DNA of 64,000 nucleotides. Source: Heloderma charlesbogerti (lineage: Eukaryota; Chordata; Lepidosauria; Squamata; Helodermatidae). The stretch lies in NCBI GenBank assembly GCA_026122225.1, contig JANEZZ010001901.1, positions 62,001 to 126,000 on the forward strand. The letters are read 5' to 3'. The notes under the pieces were generated by a model, which did no database searches, was not told the DNA's origin, and saw only the letters and a list, made by a program, of their open reading frames with translations. Of the stretch, positions 1 through 64,000 are shown in pieces; positions within the stretch are counted from its first letter, which is position 1, and every line of letters begins with the position of its first letter. The position numbers were made by a program, and so were the translations under genes.

Positions 1-440
1 GGTGGGAAGGAACAAGATACTGCCTCCCTCCCCCAATCAGCAAAAAAGAAGGAAAAAGCCCCTTGAACAACAATAGGCCAGAACAGGTCATGTGATATGG
101 CCTGACTGCTAAAAACGTTTCAGGCTCAGGGTTACCCAGTGGTCTGACCAACAAGAGGACAGCTTGCCACTGGTCTTGGTTCCATACTCACCTATGCTGT
201 GCCCTGCCCTGCACCCAGGACTTTGGACCCAGGACTTTGCAGGGAATAAGTTTTGACAATAAGTTATGGGTTTCAGGGCTGGTCCTACCATTGGGCAGAA
301 TGAGGAGGCTGCCTCAGGCAGCAGATGCTGAGGGGCGTGGAACGAATAGAGCTATATGTCTGCCACACACCTCCTAAGCTACCCTGCTGCCCTCAGTTGC
401 AGTGGAGAACACAGTCCCGGGCGGCTTTTGTACATGGAAT
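1..440. other. Non-coding flank, nothing recognised
   Basis: No coding or structural feature can be supported here. The segment lies beyond the stop codon of the minus-strand LIM-tail exon and would hold its 3' untranslated region or intergenic DNA. I see no AATAAA on the minus strand between here and the stop codon. Confidence 0.4.
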
Positions 441-935
441 CAGGGTCTGCATCACCAAAAAAGAGGACAAAAGAAGCCACAGATTTGCATAAAAGTTATA
501 TATGCTCATTTTCATGTATAAATGCAAATCTAGAAATTACTGTAACTGAAATAGAAAGGTAACTTCATAGTGGGGAAGATTGTGACCAGGTGACCTGTGT
601 GCTTGTTCAGTCTGCTCTGTCCAGGTGCTAAATATTGATGGGCACCTTCAACCCCTACTACTCTCCCTTCTTATGGTTCTTCATCTTTGTACCAGACTTG
701 GACTGGACCATCCTTCAAATAGAGGATGGTCCTCTGGCAGCCTTTCAAATAGAGGACTGTCCTCTGTAAGAGATTGCCTTAAATCAGGAGGTGGGGTGGG
801 GCAAGGTACCACCTTGTCCTTTGCCTCAGGCAGAAAACTGTTTGGGGCCAGCCCTGGGTATTTGTGTGTGTGTGTGTGTGTGTGCGCGTGTGTGAAGGGA
901 AGAGGGATAAGTTGGCCCTCAAGGTACAAAATATG
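441..935. repeat. Interspersed repeat, second copy near 58.2-58.9 kb
   Basis: The segment shares an ordered series of blocks with 58,225-58,890: an AT-rich stretch with ATTTGCAT motifs, a CATAGTGGGGAA block, a CCAGG(T/G)GACCTGTGTG block, a GATGGGCA(C/A)CTTCAA block, and a GT-rich stretch followed by a purine-rich block. Both copies lie in the same orientation. The family is unnamed by me. It abuts the stop codon of the LIM-tail exon, so the 3' untranslated region probably runs into it. Confidence 0.55.
861..893. repeat. (GT)n microsatellite
   Basis: An uninterrupted TG run followed by GCGCGTGTGTG, lying inside the interspersed repeat. Confidence 0.9.
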
Positions 936-964
936 GGGTTCAAATAACATTATGGAAGACTTCT

Positions 965-3900
965 TTATGTCCGATTGCTTTCTTCTTCTAGCACTGGATC
1001 TTCTGAAGGTCTTTTTGCCACAGCTGCTCTTTCTTCTTCCATGCCCTGGATGGCATCTCTAAGGAGCTCTGGAATATGTTGATGGGATGCAGGCAATGGG
1101 GGAAAGTGATTTCCTCCAGTGGAGTAGCTATCCGTAGTGGGTTGTTCAACATGAGGACCTGGTCCAAAGGAGTTACCTGTACTGAACTGACACCAGGACA
1201 TCGGATCAGGATGCTGAAATGTCTCAGAATTTCCAGTTTCTGGAGGGTCTTTGTTATATAGACTATTACCTTTGGTCACCGTAAGGGGCCCAGATTGTGA
1301 AAACTGATGTGGGCTGTTGATCTGTGTGAGGTTTTCTGATGAGTTCAAACCAGAGCAAGGTTCATCTTTCATTTGCACACTTCCTGTGTCCAAATCAGGA
1401 GTGGGCTGTGGATCTCTTCCCTGCATGTTTACTGATCTGTCTACTCCCACAGAAAATAAAAGCATATCTGGTACCGGATAGCTCCAGTCTAATAATTGAG
1501 CCTCATCTTCTCTGGAAGGGCCTAATAAAGAAATATTTCTAGCCTTTGGCTCCACATCTTGACTATCTAAACTGGCCACTTTAGGGAACTTACGTAGACA
1601 TTGATCATAAAGATCACCTCTAGAGGCAACATTTATTTCAGAGTTGGTTTCCACCAAATTGGCTGCAGGACACTGCAACATTTGCTCTGTAGTTGGTAGA
1701 GAATTCTGAGAGTTGTCAAATGGTGAGGCCGTGCCTTGGTCCCCAAGTACAGTTTCCATATTCAAAATGGATTGTTTGGGAACTTCAAGGTTGTCCATTC
1801 CAGATAATGCTTCAATGCTGCTTGAAATATCTATGCCCAGTTTTGTAGATAATGTATTGCCACCAAAGGCTTTAGCACTGTCCAAGGATGGAGAACTATT
1901 TCTTTGCCCATTGCTTGAGTGGCTTCCATAATTCTCCTCTGGATCCTGTAGGCCTGCATCTGAAGTTCTTGTCTGAATAAAAACTTCAGAGGTATTCTCT
2001 TTCTTGTAAGTGCCAGGCTCTAACTGGTCTTTATCACTTGCTTCCTCTGAAGGCTTTGCTAATGGTTTTCCTAGCCTTTCCTTCTGATTTTTGCCTTTAT
2101 CCAAAGAGTATCCAAATAATGTAGCTAAGGCAGATGGAGACTTATGTGCTTTCTTAGTCCCTGCTGCTGGTTCCTGCTTGGGAGAACTACCTTGAGTTTT
2201 GAGAGCAAAAAAGTGAGCCAAGGGATTCCTTTCTTTTTTTAATGGTTGCTTTCTGGCAGAATAAGCTGCACTACCTTTACTGCAGATTGCCTGCACAGTC
2301 AAGCCATGATCACCCTGAGGTTTCATATCCACATTTATATTTCCTGTCACTTGGTTTTCAGTCCAATATGGGACCTCACAGGAGCTGGATGCTTCTGGCT
2401 CTTTGACCTGTGGAGTAGGAGCCTGGGGGATGGTCCTGCCAGAAGCACCTTCCTGGAGCTTGAGCTGAATATCATTTTCACTGCTGGCCTTTCTTGGCAA
2501 TTCTCCATCTGTGATGGCTGTTTTTACAGGTGAGCCACTTGGTTCTGGGTTTTCATAAGCAGACACTGTTGTGTTGCAGGTCAAAGTGGCATCTTGTGGG
2601 TTATTTCTGGGTGGAACGTCCATATTTTCAGGGTCACCTGCTTGTGAGCTGGATACTGAAAGGCCACCTTCCATTTCTGCTCCTACAGCAGAAGAGATGT
2701 CTCCCCCTTCAGGTTTGGTGCCTTGGGAGGCCTGATCAGAAATGCAGTTGAGAATCTCAAAGCCATCTGATATTCTTCCTGGCTGCATTTCTTTCTCCTT
2801 TTTAACCTCTACCTCCTCACTGTGGGTTTCAGGATAAAGTTGGTTTTCTGGTGGTCTCCGCAGACTTGCTGAGTACATGATTTGCCTTTGTTCCTCAGGA
2901 AACTCATTCCTGCTTACCCAAGACAGTTCACTTCCCTGCTCAGTTGTCAGGCACATCTCCACTGAATCAAGGTAAGAAGCTGACGTTGTGTTGTCATGTT
3001 CTTTTTTATTGCTTTTCTCCTCTTTGTGTTCAGGTAGGTATACTGAAGCTTCAGGCTTACCCTGGGAAGGGTTGGGACCTTCCATTGGTGCAGTGTTGAT
3101 GTGACTCAATTGTTCCACCTCTTCAAGTACCAGATTAATCAGTTTGTTACTCTTGCTGGTTTCTGGAGGCTTCCTCTTCTGTTTGCTGTCTGGTGGTGGC
3201 AATGCAGGTAACTTCATCCTGGCTCTAGGAAGGGGTTCAGTTCTTGCCAAAATCTGCTTGCCATACCTTCCATCAGATGTATCCTTGCTGGAAGAAGATC
3301 TGATAGACTTCTTATCCATAAAAGGAACTTTGGCAAGACTAGAAGGATCAGCCACAGCAACTCTCATAGCAGCAAAATGAGTTACTTTCTCAGTTCTAAG
3401 TGCTTCTGAGTGGCAGGGCATTGAACCAACAGATAAAGGCTTTGGAGGGATTGATGTTAAAGGTGAGACCATGGGGACACACCTCTTCCATTTGAGTGAG
3501 TTGTGTTGGAGTATCATGGCCTTTTCTGATATGCTGTGTCCTTGTTTTCTTGCCTGATCTCCGAGGATGCTTTCATCCATGAACAACAGTCTCTTTTCCA
3601 ACACTCCCAGATCCCCATTCCCACCCATTGTTTTAACCCAGTGTGAAACCTGCTTCCCTTTCTTTGGAAATGTGACTCTGGGTAATTGGCTCTGCTTCTT
3701 TTCCAACTGAGCCGTTTCTGCTGTTGACTTATCTTCCAGGGCCTTGTGAGGTTTCTCATCTGCTCTGTTTTGTCTGTGCAGACTCAGTATGGGATCTTGA
3801 AGTGGTTTCTTGGTTGTTCTGGGTCTGTAATGTTTTCTGCCTGTGTCATCTTCAGCGGCTTCTTTTAAAGGTGGCCAACTGGTTCTGGCCAACTGGTTCT

Positions 3901-4190
3901 GTGAGGCTTTCTCACTGCTTGGTTGCCTTGCTTGCTTGGGTGCTCTCAGGCTAACCTGTGGATGTAAACCAGAAAGCCTTGGTTGTATTTTCTCTCTAAT
4001 CAGAATCTTTCCGGACTGACTACTTCTATTCTTAGACTCCAGCGCTAGAACTGGAGGCACTCCTATCTGTAGCTCCTGATGCTTTTGACAGATGCTGGCA
4101 TCTTCCTCTTGGCTCCCTTTAACCTCAGCGAGCAGTTTATAATGAACTTTGCAATAGAACGCATTGTTGATGGTTGTGTAGTTGAGCAAA
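965..4190 (-). CDS. Last coding exon: second half of LIM domain plus long tail (XIRP/EPLIN-like)
   Basis: The exon begins after a good acceptor (TTTCTGGTGTTTTGCAG) at 4190 and runs open for about 1,074 codons to TAA at 967-965. With two bases from the 4664 exon it completes a LIM domain: ...KLS + LLNYTTINNAFYCKVHY supplies the last Cys and His zinc ligands. The following KGSQEED...QKHQELQ lines up with the KGNYDEGFG..QHKELW block of LIMA1, LIMD2 and XIRP2. About 105 residues in, a WPPLKE motif resembles the WPP motif after the LIM domain of LIMA1 and XIRP2. The rest is polar, Ser/Glu/Pro-rich and probably disordered. Over 1,000 codons without a stop argues for real coding. The longer ORF to 4240 reads through the intron. 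LIM proteins of this family act on actin; the role here is inferred. Confidence 0.85.
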
Positions 4191-4663
4191 CTGCAAAACA
4201 CCAGAAAGAATATTGTTACTGCATTCGATCCACAACACACGATTCCATCACACCAAGAAGAAAACCCAGGTGGGAATATGCAGATGAAAGGGTGGGGATA
4301 AGCAGGTAAGGATTAACTGGATTGCCAGTAGCCCCCATTTAATTCTACGGGACAAAATAAATCTAAAGCTAAAATCTGGGACACCACTGAGAGAAGACAA
4401 AATCCTTCTCCCACAATAAACACTGGGGTCATCAGGAGCATGTTTAGCTCTCTCCAGTGGCTGCTGAATGCAGCCTTTTCCCCATGTGAGTGAATGGCAG
4501 CCATTCCTTTATATGAGAGAAATTAAAAGCAACAACCACCACCCTGAACAAAGGCAGTCTTGGGGACAAAGTTGGGGAAGAACTATTTAAGGCTGAATTC
4601 TTTTTGAAGAACCCATGTCTGTGTGCTTGCTCCACTGTTTCCCACTTAGGTCTCGTGGCTCAC

Positions 4664-4788
4664 CTTAGCTTCCTCCCACAGTGCTTGCAGCAGAAACATG
4701 CGTGGTGCAGTGGAACATTCTGGACGGTCATGCGCTCTGCTGTATAGACAGGCTTGGAACATATTGCGCACTCTTCCTTCACTCCACC
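4664..4788 (-). CDS. First-half LIM zinc-finger exon
   Basis: This 125-nt exon lies between an acceptor (CTTGTTATTTCAG) and a donor (CTAAG|GTGAGC). It reads ECAICSKPVYTAER, a spacer, then HHACFCCKHC. That gives C-x2-C, 17 residues, H-x2-C, C-x2-C and C-x2-C, the canonical LIM ligand pattern. It starts in phase 0 and ends with two bases (AG). These join T of the next exon as AGT (Ser), restoring KLSLLNYTTINNAFYC, with the 17-residue spacing expected before the final C-x2-H. The 473-nt intron to the next exon has no other feature. The SKPVY...CF.C..C context is closest to the LIMA1/XIRP2 LIM type. Because its start phase is 0, it can follow the 23972 exon directly, the candidate 22573 exon, or an internal donor of the giant XIRP1 exon. 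Confidence 0.88.
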
Positions 4789-5300
4789 CTGAAATAACAA
4801 GGCAGCAGCCAACCAGTGGGTTCAATAAGTGCATTTGGTCTTTGTTGGACTTTGCATTTGGTCCAGCAAGGCACTTCTTACAGGGTCTCCAATGGGATGA
4901 CTGTGGACACCTCTCTTCGTGCTTGCCAGGTTTGCTGCCTCTCCTGATTTTTATTTTATTTTTTTTAAAAACTGGGAGGCTGGCATACTGCAAAGTGAAG
5001 GGATGCCCTCCAGCACCATCTTTATTGGGCTCAAAAGAGTGATTTTGGGTTTGAAAACCCAGATCCCACCTCTGCCTTGTACTTAGGTGCCCTCCAGTAC
5101 CAGAGGCAGTGAGCCTATGTACACCAGTTGCTGGGTTTTACCACTTCTGCAGAAAAATCAGCCACCGTGTCTATATATGCATGTAAATGTGTACATATTT
5201 AAAATGGTCTATATTTAGTATTCAGGTGCTTCAATAGGTTGGGTTTAAATATCCGCCATATACATCTCCCCAAAATCATACAGATGATAAACCTCATCCT
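4789..5300. other. Intron sequence with a short SINE-like fragment
   Basis: This is intron 5' of the LIM exon. At about 5,085-5,145 a CCTCCAGTACCAGAGGCAGTGAGCC-type block matches the repeat at 42,900-43,123. Nothing else is recognised. Confidence 0.45.
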
Positions 5301-5309
5301 ATTGGTCCA

Positions 5310-8300
5310 CCCCCCTTCATGGATCACTGCCTTGTTGTGGCGAAGGGGCTTGCGTAACTCAGTGAAGCCATAAGCTATGCCGTGCAGGGCCACCCAAGAC
5401 GGACAGGTCATGGCAGAGAGTTCTGACAAAATGTGGTCCACTGGAGAAGGAAATGGCAACCCACTCCAGTATTCTTGCCAAGAAAACCCCATGGAACGTA
5501 TCACAAGGCTAAAAGAGATGACGCCGGAAGATGAGCCCCTCAGGTCGGAAGGTGTCCAATATGCTACTGGGGAAGAGCAGAGGGTATTTCCAAGTAGTGC
5601 CAGAAAGAGTGAAGCGGCTGGGCCAAAGCCGAAAGGACACTCAGCTGTGGATGTGTCTGGTGGTGAAAAGAAAATCCGATGCTGTAAAGAACAATATTGT
5701 TTAGGAACCTGGAATGTCAGATCAATGAATCAAGGTAAGCTGGAGGTGGTCAAACATGAGATGGCAAGATTTAACATCGACATCTTGGGAATCAGCGAAC
5801 TAAAATGGACAGGCATGGGCGAATTTAATTCAGGTGACCATCATATCTACTATTGTGGGCAAGAATCCCTTAGATGAAATGGAGTAGCACTCATAGTCAA
5901 CAAAAGGGTGGGAAAAGCAGTACTGGGGTACAATCTTAAAAATGATAGAATGATCTCAGTACGAATCCAAGGCAAACCATTCAACATCACAGTAATTCAA
6001 GTCTATGCCCCAACCACTGAGGCCAAAGAAGCTGAGGTTGATCGGTTCTATGAAGACCTACAACACCTTCTAGAACTAACACCAAAAAAAGATGTCCTCT
6101 TCATCATAGGGGATTGGAATGCTAAAGTAGGAAGTCAAGAAATCACCGGGATAACAGGCAGGCATGGCATTGGTGTACAAAATGAAGCAGGACAAAAGCT
6201 AATAGAGTTTTGCCAAGAGAACATGCTGATCATAGCAAACACTCTTTTCCAACAGCACAAGAGGCGACTCTACACATGGACGTCACCAGATGGTCAATAT
6301 CGAAATCAGATTGATTATGTCCTTTGCAGCCAAAGATGGAGAAGCTCCATACAGTCAGTAAAAACAAGACCTGGAGTTGACTGTGGCTCAGATCATGAGC
6401 TGCTTCTTGCAAAATTTCGGCTTAAATTGAAGAACGTCGGGAAAACCACTAAACCGTTCAGGTATGACCTAAATCATATCCCTGATGAATATACAGTGGA
6501 GGTGAGGAATAGATTTCAGGGATTAGACCTGATAGACAGAGTGCCTGAGGAACTATGGACGGAGGTCCGTAACATTGTTCAGGAGGCAGCAACGAAATCC
6601 ATCCCAAAGAAAAAGAAATGCAAGAAAGCCAAGTGGCTGTCTGATGAGGCTTTACAAGTAGCTCACGAAAGAAGGGAAGTGAAAAGCAAGGGAGAAAGGG
6701 GAAGATATACCCAACTGAATGCAGAGTTCCAGAGAATAGCAAGGAGAGACAAGAAGGCCTTCTTAAATGAACAATGCAAAGAAATCGAGGAAAACAACAG
6801 AATGGGAAAGACTAGAGATCTCTTCAAGAAAATTGGAGATCTCAAGGGAACGTTTTGTGCAAAGACGGGCATGATAAAGGACAAAGAAGGCAGGGACCTA
6901 ACAGAAGCAGATGAGATTAAGAAGAGGTGGCAAGAATACACAGAAGAACTATACAGGAAAGATCTGAATGTCCCTGATAGCCATGATAGTGCGGTCACTG
7001 AACTTGAGCCGGACATCCTCGAGAGTGAAGTCAAGTGGGCCTTAGGAAGCATTACTAACAACAAAGCTAGCGGAGATGACAGTATTCCAGCCGAGCTATT
7101 TAAAATCCTAAAAGATGATGCTGTTAAAGTGCTGCATTCAATATGCCAACAAATCTGGAACACTCAACAGTGGCCACAAGACTGGAAAAGGTCAGTTTAC
7201 ATTCCAATTCCAAAGAAGGGCAATGCCAAAGAGTGTTCAAACTACCGCACAATTGCGCTCATTTCACATGCCAGCAAGGTGATGCTCAAAATCCTACAAG
7301 CTGGGCTTCAGCAGTATGCGAACCGAGAACTACCGGAAGTACAAGCTGGGTTTCGAAGAGGCAGAGGAACTAGAGATCAAATCGCCAACATTCGCTGCAT
7401 CATGGAGAAAGCAAGAGAATTCCAGAAAAACGTCTATTTCTGCTTCATTGACTACGCTAAAGCCTTTGATTGTGTGGATCACAACAAACTGTGGCAAATT
7501 CTGAAAGTGATGGGAGTACCAGACCACCTTACCTGTCTCCTGAGAAACCTGTACGAGGGTCAAGAAGCAACAGTAAGAACCAGACATGGAACAACCGATT
7601 GGTTCAAAATTGGGAAAGGAGTACGACAAGGCTGCATATTGTCACCCTGCTTATTTAACTTATATACAGAGTACATCATGAGAAATGCCGGGTTGGATGA
7701 ATCAGAGGTCGGAATTAAGATTGCTGGGAGAATTATCAACAACCTCCGATATGCAGACGATACCACCCTAATGGCAGAAAGCGAAGAGGATCTCAAGAGC
7801 CTCTTGTTGAGGGTGAAAGAGGAGAGTGCAAAAGCTGGTTTGAAACTCAACATTAAAAAAACGAAGATCATGGCATCTGGCCCCATCACTTCCTGGCATA
7901 TAGAAGGGGAAGAAATGGAAGCAGTGACAGATTTTACTTTCTTGGGCTCCAAGATCACCGCAGACGGTGACTGTAGCCATGAAATTAAAAGACGCTTGCT
8001 CCTTGGGCGGAAAGCTATGGCCAATCTAGACAGCATAGTAAGAAGCAGAGACATCACCTTGCCGACAAAGGTCCGTCTAATCAAAGCTATGGTTTTCCCA
8101 GTAGTAATGTATGGCTGTGAGAGCTGGACTATAAGGAAGGCTGAGTGCCGAAGAATTGATGCTTTCGAACTGTGGTGCTGGAGAAGACTCTTACGAGTCC
8201 CCTGGACTGCAAGGAGGTCAAATCAGTCCATCCTAAAGGAAATCAACCCTGACTGCTCATTGGAAGGACAGATAATGAAGCTGAAGCTCCAATATTTTGG

Positions 8301-8529
8301 CCACCTAATGCGAAGAGAAAACTCCCTGGAAAAGACCCTGATGCTGGGAAAGACTGAAGGCAAAAGGAGAAGGGGACGGCAGAGGATGAGATGGCTAGAT
8401 AGCATCACGAATGCAATGAATATGGACTTGAGCACGCTCCGGGAGAGAGCGGAGGACAGGAAGGCCTGGCGTGCTATGGTCCATGGGGTCACGAAGAGTC
8501 GGACGCGACTGAACGACTGAACAACAACA
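5310..8529 (+). mobile_element. Full-length BovB (RTE clade) LINE with 9-bp target duplication
   Basis: The 9-mer ATTGGTCCA occurs at 5301-5309 and again at 8530-8538, immediately bracketing a 3,220-bp element. That is about the usual full length of BovB. The element begins with a C-run and TTCATGGATCACTGCC, carries one long ORF, and ends just after it in an ACAACAACA tail. It lies antisense to the XIRP1 locus, in the intron between the giant exon and the LIM exons. BovB is a non-LTR retrotransposon known for transfer between squamates, ruminants and other animals, thought to be carried by ticks. The intact length and clean duplication suggest a fairly recent insertion. Confidence 0.93.
5377..8520 (+). 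pseudogene. BovB endonuclease-reverse transcriptase ORF, one in-frame stop
   Basis: A single reading frame runs from ATG 5377 to TGA 8520 and is interrupted only by TGA at 5875-5877. The N-terminal part is an apurinic-type endonuclease: GTWNVRSMNQGK at the start, GDWNAKVG near 6110, and SDHELLLAKF near 6390. The reverse transcriptase follows, with SNYRTIALISHASKV, FIDYAKAFDCVDH, GVRQGCILSPCLFNLY and the catalytic LRYADDTTLMA (about 7745). The C-terminal region includes FELWCWRRLLRVPW. The stop follows an Arg codon where the BovB family reads Arg-Asn-Gly, so a CGA-to-TGA change at a CpG is the simplest cause. Without that stop the frame would be about 1,047 codons. It cannot make full-length protein as it stands, but the downstream 870-codon frame keeps the whole RT. 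Confidence 0.9.
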
Positions 8530-8538
8530 ATTGGTCCA

Positions 8539-8870
8539 TGGTGGCATGATGAGTTCGTAGAGGGGTCACATGACCCCCGTCAGGTTACCCTGACAGTCAT
8601 ATGACCGGCAGGACTTCCAAAGGTGGGATTCTGGCTAGGGTGGGACATCCAGTCTCCCAAAGGGGGAGGGGCACCTGTCACTTTTGAAAAGGGGGCGTGG
8701 TTTAGAGTTTGATGTGGGGTACCCACTTTCACTACGTCTGTATTTTTAAGCATTCATATTATATTTTATCATGTTGTATTTTATAGTTTTAACTGTTGTG
8801 AATGGCCCAGAGAGCTTTAGCTATTGGGTAGTACAGAAATGTAATAAATAAAATAGGTAAATAAACCAAA
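8539..8870 (+). repeat. Interspersed repeat 3' end (GCCCAGAGAGC...AATAAATA type)
   Basis: The end reads TGAATGGCCCAGAGAGC, then TATTGGGTAGTA and an AATAAATAAA tail. Closely related wording recurs at 21,268-21,365 (GAGCCGCCCAGACAGG...TATTGGGTGGTA, then AATAAATAAATA). This is a common squamate retroposon 3' end. It was the target into which the BovB inserted, or lies directly beside that target. Confidence 0.6.
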
Positions 8871-11200
8871 CCTGTTCTCAGTAGTACAAAGTTTCAATAT
8901 GTCGCTCTTTTGATCATAACATCTTGAGAAGGGATTTATATGTGTCTTAGTACAGGCACTCAGCATCTGGGAGAATTTGGGTCTAATTCACACAGCCAGT
9001 TCTTTAAGGCTGGGCAACATTTGCTTCCTGCCTGGGCGAAGCCATACTTCTGGCAAATGTGTTGTCAGAATTGTAATGTTTAGAAGTCAACACCATGGTT
9101 TTTCTAGTGGTTCTGACATACCAGAATCTTTACCAGCTTCCACCCAGGTTTTAGTCTCTCTCCCTGTCTCTCTCTAACTGCCCTACCCAGCCACCAGCCA
9201 TACTGTGGATGATGGGAGTTGTAATTCAACACATATGGAGAATGTCAGGTTGGGGAAGACCACTGTATAAGTTAGACCTGCTGAGGCAGCCATGAGAGAT
9301 TTCGGTAGGCTTTGCTCTGTCTAGCTGTTTCTGAGGAAATTGTTTTAATAAAACCGTGCTTTTCACTAAGCATTCTTCTGGGTCATTTCTTATAAGCTCC
9401 TATGTTTCTGGCCAGCACAACTCTTACCTACATGAGATATGAGGCATGCAAAATTATGGGCTTGAGCGAACCCCGAACCACGGAACACGCTTGCAAGAAA
9501 CCTTCATCTGGGGCCTGCTCTCTGTTACCATTCAGGTGCCAGGTGAAGTCTGTTTTATTTTCCAGAGCTTTGGAGCAACGACAACATGATCTATGGTTGT
9601 TGTCATTGTTATTTGGCTGGTTTTCTTCATTGCACCTGGTTAAGGGTGTTATATTGGTTTCTTTTACATTGTTATATATTGATCGTAAGCTAACATGAGC
9701 ACTGTTCTAAATAAACAAAAGTGAATAAAGGTGATATGTATGAAGAAAGAAAGACAGCCCTGTTTCTGTTATGCAATTTGTTGTTTGTTCCTCTTCTTCC
9801 AGTCTTTCTTTGGGGAGCCAAGCTGAAGGCCGAAACAGACATTACTTTAAATCTGTGTCTACCATCTATCTCTCCCCCGCCGCCCCAATTCTTACTCTAT
9901 AGTAGGTGCAGAGCCCCTGATCCAGGTCTTAAAAGCCCCCCCCACACACACACATTCTAGGTCCCAATCCCAATAGGTGGCCCTGTGCCTTCTATAGAGT
10001 AAAAATGGAGGTTGGCGGGTGGAGAAAAACCTAGTAGCAGCTAGACATGGATTTAAAGTAATGTCTGATCCTGAGAAGGAGGTGAGGCTCTGCTTCTGCC
10101 ACTCTCCCTTTGCAAACCAACTTTCCCATCTTCTTTATACCCGGAATGCTTTGCACAGTGGACCTTGAGCTGCCACCTCTTCTTCCCTGACAGTGTGCCC
10201 TTCACAGTGACAAGACAGTCGGCCGGTCAGTTACTACATGTTGGAGAACGCTGTGCCTTAGCTGCTGAATTTCTGCCTGCTGTCATGCTGCACAGAAGCT
10301 CTGACAGAGGAGGGGAAAGGTAGCAGCTTTAGACTGGAGGGGATGCACACTCTGACTCATGTTTCCTGGCATTTTTATTACCTAGACTGGCAGCCACTGG
10401 GGAAAATGGGATTGTCTGGTGAAAAGGCTCGACCTGCCAGTTCCACGTAGAAGGTCCTGGGATTTCTAGGCCGTGAGGAGGTGTTGCCATGGTAATCGAA
10501 TGTTAGGCTTCACGTGGGGCCTAATGCCAGGTACCACCTCGAAGGAGACAGGTAAGGCAGAGGTGGATGAGGAGATGAGGGATAGTGCAGACCATCCCAT
10601 GAAGCTGGTAAGAGGATGTCCAGAAATATACAGATGGAAGAAAAGGAGCTGGTTTGGCTAAGACGGTGTGTCAGTCCTATTACATTGAACTTGGTTCATA
10701 ATACCTTTCTGACAACACTCAAGCAGGTTTCTTGAGTGTACATGCAGGTACAGGCCTCTATCCTTTTCATCGTAAGAGGCCCTTCACCCCTCAATTGCAT
10801 GAAGGGGTCCCAGCGATTAAGGGGCAGCAGAGCGGCACCCCTGCCCCAACATTCACATCTTGAGAGTGGAAGTACATACATATATTTGTATATATTTTTC
10901 TTCTTCTTTCTCCTACCCCCCTTTCCCCCCTTCTTTTTATACATTTTTTTTAAGAGGGGTTGAAATTGCACATTAAAAAATGAGTTAAAAAAATGTGGAG
11001 CATGGATGTCCGTACCTGGGAAGCCTCCATGCAGAGGCCTCCATATGTTCTGGTACGTTGCACAATCAGTGTGCCACAATGCATAGAGGTCTGGTCTTTG
11101 CATGTAGACTTTCCACCGCAGATTCCATGCGATTTAACAAGTGAAGGAGTAAAAATGTTTCCCCAAATTACCGTTCAGCAACACCACTTTTTGTAAATAC
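8871..11200. other. Intronic or 3'-flanking DNA, mostly unrecognised
   Basis: Apart from the palindromic repeat at about 9,190-9,262 I recognise no gene, exon or named element. Short ORFs on both strands lack splice context or family motifs. Confidence 0.4.
9189..9262. repeat. Palindromic repeat family C (half copy)
   Basis: GATGATGGGAGTTGTAATTC followed by AGGTTGGGGAAG. This is the right half of the foldback repeat seen complete at 52,365-52,478 and 55,615-55,750. Confidence 0.6.
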
Positions 11201-11300
11201 CCGATTTTAATTTATTTAATTATTATTTATTTATAACACTCCCGTATCACTTAATATTATTTATTTATTTGATCTGTATCCTGCCTTTCTACCAGGAAAA
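11200..11300. repeat. AT-rich retroposon tail (TTATTTATTT...CTGCCTTTCTACC)
   Basis: ATTATTTATTTATTTGATCTGTATCCTGCCTTTCT is a standard squamate retroposon end. A reverse-complement relative (AGGCGGGATATAAATG then AATAAATAAATAA) lies at 22,755-22,815. Confidence 0.5.
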
Positions 11301-12779
11301 TAGTGCTCAAAACGGCTTGTGTGCACGCACACACAAGAATATATATTCTTGTTTGAATGATGTCAGAACCGTAAGATGAACAAAGTTAGATGTAGTAGGA
11401 CTGCAGCTTTGCTTTTGTTTTTAAACTGGCCCTGCTTCTGTGCCTTCAATAGCGGTCTGGTGTACTGAAATGTAGGTGATGAAACTTTTCCTGGCAGGGT
11501 TAAAATGATGGAGAAAACTTCATTTTCTTAATTTCTGTACATCAGGCTGTTAAAGTGTGTAGAAATAGTCAGTGCTGTTGTTTTTAAAACAGGCCTTTGA
11601 CCCCTCTAGAAAATCAACCAAACAAACAAATAAATAATCCCCCCCCCTCCCACCACCTATCTTCGAAATGTTCCAAAGTTTTCATGGAAATGTCAAGCAC
11701 ATCCAGTCAACTGGCTTTTTCTGTTGCTGTTAAACCAAGGGTTCTGTCAGGTTCAACTAGCTAATGAAGAAAAATGTTCTAAAATGTGATTTCAAGGGAA
11801 GCAAATCAAGCAAATGCAACAATAACAAAAACAAATAAACTCAAGCTATTTTTCAGAAGTCAAATTTACCTTCAGAATGCAAATTAAAAAACAACAACCA
11901 CAAAACATCTAAAATCTTCACTTGAGAATGTACAAAAAATCATAAAGAATTGCTTTACATGGTTTTATAGTTGATTTAACATTGAACAGTTAAGATTGAA
12001 AGCAAGGAATCTAGAATATTAACAATGAATAATAAATTACAGTTCTAAAATAAAAAAGAGGAAAGCAATAACCATCAATATGTCTAAAAACATCCCCATT
12101 TTAACTACAATATCTTCTCCACTTTCTCATTAGGGGGAAGAACAATGATGAAAATTCTTAAAAACCTGATTTATGTACTCCCTTGCTAAATATGGATAGT
12201 GCTAAACATCCTCTGTCCAATGAAAATGTACGAAAGTAGGGGGTGTTGTTAGCTACTAGAAAAACTATTCCATCACCAATTGATATATCTATACGAGAGA
12301 AGGCGTTTTTGTGTTTTTGTGGACATATGACAAGGGTGAATGGGAAGGAGAGTTCCATGTTGCAAAGTTTCTGTAGATAGCAAGAAGTGGAAAAGGGTAC
12401 AGTAAATGAATGTGTTTCTCAAAATATTGGCTCACTGATCCTTTACTTGCGTTCAGTACTAGTCTCTTTTGCGTCTGGCTATCCGTTATTGCTGGAAACA
12501 GTGTGTTGGACCTAAGCCTGAGACAGCAAGGCAATTCTTATAAGAAGTCCTAAAGGCCATGTATAAGGCTCCTGAAATAAGCCACCTGATTTGTTTCTTA
12601 TTTTCTCTTTTTCTTTTATCCGTGAGACCTGAATTCCAGTTCTATATTGTGATGGCAAGCTGATGGTCTTCAAGAACAGGTTATGAATGTGTTGGTTATA
12701 TTTGTACACAAACAGTAACACTGTATTCCAACTGTTTTGCAAGGCTTAGTTTTTCCTAACTATCATGTTTGTTCATTTG

Positions 12780-12813
12780 TTTAATATACAGGCCAATCCA
12801 CAAATTGTTTAAT
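12780..12813 (-). promoter_or_regulatory. Candidate poly(A) signals for XIRP1
   Basis: Two ATTAAA hexamers on the minus strand (12785-12780 and 12813-12808) lie about 135-165 nt past the XIRP1 stop codon. No AATAAA was seen between them and the stop. The low-complexity AT-rich DNA further down (11,600-12,150) could instead be a longer 3' untranslated region. Confidence 0.25.
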
Positions 12814-12947
12814 CTTGAATACACTGGGTTTAAGTCAGATGAGTCCTTTTAAAATCAACAGATTGAACTGGCTTAAGTCTGAGTACTCTGCATTAACTAG
12901 TTTGTAGACTGCTGGCGTAGTTGTTACCCTCTGCCAAGAAAATCCAT

Positions 12948-15900
12948 CTATTTCTTTGCTGGCTTGGAGTTGCTAAAAGTGACAAAGACCACTCCTGTAT
13001 CCTGGTGCCCACCATTGGACTGGAAGTCTGCTGGGCTGTTGAGGTATCTACGAAGGATTGGAGATGCAGTCACCTCATATCTGGTAGGGCAGGAAGCCAT
13101 ATCGCATGTGGAAGAGGTTTGAGTCTCTGACTGTTTGGTGACAGTAGTGGATGAAGTGATTATTTTGTTTCCAAACTTGTCCACCTCCTCGTACTGCTCA
13201 GTCACGGTTCTGGTAGCTCCATAGAGCTTGGATCCATCAGGGCTTGTCTGAAGTTCTAGTATGCTTTTCTGCCTCCTTGGATTTGATGGGCTTAGAGCAC
13301 TCAAAGAAACTTTGGACAATGTGTCCCGATCCTTATCGCTGTTGCTGCCAGTGTGATGATGGAGTTGCTCAGGACTGCTGAGATGTTGTTGCTTAATTAA
13401 ACTTGCTCCTTTCTTCATCTGAATGAGCTCCTCCTGTTCACCTTCACAGAAGGCCAAGTTGCAGCCGTCGGACCTCACTGATTTGCGCGGCAATGTGCTA
13501 AAAATGTCCTGAGCGAGTGTTTCCCTTTCTGTTGTAATTTCATTGTAATTGGATGAGGGAGAGTGTGCCATTTTGGGTGATTCTGCAGTTTTCCGTGCAG
13601 CAGACTGAATGGAGATGTAGGAAGGAGAAGGAGAGCTTGCTCGGGGCTGAATGATGTGGGGAACCTCCAGCTCTACTTTGGGCATCTCTTGCTTTTCTTG
13701 CTCCCTTTCACCTTCCCAGGATGAGTTCTGCATTCCTCTCTCTTGTTTGGCTTTGCTGGAGACAATGCTGATTTTGCGAATGTTGTTGCCGGCAGCAAAG
13801 CTCTGAGAATTCCCAAGAGACTCCTTGAGAAGTCCTGAGAGTCCGGCTATGTCTGATTCAGATTTCAGGCTAGAAATGGAACACAGAGCTTTCCTGATGG
13901 CCTCTTCAATGTCCAGAAGTCTGCTCAGTGTCTGTTCTTTTAAGTGGATGATCTCAGCACTTGCTCTCTCTAGATCTTCAAAAGCTAACTCAACAGAGGA
14001 AACACTGTCCGAATCTTCCTTTACTTCCTTCATCTGCTCAGCCTTTTCTATTGTGGGCTGCTTCGTTTGGTGAATCTTGTGATGCACCACCCAATCAGGG
14101 ACATTCTCAAACAAGCTTCTCAAGGCTTTCACATCCACCTTAGAGGTTTCCTCCTCAAACTCCTTCACGCGGGTTAGAATTTCCTGGAGCGCCTCCTGCC
14201 TTCGCAGGTTCTCAAATATCTCCATGGCTTCCTTGACATTGCCTTTCATGATCTCCTCCTTGTGGACAGACAGTCTCTTGCGACGTTCATCTTCGGTTTC
14301 TCTGCAGTTTTTTTCCCGCATGACCACCACCTGCTTCTCCTTCTCTGTGTTTTGTTCAGTCTTCATTTCTGGGCCTCTTGACCCCTTGCTGTTCATAAAT
14401 TGATGCCCTTTAAAGAACTGCTTTGATTGTAAAGATGAAGATGCTGAAACAGCAGCTTCTGAGATCTCTTTTTGTGTTTTTGGACTTGTTCTCAGGTTAT
14501 CCTTTGAACCTGAAGATCCAGGTGAGCCAATACTTTCTGTCTCTGATGATGAGGCATGTGTTGTGACCGTTCCTTTCCTCAGAATATTGGCGTGGCACTT
14601 TGCAGAGAGATATGCCTTCCTCTGACCTTCCAGGTTAGCAAGACATGTTTGGCTTCCAAGAGACAAAAGAGAGTCTTGCCCACCAGGCAATCCACATCTG
14701 TTTTCTTGTTGGCATGGGAATCCTTGGATTTCCATAGTTGGATGGCAGTTCCCTCCTTCACAGCCAGCCAATCCATTTTTTATTGCCTCTGATGAAGGCT
14801 TGTGGTCAGCCCCTTCCACTTTGCTCTTCTCTTCCTTCTTTGCCTTATACTTTTCTTCTGCTACTTGCAGAGGCGTCTTGACCATCTCTTTTATTGCTGT
14901 TTTCTCAGAATGAATGTCCTCAACAGTCATTGCCGCAAGCGACGGAGGCACAGGGAAGCCTGTTGGATGCTGTCTACATGCAGATTGCTCCCGTACCTCA
15001 GTCCCACAAGATGCGCACGCTTGGTTTGCAATGGGCAAAGTCTTTGGTTTGTTGTGCTCAACTGCGGCTGGAGTTTTGGAAGGGAATGGAGGGGGTGCTG
15101 CCTTTCCTGATGGCCCTTTGTTACAGCCAGTTGGGTGGTGGGGAAGTGCTTCCTTCAAAAGGAACTCTGGTTTGGGAGGTGGAACAGGTTTCTTCCTGGG
15201 TGGGGCAATAATGTCTGGCTTGGGGGGAAGTTGCGGCTTCTCTACAAGCCTCTGATCACTTGGTTTGGCAGGGGCAGGCAGCAGAATCTTAGGAACGGGT
15301 GGTTGTACAGGTGAGGAACACCCTACAGCATCAGCGTCTCTCTCTTTGGTTGAGGACGAGTGGCCTCCGGTTCTCATCACTGAAGCTGGAGGAGGAGGGG
15401 GAAAATCATTAAGAGCTTGTGAGTCTGTAGCCGCTACAGCAGCTGCCTGGTCACTAACAGACTGAGCCTCGTTTTTCTTTCTACACACGGAATAGGACTG
15501 CCCTGCATTCCTGTATATCATAGCTGCTTTAAAATCTCCTTTGGAGACATTAACGTTAGACTTTTCCAGGGACTCGAGCGTGGCTTTTAAGTTGCCACGG
15601 ACAACATCCTCTTTCTCTACTTGCCTCTGTTCTGTTGCGGCACTCTGCAGGGCTCTGATAGCTGTCTTTACATCTCCTCCAACTATAGCATCTTGCTCTC
15701 GTTCTTCTGGAACGGAGTGCTCTTTGTAATCGGACTCAATAAATGGATTTACATAGGACTTCACTGGCTTGGCAGCATAAAGGCCGTCCTTAATACTAAG
15801 ATCTGCACTAGGCATGAGGCGGCCATCTTGGCAGGCTGCAAATGGCAGCACGCCTCCCTGTACATCCTCGGAAGCACTGACCTTTGCAAGTGATGCCGTG

Positions 15901-18900
15901 CTCTTCTGAGACACGTGTGCATGGGACTTCTGGGAGGTCTCCTGCACTCTGATGAAGGTGACGTTGCTAGCTTGCTGTTGCTTGGTAGCTACACAGCCTT
16001 TTTTGTGTGCTGTGGATTGCATGGTCACTGCTGGGGGCTGTGCAGTGGTGGTGGTGAGCTGAATATCTTCTGTCGGCTTTTGCAGCTTGCTCTGGACTTG
16101 GTGCTGGAGGCTTTTAGCCTCTGCTGTGGCTAGTCTTAGACTCTGCATTGCTGCTTGGAGATCACTCCCGGGAGACTGCATTTTGGGTTGTGCTGTCATC
16201 TGGTTGATTCTCCCTACTGTGGAACAGTGGGAAGCTCTGGGCTTATCATCCTTCTGATCTGACACTTTGGTGGAGTCTGTTCCTTTCTTTTTATCTTTCG
16301 GGATTATTTCTTCTCTCACTACCCTGTTGCTACCGTTCTGTGCCTTTTGCACTGCCCGGATGTCTAATTTAACATTCCCAGCAACTACATTTTCTTTGGC
16401 TATCATTGGGGGTGGAGATTGCACAAGACAATGTGGAGTAGGTCCTGGGACACTCTCATGCATTGGCCCCCTTTCTAACGAACCTTCTTTGCTCTCACAC
16501 AAGAACACTCGCTTAGCCCCACTGCTAGCCCCTAGTATCACATCAGCTGTTGTGACCACTTTTTCCTCCTGTACCTTGGCAGGTACCGCAACCTCTTGCA
16601 CAGTTTTTAGTGGCTCCTCTTTTGCTTGGGAGGAAACTAGGGATTCTATCTCTGACTCCCTTTGGAGGTTCTTTAAGTAGTCGAGGTCTCCTTTCTCAAT
16701 GCAGCTGGTGTACAACTGGACGTTGCCTCTTTCGTTGTCCTCTCGTCTGATAGTTGCTGTTGCCCTGTGCTCTTGTGAAGAAGCCAGCAGGTTCCCAATC
16801 GTCGACTTTACATCACCCTTAACGAATCCGTGCTGCTGGGCAACACAACGAAGAGAATAGAAAGTCATCTTTACTGTTCCTGTCTCTGTCTCCTGCATAC
16901 TTATTCCTTTCTTGACTGAGGCATCTTCTTGACTAAGAAATTCCTGGAGAGTCTTCGCCACATCGTCCCTCAAGTCCTCTTTTCTTTTCTCTGCTTTGCT
17001 AGGGTCCAACAGCTGAACTGGACTGATTTTTATATTTCCATTCTCCTCTTCCTGCACCAACACCCCCTGGGCCTCCACATTGGTCCTCTGAAGTATCTGC
17101 AACAAGATCCTTTGCAAATTGCCTCCCATGACCTCTTCCTTTTGGATTTCTGGGGCTCCTTGGCTACTGAGTTGATATTTTGCCATCTTGACACTCTCGG
17201 TATCATTGGCTTCAATAAGGATGCCACTGTGTTGGATGACCAGATGGGAGAAGAGAACTTCCAAAGTGTATGTTATTGTTCTCTTTTTTACTTCCATTTC
17301 TGTGCAGTATTGAGAAGTGCTGAGTTTATCCAGAGGAGTGCTTTCAAACAACCATGTTGTGCTCTTGACGTTGGCCTGAGGAACCACCTCCAGGGGCTCA
17401 GCACTTGCAGAAGCCTCTGTGTCTTTGAGGCTGTCCATGGGCTGGGTCTCAAACAGCCAAGTGCAGCGCTTCACATCTCCTTTATGGATATTCTCTCTCT
17501 GTACAGTGCTCAGGTTGGAGGTGCTTTCAGATTCTCCTTTCAAGGAGTCAATAGGCTGGTTTTCAAAAAGCCAAGTGGATGTTCTTACATCCCCTCGCTG
17601 AACATCACTGACGCTAACCATCCTCACATACTTCTTTTGATTCAGTTGCTCTGACTCAAAGAGTTGCTTATTGGAGCGGACATCTCCCTTCTGCACATCA
17701 TCAACAGTCCTCAAGACTGGCCTCTTTTCATCAGCGATGGAATCTAGAGGCTCTGTTTCAAACCTCCATCTGGCCGCTTGGACATCACCCTTCTTGAAAT
17801 CCTCTTGGGTAACAGCCCTGATCACAAACACCTCTTCATTCTTCTTTATCTGATCCAAGGGTTTGGTCTCGAACTGCCATCGGGCACCTTTCACATCACC
17901 TTTCATGATTTCGTCCTTCTTCACAGACGTGACTTCGTGATAGCCTCCATCTTTGTCCTGGATGGCATACAGGGGCTGGGTTTCAAACAGCATGGTGCAG
18001 GATTTGACATCGGCTTTGTTCATCGTCTCTTCCTGGATTTTCTCAATTTGCATCTCATTCTCCTTGTCATGTATCTGACCTAGAGAGTAGGTTTCGAAAA
18101 CGAATCTTTTGCCTCCAACATCTCCACCTTGGATGTCCTTTTCAGGGGGCATCTCTTGAATACCCTCCATGCTGCTTTTCAAGGTGTCCATGGGACAGTT
18201 TTCAAAGAGCCAGGTAAACTTGTGCACTGCCCCTGCTTCAATATTTCCATCTGTTGGGATATCAGTTTTGTTTGTGGCTTTACTTGTTTTATCAACTGAA
18301 CCCAAGGGCTTGGCTTCAAAAAACTCCTTCACCCTGGACACTTCTCCAGACTGTATTTCCACACGACTGGAGTACCTGATTATTTTCTTTGAATCAACAT
18401 CACCAGTGATATTATTGATTAAGGGTTCTGTCTCAAATAGGTGTCTGACTGTTTTCACATCTACCCCGTGTAATTCGTCTGGGCAGTAGGCCTTGCTGAC
18501 CTGCAAATATTGCTCTTCCTGGCCTTTCAGGGAATCCAAGGGCTGCGTTTCAAACATCCACGTGCATGACTTAACATCAGTGTGTGGCATGGATTCTTCA
18601 CTGTCCTGCTTCTTCCCATCTTTTTCATATAGGGCACCAATTGGATGTGTCTCAAACAACCACCTGCAGGTCTTCACATCACCCCCTTGGGGAACATCTC
18701 CTTTCTCTAATACTTTCTGTTGCTCTTGGTTCATTTGGCTGTGGATGACATTGATGGGTTGCGTTTCAAAGAGCCACTTGGCTGTCTTGACATCCCCAGC
18801 CACCACTTCCTGCTTAGTGACACCCCTGATAATATCCACTTTTTGGGTACTATCATCAAACTGATCCAAAGGCTTGGTCTCGAACATCCATTTGTAGTTC

Positions 18901-20576
18901 TTAACATCTCCGCCAGTAACTTCCTCTTCTCTGCTCACAGAAGTGACTTTGTGGAAATTGCCAAAGCAGTCCTTGATGGCATACAAAGGTGTTGTCTCAA
19001 ACAGGAACTGATTGGCTTTAATGTTCCTGGGTGGTGTTTCCTCTCCTTCCTTGACAGCCTCCTCAGTGCTCACTTGTCTAATGCTATCTAAAGGGAGTGT
19101 CTCAAAGAGACTCTTGAAGGCTTTCACATCCCCTTTCTCCACCTCTTGTATGTTAGTGGTCGAGAAGTCTTCAGGGGGAGATTTGGAGATGCTGCCCAAA
19201 GGGCAAGTCTCAAAGACATGCTTCGTTTGTTTCACAGCTCCTTTCTCCTCATCTGAAAGCTCTATTTTCTTTAGATGCCCCACTTCAAAATTGTCCTTCA
19301 GCAATTCCATGGGTTGGGTTTCAAACAACCAGAGGGTTGATTTTACATCTCCTTTGATAACTTCTTCTTTGGCTGGGATGCTGTCAGAGGCTTCTCCTTT
19401 CAGAGTGTCAAGAGGCTGAGTCTCAAAAAGCAGGCACTGCTTACTGACATCGGCCCCTTGGATAAGATCTGGAGATGCCTGGAAGTCTGCTTCCTCCACA
19501 GTAAGCTCTCTTATGGCATCTAGGGGCTGAGTTTCAAACAGCCATTTCGCTCCACTGACGTTTCCCCTTGCTGCCTCCTCTAGCGATATCCCTCGGATGA
19601 CTTGCACTTTGGACGTATCCTTGTTGATGGTGTCCAGAGGCTGGGTTTCAAAGAGCCAACGGGCTGTCTTCACTGCATTGCTCTGTATTTCTTCTCGGCA
19701 GACAGATTTGATCTCATGGATGTTCCCTGTTTTGTCTCTGATCGCACAGAGGGGCTCTGTTTGGAAGAGCTTGATGGTTTTCTTGACATCGCCTTTGAGT
19801 TCTTGGATTTCTGACTTGAGTTGCAAGATGCTCTGCTCCTCCACCGAACTGCAGCGGCCCAAGGCATCTAAAGAATGGGTTTCAAAAAGCTGGGCAGCCC
19901 CTTTCACGTCCCCTCTCTGAACAGGCTCTTTGAGGACTGCCTCTTGTAACTCAGTTTCATCCAAATACATTTTGTTCAAAGAGTCTAGTGGCTGGGTTTC
20001 AAATAACCACCTAGCCGTGTGCACGTCATCTTTGGTGTGTTCTTTCTCAGATGCCTTGGCTGAAGCAAGCAGCCTCTCCCCATTGGTTGGCTGGCTTTCA
20101 AACCTCATGGATCTATTCTTCACATCTCCACTTGGGATGTTTTCCTCCTCGGTGAGCTTTTTGGCAGCTTGATGTTCTCCAATGGAGTCCAGTGTCCAGT
20201 TCTCAAAGATCCAGCGCATGGATTGAACCTCCCCTGGAAGCACCGCATCTAGATTCACTGCGGCCTGTGCATTGGGGTCATCTGTGCTCAGCATCTCTGC
20301 CAGATCCTCCGTCACAGCCTCTTCCAAATTTTTCCTGAGCTCTGGATGCATGTGGCGGTAGAGCCGCTTCAGCTCATTCACTTGACGCTGCTGATAGAAC
20401 TTGGAGAAGGATTCCTTAGGAGGAGGTAGAGGCAGTGGGTTGGAATCCTGGTTCCCAGTCACTGAAGCTGGGGCTGGAGCAGAATCCTGAGGGGGAGGAG
20501 GAGGGGATGGTGGCAAGTCCTCATCTGCCTTTTTGATGTTGGCTTTAGAGGACGTTTCATTCTGAGCTTCTGCCAT
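12948..20576 (-). CDS. XIRP1: XIRP1, Xin actin-binding repeat protein 1 (giant exon)
   Basis: A 2,542-residue ORF in one exon. ATG at 20576 is preceded by an acceptor-like TTTCCTTAG|AG, as expected if leader exons are non-coding. The N-terminus has a proline run and LPLPPPKESFSKFYQQRQ, then YRHMHPELRKNL, both hallmarks of XIRP1. Residues of about 100-1,110 hold 27 Xin repeats by my count, of the form GDVKTARWLFETQPLD; these bind and stabilise F-actin. Human XIRP1 has fewer; chicken Xin is of similar total length. Later come an FPPPPP EVH1 (Mena/VASP) ligand near residue 1,725 and PPKPD/PPPKPE SH3 ligands near 1,760-1,805. A charged helical stretch lies near 1,900. The conserved C-terminus reads EQYEEVDKFGNKIITSSTT. 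Xin localises to intercalated discs and myotendinous junctions. The reading frame is intact. Confidence 0.97.
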   Translation of the reverse strand: MAEAQNETSSKANIKKADEDLPPSPPPPPQDSAPAPASVTGNQDSNPLPLPPPKESFSKFYQQRQVNELKRLYRHMHPELRKNLEEAVTEDLAEMLSTDDPNAQAAVNLDAVLPGEVQSMRWIFENWTLDSIGEHQAAKKLTEEENIPSGDVKNRSMRFESQPTNGERLLASAKASEKEHTKDDVHTARWLFETQPLDSLNKMYLDETELQEAVLKEPVQRGDVKGAAQLFETHSLDALGRCSSVEEQSILQLKSEIQELKGDVKKTIKLFQTEPLCAIRDKTGNIHEIKSVCREEIQSNAVKTARWLFETQPLDTINKDTSKVQVIRGISLEEAARGNVSGAKWLFETQPLDAIRELTVEEADFQASPDLIQGADVSKQCLLFETQPLDTLKGEASDSIPAKEEVIKGDVKSTLWLFETQPMELLKDNFEVGHLKKIELSDEEKGAVKQTKHVFETCPLGSISKSPPEDFSTTNIQEVEKGDVKAFKSLFETLPLDSIRQVSTEEAVKEGEETPPRNIKANQFLFETTPLYAIKDCFGNFHKVTSVSREEEVTGGDVKNYKWMFETKPLDQFDDSTQKVDIIRGVTKQEVVAGDVKTAKWLFETQPINVIHSQMNQEQQKVLEKGDVPQGGDVKTCRWLFETHPIGALYEKDGKKQDSEESMPHTDVKSCTWMFETQPLDSLKGQEEQYLQVSKAYCPDELHGVDVKTVRHLFETEPLINNITGDVDSKKIIRYSSRVEIQSGEVSRVKEFFEAKPLGSVDKTSKATNKTDIPTDGNIEAGAVHKFTWLFENCPMDTLKSSMEGIQEMPPEKDIQGGDVGGKRFVFETYSLGQIHDKENEMQIEKIQEETMNKADVKSCTMLFETQPLYAIQDKDGGYHEVTSVKKDEIMKGDVKGARWQFETKPLDQIKKNEEVFVIRAVTQEDFKKGDVQAARWRFETEPLDSIADEKRPVLRTVDDVQKGDVRSNKQLFESEQLNQKKYVRMVSVSDVQRGDVRTSTWLFENQPIDSLKGESESTSNLSTVQRENIHKGDVKRCTWLFETQPMDSLKDTEASASAEPLEVVPQANVKSTTWLFESTPLDKLSTSQYCTEMEVKKRTITYTLEVLFSHLVIQHSGILIEANDTESVKMAKYQLSSQGAPEIQKEEVMGGNLQRILLQILQRTNVEAQGVLVQEEENGNIKISPVQLLDPSKAEKRKEDLRDDVAKTLQEFLSQEDASVKKGISMQETETGTVKMTFYSLRCVAQQHGFVKGDVKSTIGNLLASSQEHRATATIRREDNERGNVQLYTSCIEKGDLDYLKNLQRESEIESLVSSQAKEEPLKTVQEVAVPAKVQEEKVVTTADVILGASSGAKRVFLCESKEGSLERGPMHESVPGPTPHCLVQSPPPMIAKENVVAGNVKLDIRAVQKAQNGSNRVVREEIIPKDKKKGTDSTKVSDQKDDKPRASHCSTVGRINQMTAQPKMQSPGSDLQAAMQSLRLATAEAKSLQHQVQSKLQKPTEDIQLTTTTAQPPAVTMQSTAHKKGCVATKQQQASNVTFIRVQETSQKSHAHVSQKSTASLAKVSASEDVQGGVLPFAACQDGRLMPSADLSIKDGLYAAKPVKSYVNPFIESDYKEHSVPEEREQDAIVGGDVKTAIRALQSAATEQRQVEKEDVVRGNLKATLESLEKSNVNVSKGDFKAAMIYRNAGQSYSVCRKKNEAQSVSDQAAAVAATDSQALNDFPPPPPASVMRTGGHSSSTKERDADAVGCSSPVQPPVPKILLPAPAKPSDQRLVEKPQLPPKPDIIAPPRKKPVPPPKPEFLLKEALPHHPTGCNKGPSGKAAPPPFPSKTPAAVEHNKPKTLPIANQACASCGTEVREQSACRQHPTGFPVPPSLAAMTVEDIHSEKTAIKEMVKTPLQVAEEKYKAKKEEKSKVEGADHKPSSEAIKNGLAGCEGGNCHPTMEIQGFPCQQENRCGLPGGQDSLLSLGSQTCLANLEGQRKAYLSAKCHANILRKGTVTTHASSSETESIGSPGSSGSKDNLRTSPKTQKEISEAAVSASSSLQSKQFFKGHQFMNSKGSRGPEMKTEQNTEKEKQVVVMREKNCRETEDERRKRLSVHKEEIMKGNVKEAMEIFENLRRQEALQEILTRVKEFEEETSKVDVKALRSLFENVPDWVVHHKIHQTKQPTIEKAEQMKEVKEDSDSVSSVELAFEDLERASAEIIHLKEQTLSRLLDIEEAIRKALCSISSLKSESDIAGLSGLLKESLGNSQSFAAGNNIRKISIVSSKAKQERGMQNSSWEGEREQEKQEMPKVELEVPHIIQPRASSPSPSYISIQSAARKTAESPKMAHSPSSNYNEITTERETLAQDIFSTLPRKSVRSDGCNLAFCEGEQEELIQMKKGASLIKQQHLSSPEQLHHHTGSNSDKDRDTLSKVSLSALSPSNPRRQKSILELQTSPDGSKLYGATRTVTEQYEEVDKFGNKIITSSTTVTKQSETQTSSTCDMASCPTRYEVTASPILRRYLNSPADFQSNGGHQDTGVVFVTFSNSKPAKK
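13072..13076 (-). promoter_or_regulatory. Candidate internal splice donor near the XIRP1 C-terminus
   Basis: On the minus strand TATGAG|GTGACT falls exactly on a codon boundary after residue 2,501 (exon end 13074). The downstream LIM exon starts in phase 0, so use of this donor would keep frame and replace the last 41 residues with the LIM domain and its tail. The match to the donor consensus is moderate, and no transcript is available to me. Confidence 0.25.
20486..20520 (-). promoter_or_regulatory. Candidate internal splice acceptor in the XIRP1 proline run
   Basis: The codons for the proline run form a strong polypyrimidine tract ending CCCCCTCAG|GAT, with the first exon base at 20486. 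This is a codon boundary (residue 31), so phase 0. It matches the phase-0 end of the 23972-24132 exon, whereas the acceptor next to the ATG (20580-20579) would need a phase-1 upstream exon. It could therefore fuse the upstream exons to the Xin repeats in frame. Confidence 0.3.
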
Positions 20577-20578
20577 CT

Positions 20579-21180
20579 CTAAGGAAACAGTGGGTTAAAC
20601 ATCAGCATAATGTCTCCACCAGTGTGCCCATTGTTAGTGGGAAAGACCAAACCCATGCAGTAGCTTTGGTTAATGCGCATATACACCTTTTGATTCCATA
20701 CCTCCAAGGCATGCTAAGCATCCAACCACTGCAAACCCCACCACTGGCTTGTGATTAATGGTGTTAAATGCTCTCTAGTCACAGCAACATACTGCAAAAC
20801 AAACTCAGTCCAGGCACTTGTACATATTTTGGCCTCTAATTCCTATCTGCATATTTACTGATAGAGAAACAAAGGCAGCTAATGAAGCTGGTGTAAAGCT
20901 ACCAAGCATAGGTAACATTGACAGGGTATGGAGCCATGTAAGGAGAGGCAGGGAGGGCACCACTCCCACCCTACACCACGACTGAGGTGTGAGCAACAGC
21001 CACCTGTTGCTCTTGAGTGCATGCCGTCCCCTCCCCAGTGTCTGCAGGAGAGCCATGGGACATTCTTGTGCCAGCTCTACAGATGCTGACAAGAAACAGA
21101 CCTGCAACGCCGGCTGAACTGGAAGATCTTGGCCGAGGGACTTTGTGATCTGTAGCTCTTGAGATCATGTGTGCCCCTCA
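20579..21180. other. Intron or 5' flank of the giant exon, nothing recognised
   Basis: Apparently unique DNA. I see no clear MEF2 or CArG box within 600 bp upstream of the XIRP1 ATG. Confidence 0.4.
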
Positions 21181-21366
21181 GTAGGGATGGGGGGAGAAAT
21201 CTGTTCAGTAATTTTGTACTTTTGAACCTATATGTGAACCAAAATTTTGTTATCCTTTGAAATGGATTTTTGTGAGCCGCCCAGACAGGTTCGTCTATTG
21301 GGTGGTATAGAAGTGAAATGAATGTATGTATGAATGAATGAATGAATGAATAAATAAATAAAATGT
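21181..21366 (+). repeat. Retroposon end with (AATG)n tail
   Basis: TAGGGATGGGGGGAGAAATCTG at the start resembles hAT-like family A. It is followed by GAGCCGCCCAGACAGG...TATTGGGTGGTA and an (ATGA)n(ATAA)n tail. It looks like two fused repeat pieces. Confidence 0.5.
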
Positions 21367-21559
21367 GCTCAGATGTACACGTAGCGGCTGGGGTGAGGCC
21401 AGTGGGTGCAATCCCAATTCATGTATGCTCATTGTATGCACACGGTCATTTGTACAGGGCAATTACAAAATGGGATATGTATCATCTGCTGCAGCTCAAT
21501 ATAAGAGAGACCAAATTCAGAGTGTAAACGGCAATGGTTTGACAGTGTGCCTGTAATTC

Positions 21560-22060
21560 TTTTTTTTTTTTTTAATAGTTGCTTATTTAGACTTGCATCC
21601 CACCCTACCCTGAGGGCTTGGGGCAGATAATTCCACTGCCTGGGGGTGGATAATAGAATTTGGGGAGCCCTTAGGTAAGATGCTCTCAGGAGACACCTCC
21701 TCCTCTTTGCCACTGTTGTTTCCACTGTCCATTTGTTTGCCCCGCCCTCTGGGCCCATGCCATCTTCCAGGCAGAGAGGACAAGGAATGTGGAGGTTACT
21801 GCCCCTTCTTTTCATGCGTTTCACTGCTCCCTCGGTCAGAGAGGGCATGTGCACAAGCAGCAACAGCAGGAGGGAGAAGCAGCAGTGCAGCAGAGACGCC
21901 AGAGATTGCCAGCGCAACTCCCCTGATGGGCAGGGGCCTTGGCAGATGCCTGATAAAGTCGACCAGTGGTGCTTGCCCTGGGTGTGTTTGGATAACAATG
22001 GCAACCCACCCCCAGCGAAAGAGAATGCAACATTATCCAATTCAGTAAAACGTCTCAGGT
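21560..22060. other. GC-rich non-coding stretch with overlapping ORFs
   Basis: Short ORFs occur on both strands, including 203 codons on the minus strand, but no motif or splice context supports any. The composition and the wording GGGCAGGGGCCTTGGCAGATGCCTGA resemble the GGCAGGTGCCTGAC end of repeat family G. Confidence 0.35.
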
Positions 22061-22572
22061 TTTTCCCGGTTTAATCCTGGGCACCAAAGGCCAGTCATAA
22101 ATGGTAAGTATTATGGCACTTTGTAAAGTCTGACAACACTGGAATGTAGGAGGGAATTTGGGGTAGGTGGGAACCAGGACAGCCTCTTCACCTCATTCCT
22201 GTCTGGATGTGATGCGCAGATGGCACCATGAGGAGGTATTGCACATTGTTAGTGCATTTCGGAGAATGTAACGGGGTATCTATGAGAATTCCGAATTTAG
22301 ACATGCAAATCCCACACTTTTTTTGTACACTGTGAGTCAGTAAACAAGAACCTGGAACAATATATTAATAAACAAAACGTCACAAGAAAAAACAGTATAC
22401 TGCAATCCATACTGCAAAATTATTCCAGTTCCAGTGGCTTTGACGCTCATTTAAGTTCATCTGCATTAGTCGAGTTTTAATCACAAGGTTATTTTGACTG
22501 TCATCCTGAAACACACAACTGGCTGCAGAAACGGGGTTAGGCAACTGCACCCACGTTCAAACAATATCCTAC

Positions 22573-22626
22573 CTTGTTTGCTTTCGGATTACCGAGACAA
22601 TTAAAAGGGATCTTGTGTAGGAAATT
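22573..22626 (-). other. Candidate 54-nt coding exon (phase 0-0)
   Basis: A good acceptor (TTCTATGTTTCTGTCAG) and a usable donor (AACAAG|GTAGGA) bracket 54 nt that are open in phase 0 and would encode NFLHKIPFNCLGNPKANK. Its phase fits between the 23972 exon and the LIM exon. I recognise no homology, so it may be chance. Confidence 0.28.
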
Positions 22627-22734
22627 CTGACAGAAACATAGAATGACAGAAAGTATTTTTATGTAACTAAGTATGTATGTAACATTTTATGTAACATTTG
22701 TAGACCTAGAAACTATATAATTCCTATATAAACT

Positions 22735-22815
22735 ATATAATAATGAGTTCCTTGGAGGAAGAAAAGGCGGGATATAAATGTAATAAATGAATGAACAAAT
22801 AAATAAATAATTTGA
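22735..22815 (-). repeat. Retroposon tail (reverse orientation)
   Basis: CTTGGAGGAAGAAAAGGCGGGATATAAATG followed by AATAAATAAATAA is the reverse complement of the TTATTTATTT...CCTGCCTTTCT end seen at 11,200. Confidence 0.5.
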
Positions 22816-23127
22816 TGTTGGCATAATAGCACAGTTCTTTAAACCTATTGTTTCCAAACGTTCTGATCTTTCAGTTTCACTGTAGCCATAACTACATTAC
22901 AGACCAAACTGGTTTAACACTTATTCACTTCTTGCCATAGACTCCTGGGAACTGTAGTTCTGTGTGGCTAAACGGTGGATAGGGAATGAGGTGGACTAGA
23001 GAACAGAGAATCCTCCATAGCCTTGCCGACTATTATTCCTTAGATTCTTTGGCAGCATTCATGACAGCGATACAAACAATATAAGTTGTAGTGTGGCAGA
23101 ATCACCCCCAGATGTTTTTTGTATATC

Positions 23128-23242
23128 TGGGGTAGACAACATATGGCCCTCCAGATATTTTGGCTTCCATTATCCCTCACGATTGACCATACCAGCTATG
23201 ACTTTTGGGAGTTCTAGACCAAACATCTGGAGGGCCACAAGT
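23128..23242. repeat. Palindromic repeat family C
   Basis: GGGGTAGACAACATATGGCCCTCCAGATATTTTGG is mirrored by AAACATCTGGAGGGCCACAAG across a central CCATTATCCCTCACGATTG. It is a diverged foldback copy. Confidence 0.6.
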
Positions 23243-23379
23243 CCCACCCCCCTGCTGTATACCTCGATGTAGCGATGTCTGCTGCTGGGAAATCCGTTTC
23301 TTTTTTGGCTCTATGGAGTTCCGCAGCATGCCCAGCTCTGTTTGCATTTGCAGGCTGAGCTGTGGCTTTCCCCCCGAAC

Positions 23380-23600
23380 TCCGGGAATTTTTTGCGCATT
23401 TTTGGTGTCAAGCTGTCATTTGTGCGAATAGAGATTTGTGCAAATTATGACAGCGATCTGCACATGTTGCAGCCAAAATTTGTGTAATTTGTGCAAATTG
23501 CAGCTGAAATGTGTACAAATGTATGCAAATTGTACAAATTACAGAAATATGTGGAAAATTCAACTGTAATTTTCACAAATTAAAAACCAATGAAAATCCA
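23380..23600. repeat. TGCAAATT-rich repeat related to family A
   Basis: Repeated GTGCAAATT/ATTTGTGCAAATT wording with a TTTTTGCGCATTTTTGG block. It is related in composition to the AT-rich hAT-like family A, but boundaries are not clear. Confidence 0.4.
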
Positions 23601-23971
23601 TGAACTGGCCCTCTGCAAGTCAGGCTCTGCAGTAGAAAATGGACTGAAGTCCAGGGTGCTGAACTGAGAAAAGCTGGTTGAGCTCCATCCTGCAAATGGA
23701 TTCCTCCTACCTTGATGTCAACATGAACATAGCACTTCTGAATATTTGAAGTTTTGGCAAGTCTCCCCAGATATTCAGATGTATGAAGCTGCATTATATG
23801 TAATTCCTTGCACAGAGGGAGATTGCCATAAAAAAAACACTCCCAGCATGGCATTAACATCCCCGCCCCTTCTCCTTTGCTTCAGCATGACCATTTGCTG
23901 GAGAAAGGCATTGCTTAAACACTTTTGGTGGCTCAGAAAAATGGAAGAAATGTAAAGCATGAGACACTTAC

Positions 23972-24132
23972 TCGTTTGGTCAGACCACCGTCGTGATCAG
24001 CAGCAGCAGCTGCCTGAGCCAGATAGAGAGCAGACCGCTCCTTCACAGAGGGGAAAGAGGATATCCTGTATCCTTGGTGAGGTATGTGGCTTCTGTCGTC
24101 TGAGTCGCCTAAAACTCCTGGTGTCCACTCAT
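23972..24132 (-). CDS. Upstream coding exon with VKER...LAQA motif (XIRP2/EPLIN-like)
   Basis: The 161-nt exon lies between an excellent acceptor (TGTCTGTCTCTGTTCCAG) and a consensus donor (AAACGA|GTAAGT). It begins with two bases of a split codon and then encodes 53 residues starting EWTPGVLGDSDD and ending DHDGGLTKR. The core SSFPSVKERSALYLAQAAA matches the S(I/V)K(D/E)R-x-A-x-Y-x-AA block found upstream of the LIM domain in LIMA1 and in the N-terminal exons of XIRP2. It enters in phase 1, matching the 48039 exon, and leaves in phase 0. That fits the LIM exon, or residue 31 of the giant exon, but not the acceptor beside the XIRP1 ATG. It is probably part of an alternative XIRP1 transcript. 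Confidence 0.78.
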
Positions 24133-24142
24133 CTGGAACAGA

Positions 24143-24608
24143 GACAGACATACATGCTAAGAATCACACCAGCGTGCCAGCATCAGTAAGTAATATTTGT
24201 ACCTATGTGAAGTGGAGGTTTATTCCTCGCCACCCCCATGAAGGCTTGCTATTTCAGGATCCAGACTGCATAGGATCCCTGTGAGGGGTCAGCAGCTGGT
24301 GGCCAGTTCACCAAACCTGGACCTCTTGGTGGGCCCTGCAGTTGCCAACCCCAGAAGCAAGGGAGGAGTGTGGATGCACAGCAAATGTGGCAATGGGACT
24401 TGGCGCGACCCTGTTTTGCAGGTGGAGAATGGGGCTTTGGTCCAAACCAGCTCCTTTGTTGTCAAAGTGGCCCCATGACAAAACTGATTGTTGACCCAGG
24501 AAGGGTCTAATGCACAGCAGTCATCGTCTTCATCACAAGGTGGCTTTTTGCTGATAACTTGGGATAGTGCAGATTCATGAAGATCCTTGTTCTTCCCTGC
24601 CCTCTGTG

Positions 24609-24643
<35 letters not shown>

Positions 24644-24930
24644 TACATACACAGACATATCACACGGTTTAGGTCACATGACAATGCCTTCAACTGCATT
24701 GGGTATACATGGAAATGGAAATGCTTTCTATTGCATCAGGAATGGAGGAAGCTTTGCTCGCTCGACCAGGGGATCCTGATAACCCATAAGTGGAGGGCAG
24801 CAGAGTTGCTGAGCTGCAACACCCACGTTCCCACCCGTCTGCTGTGTTGCTGATGCCTCCTGTTCCCTGCCCTCTAAAGTTGCTGTGTTGAGGGACGATT
24901 GAAAGGTGAAAGGTTTTCTGTGTATGTCAT
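24143..24930. other. Intron, no exon supported
   Basis: A 136-codon minus-strand ORF at 24289-24699 includes the translated (GT)n run and has no splice context or motif that I recognise. Confidence 0.4.
24610..24642. repeat. (GT)n microsatellite
   Basis: A run of TG units, perfect except at the ends. Confidence 0.9.
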
Positions 24931-24935
24931 CCTTC

Positions 24936-25073
24936 CCCAATGTGGTGACCTCCAGATGTGTTTGACTACAATTCCCATCACCCCCAGCAAGGATTGCAGC
25001 CCAAGGAACCCGCTGACTGGGGATGGTGGGAGTTGTAGCCAAACACATCTTGAGGGAGCATTATTTTGGGGAA
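24936..25073. repeat. Palindromic repeat family C
   Basis: CCTTCCCCAATGTGGTGACCTCCAG and GACTACAATTCCCATCA are mirrored by GGTGGGAGTTGTAGCC...TTTTGGGGAAGGCTGG. Confidence 0.7.
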
Positions 25074-25114
25074 GGCTGGGGTGTGCTAATCTATTGCAAG
25101 GGTTACTTTTCTTC

Positions 25115-25212
25115 CTTTTATACAGCTTGATATCCAGTAAGACTGGCTGGGGAATGCTGGGTGCTGTAGGATTTTTTTTTCTGTCTAAACATGCATAGGA
25201 TTGTGCCCTAAA
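25115..25212. repeat. Repeat family B fragment (CATGCATAGGATTG end)
   Basis: GACTGGCTGGGGAATGCTGG followed by TGTCTAAACATGCATAGGATTGTGCCC. A related copy lies at 44,523-44,603 and a full palindrome at 54,915-55,043. Confidence 0.55.
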
Positions 25213-26263
25213 GCAGTTAAAAACAAGCAGCCTGAGCTGAGTGTGTTGAACACTTGGGGAAGATGCCATGCAATCACATACACCTCTTTGTGGCAAAATG
25301 CTTTCACACACCTCCTTGAACTGTTAATTAGAGACAACGAAACTTAGCTCCAGTGCACCAGATGTGTGGACCAAATTTGACAAAAGTGGTATAAATATAA
25401 GAGACAAACGTACAGTAGCTTGCTCAAGTAAGAGAGCAAGGATGGCTCCAAGTGCAATTGCTGTGTTTCCCACACCAAACATGTCAAATGAACGTTGCGT
25501 ACATATCTTTAAAGTGCTGTGTATACCCATCTGGGCACCCTGGCCTCAATCCATGGCAGCAACAAACATTTGGAAAATGTCCAAACAAATAATCTGGGTC
25601 TTTGGAAATTGAGAGTAGCTTTTCGCAGGAAACTTTGTATTTGGGCACAGATATCGCACAGTACCAAAATGCATGTGGGCCACATTAGTCAGAAGGGGCA
25701 CATTTGTGCATTCTTCACCACTTGTTCCTTTCACAATACAGGTACATGGGGCCAGTGCTTTTCCAGCCATCACGTCTCTGTGTGTGTTTTTTTAAGGCAA
25801 AGCTGTGAAGAATACATCCCTGTGCTTTTTGCTATTGATGTAGCATACACATATTTTGTACACTGGTATCTGCACCTGGGGAGACCACATTGGGTGAGAA
25901 GCTGAGACCAATTTATGTTGGGTGTTGACACTGAGACCCATTTATGTTGGGTGTTGACATTGATAAAATCTCAGACAGCTGAAAATACCAAGCTGTGCTG
26001 TGGGAATTCCTTGTCCTTATTATTCTAATGTGTGGCGCATCTGTCATGTGCACCATTGACGCAACAGTCCAGTCAGCCGTGGCCCCAGTGTGTCTAGGTA
26101 TTTGGAGCTTGAGATACCCAAAATACAAAGCTGTCATCTTTGGCCTTCTACTGAGAAACAACATTCTGTGAGAGGTCTGCTTTTATAGTCCCCACTTCCA
26201 CTTCCCAAAGTCATGCTGTCATGATGCACCTTGAGATTTTAGCAGAGTACGCCAACATTTCTT

Positions 26264-26625
26264 AGGCACGGGGGAGAAATCTGTTCAGTTCACATTTTGA
26301 TGTGAACTTACGTAATTTCACACTTTTGAACCGATACTCACCTATCCTTCGAAATTTGCGAGGAGTTCCCCAATCCGAAAATGTGTACAAAAATGCATTG
26401 GGGAAAATGCACACAAAATTGTGAATATTCATGAAAATACTGTTTAAAAATGCATCTGATTAGAAAACAATTGCTGGGAAAACGTGTATATTTGGCACGG
26501 TTGCATATAGAAATGCACAAAAATCCATGTGAATCTTTAAAAATACTCTCAAAGTTCAGGATGAAATTAATTTAAGATGGGAAAAATGAGAAACCAAAAT
26601 TGAGAGATTCATCTTTCTGTTTCCC
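26264..26625 (-). mobile_element. hAT-like AT-rich family A copy
   Basis: GGGGGAGAAATCTGTTCAGTTCACATTTTGATG opens the copy. Blocks GGTTGCATATAGAAATGCAC and CTCTCAAAGTTCAGGATGAA follow. The copy aligns in reverse with 39,546-39,918, whose target duplication is visible. Confidence 0.65.
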
Positions 26626-27210
26626 ATTGACTACAAGGCTGCAGGTTGATGGCACTGCATCTATATTTCATCCAGCTGCACACTCCTATGCATGCTTCTT
26701 TTCACTGTGTTCAGTGGGACTTATTCCCTAGCAGGTGGGTTTAGAATTGAAAACCTAGGAACCTGCTGTAGCATAACAGACAGCAGCAGCTTCAATCAGT
26801 TAGTGGCCAGGGAGGGGGAGTGCTGTAAGGCTGAAGGGGGAGGGGGGCGATCATGGATTAATTGGAGAGGATCTGGAAGGAACTGTGACAGTAAACCAGA
26901 TCTATGCATAGTAACTGCTTTGTGCTGTTCTTGGATAAATTCACCATTCAGCTATCATCTGTGGTGCCCAAATTAATGGTCAATTCAGACTCAAAACCAG
27001 ACATATTCATCGGATTGTGGATTTTCTGGCTGTGGCCTTGAATTTTCAGGTGGTGAAATGCAAGTCATAGGAGGAGGGAAAACAGGAAATGGTGACAGAT
27101 TGGGGCTCTTTCCTGGACTACTCAAGTTTAGAAACCAACCAGGAAGAGCTAGCTATCTGGTAAGCACAGAGGGTGACAGCAGGAGCAGGAATCAAAACCT
27201 ATGGCCATAC
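26626..27210. other. Non-coding, nothing firm
   Basis: A short TATGCATGCTTCTTTTCAC...CAGTGGGACTTATTCCC piece near 26,680-26,725 belongs to repeat family B. No exon is supported. Confidence 0.4.
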
Positions 27211-27211
27211 A

Positions 27212-27342
27212 GCAGGAGTGGGGAACCTTTGCCCTCTGGACTTTGTTGAGCTCCCATTAGCCTCAGCCAACATGGCCAGTGGTCAGGGATGATGGGACCT
27301 CTATTCCAACAACATCTGGAGGGCAAAGCCTCCCCATCCCTG
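27212..27342. repeat. Palindromic repeat family C
   Basis: GGGGAACCTTTGCCCTCTGG mirrored by CATCTGGAGGGCAAAGCCTCCCC around CAACATGGCCAGTGGTCAGGG. Confidence 0.7.
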
Positions 27343-27877
27343 CCATCTAGCAAGGCCAGGAATCCATCATTCACAAGAGCAGCCAATGAAAAAGAGAGGG
27401 TGGGTGGGTGGAACTCAACATAACGTAGCTAAGAGGGCCTTTAGGAAGCAGCAATTATTCTTCCAAGGCAAAAACATGGTGACCGCAGCCCCCGACGTCA
27501 CTGGTTCCCAACCTGCAGATCCTAGCTGTGAGTTTTTTTTATGGAAGTCTTGTCTCCCAGGTTTGTTGGTTGTAAAAGTAGTTTTTTGCACATGCACACC
27601 TTTGAGGTGCACAGATATGCTATAAAAATGCATTCTTACAAATTCATACACCCAAACTATGCACACACAACTGGGAAAAATGTAACCCAAAATCCCAGCT
27701 TGGACAGAGTATTGTTAGGGCTGAACTAGACATGAAAGATTCATGTCTGCTGCTGACCCTCATCTCTCAGGTAATCTCTAGTAAAAGAAAGAGGTGTCAT
27801 GACATCATCATGTGAAATATTTCCTGCCCCTGCTCTAATTCATTGTCGGCCCTTTGAAGGCGATGAGGAATCCCTGG

Positions 27878-28010
27878 GTTGGATCCAGACTTAGTCATAC
27901 TAAGAGTAGACCCATGGAAATCAATGGGACTTAAGTTAGAAATAGAAAGTTAACTTCCATTGATTTCAGTGGGTCTGCTCAAAGTATGACTAAATCTGTA
28001 TTCAACCCCC
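27878..28010. repeat. Repeat family B foldback
   Basis: GACTTAGTCATACTAAGAGTAGACCCATGGAAATCAATGG is mirrored by CCATTGATTTCAGTGGGTCTGCTCAAAGTATGACTAAATC. Confidence 0.65.
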
Positions 28011-28284
28011 CAATGTAACAGCATCACATCCTTCTTTTACTAGTTATTACTGGGAAGACACAAGTTGTTGGAGCTATGCATGCTCTAGAATGTCTAGTTA
28101 GGTCCTCCAGGTGCAAGTCAATCTCACGACACACATCCAGAGGGCAAAAGATACATCAGTTTGTACAGCCAAGGGATTGCTAGGAAGTGGCACCTCTTCC
28201 AGTCTTCCAGTTGCATTTCCAAGACCAAGGGGCCATCTTCCATCTGCAATTGGATGACTGAAAGGAGACAAAACTGCTAGGTGA

Positions 28285-28365
28285 AGAGACACTTCCCCAA
28301 CCTCGTACTCTCCAGGTGCATTGCACTGCAACTCCCATCATTTCTAGCCAGCATGGCCAATTCTC
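28285..28365. repeat. Palindromic repeat family C (half)
   Basis: CTTCCCCAACCTCGTACTCTCCAGG then GCAACTCCCATCATTTCTAGCCAGCATGGCC. Confidence 0.6.
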
Positions 28366-28434
28366 ATTGTCCGAGAAAATGAGAAAACAGTGGGGAAAGG
28401 GGGAAAAGGAAGATACAATAAGGGTAGCAATGGA

Positions 28435-28640
28435 CAACTCTATTAGTTTCTCTTCATTTCTCATTCTTCTGAACTTAAGTTTGGTTTGTCCTGAACCTTG
28501 AGAATTTTCCAATCTTAAATTCAGGTCATCCCAAATGTTGAGATTTTTTAAAGCTTGCGTTAAAATTCATAATATTTTTGTGTGCATTTCTCCTGATACA
28601 TGCATTTTTGTATGAAACGTTGCCTCTTAGGGGAACCACC
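28435..28640 (+). mobile_element. Partial hAT-like family A copy
   Basis: TTTCTCATTCTTCTGAACTTAAGTTTGG, TTGAGATTTTTTAAAGCTTGCG and GTGTGCATTTCTCC follow the order of the copy at 37,885-38,214. The right part is missing. Confidence 0.55.
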
Positions 28641-28924
28641 AGCAGATCCTCTGAAAGCACCTGGAGATTCCTTGCTCATTCCTACCCTACTGTGTAACAA
28701 TAAGACTTGTATAACTGGAAAAGCTGATGAGCTCTAAATGAAAAGAGTCATTTGGGAATATGTAGTACTTGGTCATTTAACACCTATGCCACTGCTGAAC
28801 TGCAAACACTACATCATGCACTCACAAATCAAAGAGCTGCAAAAGACTGGAAAGTAATCAGAATGAACCCCCCCCCCCATGAAATCCCAATCCTTTGTAT
28901 TGGACTGGCATTTCTGGAATACTT

Positions 28925-29018
28925 TCAGTGCAATCCTGTACATGTCTACTCAGAAGTAAGCCCCAATGAGCTCAATGGGGCTTACTCTTAGGTAAGAGTG
29001 CATAGGATTGCAGCCTTA
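28925..29018. repeat. Repeat family B foldback
   Basis: GTGCAATCCTGTACATGTCTACTCAGAAGTAAGCCCCA is mirrored by TGGGGCTTACTCTTAGGTAAGAGTGCATAGGATTGCAGCC. Confidence 0.75.
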
Positions 29019-29251
29019 TTTATTCTATCTCTAGACTGCCTTTCCCAGCAAGGACCCAAGGTGTGGAACAACCCCAAAGCTACAGCATAGTTGTTTTTTT
29101 TTTAAAGAGAGAAATAAAACAGAGAAATAATACACATTAAAATCAAGCAATCAAGAGAACAGCAACAATTAAAAATCCATCTTGACTCCATGGCTTTTGA
29201 AAGAGGAATGTTTTCACTTTCCTTCTAAATGGGCTCAGGGGCTGACTTGGG

Positions 29252-29258
<7 letters not shown>

Positions 29259-29285
<27 letters not shown>
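29259..29285. repeat. (TC)n microsatellite
   Basis: Thirteen or so CT units. Confidence 0.85.
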
Positions 29286-29286
<1 letters not shown>

Positions 29287-29644
29287 AGTTTCTTCAGTTG
29301 TGGGGCCAAATCAAGAAGGCCCTGCTCAGATCATCCAGATTAGGGCTGGACCAAAAGTGGGGAGCTGAAGGGACTAAGATGCATTCTGTTGGGGATTTGT
29401 GTGTCACGCTGAGTAAAGCAAGCCCAGATCTCTTGGGTGAGTAAGCTGTGGTCTAGTGGTTAGAGTTCTGCTTTGATCTGGCACACCTGTATTCATTGCA
29501 AAGCCTGGGGCATCTCACTGCCTCCCAGGTGCACACCCTTTTCTGGAGAATAAAACAACGAGTGTTCCACCTGATGGAGTTCTTCTGTGGCTCCACACAA
29601 TAAAGGATTGTAAAACACTTTCTAGAAAGGGTAATACATCAGGG

Positions 29645-29930
29645 CCAAACTAGACGTGATGTGAATCACACAACTGGTGCTTGCATGATTGTGTTTGTTT
29701 AGCAAAGAGTAGCTGCAGAGGGCCTATCTCTCTGGAGCAGGACCATGGCAGAGGGAGGGAATCTAGCCCTTTGTCAATCTGGATTCCCCCTCCGCTATGA
29801 ATAGTTGCTATTTGCACTGAGAGGCATGCTCCTGTCACTGCCATCCTATATAACATATCACTGTTAAGATGTAGCACGTATGAGCATAGTATCACACCCA
29901 ACAGCAAAAGCATCAGCCAGTTTGGCCTGG
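29645..29930. repeat. Probable foldback repeat (GCCAAACTAG ends)
   Basis: AGGGCCAAACTAGACGTGATG on the left and AGCCAGTTTGGCC on the right suggest inverted ends. GGGCTGAACTAGACATGAAAG at 27,719 may be a diverged relative. An ORF on the minus strand inside it has no support. Confidence 0.4.
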
Positions 29931-29994
29931 GTGAAAATTACTTGCTACAAGCACTATTCAAGAAGACTCCTCCTGTGATACCCTCTACACCAGC

Positions 29995-30092
29995 ATTCTT
30001 CCAACCTGGTGCCCTCCTGATGTGTTGGACTTCAACTCCAGAATGCTGGGATTTGTAGTCCAAAACTTCGGGAGGGCATCATGTTGAGGAAG
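29995..30092. repeat. Palindromic repeat family C
   Basis: TCTTCCAACCTGGTGCCCTCCTGATGTGTTGGACTTCAAC mirrored by TTTGTAGTCCAAAACTTCGGGAGGGCATCATGTTGAGGAAG. Confidence 0.75.
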
Positions 30093-30099
30093 GCTACTC

Positions 30100-30660
30100 C
30101 ACACCCTGAGAATGGTTTTGTCCGCGATCACTTTCATTCCTCAGAATGTTGCATCCAATGACTGCATTAGATCAGACAGTAGGAATTCGAGCAAAGAAGA
30201 CATATGTATATAAATCAAAACTCTGTTTTTCCCTGCTTTGAGTTCCCCCTTCCCAAGACACCCCTTCCCCTTCCCCTCCCAAGCCTGCTCTGCTGCTATG
30301 TAAACTGCTGCAAACCTGCCATCTGACAATGGCGTCCACCTGTTAGCATCCATCATCTCCTTCCTCAGACCAGCCGAGCGCCACCGTTCACCCTTGTGCT
30401 GCGGACGGACAGAATCCCCAATTAAAAAAAGAAGCTGCAAGCTCAGCGCCCAGCCTCTCCGGCAGAGGTGGCCAAGAGCATGTTGTCAGCTTTGCTGCTG
30501 AAACCATCCGTCCCCAGCTAATAGAGCTGCTAAGCAAAACCCTATTGTGTCACGGCGTAAGCCCTGCTTTGGCCGTCCCCAATGCCAATCCGACTGGATT
30601 TCTCTCCCTGGCAGTGGATATGCACAGACCCAGCCCAGCATGATTTAAACACTCTCTGCT
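30100..30660. other. Apparently unique intronic DNA, possible conserved non-coding element
   Basis: About 560 bp free of the repeat families recognised elsewhere, with several CpGs and CACCTG-type E-boxes. An exon-like 59-nt block on the minus strand (acceptor CCGTCCGCAG, donor AACAG|GTGGAC) would end in phase 2, which does not fit the exon chain. I therefore do not call an exon. Confidence 0.35.
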
Positions 30661-30934
30661 AATGGTTCATATCTCGCCTTCCTTCCTCGGAGCTCAAGGA
30701 ACCAAGATTTCAAGGCAGCATTCTCTCTGGCCACTGACCAAGCCCTGCTACACTTTGTCAACATTGCAGCCTTCGGTGTCTTTAGACCAAGCCATGTGCA
30801 CAACACCCCCCCCCCCGATAAATTTCACTAGCCTCCTTGAAATTCTTTGGGTTTTCCTTGAACTTTCTCAGAAGTTTTGCCGAAAAAGGAACTGGCACAT
30901 TAGCTTGAATATAACTGTAAGCAAAATACAGTTA

Positions 30935-31030
30935 CGAGACATTTCTGCAGGGGGGTTCTGTATACGTCCCTACGTTGTTGTAACTTACAACCTAGGGATG
31001 GATACAGAACACTTCTGCAGAAATGTCTCG
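30935..31030. repeat. Imperfect inverted repeat, arms about 44 bp
   Basis: CGAGACATTTCTGCAGG...TTCTGTATAC-GTCCCTA on the left is mirrored by TAGGGATGGATACAGAA...CTGCAGAAATGTCTCG on the right, with a loop of about 8 bp. It may be the core of a longer foldback running from about 30,830 to 31,130. Confidence 0.75.
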
Positions 31031-31117
31031 GGACATCTTGAAATTCCCTGGAAAATCCTCAGATGTTTCACCTGAGCAATTCCAGATTTTAGCTCGAATG
31101 TCACTTTTGGTAAAGTC

Positions 31118-31350
31118 AGATAGAATCATAGGGTTGGGTACCACAAGGTAATCTAGTCCAACCTCTTGCCAATGCAGGAAAACTACCACTTTGGCATCCC
31201 TGATTAAAAGCCTCTAACGAAGATGAGTCCATTACCTTCTGGGGCAGTTTGTTCCCCAGTTGAATGGCTCATTCCATCCGGATGTTTTTCCTAATGTTTA
31301 GTTGAAATCCTTTTCCTTGTAATTTGAATCCATTGTCACACTGCAACTGA
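31118..31350 (-). mobile_element. CR1-type LINE 3' end fragment
   Basis: TAGAATCATAGGGTTGGG followed by AATCTAGTCCAACC...CAATGCAGG is the reverse-strand 3' end of reptile/avian CR1 elements. The body continues to about 31,350 and the element is 5'-truncated. Confidence 0.6.
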
Positions 31351-31599
31351 GCCCATGTGATCGAATGCTAGGCTTTTACCAGAGAAAAACATTGCTTCAA
31401 AGCCCAGCAGGAAGATAAACTTCATGGCTATAGATAAGTCACATCCTGTCACTCCTGCTTCTGCCTTAGTAAATAATAATTCAACTTGTTTGCTGTGACA
31501 ATGAATGAGAGAGAGCTATATACACATCCTGACTAGATGTTGAGCTATCTACCTTGATTAGTTAATAAATTAGATTCAGGACAGGAGTCCTTTGAGCAG

Positions 31600-31715
31600 G
31601 GGTGGTGCTCCAGATGTTTTGGCCTAGAACTCCCATCAGCCCTAGCTAGCATGACCAATGGTCAGGGATGATGGGTGTTGTAGCCCAAACCACTTGGAGG
31701 GCACCAGGTTGAGGA
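31600..31715. repeat. Palindromic repeat family C
   Basis: GTGGTGCTCCAGATGTTTTGGCCTAGAACTCCCATCA mirrored by GATGATGGGTGTTGTAGCCC...TTGGAGGGCACCAGGTTGAGG. Confidence 0.7.
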
Positions 31716-32594
31716 AAGATGCACTAGGCAATTTTCAACACTTTAATTTTGCTACTTTTTGCACAGTACTAGAAGTAGAGGGAGAGTGGGGCAAAAGGTC
31801 CTAGAAAACACAGAGTATCTCTCTATATTTTTTCTCATGGCCTGCATTGCTCCCATGTGCAATAAGAACAGAGGAAGGACTAGTACAGGCTGGCATTGAT
31901 TGCAAAAGGGTCCATTGAATTCAAACTCATCATGCAGTCATCCCTTAGTAGCAAACAAGGAGAAAAGATGGTGGAATATACAGAAACTCTCTCGGATGTG
32001 ATGTGTGCGACAGTCTTGATGGAATGTCATGGCATCTTAAGAATCCCAAACATTCCTCCTGGCAGGCAAAGACCCCAAAGGTCAAGCAAGAGAATTTAGC
32101 GCAGAACTTGTCACTATTGAAAGTTCTTCGTTGTGTTTTTTTTAGGACTGTCACCCAATTAAAACAAAAAACTTAAGTCAATTAAGCATGATTTTAATTG
32201 CATAAATTTGCATATGAATAAAACTATAGTTCTGAAGAAGAACTAGGCATACTTACCTTCTTTTTTTTACTGTTGTATGCATATGTCACAGGAGAAACGA
32301 TCTTAAAAGAGGTATCCCCACCTGTGTAGGACTGAATGGGAATACCTCTTCTAAGACAGCACCTGTATTTTGTATAGGGTCTTTTACTGAAAACAATTCA
32401 CTTAAAATATGTTGCCCAGTTCATTGGGGGGGGGGTCCTTTTAATTCATCAAAGGGATTTTATTTTATTCATCTAATTGATTAATTGACCAAAGGTTGCA
32501 GTCCTAGCTTAAAAAAAAGAAGATGGCTGGTAAATGTATAAAGGAATACATTCACACGTGGTGCTTAATTAATTAATTAAATGAATGAATGAAT

Positions 32595-32960
32595 AGACAG
32601 AAGGGGGGCAGCGGCAGCTCCAGGTTTTTGAGGACGCTTGGCCAAGATGCCCTCAATGGGCCCCCTCCCTCAGTGAATCTACTTTCTCCCCAGCTGCTCT
32701 TGTTCCTTCTTCTCTTTCTCATCATCGCTCCCATTTGCTTGCTTGACAGGCCGGGAGCGATGAGCAAGCAGGTGGTGGCATCTCCTGCTCCTCCTCCTCG
32801 CCTCCACCGTTGTCTGGGGTCGAGCAAGAGGCAGGATGCCATGGTGAAGAGGAGGAGCAAGTCCAGAGGACTCTTGCCACTGGACCCCTGTGGAGTATGG
32901 GTCCTTGGCAGGTGCCTGACCACGCCTACCCTTGATGCCGATCCTGAAGTGGGGGACGGT
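32595..32960 (+). repeat. Repeat family G (GC-rich)
   Basis: GGCAGCTCCAGGTTTTTGAGGAC...GGCCCCCTCCCTCAGTG at the start and GTATGGGTCCTTGGCAGGTGCCTGACCACGCC at the end. The same ordered blocks occur at 53,605-53,985 and, inverted, at 60,420-60,790. ORFs inside it are by-products of composition. Confidence 0.75.
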
Positions 32961-32999
32961 CTGCTTGAAGTTCAGGGTGAGACTTGACGACTGAACCAG

Positions 33000-33420
33000 C
33001 ATGTAATTTGCTGTTAGGTATGTGCATCATGCGAACTGTGCGGCTGCCCCCCGGCCCTCCCCCCGGGTGAAGAGCCCTCCATGTCTGCCCTTGAATCATG
33101 CTCCATCTGTCTTCGCCCTGAGAAGCATCGCATTCTCCTTCAGAGGCATGTCAGCCTTGATCGATGACGCCAGCATTCCGGCCCCTCCTTTCAATAGCTC
33201 GCGTAGGGATGGCAGTTGCTGGAAGTTAAAGAATTCACTCGCGTGGCCTCCACCCCACCCCTCCCTGCCTGACAATCCCTCTCCCTTTGCTTCACTGCAA
33301 GATAATTTCGGTCCTGACAAAAGGTTTGCTAAGCACCGGCGCCACCCCTGTGCCCGGCCTTGTGGAATTCTCATAGATGGGTAAGCAATAATAATAGCTG
33401 GAGGAGAAGCCAACGTGGCA
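33000..33420. other. Apparently unique CpG-containing segment, possible regulatory element
   Basis: No recognised repeat. CpG-rich relative to neighbours, with a GATGACGCC (CRE-like) block and GATCGATGACG. A minus-strand ORF crosses it but lacks plausible splice sites and ends at a stop inside the block. Confidence 0.35.
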
Positions 33421-36400
33421 GCTTCATCGAGGCGGGGATGGAGGGTGGGGGGACACTGGCTGTATGCAGGCCCCATTCAATCAGTGGCTGAAAATGCCAC
33501 CCTCTTCCCCCCCTTCTGCATGCTGGCAAGCCATTGTTCTTTTCTCAGTCCCCTGATCCTGTCTACATTCCTGATCAAGTCATCCCTCTGCAACAGTCCC
33601 TTTTAGTCAAGGCAGGCAACAAGCGGGTCTAAGTTTAGAGCTGGATGGAAATGGAGGGTGCAATTTAAAAGACATACAGAGCATGTTCTGGTGACCTCTC
33701 AATTTCTTAACCTTTGAAATAATCGCGACTTCCCATATGGGATTGTGGTGGCGGTCGTCACCCGGTTACAAGCAGTGCAGCGTGCATTCCGAGCACCTCA
33801 TGTTCAAAATGAAAATTCTGGGTGCGGGCGGCCCAGATTCTGCATGAAACAATGTGGGATTCTGCCGCACATATGAATTATTCCAATCGAGCATATTTGC
33901 ATCATTTCTGTTATTTTCATATAACTTTTGGTATTTTTGAAAAACACGGGAAAGGAGAAAAAGTGAAGCAGGGCACACAGTTGTCTGCTCCAGACAACTA
34001 AAAATCTGACTTAGCTTTTGAGATTTCAGCAGCATTGCCTACCCTACACACTTCCAAGTATATCTTGTCCAGAGCCATGAGGGCTAGAAAATTGTTCTTC
34101 TTAAAAATGAAACTTATTGCGGGCTGAAGTGAGGTTAAACCTAATAATGGCTGAAAAAGAGCTGAAGCCCTAGTCCAGATGTGTTGAACCTCTTTCAGCC
34201 CAAATACATTTTCCCCAGTCTGCATTTGGTATATTTTCTGTGACTATCCTATTGCAGAACGGTTTCATCTGCTGCTGTTATTTTAATGTTGATCATTATT
34301 TTTACTGTTATTTTAGAATTTGGAATTTTAGTGTGGTATTGTATCGATCTGTTGTAACCTGTCTTGGGATGGTAAACACCGTAAAAGGTAGGCTAGAAAT
34401 CCTGGAAACAAACGGAATGTTTTCTTTTCCTTTTGAAAAGTTTACACGAGTAAGGGTGTGCTAAAGTGGGTAAGCACTCACTTTTTAGTAAATGAAAAAG
34501 AATGCAACAAGCAAGGCCTTCAACAACATGTTGCAGTCTATCTTCACCTCCTAACAAGCCATGCATACCTAGTACATAAGGGCATATGCAACTCCATCTT
34601 ATATGTGCCTACTCACTCAAGTAAGTGGGTAAAGCTTGCAGCCTTTTTGTGTGTGTGTGTTTTGTTATATGACTATAAGTCTTAGTGCACAATCCTATAG
34701 ATTGCGCCCCCAGTGATTGGAAGCCCCCAAAGTCAGAGGCTTCCGATCAGACAATGCAGGGTGCGAGGAGTGGTGGAGGCAGTCTTTGCTTCCCCATCCT
34801 CCAGCCCTGCAGATTTGAGGGGGAGGGAAGGAGGCTGGAAGATGCTCAAGTTAACTCGTATCCTGGCCTCTCTGGTCTCCTCCCCTCCCTGCCCACCGGA
34901 ATGCCCCCTTTTCCCCCTCCCCGAGGTTGATTTTCCGACCCTGGAGGCCAGCCTGTGCGGTTCTTTCCACACCGGCTACTAGGGGTGGGACCTCCTCTTC
35001 TGAGGTTTGAGCGCTGTCTCCAGCCTCGAAGTGGGGACTCCAAAGAATTCTATGGCACCACAGACACTGTATAGGGAACACAGGATCGCTCCCTTAGTTG
35101 CTTATAACCACAGGTCATAGGACTGAACGTAGGTCAGAAACATAGATGCTACTGATGAAGAATCATCAGTATTTTTGAAACCCAGGGGGGTGGTAATGTG
35201 TCCTCCCTACCCTTGTTCAGGACAAAGCCATTGTACTTGTTACATTTGGTCCGAGTGGGGGGTAGAGAGACTGAGTGAGTGTCATGCTTGAAAGAATGTA
35301 GGGATTCTATTCCTGGTTCAAAAATGCAAAGACGGTTCCCCGAGTGACAACTGCCGTGGCATTTTGAGATGGGGGAGGGGTCTTCCCTTTTAGCGGGCAG
35401 CTGGTGAGAAAAACCAGGCTTGGGAGGGTCATTCTTGCACAAGGAGGAAAATAATAATATCTGGCAACCATTTGGAATGTTAAAGAGCTAGCACAAGGAC
35501 AAGGGGAGAAGGAAGACCAGAAGGCTGGTGCCAGTATTGTCTTCAATAGCCATAGAGTTACTGGCAGTGTACAGAACATAGCTGTATAGAGAGGTGGGGG
35601 TGGTATTGGAGGAGAGAGTGTTTCTTCTGGAAGCAAACTAAAAAGGCAATACAATGCACCCGCCTTCATTTTATATGTGTTTGCCATTAAAATGAACATG
35701 TATAAAGTCATCGAAACAAATGTAAAAAAGTAGGTGCATTTGCTTTCATTTGTTTTACAAATGTTTTACACGGGGACACTTTGTTTAATCTGCCTCACAC
35801 TTGGCCAGTTGGAGGCCTTGTGGGGCACTAGAAACCCCCTGAATGTCATGCAATTTGGATGGAAAACACCGAAGTTACAGGCAGCAGAAACTCAGGCTGG
35901 GTCTCCATTGACATCAATAGAAACATGAAAAGGGGGGGGGGGATGAAAATGAATTGGAAAAATGAAAACAAATGTAACCAAAATGAAGGAAAAATTAAAT
36001 GAATGTGGCTTTAAAGGTGAAAATGAAAAATGCAACATTATTTCCCTCACTGCCCATTCAAAATGGGTATTGTAGAGTCAACATTGGCTGTGGCTGCAAC
36101 TGTACATTCTTCAACCACCGCCTCTCCCCCCCGCCCCCCGGCCATCCCAGCATGGTCTCTGGTCAAGCCACTTTTGCAGGATGGCGATGTGGACACCTAT
36201 TAGATAGTAAGATCGTAGTAAATACGATTTTGTTATTTTTGCTTCCTAAAGCTAAAATCGCATATTTGCATTACAGGAAAACTCCCCCCAGATTGCAATA
36301 CGTCTCCAATTCCAATTAAATTACCATTTCCAATTATAAAAAAATATACATAGAACCATGGTAAAGAAAAAGAAAGGGGACGTATGCATGATATTCCACA

Positions 36401-37340
36401 ATTAACAGTGCAATTCTGTGCATGTCTACTCAGGCATAAGACCCATTGAGCTCAATGGGATTGACTCCCAAGTCAGTAGCTGTAGGATTGAAGCCTAACA
36501 GAGTAAACCTATGGTCCCTGGAAAGGCGTCCCAGTGACCCCAGGCTATGGCAGGTTCTCACCCCACTCCAAGGCTGTAGAAACAGCTGTGACCTGGGGGG
36601 GGGGGAATCAGAGCCTCTCCATTTTCACCCCTCCTCACCAAGAGGTAAGTCTGCTAGACAGGCGCAGAGGCCCATGTAGCTAAACAGCAGGAACGGGAGG
36701 TGAAAATGCCTCCAACATTCCTCCGCCCTGCCCGCCTGCCAGGGTGTAGAATAAATGGAGGGCTTTGATCTCGGTCGGAGCCCTCTGCCCACAGAGTCAC
36801 AGTCCCATAGGACTGTGCTTTAAGTCAAGTAAAAGTTTAAATATGGTCTGGTGATCCTGGCTCTCTGCACAGTAGCCGTTGCAGTAGCAAGCTGGCTAGT
36901 TCTTTAAAGCACCTTTAAATCATTCATTTAACGAATCTGCACTGATGCTAGGGTGCAAAATAACAACATGAAACGAAAATGCCTCCTGCCTTCGAGGAAA
37001 AATAGCGTGGCTGCTTTTGCAGATAAATCCCCTGAACGCATCACGAGCTCCCTTTTTGCTGATGCAGATATATTCACAAAAATAAAGGATGTGCATGTGT
37101 GTTTGCACATCTCTATTGGACAGTGCCTGTGACATCACCTGGAATGGGTCACACATGCTCCACCCTCCTGCCTGTAAAAGGCAGCTTTGGAATACTGAAG
37201 GGTGCATGCAAATGTGCTTATGGAGCCCTTCCAAACCAACAACAACGCAAAGCTACCCTCTGCCCCCTCCTGCCATTTTGAGAATGCCCTTTTATTTTCT
37301 AAAATCTGTTCTGTGCCTTTCTATCCTGCCATGGAGATAC
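33421..37340. other. Intron or intergenic DNA without supported genes
   Basis: Only a family B foldback (36,408-36,497), homopolymer runs (near 35,930 and 36,597) and weak ORFs on either strand are seen. ORFs at 34,685-35,043 and 35,149-35,711 overlap on opposite strands and have no family motif. Confidence 0.4.
36408..36497. repeat. Repeat family B foldback
   Basis: GTGCAATTCTGTGCATGTCTACTCAGGCATAAGACCCATTG mirrored by CAATGGGATTGACTCCCAAG...GTAGGATTGAAGCC. Confidence 0.7.
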
Positions 37341-37343
37341 AAT

Positions 37344-37407
<64 letters not shown>
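37344..37407. repeat. (GT)n(GA)n compound microsatellite
   Basis: About 18 TG units followed directly by about 13 GA units. Confidence 0.95.
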
Positions 37408-37411
<4 letters not shown>

Positions 37412-37884
37412 TATGGAGGGTTCTGTCTGCAGTTCTGTGTATACGCAGAAGTGAATGGGTGCTGGGCATGATCTAACATGCCTTCTGTTCATTGCAGAAT
37501 CGTGTGCTCGGGAGAACTGCTGGGTGGATTGTGCCCCCCTCCCCTAGTTCTGGTGGGGTAGAGAGAGGGTTTTAGTGCTATGAATACCAAGCCTTTTAAG
37601 GCAGGACTCTTCTAATCCCTGTGAAGTGCTTCCCCCCTCCCACGACAATGCCAGGAAAGGCGAGAAGACAGCAGAAGTGTGGGTCTCTGTTGCTTCCACT
37701 GTCTTTGCTGGGACACACGAGAGGGATCACTTCTTTGCCACATCGAAAGGGCAAGTGCGCATATCCCAGAGCACCGCCTGCACTGTTGCCAACCGTATGC
37801 TTTTAGCAAGGGCTGTTAATTTTACAGGGGAGTTGAAAGGTTACAGCCTTCCTGAAGTATTTAGGGCTTGATCTATATTTAAGG

Positions 37885-38214
37885 ATACGTGAAGCTGTCC
37901 ATTTCGGTTTCACTCCGTTTCTCATTTTTCCAGTCTTAAATGTTGAGAATTTTTCCAATCTTAACTTCAGCTCATCCTAAACAGTGAGCATTGCTTTGTT
38001 TAAAAAATGCTTGCATTAATATATGTGTGCATGTTATTTTCACTGATATACACATTTTTGCTAACATTTTTTGATTGGGGAACTCCATTGCAAAATTTCA
38101 AGAAGTGCAAATTTTGAGGGATAACTGAGTTTCGGTTCACATATGGGTTCAAATGTGAGAAATCTGGTAAGTTCACATTGAAAAGGGAACTTTGAAATTT
38201 TCTCCCCTATCCCT
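37885..38214 (+). mobile_element. hAT-like family A copy
   Basis: GTCCATTTCGGTTTCACTCC, TTCCAATCTTAACTTCAGC, TTTTTTGATTGGGGAACTCC and CGGTTCACATATGGGTTC occur in the family order, ending TTTTCTCCCCTATCCCTG. Confidence 0.65.
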
Positions 38215-38814
38215 GCCTGTATTTCCAACAGAAACAACCACAATCAATTTCCATTCGGTCTACCTGGGAGGCCAGGAGCCAAATAGCTACTTTAGACATG
38301 CCCAAGGGCAGATGTACTATGGGATGCTGGATTCATTTTCCCCTTTAAATTGCAGACCAGATCCCCTGCTCAGGTGAAATCATGGGCTGCTTTGGATAAG
38401 CAGTTTGGAGGAGACATCCGGGGCAGGGAGGGTTCTTGCTATTCAAGAAACACAAACCACAATGCCCCTTGGGTATCCAGAATTAGCTGCACAGTTATCT
38501 GGAATGATTCACCTGACTGGCAAGAAGAGGAAATTTTTAATTATGCCCCGAAAAAGACAGGTATCTGTGACACTGCCGTCTTTTTGTCCCAAATTTAATG
38601 TAACCTGAGCCCATCTCCTCTCATGTGATTACCACTGCTCTGCTTCTGGTCCCCCCACCCCGTCACCCAGCCTCACATGGCCCCAATTATTCCCCACATG
38701 TGATGGTAAACACAGGAGGGGGGAATGAGTGAACTGGACTCTTGAAATGCAATCTAAGGTGTTAGGAAGCTGTGGCCAAATATGCCAGTTTTGCTTTCTT
38801 CTGCTTTTGAATCT

Positions 38815-38860
38815 CAAGATCTTTCTTTCTCAAATATGAAGAATTTTGGGGATTTTCATA

Positions 38861-38942
<82 letters not shown>

Positions 38943-39165
38943 TGAAATTGAACTGAAATGAATTCTCATCTATCTGCACTAGCCAAATTCAATAGGTGCA
39001 GCTATTCCAAGCATTGGGGGGGGGGGACGACCATATGGTACCTGCCTGCCATTTAGCTGTTAAAGAGGAGGAGCCTCTCAGAAAAAAAAGAGGTGGCGAC
39101 TCTAAATCAGCACTAACTTGGTTGAATACACAGCGATGCAAATCCAGACTTTTAAGAGTTATCAT
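38815..39165 (+). repeat. Repeat family F copy containing (GT)n(AT)n
   Basis: CATCTATCTGCACTAGCCAAATTCAATAGGTGCAGC, GAGGAGCCTCTCAGAAAAAAAAGAGGTGGCGAC and AATCAGCACTAAC recur in order at 43,900-44,235 and, reversed, at 55,044-55,315. A long GT then AT microsatellite (38,866-38,941) has grown inside it. Confidence 0.65.
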
Positions 39166-39167
39166 AG

Positions 39168-39250
39168 CATCATAGAATCATAGAATAGTAGGGTTGGAAG
39201 GGGCCTACAAGGCCATCGACTCCAACCCTACTTTGAGTTAAGTACTCAAA
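39168..39250 (-). mobile_element. CR1-type LINE 3' tail
   Basis: CATAGCATCATAGAATCATAGAAT (the reversed ATTCTATG tail) then GGGTTGGAAGGGGCC and CCATCGACTCCAACCCTAC, the classic CR1 3' end. Confidence 0.8.
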
Positions 39251-39545
39251 GTACTCTGGCCCTAGATGGAAGAATCTGTGAATTTCAGTTTCCCCTACAT
39301 TATTTTTTTAAAAGTCTCCATTTCTTTTTTGTCCTGAATATGGAGAACTTTGCGACTTCTGGAAAATTCTTATCAAAACCAAACTGAAATGGAATTCTCA
39401 CCCATCGCTATGATGGCCTCACTTCTATACATCTCTGCTGCTTCTGACCACCAGGTGTTTAAGAGGCTAGCTGAGACTAGGTCAATTGTTTCATCTGGTC
39501 CAGTATTGCCTGCTGTGATTGGCAATCACTCTCCAGGGTCTCAGG

Positions 39546-39918
39546 TAGGAATGGACGAATCTGTCAATTTTGGTTTCTCTCATTTTCTCATTTTTCCATA
39601 CTTGACTTTGGTTCATCCCGAATTTGGAATTTTGCATCAAAATTCGTGTGCATTTCTCCAAATGCATGCATTATTGTACGCAATTTCACACAATACACAC
39701 TTTTTTGCAAGCAAATTTCCTAACGCAATGCATTTTTGAATGTTATTTTTACTAATATACACATCTTTGTATGCATTTCTGATTGGAGAAGTGCAAAACT
39801 TATAGAAGTGCATTTTTCGAAGGGTAATTGAGTTTTGTTTCAAGCACTGCTTCGAAAGTGCAAAATTAGGTAAGTTGGCATTAAAATGTGAACTGAACAA
39901 ATTTCTCCCCCACCCCTA
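39546..39918 (+). mobile_element. hAT-like family A copy with 8-bp target duplication
   Basis: The element runs from TAGGAATGGACG to CCCCCACCCCTA and is flanked by GTCTCAGG (39538-39545) and GTCTCAAG (39919-39926), an 8-bp duplication with one mismatch. The 373-bp length, short inverted ends (TAGG...CCTA) and lack of coding capacity fit a non-autonomous hAT element. Confidence 0.8.
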
Positions 39919-40235
39919 GTCTCAAGCAGAGAAGGGACTTTCACATCACCTGCTGCCCTCAGGTGATGATTTTTAGCCAGAGACTCCAGGGGTTGACCCT
40001 GGGACCTTCTGTATGCAAAGGAGATGGTTTACCATGGGGTTATGTTCCCTGTAATGTTGCAATGTACATGTACTTCTTTTTCCAAAGATCCTGAAAAGGG
40101 CAGGCTTTGAAATGTAGATAGCACAGAAGAGTCACATTAGCCACAAGCAGACAGTTTTAATTTGCTTGGAATTGCATCGCTGGCTTCTCTCACTTGCTTT
40201 TCATCCTCTTATCTGCCCCTCCACTGCCTTTTATT

Positions 40236-40968
40236 TAGGGCTGTTCACTGCTTCGGCCCGAGGCCTGAACCACGAGTCAAAGCGGGCTGCTTTGGGCCAC
40301 TTTGTGCCCCATCCGAGGCAAAGCACAAAGCGGCCTGGAGCGGGTTGGGGGCTCAGTGTGCTTCAGCCCCTGGCCCGGCCCCCTCCCGGCACCTCCAGGC
40401 CTTTACCTGAGCTGCCTTCTCCTCGCTGCCACCTTTGCTGCTGCGCCGCCGCCTGAGGCCTGGACGCTCCATGACTCTTCTTCCAGGGAGTAGCCATTTT
40501 TAAAATGGTGACTCCCTGGAGGAAGAGTCGCTGCGCATCTAGGCCTCAGGAGATGGCGGCACTGAGGGCAAAAGCGGGAGCAACCCGGAGCCGCCCGCCA
40601 CTGCCTGCTGCCATCTCCTGAGGCCTGGATGTGCGGCGACTCTTCTTCCAGGGAGTTGCCATTTAAAAAATGGTGACTCCCTGGAAGAAGAGTCGCCATG
40701 CGTCCAGGTTTCAGAAGGCAGCGGCGGAGGTGGGGGCAGCGAAGGCAGCACAACGGAGAAGACGGCAGAGGAGGAGGCGGCGGCGGCAGAGGAGGCGGTG
40801 GCCCAGGTAAGCAGGGGGAGCTGGGGGGGCAGAGGGAGGGGAACCCGCTTCAGGTTCGGGGCTGAGGCGGGTCAGGGCCCCCCCAGATCTGCCCAAGGCA
40901 GATTGGGCCCAAGTTGGAAGCCTCAAAGCAGCTTCCGAGTCGGATCGGGGGGTCCCTGCACAGCCCTA
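40236..40968 (+). mobile_element. GC-rich hAT-like foldback (family E), 8-bp target duplication
   Basis: TAGGGCTGT...ACAGCCCTA ends, flanked on both sides by CTTTTATT (40228-40235 and 40969-40976), a perfect 8-bp duplication. The interior is GC-rich with inverted blocks such as CTCTTCTTCCAGGGAGT and ACTCCCTGGAAGAAGAG. Overlapping ORFs and a CpG-island look arise from the element, not from a gene. Confidence 0.88.
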
Positions 40969-41277
40969 CTTTTATTTATAGTGTGGAAAGGAGAGGGCAG
41001 AAAAAACATCTGAGAAAAGCTGCTGCTGTCTATCTCTTGGTTCAGTCAGCATGAATATAAAGGTACAGGGGAATTTCTAGGTTGCAGTGTGGTGACCTTT
41101 CTTAATGGGTCATTTTTTATTATTTATTTACAGCATTTATATACTGCTCCACACCTAAACAGATTCAGGGCCAGTAGCCTGAGTATTAGGGCTTGCTGCT
41201 GCCAGATCTGAGTTCAAAGTAGCCCTGCTATCTTCTGCCCTGAAAGACGGCCTAGAAATATTATAAATACATACATC

Positions 41278-41324
41278 AACCAACCAACCAACCAACCAAC
41301 CAACCAACCAACCAACCAACCAAC
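41278..41324. repeat. (CAAC)n microsatellite
   Basis: Eleven or more perfect CAAC units. Confidence 0.95.
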
Positions 41325-41721
41325 CCTGTCTTTGTTTCTTTGAGAGCAGCCTCATTCTCAGGAATTTAGCAGGTGAAACATTTCCTGACATGGAGAAAAA
41401 GTGGTAAGTCCACATTTCTGTGAGTCAGGCTGCTGTTAAAGGTCGCAGGAGCGAGGCCAGTAAAAAGGTGACAAGCTTTTTAGCTCCTACCTCTTTCATT
41501 TTCGAAACCACTTCAGTTTAAAAACACACACCACGAAACCAAGACTAAAACTAAAAATAAAAACTGGAAACAGAAGATCCTTGTCACAAGTAGGTCCAGT
41601 GTTTCAAATAGCTTCTACTATCACTGCCTCTAATAACAAATTCAGTGCTCCTGTGCCAACAGGACTGGAGCCAAAATGGAGCCAAAATGATACCACTGAC
41701 AAGTAAGAGGGAGGTATTAGC

Positions 41722-42114
41722 TAGGGATGTTGCAGACATCCGACTGGGTCTGGGAATCCGTCGGGCCCTCCTGCCTGCAACCCCCGGACTGTGCCCGCTG
41801 AGCTCCTGTCCTCACTCATGCCTGCTTTCACCCTCCCAGACTCACCGCAACCTGTCCGTGAGCGCCCGCCATTTTTTGTTTTTTTTTACGGAAAAAAGGG
41901 AGCTTAAAATGCGCAAATTAAATATGTGCATTTTAAGCTCCCTTCTCCATAAAAAAGGCAGCAAAATGGCAGGCGCTCACCGGATGGGCCTAGGGTGAGT
42001 GCAGGCAACTTGTCAAGCTTGTGGGGGCTCGAGCGCGGGTCCGGGGGGGGGGGCGGGAGGGCGCTTCAGCAGGCACCCAGAGAACCCAAGCTAGGGTGGG
42101 TTCACACATCCCTA
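41722..42114 (+). mobile_element. hAT-like foldback (family E)
   Basis: TAGGGATGT...ACATCCCTA ends. The flanks GTATTAGC and GTGTCAAC agree at five of eight positions, a probable decayed duplication. The core is a long hairpin: GGAGCTTAAAATGCGCAAATT is mirrored by AATATGTGCATTTTAAGCTCC. Confidence 0.75.
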
Positions 42115-42894
42115 GTGTCAACATGTTTGCAGAAGTACAACTCCCCCTCCTTTTAAGAAGTGAAAGGGGACAACCTCCCCTAAAACAGCGCAATAAGGAC
42201 TGAGCATGCTCAGTAGCCATGCAGTGTTGACTGTCTGTTGTGGGGAGGAAACCTAAGGGGAGGATGGAGTGCATGCTTAGGGGCTAGAACCTTGACCACG
42301 AGCTCTCCTGTTAGAAGGTGAGGCTACACAGCAACATTTTGTCGCAGTTCTCACTCGTAATAACGTTTGCAGCGAGGGAAACTCAGATATATACTCGGCT
42401 AACTCGGCAGTCTTAAGCACAATTACACTCCACACACTGGGACTTCCTTCAGAGTAGCCATGCATAAGATTGCTCACCTTGGTCTGGGCTGCCATATGTA
42501 AAAGAGCCTGAGGGCTGAATTCACTTTCAGAGTGAAAGTGAATTCTCTGAATTCAATTCAGAGGAACTGGGTGGGGGGGTATTCCTGTGGTGGGTGGGGC
42601 CAATGGCAAAATGGGTGGGGCCCAAACAGCCAAAAATCCCAGCATATTTTAGCTTAAAGCTCTTAAGGCACGTAACTAAGCTTTAGGAGGGGCATTTCAA
42701 TCTTTTAGGATGCTGGGGAGGGGCAGGCAAAAGCTGAGAAACCATGAGACCTCTATTGCCAGGGATAATGGGTGGGGCCGAAGGAAGGGGGCATAGCCAT
42801 CTGGGGACCCCCATGGGGGGCCAACTGGGACCCCAGGCTGGCTGGATTTAGCCTGAGCTCCAACACTCTTGCAACTCTTACAAATTCCTAGAGG

Positions 42895-43123
42895 AGAAGG
42901 CTATCAGTGGCTATTAGTCGTGATGGCTATGTGCTACCTCCAGAACCAGAGGCAGTGAGCCTATGTGCACCAGCTGTTGGGGAACATGGGTGGGAGGGTG
43001 CTGTTGCATATGTGTCCTGCTTGTGGGTTCCCGGTTGACAACTGGTTGGTCACTGCATGAACAGAATGCTGGACTAGATGGACCCTTGGTCTGATCCAGC
43101 AGGGCTCTTCTTATGTTCTTAAT
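42895..43123 (+). repeat. Retroposon family H (GATCCAGCAGGGCTCTTCTTATGTTC end)
   Basis: GGCTATTAGTCGTGATGGCTATGTG, CCAGAGGCAGTGAGCC and GGACTAGATGGACCCTTGGTCTGATCCAGCAGGG end in a TTCTTATGTTCTTA tail. Related pieces lie near 5,085 and, reversed, near 62,065. Confidence 0.7.
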
Positions 43124-43459
43124 AGAGAATGGGACTCCTGTACCTTCAGGAGCTGTGCAGAAAAAGGAATTTTAGCAGTACAGCTTTGCCACAGCAGTGT
43201 GACATGATAGGCTGCACCTGCCCAAATCCTCTGTTGTTCAGAAAAGTCCAGGATCTCTCCCCACCCTCCATTTGGGCATCATCAGCTCGATGGAAACTAT
43301 GGGTGCATTGTTTTAATCAGCACAGCTCTACAGAATTCTAGAGAGAAAATGTCACAGTATAACTTTTTCCTCTTATTATTTAACATTTATTTGAAGCCAC
43401 ATGTTATGTGTTGCAGAGAACAACAGTGTGATGCTCAAAGGGTATATAGTCTCCACAGG

Positions 43460-43488
43460 TTCCTCCCTCCCTCCCTCCCTCCCTCCAG
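43460..43488. repeat. (TCCC)n microsatellite
   Basis: About seven CCTC units. Confidence 0.9.
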
Positions 43489-43899
43489 TTGCAACCATTC
43501 TCTCTAAAGTTTGAAATTCTAGGCCTGACCCACAGCTGTGGAGCATCTTCTACCAACATAACTTCAGATAGGTCCAGCCTAGGACAGCACTTGCTACGGT
43601 TACCAAACTAAACTTTCAAAACCAAGGTGAGCTAGGTTTGTCAAAAATATCCTGACTATTTTTCTTATGCTGTTTGAACTATGTTTGTGTTCTCTTCCAC
43701 CACTACTCCTTGGGATAAATTAATCAGCAGCCAGAAAAGATCCTGTATATAGAATGGCAACTAGAGATAACACTCTGAAATGGGAAAAACTTATGTGCGG
43801 ACAATTTGTATCCCCAAACCCTCCATTTTCAAGGCAGAAACTCAACATTTCCAGTTTCTGTTTCATTGTTAGATTATGAAAGAGGTTCTCAATGTGTAG

Positions 43900-44235
43900 A
43901 GAGTAAGGATGGATGAATCTCTCAGTTTCATTCTCAAGTTTTTTTGTGTTCCGAATATGATGAAATTTGTGAATTCTGGTAAGTTCTTATTAAAAATAAA
44001 CTGAAACAAAATTCTCACCCATCTGCACTGGCCAAATTCAATACATGTAACTAATTCCATCATGGAGAGGACCATATTGTGCCTCCCTGCCATGCACCTG
44101 TTAACGTTGAGGAGCCTGTCAGAATAAAGAAGTGGCAGCCGTAGTTCAGCACTAATACACAGGGATGCAGACCCAGACTCTGACAAGCTAAGCACTCAAA
44201 GTCCCAGGCTTGGATGGATGTATCTGACCTGTCCA
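43900..44235 (+). repeat. Repeat family F copy
   Basis: GTAAGGATGGATGAATCTCTC start, CTGCACTGGCCAAATTCAATAC, GAGGAGCCTGTCAGAATAAAGAAGTGGC and CAGCACTAATACACAGGGATGC. A family A-like piece follows to about 44,370. Confidence 0.6.
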
Positions 44236-44522
44236 TTTCGATTTCTCCCACATCACATTTTTAAAATCCTGGGTTCTTTCCATCTCAAATATGGAGAAAT
44301 GTGTGAATTTAGATACATTCTGATAAAAAATGAACTGAAACAAAATTCTCACCATAGTGGAGAGCGCATTACTCCTCTTTCTGTGGATGCATATAGAAGG
44401 TGAAAAGTTGAGGGCACTGTTGAAAAACGCAATTCTGTCTTCTCTCTCTGTAAGACCAACTATTTGTACAAAGACCACTTGCATAGTCATTTGAAATGGG
44501 AGGGAATGGAGAGGTGTCTTAG

Positions 44523-44603
44523 GCTGCAATCCATGCTGGCTGGGGAATGCTGGGAGTTATAGGACTTTCCTTGGTCTAAAGATGCATAGGATTGCGCCCT
44601 TAC
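44523..44603. repeat. Repeat family B fragment
   Basis: GGCTGCAATCCATGCTGGCTGGGG then GGTCTAAAGATGCATAGGATTGCGCCC. Confidence 0.6.
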
Positions 44604-44632
44604 TATGTTTTGCTAGGTACTCCGGTATGGAA

Positions 44633-44634
<2 letters not shown>

Positions 44635-44662
<28 letters not shown>
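44635..44662. repeat. (GT)n microsatellite
   Basis: About 13 TG units. Confidence 0.9.
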
Positions 44663-44664
<2 letters not shown>

Positions 44665-45321
44665 ACATGCTTCAGAGGAAAGCTTCTCAAATTCTGAAAA
44701 TATCATACGGATATAAGGTAGTGGTACCATCTAGCTTAATACTAACAGTGGCATCAGATCTTCAAGGTCCCAGCAAAGTCACAGTGGGAGTGCAGGGGTG
44801 GGGGCCTGGTCAAAATGTCTGACAAATGTTGGGTTCATCCAATTTTCAGCGGCTTTGCAAGTGGACACTTGTGTCCAAGTCCTGAGTTTGAACTCATCCC
44901 TTGCGATCTGGGATATATCATGTTATGTCAAAGTCAAGACACTTTAAAAAATAAAATGTGGGTGTAAGCACTGGGCTGCAACCTGGACATGACTTTAAAT
45001 CATTCATAAAATCAAAGGAGCACACGCCAGTCTACTAAAAATAATAACACAATAATCCAGTGTAAGTTTCAGCTCAGCAGTGAAAAACTAGGTGCATTAA
45101 GCTGGCTTTGCTCAATGAGATATTTAGCAATCTGCAGCTCCTACTGGGGATTTGAGCTGGATGAGAGAGTGTCTCATTCCACCTTGGGAGGGAGTTTGCC
45201 TTTAAAGGCAGCCTAGAAATATTTCAAGTACATAAATAATAAATTCAGTATCGACAGCTCTTTGATGGAACTCAGCTCCAAACTCCCCTCCCCATTAGCA
45301 GCACCCCAAGCAATGACTTAC

Positions 45322-45456
45322 AGAAAGTTCCCAGCAATCCGAAATGGCGTTTTCTTAGTAACAAGTCCTTGGGTGGTGTCTCAGGAAGCCCCAGTTCTTA
45401 GAGTATTCTATGGAGGAGACCTGCTCCACTCTACTCCTTGATCCTGGCTCTGTGTC
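45322..45456 (-). other. Candidate non-coding leader exon of XIRP1
   Basis: On the minus strand the segment ends at a consensus donor, AACTTTCT|GTAAGT (exon end 45322). It lies just downstream of a MEF2/E-box/TATA-like cluster, so a start near 45,455 is plausible. It contains no ORF continuing to the donor, which suits a 5' untranslated exon splicing to the acceptor at 20580-20579 next to the XIRP1 ATG. The start position is inferred. Confidence 0.4.
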
Positions 45457-45459
45457 TCT

Positions 45460-45750
45460 CGCTGGCCCCTCACAGCTGATTATATCTGGGGCTCCTGAGC
45501 TATGTTGGGAAGATGAAAAGGATGGTCTATTTTTAGGGGGCAGGCAAGTTGCTATTCCATCAGGCTGAGTCAATCATGACTTCTTGTAACCTTGATAGGG
45601 AGGAGAGAAGGAATGACTGAGATTGGGAAGGAGTTCGCAATGCCAAGAGAGCTTGCTCAGTCAGTGAATCTCTCTCTGTAGGCCCATACGGGAAGGGGCT
45701 ACATTTCTGAGAAGCAGGTCAGGGATTGGGAATGCTTTCCTGAGTCATAC
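45460..45750 (-). promoter_or_regulatory. Candidate muscle promoter or enhancer cluster
   Basis: On the minus strand the segment holds a perfect MEF2 site CTAAAAATAG (45536-45527), a CAGCTG E-box (45478-45473) and a TATA-like GATATAATC (45486-45478). It also has MCAT cores CATTCCT (45615-45609) and CATTCC (45734-45729), and two AP-1 sites TGACTCA (45572-45566, 45747-45741). Such co-occurrence is typical of striated-muscle promoters, and XIRP1 is a known MEF2-dependent heart and muscle gene. The short sites can occur by chance; their density together with the following donor is the argument. Confidence 0.45.
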
Positions 45751-46720
45751 TCCGAGTTGTCGTGTCATGATGACACCACCGTCGTTGGCTGATGCTGTCA
45801 CATCATCTGTTTCACATGAGGCCAAAAACTAATTTCTGACAAAGATCCCTGCCTACACCCCAATCAAACCAAAGCCCTCGGGTTGAAGCTGATTTCACTC
45901 CATTGACATAAAAAGGTGAATGGGAAAGACGTCATTTTTAATTATGGGTTTTTTGAACAAAGAAACCACCCCAAAAGCCATTTCTTTTGCTGCTTTTTGA
46001 CCTTCTCACAAGGGTTCAGCACTGCTGACCATAGAACCCTGTTTCACTTTATGCTTACTGTAAAGTGGTCACAACGAACAAGAGAATCCCATGCAAACCC
46101 TCTGGGTTTTCTGTGCTTGGTTGTAATTTCAACATTCAGACAGCCCTGGATAAAAGCAACCAATTGATTGGAAGCGATCAGAAGCTCTGGATAAATGCAA
46201 CCAAGTGATCAAATCAAGCTTAGTCAGAGTTTGGGATCACCAGGGTTTTGTAACCCTGGGTCATATGAATAAGGAGGAAGGAATTTTTAAGCATGTGAAG
46301 ATAACCACTGCCACCCCAATCAGGGATTTTGGGGAAGGGCCTCCAGGGAAAGTATGGCTTTTAATGTCCAACTGTGTTCCAGTTTGTGTTTAGGTTTGCA
46401 ATGTGCAAATCTGGCATGCTGAATGTGAACTGAATTTTTTTTCCACCAGTCCCTAGTCTGATGCCGCAGAGCTCTTATTTATTGAAAAGACTGGAAAAGG
46501 GAAAACACACTTTTTACCACCAGGTGGCACTCTAAGATTTCCCAATAGTGATAACTCGCATAATGTTCACTAAAGATATGTTAATAAAGACCCTTCCATG
46601 AACTGGTCAATGAATGAGTATTAGAACTTTCCCCCCACCCGCAAGTGCTGTTACCTGGTCTAGCAAGCATTTGTGACTGTTATACAGTGAGGAAGCCACC
46701 AAGATTTCTCTTCTCCACAC

Positions 46721-47265
46721 TAGGGGTGTACGAACCCCACCTACCTGGCTCTGCTGGGGGTCCGCGGGGGGGAGGCGATCTGATCCTCCCCCCCCCAGAA
46801 TCCTCCCCAGCTGGCTCCGCTCCACGACGAGTCCGCGGAACTGCCGGCTCGGGCCGGCCACTGCTCGTCTTCCGGCTGCGGCCGGCCTTTGGACACAAAT
46901 GGCGTCCGGTGTAGCGGATGCCATTTGCGTCCCTTTGCCTTACTGTGATAGGCTACGTAAATCTTTACGTAGCCTATCACGGTAAAGAGCAGGGATGCAA
47001 ATGGCGTAAAGATTCACATAGCCTATCACGGTACGGCAAAGGGACGCAAATAGCATCCACTACGCTGGATGCCATTTGCGTCCGAAGACCGCTGCAGATG
47101 GACCCGGCCAGACCCGGACCCGGTAGTGCCAGGTAGAATCCGGCCAAGTTGGACTTTGTGGGTTGGTGGGTTGGGGTGTTCCGTTCCGCCACAGGCTCGG
47201 TGGGGGGGCTGATTCTAAGAATCTGCCCTCCCCAGAGTCCGTGGCGGAATTCTCCGCCATCCCTA
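46721..47265 (+). mobile_element. hAT-like foldback (family E), perfect 8-bp target duplication
   Basis: TAGGGGTGT...CATCCCTA bracketed by CTCCACAC at 46713-46720 and 47266-47273. The core is highly palindromic, with AGGCTACGTAAA mirrored by TTTACGTAGCCT and GCCATTTGCGTCC repeated several times in both orientations. Overlapping ORFs are side effects. Confidence 0.9.
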
Positions 47266-48038
47266 CTCCACACCCTTGTATTTTTGATGCGTTTGAAAGC
47301 TCTGAACAATGACACAAAACAGAAATGAAAAGGAGCCAGATTCTTTGGGTCATTATGCCAAAACCGTGTCTGTTTATGTTTGCCGAGCTCTGTATCTTGC
47401 GCAAGATATAGATGTGAGCCACGGTTAGTTTTACCTTGAGGCTGAAATAACTAAATATTCAACATTTGCCCAAATGCCCCATTTTGCCAATCATATTTTG
47501 AATGAGAAATTCCAACTTTGAAGTTCAAATTTTGCATTCTGAATGTGAAATTTGACTCCAACATTCAAAGTCTGACTGACATTTTGTGATCGTTTTGATC
47601 GTTGTAGACAACTAGCTAAGTAGTTAATAGTTAAATGCTGTCAAAAAGCTAAATACTATTGCATGCCAGCAATGGGGCATGACAAATATTAAATTCCATT
47701 GCATGCCTGCTATCAAATAATATCAAATAGTTTTCAGTTATGATGGCAGTGGGATGCATTCCCTGAACAATATGAATCAAAACAAGATATTTGAATGTGA
47801 TTTCCCATAAGAAGGCTGGTTCAACCATAAGACAGGTGAGGCTGCTGCCTCAGATGGTGTATTTGGCCCTGGTTGTAAGTTTTTCCTCATATCCTGTTTA
47901 CTACAGTAATTCTCTTCCCTTCCTTTCCTCTCCTCTTTTAGTCAATCATCCATAGTGTCATTGATAGTGAGGACTTGACGGATCAGGATACAGACAAAAA
48001 AGATCACCCAAGGGACAAAAATAGAACAGTGCACTCAC

Positions 48039-48120
48039 AGTTGTTGACCTTCCTTGAAGTGTGCGCTGAAATGAGCTTTGTGGAAGGAGCCGCTGTGTTT
48101 CTCCTTGTGAGTTGTGCCTC
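48039..48120 (-). CDS. Upstream coding exon, 82 nt (EPLIN/XIRP2-like chain)
   Basis: An acceptor (ATTTTGTCACCTACAG) and a strong donor (AACAACT|GTGAGT) bracket 82 nt that are open in phase 0. They encode EAQLTRRNTAAPSTKLISAH and then TSRKVNN, leaving one base. That phase-1 exit is exactly what the 24132 exon needs, and the join gives ...NN-Y-EWTPG. The TSRKVNNY wording resembles the SGRKISENSY stretch that precedes the KDR block in LIMA1. On its own the exon would be weak; the phase fit and signals make it likely. Confidence 0.62.
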
Positions 48121-48494
48121 CTGTAGGTGACAAAATGACAATATATGGGGTGTAAGCTTAAGCTGGTGAAGTGGTGAAGTGGGTGAGCTGTGAGCCAAGA
48201 ATTCACTGGTTCATGTTTCACCTAAGGCACAAACCCACGTGGGTGACCCAAGGTGTTTTGCTGCCTGAGGCAAAGAACAAGATGGCGCCTCAAGATGGTG
48301 CCTCCTCCTTCCCCCTCAGTTCTATGTACTGAAGCTGACTAGACTGGCTGTGCAACTGCTAAGCCTGCTGGAGTGCGTGGCCTGGCCTGGCTGCCACTTT
48401 CTACCTCTTTGCCTGGTTTGCGGCCTTTTCCCAACAGCGTTGTCTATGATGCTTTGTTGTGAGGATAAAATGGAGAGGAAGAGGACCATGTAAG

Positions 48495-49009
48495 TGTCAG
48501 GGTTGGACTGGAGCCCAGAGAGCCCCAGAGCAGTTCTGATTCTGAGGAAGAGATAGAAACTGCCAGAGAGGAACCTGTGTGCTGTTCAGAGGAGCAGCCA
48601 GCGGGAGAGCCCCTCCAGAGACACATTCCAGAGAGTGATAGTGACCCTGGCAGGGAGAGGGAGGCGCAACAGCAGTTTCTGGACAATAAGCGCCGGCGCA
48701 GCGTCAAGTGGGAGATGGCGGGTGCTGAGAGGAGGCACTCAGCCCTCTTGGCACAACGGCAACAGCGGTGCCCCGATGCTCCACGGGAAAAAGGCGGACT
48801 CTCTCCTCCTAGCCCATAAGTACAGAGGTTTCCCGCCTTCCCCTCCAAATGGAGATCAACTGATTCCTAAGGCTAGAACCCCTGAGTCGGCAGCTCTCTT
48901 AAGTCTCACTTGTAGGATCAAACAATTAGCATCTGTAAGCATCATTAGGTTGAATGGGAATAAAGCCTTGGAAAAGAGCCCTGTTGTCTGTGTGTTGATT
49001 CTGGCTACA
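48495..49009 (+). mobile_element. Probable solo LTR
   Basis: The segment starts TGTCAGGGTTGG and ends TTCTGGCTACA, giving TG...CA termini. AATAAA lies near 48,959-48,964, about 45 bp before the end, as expected for an R-U5 junction. Flanking TAAG and TGAG agree at three of four positions. No internal retroelement sequence follows on either side, so it is read as a solo LTR of a Ty3-like or retroviral element. An 80-codon ORF inside (48577-48819) is LTR sequence. Confidence 0.5.
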
Positions 49010-49683
49010 TGAGAATTTCAGAAGGCAGCAGGGGCGACCTCCTGACCGTAAGCTGCCTTGGGTTCCTTGCAAGAGGAAAGAAGGTGGGATATAAATGTTG
49101 TAGTCCCCCTCCTACTACTACTAGTGGTGCTGATGCTGATGCTGATGATGAAAGCATTGTTGCAGCCAGGGCATTGACTCAGGATAATGGGGTGAGGCTG
49201 AGGAGAAATGCAGGGGGCTGCTACTCCAGCATCTGCCAACTTTGGCTACCTCACTATGCCTCATGGTGGGGCCAGTAGATTACAAGGTGCTATAAGCTCT
49301 GGTATAATACCCTCCCCGCATCTGCATGGGGATAATAATTATAGCACTCTTGGGAGGATTTAGGCCAGAATCCTGCACCCACTTACCTGATAGGATTGCA
49401 CCTGCTAATGTGTCTGAAGCATTCTGGAGCCTTTCAATTTCGATTAAAATGTGGCATATTTCTTACCACTAGTCCTTGGGACATTGATTTTCACAGAGTT
49501 GCATCTTTTTCCAGACAATCTTTTCAAAATGCAAACTCGTTCGTTTGTTACCCAGGATCCCAATAACTCTTTTCCTTCAGGGTCAGACTGGTCAAGACAA
49601 TGGAGATACGTCAATGCATCTCTAGTCTCCTTTCATTTTCGTAAATAAGGGCAGTGGTGGGAGGGTGATCAAGACCTCAGGTT

Positions 49684-49724
<41 letters not shown>

Positions 49725-49728
49725 CAGA
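49684..49728. repeat. (GT)n(GA)n compound microsatellite
   Basis: About 11 GT units then about 10 GA units with one interruption. Confidence 0.9.
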
Positions 49729-49985
49729 GAGAGTGTTAATATCACCCCCCATGCAGTGCCATTTTCTTGAAGAAAATCACCCCTCCCAAAGCTGCTACTT
49801 GCCCTGTTAGGAAAAACATACAAGTGCCCCGATCCTAACATCTCCATTGTCTCTCTCATCTATATTTTGGTCCTCAGATAGTAATCTCATAGGGGCTGGG
49901 ACCTGCCTTCTTTGCTTATGCTAGTCTGTAAAGAGGCAGTGAGGGTAGTGGTTAGAGACTCCTTCCCCAACCTGGCACCCTCCAG

Positions 49986-50533
49986 CAGTGGAGGCTGGTG
50001 GCTCCGATGTCAATAGGGAGGTGAATCCGCTCCAGGTTTCAGACAGAACCAGTCAGAACTCTGAAGGAGCTATCGAAGGTGCTCTATACCATGGATAGCT
50101 CCTTTAGAGTTCTGACTGGTTCTTAGGGATGGACGGACTCACCCGAGTCCGCGGTCGGCAGGTGCTTGAGGAGCCACCGCCGCCACCTACCCGCATGGGC
50201 CCCTGGGAGGCCCAGCGAGAGGTCCGTGAGCGCCCCACAGCTGCTCGTCCTCCATGCGTGCTGCCATTTTAACGCCGGATGGGGGCTCTAGTGTTTCATA
50301 TATCTAATGCTGTGCACAACGGTGGCTGTGAAGGGCCATTTCTGCAACATTAGAGGCCTCGCATGGAGGACTGGTGGCTCCTGGGCGTGAGTGGGTGGGT
50401 TTGGGGGGGGAGTGGGGGGGAGTCCGATGGACTCCCAGACACTGTCAGGTGCCCACGACATCCCTACTGGTTCTGACTGAAACCCGGAGCGGATTCACCA
50501 CCCCACTGACATTGGAGGCACCAGCCTACACGG
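49986..50533. mobile_element. Foldback element family D, interrupted by a family E insertion
   Basis: CAGTGGAGGCTGGTGGCTCCGATGTCAATAGGGAGGTGAATCCGCTCC on the left mirrors GGAGCGGATTCACCACCCCACTGACATTGGAGGCACCAGCC on the right. The arms also share AGAACTCT(G/A)AAGGAGCTATC. A separate 343-bp element with its own 8-bp duplication splits the right arm. Confidence 0.85.
50124..50466 (+). mobile_element. hAT-like foldback (family E), perfect 8-bp target duplication
   Basis: TAGGGATGG...GACATCCCTA bracketed by CTGGTTCT at 50116-50123 and 50467-50474. Removing it restores the arm of the family D palindrome, so it is a younger insertion into that element. Confidence 0.92.
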
Positions 50534-50864
50534 GGCCATTGGTTGTTTAACCCTCGCATAACCCCCTCTTGCTACAACTACAACTCCTATCATTTCCAGC
50601 CAGCATTTCAGCAACACTACAGCAGGGGCCACTCCAAAGGCCGGGCGTGGGGACACACACATTTCCTGTTTTGGGTTCACGGATAAGTGGCCATCCTAGG
50701 ATTCAGAGATGCAGAACATCCATTTTTCTTTTCAATTTGGCACTCTTCCCTCCCTCCCTCCTGCCTTCCACTCTGCCAATGTCTCTTAACTGCTTTCCTC
50801 CAGGCCTTGTGTCTTTAAAAAGTCTATTTCTTCCCTGTTATCTGCTGTCAAGATAAAACCTGTA

Positions 50865-51190
50865 GGAAGCACTCCAGACGGCTCTCTCCTTTTCAGTTGT
50901 TCACACTTGGGAGAGAGAGAGAGAGAGAGATGTGCACACAAAAAGATGCAGCTCAATTGCTTAAATGTTGTAGAGGAAACAGAGCAAATTCAGCTCATTG
51001 TCATTTCTAGGGCATCAGGAGAGGAATCTGACTAACAACAGCCATCGGGAATCTTTGCAGCTCCCCTGCTTGTGGGAAAGAACGATTTGGGTCACCACCA
51101 GGGTCGAGGTGAGCCATGGTAGAACTTCCTTGCACACAAGAACTTAAATACATAGCAGATCGTCTATATCTGTAAACCTAGAAGCCAGCC
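50865..51190. other. Apparently unique intronic segment
   Basis: No recognised repeat except a short (GA)n run near 50,912. No exon with matching phase was found. Confidence 0.35.
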
Positions 51191-51224
51191 AATTATCTAC
51201 TCCCTGTTCCAGCAGGACTGCTAG

Positions 51225-51645
51225 TTGAGAATTAATTTGGTTTCATTTTAATGCAAATGTACTTCATTTTGCACATTCGAACCAGTACACAAGCTGAAAC
51301 TCAGTTACTCTTCAAAATTCACATTTCTCCGAATTTTGCAGAGGAGTCCGCCAATTTTTTTTTTTTAAATGGGTACAAAAAATATGTATATTGGGGAGAA
51401 ACTTAACAGATGCACACAAAAATGCATCTGTTTGTGAGAATAATGTTAGAAATGAATTACATTAGGAAGATTTCTTGCAAATGATTGTATTAGGAGAAAT
51501 GTAGGCAAAAATGCTGATGAATTTTCATGTGAATGTTAAAAAAAAAAAAAAACACTCTCAAAGTTCTGGATGAACCGGAAGTAAAATGGGAAAAATCATG
51601 AGGATCAGAGAGAAACCAACAATGATAAATTTGACCGTTCCTATT
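51225..51645 (-). mobile_element. hAT-like family A copy
   Basis: CGAACCAGTACACAAGCTGAAACTCAGTTACTCTTC, GGGGAGAAACTTAAC and CTCTCAAAGTTCTGGATGAACC occur in the reverse family order. Confidence 0.6.
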
Positions 51646-52364
51646 TCAAACCAGGATCCAGGCATCACATACTAGAATCCTCTGGACCCAGAGAGTCATG
51701 AGGTCCAGGAGAGTCCATCCTAAGCCACTGCTTGCTGTAGAGCTCCAGACCTTCTGTATTAGATGTCCCGCTCTGTGCTTCCAGCCCATACCTGTTCCTG
51801 ATTCCTGCTGGGTTCGTCCTGGTTCTGCACCTCTCTCCTAGTTTGTATGGCCTTGTACTTCATTGGACCCTTCACATGGGTGACACCAGAGAAGGAGAAA
51901 GTGGGACACACACATCCCCTTGACAAAGTTTGCCCCAATGCTCCCCCCGCATGGTTACTTGAATTGAAGGTATTTTCACATGCAAATGACTGAATCCTCA
52001 ACTAAGAATGAAACAAGACTGCATTCCTTATCAGCATGCTCACTTGAAAGCTGACTCCCTCAAAGTGAATAGGACTTCCTTGAGGAATAGAAATGTTTAG
52101 GAGGGGGCGTGAAATATACCATTGTTTCTGCTTCTCCCTTTCCCAGAAATCTAACATGTGAAGCAAAACTGCCCACCTGGAATGCACTTTGCCACGTTCT
52201 GTGCCTCGCGCCCCCCCCCCCGTGCTGCCACAGATGCTCCAGCCACAAGAACCGCTCCAAAGATGCTTGCTGCCCATCTTGGTGATGGACTCTCTTCTAT
52301 CCATCTCTGCTGTTACTGGCCACCAGGACTGTAGGAACCTGCCCTACAGCAGGTTAGATCATGC

Positions 52365-52478
52365 TTCCCCAACGTGGCGCCCTCCAGATGTGTTGGACTA
52401 AAACTCCCATCATCCCCAATGGGAATGATGGGAATTGTAGTCCAACACATCTGGGGGGCGCCAGGTTGGGGAAGGATG
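52365..52478. repeat. Palindromic repeat family C (near-perfect), nested in a SINE-like repeat
   Basis: CTTCCCCAACGTGGCGCCCTCCAGATGTGTTGGACTAAAACTCCCATCA mirrored by TGATGGGAATTGTAGTCCAACACATCTGGGGGGCGCCAGGTTGGGGAAG. It separates CCCTACAGCAGG from GTCTACTGGTGC of the surrounding repeat. Confidence 0.85.
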
Positions 52479-52479
52479 G

Positions 52480-52645
52480 TTTAGTCTACTGGTGCATCTT
52501 GCCCATTCTTGTTAATTCTGACCGGCTGTGTGGCTTTTCAGGGTCTTTGGCAGAAAGAAGGCTCAGCAACCTGATTCTCTTTTGAGATGCCAGGGATCGA
52601 ACCGGGAATCTTCTGCATGCAAAGCTGAGCTCTACCCATGAACTC
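52480..52645 (-). repeat. tRNA-derived SINE-like repeat
   Basis: On the minus strand GTAGAGCTCAGCTTTGCATGCAGAAGATTCCCGGTTCGATCCC resembles a tRNA body with a box B (GGTTCGATCC). A same-sense relative on the plus strand is at 55,470-55,610. Confidence 0.55.
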
Positions 52646-52674
52646 TTGTAGGGGTGTGGGCAGAAAGTAGATCT

Positions 52675-52782
52675 TCAGTTGTTTTGGACTTCCAGCATTC
52701 CTGATCATTGGCCATGCTGGCTGGGGGCTTCTGGGAGGTGAAGTCTAAAACATCTGGAGATCTACTTCCTGCCCACCCCTGA
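52675..52782. repeat. Palindromic repeat family C (diverged)
   Basis: GAAAGTAGATCTTCAGTTGTTTTGGAC mirrored by GTCTAAAACATCTGGAGATCTACTTCC around CATGCTGGCTGGGGG. Confidence 0.7.
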
Positions 52783-52829
52783 GCTATTGTCCCTCTCCAG
52801 TGGGCTTTGGAACATGAAACATCACCCAC

Positions 52830-53231
52830 CTTCCTGCCATTCTTGTGCAAATGGGTGATGCTGCTCCCTTGTTCTCTTCTCCTGTTACCGCTGAATGGAG
52901 AAACGGGGTGGTCTGTTGGAGGCTTGAACTTAGAGTTTGGGTGATGGAGGGCTTCCATGTTGCTGGCCTTGATTTGGCTCTTCCCATGAAGATCAGAGGT
53001 AGATGTTTTGGGAAGGAATTCCACAAAGCTTGGTGAGGACCTGGCTCTTCCAGAGTCAAAGCTGGCCTGCAAAAAACACTTGTCGCTCATTGACGGTGGA
53101 CTTGTTCGGCAGAGGACAAGATTCTCCATAGATTTGTGCTGGGAAATTCTGCTATTGTTGCTTTGAAAAATGACCCATTCAGGGCCTGACCCATCTGCTT
53201 CCGTCTTCGGTAAAAACCTTTTCTCCTGGAT
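52830..53231 (-). CDS. Upstream coding exon, 134 codons
   Basis: An acceptor (GTCCTTTTTCCAATGCATTTTCAG) and a donor (GGCAGGAAG|GTGGGT) bracket 402 nt, symmetric in phase 0. The exon starts IQEKRFLPKTEADGSGPEWV, has KSMENLVLCR in the middle and ends THLHKNGRK. No stop interrupts it and the encoded protein is Ser/Lys-rich, like the disordered N-terminal parts of EPLIN and XIRP2. I see no domain. Its phases fit the 56840 exon before it and the 48039 exon after it. An alternative donor four bases later (GTGG|GTGATG) would exit in phase 1 and could skip the 48039 exon. Confidence 0.62.
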
Positions 53232-53604
53232 CTGAAAATGCATTGGAAAAAGGACAGGATTCCTTGCTCCACTACCAAAAAGAAATGGAAAGCCAAGCCT
53301 GTTATTTTAACACATGCCCGTCCTGCAATGTTTAACCTTGCCTCACTTTGAACTTCACTCTCCAGTTAGATGGTCCTTTACACTTGAATGACTCCCCAGT
53401 GCCTGGTGGTTATTCATGATCTGGGCATGTATGAAAATGCCACCCCTTGGTTAGTTTCCAAATTTTGGAGCAAGGGTATTAACATTTTCTGACACTAAAC
53501 CCCCTTGTTCAGGTCCTAGTGCCCCAAGTTCCCAAAAAGCTGAGCTTTAAATTCTGCAAAGAAAGGGTAGCTGCAAGAGAGGGGAACTCAGAACTGGTAG
53601 AGGT

Positions 53605-53985
53605 GACCAGTGCCAGCTCCAGGGTTTAGAGGACCCTTAGGCAAGGCCCCTCAGCGGGCCCCTCAGTCTGCTTTCTCACAGCCATTGCCACCAGCTGCCT
53701 TTGCTCATCCTCCTCCTCTGTCTCATCATTGCTCTCGTCCGCTTGCTTGACAGGCAGAGAGCCAGGGAGCAAGCAGGCCCTGGCACCTCCTGCTCCCCTC
53801 CTCACCACCGCCGTTGTCTGGGCCAGAGCGAGAGGCAGGGGAACCAACAAGCAGGTTGCCACGGTGAAGGAGGAGGAGCAACTCCAGGGCTGCAGGGGGC
53901 TCTTGTCAGCGGCCCCCTGCTGGGGTGTGGGCCCTTGGCAGGTGCCTGACCATGCCTACCCTGGCAGTGGTGAACCAGGAAAAAG
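53605..53985 (+). repeat. Repeat family G
   Basis: CCAGCTCCAGGGTTTAGAGGACCC...GGCCCCTCAGTCTGC, CTTGACAGGCAGAGAGCCAGGGAGCAAGCAGG and GGGCCCTTGGCAGGTGCCTGACCATGCC, in the same order as 32,595-32,960. Confidence 0.8.
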
Positions 53986-54294
53986 ATCGTCGGGTCATGG
54001 TGGATATAGCTCAATCAAAATGTCAACTCAGTGTGTGTATGTGTAGGGGGGGGGGGTGAAAAAGAAGAAAGGGAAGTTCTGTGCTAGGGATTATTAAGAA
54101 AAGTGCTGAAAATAAAACAGTCAATACGATAAAGCCTTATAAGGCAGGGCTATTTGAAATACCTTGTAGGGTTCCAGGTTGCTCTTAGGGATAGGTCAGA
54201 ATTTTGTTTCAGTTCGGCTTTGCTAGAATTTACCACAATTTGCAAAGTTTTGCATATTAGGGACCAAAAGAACTGGAGATGAAAAATATTTGAA

Positions 54295-54802
54295 TAGGGA
54301 TGGATGGACTCACCCAAGTCCGTCTTGCATGCCATTTGCCAGACCCCTGCCATCCACTTGCCCCTGCTTGTTGCATGCAATGAGCTGCTGGGTGGTATGT
54401 GGGTGCTTGGAGACCGGTGCGTGGCCACCCGATCCCCCAGCGAGCTGCCATTTTGTGTAGAAATGGCAGGTTGTTCTTTTATGTAAAGGGCCTTTTACAC
54501 AAATGGCAGCCATAAAGTGGCCATTTACTCAAGATTACAGGCGCAAATGGTCCATTTAAGCCTGTAATCTTTTGTAAATGGCTGCTTTATGGATGCCGTT
54601 TGCGTAAAAGGCCCTTTATGTAAAAAGAATGACCCACCATTTTTACACAAAATGGTGGCTCAGAGGATGAGCAGGGACTGCCACTCTTGCCCGATTTGGC
54701 ATGCACCTAGTTCGGCAAGCAGTCCACGGACTGGAGTCTGGGATGCTGAGCAGGGAGGAGTCCGCTGGACTCCCCCCCCTCCGAACTCCCACAACATCCC
54801 TA
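54295..54802 (+). mobile_element. hAT-like foldback (family E), 8-bp target duplication
   Basis: TAGGGATGG...ACATCCCTA flanked by TATTTGAA (54287-54294) and CATTTGAA (54803-54810), one mismatch. The core is a large hairpin with GTAAAGGGCCTTTTAC and AAGATTACAGGCGCAAATGG mirrored further on. Confidence 0.88.
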
Positions 54803-54914
54803 CATTTGAATGTGAGAGAAACTGAGATGGACAGATTCATCCGTTCAAGCCCAGGACTTGAGGAGTGCTTTGTTCTTAAAAGTCTGGGTTTGTATCCTCA
54901 TATATTCAGCCATG

Positions 54915-55043
54915 TAAGGGTGCAATCCTATGCATGTTTAGAAAAAGGCCTACAACTCCCAGCATGCCCCAGGCAGCCATGCTGGCTGGCGCATGCTGGA
55001 ATTGGTAGGCCTTTTTCTGTCTAAACTTGCCTAGGATTGCACC
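54915..55043. repeat. Repeat family B, long palindrome
   Basis: GGTGCAATCCTATGCATGTTTAGAAAAAGGCCTACAACTCCCAGCATGC is mirrored by GCATGCTGGAATTGGTAGGCCTTTTTCTGTCTAAACTTGCCTAGGATTGCACC. Confidence 0.85.
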
Positions 55044-55469
55044 TGTAGTGCTGAATTAGGGTTGCCACCTCTTTTTTTCTGAGAGGCTCCTGACCTCTAC
55101 CAGCTGCATGGCAAGCAGGTGCAACATGGCCCTCTCCATGCTGGGAATAGCTGTACCTATTGAATTCAGCTGTTGCAGATGAGTGAGAATTTCATTTCAG
55201 TTTGTTTTAGATAAGAATTTTCACAAAGTTCTTCATATTCAGGAGCGAAAGAACGTGAGATTTTAAAAATTCGAAAGGAGGAAGCAAAAATGACAGATCT
55301 GCCCATCCCCAATTGCCCTGTCTCAAAAAGGAGACCATAAAGCTAGAAAAGGTGTAGAAATGGGCAGCCAAAATGGCTGGGAATTTTAAGGTGAGAAAAA
55401 GGACAAAAATGGGGGGGACAGGATAGAACTTTATACAATGATGCAAGGTGGGGAGAGGATGGAAATGGA

Positions 55470-55612
55470 GAGAGAACATTGACATGGTTCTGTGCCAAAG
55501 CACCTGTTTTTGCATGCCAAAGGCCCTGATTCAATCCGTGGCATCTCCAGGTAGGCTTGGGAAGAAGACTCCTGCCTGAAAACCTGGAGAACTGCTGCCT
55601 GTTAGAGTAGGC
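55470..55612 (+). repeat. tRNA-derived SINE-like repeat
   Basis: TTTGCATGCCAAAGGCCCTGATTCAATCCGTGGCATCTCC holds a box-B-like GATTCAATCC. AAGACTCCTGCCTGAAAACCTGGAGAACTGC follows, a body shared by squamate SINEs. Confidence 0.55.
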
Positions 55613-55614
55613 TA

Positions 55615-55752
55615 CCCTTCCCCAACCTGGTACTCGCCAGTTGTTTTGGACCAACTCCCACCAGCCCCAGCCAGCACAACTAATGGTCAGGAATTTTGGG
55701 AGTTGTAGTCCAAAACATCTGGTGGGCACCAGGTTGGAGAAGGCTGGTATAG
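55615..55752. repeat. Palindromic repeat family C (near-perfect)
   Basis: CCTTCCCCAACCTGGTACTCGCCAGTTGTTTTGGACC mirrored by GTCCAAAACATCTGGTGGGCACCAGGTTGGAGAAGG. Confidence 0.8.
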
Positions 55753-55755
55753 ATG

Positions 55756-56042
55756 CAGTGGAGGCTGGTGGCTCTAAGGTCAGTGGGGTGGTGAATCTGC
55801 TCCGAGTTGCAGTCAGAACTCTAAGGCAGCTATCCAGAGTGCTCAGCGCGCACACACACAGAGGGGGAGACACACACACACATACCAGGGTTTGTTTTAG
55901 CTGGGGTTGTGGACTAAGGGGTTAAGTCAAAGATTTCACATAAGAGGTGGACTGAACCTTGGAGAGCTCCTTTAGAGTTCTGACTGAAACCCGGAGTGGA
56001 TTCACTGCCCCACTGGCATTGGAGGCCCACCAGCCTCCACTG
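55756..56042. mobile_element. Foldback element family D with 8-bp target duplication
   Basis: CAGTGGAGGCTGGTGGC...CCAGCCTCCACTG ends, flanked by TATAGATG (55748-55755) and CATAGATG (56043-56050). The arms read GTGAATCTGCTCC and GGAGTGGATTCAC. The interior carries a CA-rich stretch. The 8-bp duplication and CAGTG ends indicate a hAT-type origin. Confidence 0.85.
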
Positions 56043-56839
56043 CATAGATGATACTGAGGTAGACAGACGCCACCTCTCCCCCGCCCCCGAAGATAATTTG
56101 TGATAGGTTAAGTAGGAAAGAAGGTTATTCACACACAACACAATCTGTGATACGGAGTATCACGGGATGTGGGGATGGCCCTTCACTTTGATGGCTTTAA
56201 AAAAAGGATGAGAAAGAATCGTGGAGGAGAGGGGAGGTCTATTAACAACTATTAGCTGTGACACCTAAACAGAACCTCCAACTTCAGAAGCCATCTACCT
56301 TTGCCAGCCAGCTGCAGATGGGCAAGCAGGAGGGGAAGTCTAATGGCTTCATGCTTTACTTGCAAGCTTCCCAGAAGTACCTGGCTGGCTGCTGGGGGAA
56401 ACCAGATGCTCAGTTCGATAGACTTGTGGTGCGATCCAGCAGGACTCCTCTTACGTAATTTAGAAAAATATGGCTAAGTGATGGGAAGTGACAGAAGGCC
56501 AGAGGGGTACAGAATCTCCATCCCCTGAAGCTTTTACTGCGTAAAAGTAAAAGCTTTTACTGCGTATGCCTTAAAAAAAAAAATCTCCATAATCATAAGG
56601 ACTAGAAGCTTGGCATTTCTTTCTTCTTATTTTAAAAAAAGAGAAAGCTGAGAATTCTCTGGATTCTGTGTTGGTTGTCGGATTCTGACCAATGGCCCTT
56701 TCCTTATACAGTGCGCCCCCAGCAAATTAGCCAGCTGAACTGGCACATGTAAGCTGGTTCATTTCTGCCTCATTTATAAAGACAGAGAGAGGCCAGTATC
56801 CTTTACTGTCTTATTTAAACCTCTTTGCCTACTGCTCAC

Positions 56840-56894
56840 CTTTGGCTTCTTGTCAGCTGTGGAAGTGTTTTCACCACCAGATATATTCTGATAC
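56840..56894 (-). CDS. Upstream coding exon, 55 nt
   Basis: An acceptor (TTTTCCTCTGTGTAG) and a donor (GCCAAAG|GTGAGC) bracket 55 nt. The first base completes a Trp codon begun by the previous exon; the rest reads YQNISGGENTSTADKKPK and exits in phase 0. With the preceding ...SSVSEIVRW this resembles the LIMA1 N-terminal stretch SSAIVEIFSKYQKAAEE, with the exon boundary falling within that motif. Support comes from signals, phase and this local match. Confidence 0.65.
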
Positions 56895-57106
56895 CTACAC
56901 AGAGGAAAATATGCCTCAGATGAAGTGAATGAACATATTGCAGGCATTCACCCAGGAGCCCTTCGGACACAGGTGCAGAACCTCAGCCTGGGGGCCAAAT
57001 CCAGCTTGCTTGGGTTTTCCAAATAGCCACGCCCCTTCCCTTGGCCCCACCCCTTCCCCCAACTGCCAATCCTTTGGTGGCTTCCTGGCATTCATGCATT
57101 TTTTTC

Positions 57107-57297
57107 TGGTGGAGGCTGGTGGCTCAGATGTCAGTGGGGCAGTGAATCCGCTCCAGGTTTTAGTTAGAACCAGTCAGAACTCTGAAGCAGCTATCCCTTG
57201 GATTTTAAAATCCCTTGGATAGCTGCTTCAGAGTTCTGACTAAAACCTGGAGTGGATTCACTGCCCCACTGACCTCGGAGCCACTGGTCTCCACTGT
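57107..57297. mobile_element. Foldback element family D (near-perfect palindrome)
   Basis: GGTGGAGGCTGGTGGCTCAGATGTCAGTGGGGCAGTGAATCC mirrored by GGATTCACTGCCCCACTGACCTCGGAGCCACTGGTCTCCAC. The central CCCTTGGATTTTAAAATCCC is itself a hairpin tip. Confidence 0.88.
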
Positions 57298-57494
57298 TTT
57301 TGTCCCATTTGAAAGGTCGAAATGCCTCTTCTAAGGTTTCGTTACTGAAGTACGAGCTTTAAGCTACAAGAAGGTAAAGGCTTCTCTGAAATGGAATTCA
57401 GCCTCACGGTGAAACACCGCTGGCCCATTACAGAGTAATGCTAGTATTGAAAGAGAACGGTGTGTTGTTGTCGTTTTAATTATGTACTGCTTAC

Positions 57495-57728
57495 CATCTC
57501 ACTATTTCAGAGACGGAACTCCTTCCCAGAGGTGCTGCTGTTCCAAAATTCTGTTTTCTCCCTGGAGACCCCAAAGTGCTAGAGAAAGTTTGGGAAGTGG
57601 GTGGTCTCATCACGTCTGAGCCCTTTTCCACATCAGCTGGAAGACTGCCTTGCATCCTCTCACCTGTTGGCACAGGACAGCATTCAGAAGCAGCCCTTGG
57701 CCACACCAGTTCAAGACATTCCAACTGG
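57495..57728 (-). CDS. Most upstream coding exon seen (5' end uncertain)
   Basis: The frame is open to a donor, GTGAGATG|GTAAGC, which exits in phase 2. The likely acceptor is the strong tract ending TTTTTGGTTTCTCAG (first base 57728); a weaker one lies at 57665-57664. Translation could start at the ATG for MQGSLPADVEKG. The end PLGRSSVSEIVR(W) resembles the SSAIVEIF stretch of LIMA1, which leads into the next exon's YQ. The rest is Ser/Gly/Pro-rich without a domain. The true first exon and promoter of this transcript may lie further up or outside the window. Confidence 0.55.
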
Positions 57729-57829
57729 CTGAGAAACCAAAAACATTAAAAGAGGTGTATTGAAGGGGAGAGGGAAGAAGGAAGGAGAAATAGGTGTGCT
57801 TCCAAAGGACGAAAGGGATCCAAAGGGTG

Positions 57830-58193
57830 GGGCTGTTCATACAACACACTAACCAACACTCAGTGGTTGTGTGTGGGTTGTTGTTGAACTGTGGGTTGTT
57901 TGTTGAATTGTGGGTTAGTGTGTTGTCTGAACCTAGGACATTTTCCACAGGGTGGATTGTTAACCATGCAGAGTGGCTTGTTAACCACCCTGAACAGCCC
58001 GACAACAAACCATGGGTTCTCAAGGTGACTTGTGTGAGAAAAATAAGCCACACTGCCTTGTTAACAAGCCACCCTGAAGAAAATGTCCTGGTTCAGGCAA
58101 CACACTAACCCATACTTCAACAAACAACCCATGGTTCAACAACAACCCACAGTGAAACACTGAGTGTGGGTTAGTGTGTTGTGCGAACCCAGT
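57830..58193. repeat. Long foldback element (GGGCTGTTCATACAACACACTAACC end)
   Basis: GTTCATACAACACACTAACC on the left mirrors GGTTAGTGTGTTGTGCGAAC on the right. Inside, GGACATTTTCCACAGGGTGG mirrors CCACCCTGAAGAAAATGTCC. No coding capacity; probably a non-autonomous DNA element. Confidence 0.75.
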
Positions 58194-58224
58194 CAGTGTC
58201 TTGCTAAGTCAAAGCTTGAGGCTT

Positions 58225-58890
58225 GCCTGTTTGCAACCCTGTATTTAGGGTGGCCATGTATGCATGGCCCCAAAGGGGAAACACATCAGCCCTTAAGAGG
58301 TCAAAGAAGAGAGATTTGTATACCACCTGCATATGCTAATTTATATGTAGAGATGCAAATTTATAAATAGTTACTACAGATTAAAGAGGAATACTTTGCA
58401 TCTCGCCATAGTGGGGAATGCTCTGACCAGGGGACCTGTGTGTCTGCTGCTCAGCCTGCTGTCCAGGTGTTCTGTTGATGGGCAACTTCAATCCCCACCT
58501 GTTCCCCCAGCTTCTTAGAGTTCTTTTTCCTGAAACTGGACGTAGGGTTGGATTCATGCTGGATCAACTGTGTTGGCAGAAGTGGGAGGCCTGTCCTCTC
58601 CTTCTCACAACAGCCCCCCTGAAACGGCTACACAGGGAGTCCCTGGTAAATGGGTGAGCTGTGGCAAGTGTGCGCGTGTGTGTGTGGGGGAGAGATCTCC
58701 CCAAATCAGGCGGAGGGGCCTTCTGCGATCAGAGTCCTTCCTCTCCTGGAAGGCAGATCTTGGATCCAAGCCTTGGACTGAACAGCCCTTCAGAGAGATC
58801 ACACCCTCACATAGAGGACTGTCTCTGTAAAGTGGGATCCATGGCCACCCTACCTGTATTCTGGGATTGCACAGATGGTTTCTTAAGATA
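58225..58890 (+). repeat. Interspersed repeat, partner of 441-935
   Basis: The same ordered blocks as the copy at the left end of the window, here longer on the left (TATTTAGGGTGGCCATGTATGCATGGCC). Confidence 0.55.
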
Positions 58891-58894
58891 AAAT

Positions 58895-60280
58895 AACATA
58901 TTATGATGTGTGTGTGTGCGAGGGATGCCGGAGAAATCTGCAACAGAATCAGATGTGTTTAGATTTTCTATGAATCCCACCTGCGGATTCCACAGCAGAC
59001 CAGCTTTTCCCAAGTGGCACAGATGCCACGGATTTGTGGACTGGTTTTTTCCCTACTTTCAGGAATGTTATGCAAATGTAGTTGTAGAAAAACATGTAAT
59101 TTTTTTTTTTTAAAAACACAGACCGAAAATGCACGGTTCCTCCACGGGCTAAAGTGTGAAAATGAGTGTTTGGGGGGGGGATTTCCACATTTGGGTGGGG
59201 GATTTGTGCATTTTCACAAGTGTAGATTTGTGCAACTGCAAATTTGCACACGTGCCCACAAACGCGAGTTCAGGAAATTACCCCCCCCCCCCCAATTCCA
59301 TCAATGAGCAGACGATGGAATGAAAGGCGCCTGACAGTCCGTGAAACACAGACGAAATGGATTTTACAAAAAACAAAAAATAAAATAAATACTGTGATCT
59401 TTACAAATTGAATATCGGTTGACAAGCCATGGTACTTACTTGTCATGTTTATTTCTCAGCCAAGAAATAATCTTCCAGGAGGCTCCTGAGTGCAGAGACT
59501 TCAGACTTCTTGCCTTCTTCATGTGCTGTAAACTGATGGACAAAGTTCCCTGGTAGCTGTCGAATTAAGTATCAAAAGTTAGACCTTGAGAACAGAGGCA
59601 TTGTGGCTTGACGGGAGAAGGCAAATGCTTAAATATTGGGGGGGGGGGGAGGGAAGGTAAAAGGCCTTTAATAGAATCCTCAAGCCTCCTTCCATTTAGC
59701 CAAATCATGGCACCCATAGCCTTCTAAAAGGAGTAGCTTGGTGGGTGGGGAGGCAGGACAAAATGTGAGGGGGTTCAGTTAAGCATCTGCTTAACATGGT
59801 TCAGTTAAGCATCTGCTACCTGAGGCAGCCTTCTCACTTGGCCTAATGGGAGGGCTGGCCCTGAGGATTAAGGTTTACCTGAATTATCTGGTGCTGTTCC
59901 TCCGCTAGTGAATCCGTCGTTTGCTTGGAGGGGGTTGAGCTCTGTACATTTGGAAAGCTTGTGTGCGCACACGTGCCTGTAAGCATCACAGTGAGGGATT
60001 TGGCTTTATTTATGGTCTGTTCTGTTTTTGTGATTCTAAAAGCTTCTCGGCACAAATGGGTGAAGTTAATATGTTAACCAAGGGTGTCTTGGACATTCAA
60101 AGAATCTTCTAGTTGGAGTTTAATTATCCAGAAATGTGCTTTGCTTTAGAAAAGAAGAAGAAGGAGGAGGACCTTGGACATCTGGATTGTGCTAGTAAGC
60201 ATAAAGTTGAAAACTGAAGCTTAAATTCATTCCTTGGCCTTCGACAATTATTTCCATGCCCTGGGGAAGGCCTACTACTA
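58895..60280. other. Intergenic DNA without supported genes
   Basis: Contains TTGTGCA-rich low-complexity sequence near 59,190-59,260, C and G homopolymers (59,280-59,294; 59,639-59,649) and weak ORFs only. Confidence 0.4.
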
Positions 60281-60284
60281 TCAC

Positions 60285-60795
60285 CAGCTGCAGGCTTTTG
60301 AGGGCCCGTCGGCAAGGCACCCTCAATGGGCTGCCTCCCTTCGTGAGTCTACTTCTCACTGCCGTTATCACCAGCAAGTCAGTTGGCACAAGGCGGGCGT
60401 CAAGGGTAGTCATGGTTGGGCATCTGTTGAGGGCCCACATCCCGGAAGGGGCCCACTGATGAGGGCCCCCTGGAGTTGCTCCTCCTCCTTCACCACTGCA
60501 ACCTGCTCATCCCTCTGCCTCTCGCTCTGGCCCAGACAATGGTGGTGGTGAGAAGGAGGAGCAGGAGATGCCGCAGCCTGCTTGCTCCCTGGCTCTCTGC
60601 CTGCCAAGCAAGCAAGGGGGAGCAGTGAGGAGAAAGGGGAGGAGGAACAAGCAGCTAGTAGCAATGGCCATGAGATGGCAGACTCACTGAGGGACTGGGG
60701 CATTGAGGGTGTCTGGCCAAAGGCCCCCCGCCCAAACCTGGAGCCAGCATGGCCTCGGCAGGTGCCCGACTATGCCTAACTTCAGCGCTGGCCCT
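60285..60795. repeat. Repeat family G, inverted pair
   Basis: The left part (GAGGGCCCGTCGGCAAGGCACCCTCAATGGG...GTGAGTCTACTTCTCACTGCC) is in plus orientation. From about 60,415 the family runs in reverse, ending CACTGAGGGACTGGGGCATTGAGGGTGTCTGGCC. The two form a foldback. Confidence 0.7.
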
Positions 60796-60869
60796 GCCTA
60801 TGGCAGTGTGGAAGTGCCATAACGAAAAACGCCCTTCTCGCAGGCCAGGGTACTGGATCCCCAGACTGT

Positions 60870-60985
60870 GAGACACTAGTGCCAGGTGGGGTCCCTGGAT
60901 GGTTTTGGACTACAACTCCCATAATCCCTGGCTTCTGGCCATGCTGGCTGGGGCTGATGGATGGTGAAATTCAGCAACATCTGGA
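60870..60985. repeat. Palindromic repeat family C (left half)
   Basis: TTTTGGACTACAACTCCCATAATCCCTGGC followed by GCCATGCTGGCTGGGGCTGATGG. Confidence 0.65.
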
Positions 60986-61486
60986 ATGCCCCACACTAGC
61001 TGTAAGGAAACCAGGAGATGCAGGGTGGAAACAGAGGAATGACACTAGACACAAGCTGAGACTTTGCACAGGTAGCTAGTAAGCAATAACCAATGTGTGG
61101 AGTGCTACAGGGTTATATTTTGACAGTAGCATTTTCCATTTAGTATATACATTCTTGTCTGTGTTTGCTTTTTGTTTTATTTTGGTTGCATTTCCCAGCC
61201 TGGATCTGTGTCCTCCCCGCCCCACATTTTACGTTGCATTATGTTCACATGTTCCTTGCTGCTTGGTCCAGCTAGCAGCAATCCTTCATATAAAGTAATT
61301 TTTTGCTCTTGTGCTCATCCAGCTCTTGTCCCTGTTCTGAACAGGTCTGCCATGCGAGTGCTTCAAAACCCTGCAAAACCTGTTTGACCAGTGATGAAAG
61401 TAGGGACAAAGAAAGCTGCGTGTATGCCATGTGTATACAAGCCTCTTAACAATAATTGTCTCTTTCCAGCAGGAGATTTCAAGCTG

Positions 61487-61512
61487 TGTGTGTGTGTGTG
61501 TGTGTGTGTGTT
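61487..61512. repeat. (GT)n microsatellite
   Basis: About 13 TG units. Confidence 0.9.
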
Positions 61513-61644
61513 TTAGAATGTTCTAACAAAATATTGATTTTAGGAGGTTGCTGCAAAGAAGAATAAGGGGAGCATCACCTGTCGGGCTCATTCTGCACTG
61601 TTTTGCTACTCTTTCTGAACAAGACAGAAAAACACAATGGCATT

Positions 61645-62045
61645 GGCAGGTACGGGTGGGGAGACACTTGTTCACCTATGTTTGCACTTTCAAACCACTC
61701 TGTGAACCGGAACTCAGTTATCATTTGAAATTCGCACTTCTTTGAATTTTGCATTGGAGTTCTCCAATTTAAAAATGTGTATATTAGGGAAAGTAATATT
61801 CAATAATGCATTACGTTAGGAAAATTGCTGGCAATAAATGTGTATATTAGGCAAAATGCATGTATTAGGAAAAATGTAAACAAAAGTCTTTTGAATTTTC
61901 ATGCAAACTTTAAAAAAAACCCCTCAAAGTTCAGAATGAACCAAATTTAAGACTACAGAAATTCCCAAGGTCTGAGATGAACTGAACTTCACACTGGAAA
62001 AAATGAGAAAACAGGAGAAATGAAACAGACAGATTGGTCCACCTT
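61645..62045 (-). mobile_element. hAT-like family A copy
   Basis: GGTACGGGTGGGGAGACACTTG start, GGAACTCAGTTATCATTTG and CCCTCAAAGTTCAGAATGAACC, then GAAACAGACAGATTGGTCCACC, in the reverse family order. Confidence 0.65.
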
Positions 62046-62054
62046 TTGGCAGGT

Positions 62055-62170
62055 GCCCCCCATAGAAGAACATAAGAATCACCTTACTGGATCTGCCCAT
62101 CAAACCAAGCATCCTGTTTCCAACAGTGAACAGTGCCCCGGTCCTTTCAAGCAGCAGATTCAGACCAAAT
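62055..62170 (-). repeat. Retroposon family H fragment (reverse)
   Basis: AGAACATAAGAATCACCTTACTGGATCTG is the reverse of the CCAGCAGGG...TTCTTATGTTC end at 43,123. Confidence 0.5.
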
Positions 62171-62439
62171 AACCCTCCTCCCCCTCTCTGCCCAGCTGTG
62201 GGAAACAGAGGTGCATTGTGATATGAGAACAGTGTGTGTTGTACTGCTTGATCCCGTAAAGGGCCAGCACCCTTCCAGTGAGTCTTCCAAGTTCCCTCTC
62301 TTTTTTGGAAAGGGCCAAGGCAGGCACTCAAGATGTGGAGTGGGGAGGTGTATTGGCCCCAGGAGCGTAGCCAAGTCATTTATAGTGTTAGAGGGGCCTA
62401 GAGATCCATAATGCTTGCTAAAGTTCATTATTGGTGCAA

Positions 62440-62870
62440 TGCCCTTGTTAGTAAGCTTCTGAGCATGTGCAGATGAGTCAAAAGGCCGATAACAGCCCCA
62501 GCGCATTCCACACTAATGAATGCTAGAAGGCCGTATCAGGCTGTGCCTGGGAAGTGAAGCTATGTGTTTATGCTGAGATACAAGTGGCTGTGCTGGGAAC
62601 CAAGCACAGCTAGTTTATGCTGGGAATGAATGCTAGGGGGTGCTTGCTGCTGTTATGCTGCCTCATTGCTAACATGTATTGTATACAACCCATTGTACCC
62701 CATGGCTCTGGGTTCAGAGAAGCTGTCTGTTCCAACCATTGGGTACGTCTGTGTGCTGTAAGTTACTCAATAAAGTACTCCTTGTAAGTAAACCTGGGTC
62801 TGATTTATCACTATCTTGGCACCTCTAAATTAAGAGGTTGATGCCCACGGCCGGGGCAATACAATCGGTG
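62440..62870 (+). mobile_element. LTR-like sequence, probable endogenous retrovirus
   Basis: AATAAA at 62769-62774 is followed about 90 bp later by CAATCGGTGCAGCGAGCAGGG, a leader-like sequence of the kind found at primer-binding sites just after a 5' LTR. The exact LTR ends and any duplication were not found, so boundaries are approximate. Old endogenous copy; described only. Confidence 0.4.
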
Positions 62871-64000
62871 CAGCGAGCAGGGTGCCAAGAATACTGCTAT
62901 GTTCAGATGCCAAGGGAAGGAGAATGCAGTTGTCACCATGTTAAACCGACTCCCGGACTGTCCACAGTTGAAGCTGTGGGGTTTGGCCACTAAGCAATTG
63001 GCAGTCCTGTATGGCCCGATTGCATGGCCAGAGGTCGAAGAGGACAGCACACCAGGGGTCTGGAAACTGCGTTAGAATCTCTGCAGCTGGGAACGTGGCC
63101 AGCTAAATAGAAGCAGCATGCAGGACCTCTAGCATGGTTGTTGCTGACAGCTTTAGGAACTGTTGGGCAGAAGGAGTCAGAATGGAGAGAGGAAACAGCA
63201 GAAAAGCTCAAGGCAGAGCTGAGAAAAGAGAAAGATCAAGACACGGGCAAAGACAAAGTAAGTGGCAGACAAGTCAGAGGAAAGTAGGGGAAAACAGCAA
63301 AAAGAGGAAGAGTGAGGAGGGAGGAGGCAAGGAGAAAGAACAAATGAAGAGAAAAAGCGTGGCTGTGGTTGCCCCCAGGGTGAATTGGAAGCAGCTGATT
63401 ATGCCTGGAGCTTATTACCTGGGGGTGGAGTAGCCACAATAATGTAAGAGTTCTTTGAGATGAGAAAATGTGACTAGAAGGCAAAAAACTACCTATCCCA
63501 AATGTGTGTCATTGGGACTGGTGTAAGGCAGAAAGTTTTAAGTAAGTGAGTTTCTGTTGAGATGAAGGCAAACAGCCTAACTTGCAGAGAAGACAAGTGA
63601 AGGGTTAAAGCTGGTGCATGGCACAGAGAGTTTTATGTAGAAAGTTTGAAACATGATCTGCAAAACAGGCAGGTCAGGAAAAGAAAGAGAGGGAGAAAGA
63701 GAGAGATTTCTCTTCCCAAACAGGAGGAAGATGTAATACCCCACCTTTGAGCTGTTACATACAAGCAAAGTGCGATAAATCACAGTGTAAAAGCTCTGTA
63801 TGTACAAAGTGAGAAAATATATCACCTAGAAGAGGGACTCCCCTTCTTTGACCCTATTTCAGACTGGTTTCAAGGAATCGGGGTGGTGTTGGAAGCGAGT
63901 GGTTGCAATAATTCTGACTGTTATTAGCAGCTTTATAGCTTTGTGTGCTTGCTCATATGGCTGTTGCATTTTAAAGTATACATTTAAGTAGATGTCAACC
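62871..64000 (+). pseudogene. Decayed retroviral-like internal sequence
   Basis: Downstream of the LTR-like segment there is purine-rich leader-like DNA (63,180-63,340) without a long ORF. A short frame ends in TAG near 63,991 with a hydrophobic segment followed by a Cys-rich stretch, as in the membrane end of a retroviral envelope protein. Most of the internal coding region is missing or destroyed. The assignment is tentative and the window ends here. Confidence 0.3.

Follow-up and report, generated by a model that had tools for sequence, protein, structure and literature searches.

The squamate XIRP1 locus very probably encodes an EPLIN-class LIM product alongside its Xin-repeat protein

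Does the heart and muscle gene XIRP1 of a lizard encode more than a Xin-repeat protein? The human XIRP1 coding region is described as lying wholly in exon 2 (PMC13267782) and zebrafish xirp1 as one large exon (PMC3280289), and the human EPLIN class comprises LIMA1, LIMD2 and XIRP2, with XIRP1 not among the three members named there (PMC3305314). The main text of a survey of 40 Xins, with Anolis carolinensis among the species covered, is without the word LIM (PMC2478706), and no description of a LIM form of XIRP1 was found in the open-licence PMC literature. The window analysed here is a stretch of 64,000 nucleotides from Heloderma charlesbogerti (C1677:62001-126000), in which a first-pass annotation had read XIRP1 with an XIRP2-like LIM product. 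Our analysis supports this reading: sequence comparison makes it very probable that XIRP1 of squamates yields an EPLIN-class LIM product, in a layout like that of short XIRP2.

A sequence check across the 64-kb window located seven exons on the minus strand flanking the XIRP1 giant exon (Table 1), just where the first-pass annotation had placed seven extra exons on the strand of the giant exon. Its further claims of usable splice signals and of a phase that agrees with the giant exon skipped also held. An AG precedes all seven exons and a GT follows the six internal exon ends, and the joined sequence of 4285 nt, which leaves out the giant exon, has an open frame running from base 2 to the stop at 965, giving 1427 residues plus the stop; the predicted length of about 1,427 codons was right, except that the stop had been counted within it. 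The single stop-free frame so obtained contains a LIM domain with eight intact zinc ligands, and no exon holds a stop in the frame used other than the terminal one. With bases treated as independent and drawn at the composition that these exons show, about 77 stops are expected in the joined frame; on the same terms the probability of none is ~4e-35 for the whole frame and ~3e-8 for its upstream part (five exons, 311 codons). Ranked by a simple consensus, the six donors and seven acceptors fall in the top 0.6–9% of GT and AG sites on this strand. Exons 2, 4 and 6 are short and weakly informative singly, because a second frame is open in them too. The existence of an extra-exon set with an open joined frame at XIRP1 is confirmed. 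Alignment with alligator and turtle points to the ATG at 57655-57653 as the probable start codon, from which the LIM form would probably measure ~1403 aa.

Table 1 Features of the XIRP1 locus in the window, in order of transcription
Feature	Position	Strand	Basis	Remarks
Upstream exon 1 of LIM form	57495..57728	-		encodes SVSEIVR(W); 5' limit uncertain
Upstream exon 2	56840..56894	-	alignment	YQNISGGENTSTADKKPK
Upstream exon 3	52830..53231	-	alignment	with HKSMENL, SFDSGRA
Upstream exon 4	48039..48120	-	alignment	
Upstream exon 5	23972..24132	-	alignment	HIPHQGYRISSFPSVKERSALYLAQAAAAADHDGGLTKR; phase 0 end
XIRP1 giant exon, coding part	12948..20578	-		acceptor CTGTTTCCTTAG/AGATG just upstream
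Possible intraexonic donor in giant exon	13073	-	gene model	CPTRYE/GTGACT, phase 0
LIM exon	4664..4788	-	Pfam LIM, alignment	begins in phase 0; zinc ligands one to six
Last exon	965..4190	-		last two zinc ligands, WPP motif, ~1,050-residue tail, stop at 965

That the gene is XIRP1, as had been proposed, is borne out by its Xin repeats, by the names of its relatives and by the occurrence of its upstream exons in XIRP1 isoforms. The giant exon ORF (12948-20576) encodes 2542 aa, in which 19 stretches match the Pfam Xin family (PF08043, 493.5 bits). Among the best 120 of 1188 relatives, every descriptive name is XIRP1, the remainder being 'hypothetical', 'unnamed' or nameless, and XIRP2 does not appear in these 120. 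Identity of the giant exon, among the matches listed, reaches 81% to Rhineura (over 100%) and 77–79% to three lacertids, and in a tree with 22 relatives the window adjoins Varanus with a support of 1.000.

The five upstream exons correspond to the N-terminal part of XIRP1 isoforms annotated, by automatic means, in turtles, crocodilians and birds. They match 31 of the 126 proteins compared (turtle, crocodilian, bird and one without a name), with E-values from 2e-26 to 9e-5. Exon 1 aligns with the N-terminus of these XIRP1 proteins (SVSxLVARYQ), and four upstream-exon junctions coincide with codons at which turtle XIRP1 isoforms branch: the split codon at junction 1/2 is the same, junction 2/3 falls at the codon of isoform divergence (...QDNCK/), and junctions 3/4 and 4/5 read GRK/EAQL and NN/YEWT here and ARK/EVKL and GKR/FERT in turtle. 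The PSVKERSALYL of exon 5 is identical in turtle XIRP1. Exon 5 is also found in a LIM protein of Podarcis lilfordi (P0001), whose model joins it to the LIM; the annotation of that genome as a whole drew on Illumina and PacBio Iso-Seq data among other evidence (PMC10214862). Taken with the squamate matches of the LIM and tail exons given below, these alignments make the extra exons appear real and ancient. We agree with the first-pass annotation on the ancestry of the layout, but the upstream exons are not specific to this lineage: turtles, crocodilians and birds have homologous ones, with four junctions in common.

The LIM domain had been described as complete and as belonging to the LIMA1/XIRP2 family, and both points stand. 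Pfam LIM (PF00412) matches residues 318-370 of the joined frame at 32.6 bits (cut-off 22.9); the zinc ligands are C318, C321, H339, C342, C345 and C348 in the LIM exon and C366 and H369 in the last exon. All eight are present in the window and in three of the four relatives whose model spans the whole LIM; in Gekko kuhli one ligand is replaced (H to P). The best PDB matches are LIMD2 (8.5e-19) and EPLIN (8.9e-14). Likeness to the EPLIN class extends from the type of LIM to the LIM-internal intron, which lies at an identical codon and phase in the LIMD2 gene of the same genome, K-L-(AG/N)-L, and to the EPLIN-class motif WPP after the LIM. One apparent difference is the 22-residue Eplin motif beside the LIM, which by eye is largely eroded here, with five positions (H, L, K, G, E) kept ungapped relative to LIMD2 of this genome.

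The LIM and tail exons match eight proteins from eight squamate species, gecko to agamid, which are 43–56% identical to the window and are labelled 'uncharacterized', 'hypothetical' or 'LIM domain containing 2'. In Lacerta agilis (56660093 bases) and in Zootoca vivipara (59632304 bases), this protein and XIRP1 are assigned to contigs of equal size, and therefore very probably lie on the same chromosome. The last exon ORF spans 1,091 codons; the LIM is the most conserved stretch, nearly equalled by the tail segment KSPSALATLFGYSLDK. AF2 applied to five lacertid and Anolis tail sequences gave a mean pLDDT of 30.9, with 0 residues at or above 70 and no confident fold for the Zootoca tail (the first sequence of the set starts within the LIM, hence no whole LIM was folded), and the ~1,050-residue tail is probably disordered. 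A search with a 138-residue query among 159 candidates of 785-2497 aa found no LIM-bearing relative outside squamates: its three matches are all squamate, at a limited sensitivity at which XIRP2 short forms were not returned and with proteins below 785 aa out of range. Of the proposal that the LIM layout is ancestral, the exon set and its XIRP2-like order hold; retention of the LIM form beyond squamates is not supported in that size range.

XIRP2 (mouse Xirp2, zebrafish xirp2a/b) has the same succession of small upstream exons, a giant Xin-repeat exon and short exons for LIM and tail. The giant exon is absent from its short form (PMC3280289; PMC10259482); exon 7 is the giant one, and exons 8 and 9, which follow it, carry the LIM and the CTD of that form (PMC10259482). 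Mouse Xirp2 exon 8, as read from a printed repair template, starts in phase 0, nine codons ahead of the first Cys (PMC10259482), and phase 0 also holds for the LIM exon of the window, which opens six codons ahead of its first Cys. The two differ in that the gene here is XIRP1, in that the tail is ~1,050 aa versus ~470 in mouse, in that the long mouse isoform runs on into exon 8 in a different frame, and in that no giant-exon isoform with the N-terminal exons was found in squamates. The giant Xin-repeat exon is likewise present in mammalian and zebrafish XIRP1.

We consider it likely that the locus is a squamate XIRP1 with an EPLIN-class layout, whose LIM form without the giant exon is the counterpart of short XIRP2, the hair-cell form of the sister gene. 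The gene would consist of five small upstream coding exons, the giant Xin-repeat exon, the LIM exon and a last exon carrying the end of the LIM and the long tail. Omission of the giant exon would give a second protein of ~1,400 aa, made of the N-terminal region, LIM and tail, and the giant exon would give the classical Xin-repeat protein that binds actin, translated in squamates, it appears, from a start codon of its own. The LIM form is presumably transcribed in this animal. If XIRP2 is a guide, the N-terminal part would bring the LIM form to actin, the tail or LIM would react when filaments are strained or damaged, be it in muscle, intercalated discs or hair bundles, and the Xin form would act at junctions; a function of the LIM form in inner ear or muscle is only an analogy with XIRP2.

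A sharper form of this explanation, to which we give a chance only just short of even, is gene fission: squamates would have lost the bridging exon, so that the Xin protein is now encoded inside an intron of a separate EPLIN-like LIM gene and the two proteins have no residue in common. In turtles, crocodilians and birds the N-terminal exons connect to the giant exon through a further short peptide (a LIM-bearing form of 785-2497 aa was not found in them), and 31 turtle, crocodilian, bird or nameless models show this joined form, whereas all 25 squamate-type giant models among the matches listed start within the giant exon. No bridging exon was found between 23971 and 20577. A scan from 23975 to 20560 for AG..GT stretches of 30–110 nt with the right phase, an open frame and a polypyrimidine filter (29 candidates, 5 examined) gave no in-frame link from exon 5 to the giant exon above chance. 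A position-weight search with 15 distinct turtle, crocodilian and bird bridging peptides peaked at 6.8 bits, where shuffles gave a median of 6.4 and a 95% level of 12.3 bits and true bridging peptides 39–54 bits. Of the eight LIM proteins of lizards, five have an annotation separate from that of XIRP1. However, the gene models are automatic, and a diverged bridging exon could escape the search; a 67-nt candidate (22929-22995) has a suitable phase, with nothing else to recommend it. Given the missing bridging exon and the uniform starts of the giant models, the two products may be separate now, and the Xin and LIM proteins of squamates may share no residue. The idea of a skipped giant exon is therefore retained for the LIM frame, which does without it, but no link between the giant exon and the upstream exons was found in squamates, and 'two interleaved products' is perhaps the apter description.

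Alternatively, the LIM and tail exons might mainly supply the 3' end of a combined Xin and LIM protein, reached from an internal donor in the giant exon. Three squamate models (P0014, P0016 and P0022) carry both parts, and that of Phrynocephalus (P0022) exits the giant exon at CPTRYE and then runs into the LIM exon; the window has a GT at this very codon and phase (Table 1), and intraexonic splicing is reported for mammalian and zebrafish XIRP1 (PMC3280289). Yet each of the three models takes a different exit, and that of Lerista reads beyond the normal stop, as in merged gene predictions, and the conserved upstream exons and the Podarcis lilfordi model joining exon 5 to the LIM would go unexplained. 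We regard this arrangement as improbable.

It is far less probable still that an unrelated LIM gene, a duplicate of LIMD2 or EPLIN, straddles XIRP1 by chance: although LIMD2 is the closest solved LIM and one lizard annotation reads 'LIM domain containing 2', the LIMD2 gene of this genome lies elsewhere (C1729), the upstream exons of the same frame belong to XIRP1 isoforms of turtles, crocodilians and birds, and the exon order copies that of XIRP2. Decaying relic exons without a product, which the ligand lost in the gecko LIM and the eroded Eplin motif might suggest, are equally implausible in view of a 1,091-codon ORF with relatives in eight species and of the conservation of the LIM and of one tail segment.

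If transcribed, lizard XIRP1 codes for a LIM protein that mammalian work could not reveal. Should squamate XIRP1 indeed have its EPLIN-class LIM product, the LIM-less mammalian gene with its single coding exon would represent a reduced state, the EPLIN class would gain a fourth vertebrate member and the public annotations as 'uncharacterized' or 'LIM domain containing 2' would be corrected. It would also become possible to test whether both Xin paralogues sensed actin damage, and the locus would offer a clear case for asking how one gene becomes two proteins.

As to origin, the gene could share with XIRP2, LIMA1 and LIMD2 an ancestral origin in vertebrate genome duplication, with the LIM form lost in mammals. 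More specifically, and with a chance somewhat below even, XIRP1, XIRP2, LIMA1 and LIMD2 might be the four copies of one EPLIN gene from two vertebrate genome duplications, squamate XIRP1 still showing the LIM half, now split into two interleaved products (Xin, and LIM with a long tail) without a common residue. Each of the four genes is close to a sodium-channel locus in human, XIRP1 being linked to the SCN5A-type cluster. The contig of the window carries two Nav-type loci (Na_trans_assoc), at C1677:753455 and 869686, in keeping with XIRP1 orthology. The LIMD2 contig yielded no Nav locus, and XIRP2 and LIMA1 were not placed in this genome; to the right of four Nav loci on C184, 20 samples of 1.2 kb yielded one uninterrupted ORF, of 400 residues, which by eye reads as a reverse transcriptase. 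Sodium-channel loci also occur on C186, C328 and C2616. On the window's own contig, an ORF at C1677:27085-27615, which we take to resemble an SLC22 transporter exon, matched NCBIfam at an E-value of 0.024 only. The longest neighbouring ORFs, within 62 kb to the left and 130 kb to the right of the window, read by eye as retrotransposons.

When the seven minus-strand stretches proposed as exons by the first-pass annotation were excised and concatenated, AG and GT were present at every junction and one frame remained open for 1427 residues, down to a stop at 965, where ~77 stops would be expected at this base composition under a rough independence model. The frame used in each exon was free of stops except for the terminal one, the other frames of the long exons contained stops, and the last exon by itself forms a 1,091-codon ORF. 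The seven-exon open frame, with its splice sites and common frame, is real and far beyond chance. The giant exon, which the seven exons surround, encodes 2542 aa with 19 Xin repeat matches. Its top relatives among the best 120 of 1188 listed were XIRP1 of Rhineura (81% identity) and of three lacertids (77–79%), then geckos, Varanus and others, with lizard relatives at 72–81% among the matches listed; in a tree with 22 relatives it adjoined Varanus (support 1.000), a position that marks the animal as probably an anguimorph lizard. The identity of the gene as XIRP1, as first annotated, is secure.

Features of the locus and its surroundings (window coordinates unless a contig is named)
Feature	Position	Strand	Remarks
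Exon 1	57495-57728	-	
Exon 2	56840-56894	-	
Exon 3	52830-53231	-	
Exon 4	48039-48120	-	
Exon 5	23972-24132	-	
Giant-exon ORF	12948-20576	-	
LIM exon	4664-4788	-	
Last exon	965-4190	-	
Inverted repeats	57835-58188		directly upstream of exon 1; arms of 99 nt (88% complementary) and of 48 nt
Non-LTR retrotransposon copy	5908-8520	+	870-aa ORF with RVT_1 and Exo_endo_phos (endonuclease, reverse transcriptase), in the intron between giant and LIM exons
Exon-like ORF	C1677:27085-27615		on the window's contig, ~34 kb left of the window; presumably resembling an SLC22 organic-ion transporter

An N-terminal extension, which brings the whole protein to >2,640 aa, was found in 31 of the 120 listed giant-exon relatives, from turtles, crocodilians, birds and one nameless source, and was absent from many other bird models and some turtle models within the best 120 of 1188. 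It aligned with the five upstream exons of the window (SVSELVARYQSILDCES against SVSEIVRWYQNISGGEN; also KSMENL and PSVKERSALYL, the latter identical in turtles), and the same 31 proteins, among 126 compared, matched the upstream-exon region but not the LIM part, at 27–55% identity. Junctions 1/2, 2/3, 3/4 and 4/5 fall at codons where turtle XIRP1 isoforms branch. Given this alignment and the shared branch codons, the five upstream exons are ordinary XIRP1 exons of sauropsids, already in automatic annotation, and in this respect the layout is not peculiar to the Heloderma lineage, as had been supposed.

The LIM and tail exons matched 8 of the 126 proteins, from eight squamate species (Podarcis lilfordi, P. 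raffonei, Lacerta agilis, Zootoca vivipara, Anolis sagrei, Phrynocephalus forsythii, Lerista edwardsae and Gekko kuhli), annotated as ‘LIM domain containing 2’ (one), ‘uncharacterized’ (four) or ‘hypothetical’ (three). Over LIM and tail these proteins were 43–56% identical to the window, less than lizard giant exons are. For both Lacerta agilis and Zootoca, the contig given for the LIM protein equals in length the one given for XIRP1, so that the two very probably share a chromosome. The P. lilfordi model splices part of exon 3, exons 4 and 5, the LIM exon and the last exon in the order proposed for the window; RNA support behind it is possible, because RNA-seq and Iso-Seq are named, beside other proteomes and ab initio prediction, among the sources of that annotation (PMC10214862). 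All eight zinc ligands are present in the window, P. lilfordi, Phrynocephalus and Lerista, and Gekko kuhli has proline in place of the histidine ligand; the remaining four models cover the LIM domain only in part. Within the tail, conservation is highest over residues 1036-1051 of the joined frame (KSPSALATLFGYSLDK), and AF2 gave no fold for the tail in five lacertid/Anolis sequences. None of nine listed snake giant models matched LIM or tail, and no snake LIM protein occurred among the relatives searched with the LIM region; the LIM form may have been lost in snakes. Most lizard giant models likewise lack LIM and tail. Altogether, a LIM form of XIRP1 is very probably real in squamates.

How the giant exon connects to the other exons is less straightforward. 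Models from turtles, crocodilians and birds have an additional short peptide between the N-terminal exons and the giant one; departing from this and from the XIRP2 model, the window showed no such peptide when positions 23971 to 20577 were searched. All 25 squamate-type giant models among those listed begin inside the giant exon. Splicing from exon 5 to the acceptor that precedes the giant ATG (TTAG/AGATG) would break the frame, because exon 5 ends in phase 0. For these three reasons the squamate locus may make two proteins that do not share a single residue. Another possibility is an early exit from the giant exon into the LIM exon, which would place Xin repeats and LIM/tail in one protein, as in the automatic models of Lerista (P0016), Phrynocephalus (P0022) and Gekko kuhli (P0014). 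A GT in phase 0 occurs in the window at 13073, at the codon where the Phrynocephalus model exits; the three fusion models use three different exits.

As for the LIM domain itself, the closest solved structures by sequence were LIMD2 (71 bits) and EPLIN (55 bits), followed by CRP1 (30 bits for its better domain). Four matches were found when the window's own genome (2.3 Gb) was searched with the LIM region; three are window exons, and the fourth, a locus on contig C1729, is taken to be LIMD2 because it is nearly identical to the 2lzu sequence. The LIM exons of this locus and of the window end exactly alike, at K-L-(AG/, phase 2). Two acceptors are possible for the former; the first, presumably favoured by human LIMD2, would give it a phase 0 start. 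Mouse Xirp2 exon 8, judging by the repair-template sequence that PMC10259482 gives, shares this phase 0 start. The human EPLIN class comprises LIMA1, XIRP2 and LIMD2 according to Koch et al. (PMC3305314), and the 22-residue Eplin motif described there after LIM is poorly preserved in the window.

In mouse, PMC10259482 describes a short XIRP2 that lacks the giant exon, retains LIM and a tail of ~470 aa, is located in stereocilia, and accumulates at actin gaps only if it has both LIM and tail; among the constructs tried on damaged stress fibres, the tail by itself was recruited, but neither LIM alone nor the full-length protein was. Set side by side by length, the window's tail is about twice as long. 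Common ancestry of the LIM form of XIRP1 and XIRP2 is likely. The LIM-bearing XIRP1 first proposed holds in substance. By analogy, this form could act in muscle, heart or hair cells as an actin adaptor that responds to damage or strain. Within the accessible open-licence PMC literature we found no description of a LIM form of XIRP1, and a term search of the main text of a survey of 40 Xin proteins (PMC2478706) did not return the word LIM.

The Nav-specific marker PF06512 was searched across the genome's contigs. In human, LIMD2 lies near SCN4A, LIMA1 near SCN8A, XIRP2 near SCN1A-SCN9A and XIRP1 near SCN5A. The XIRP1 contig carries two PF06512 loci, ~0.63 and 0.74 Mb from the window, and the 2.15-Mb LIMD2 contig carries none; XIRP1-Nav linkage is thus observed, and LIMD2-Nav linkage is not seen at contig scale. 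That XIRP1, XIRP2, LIMA1 and LIMD2 are four copies of one origin is plausible. Elsewhere, PF06512 loci occur once each on C186, C328 and C2616 and four times on C184, at 26, 214, 587 and 805 kb in orientation - + - -, which agrees with the human SCN3A-SCN2A-SCN1A-SCN9A arrangement.
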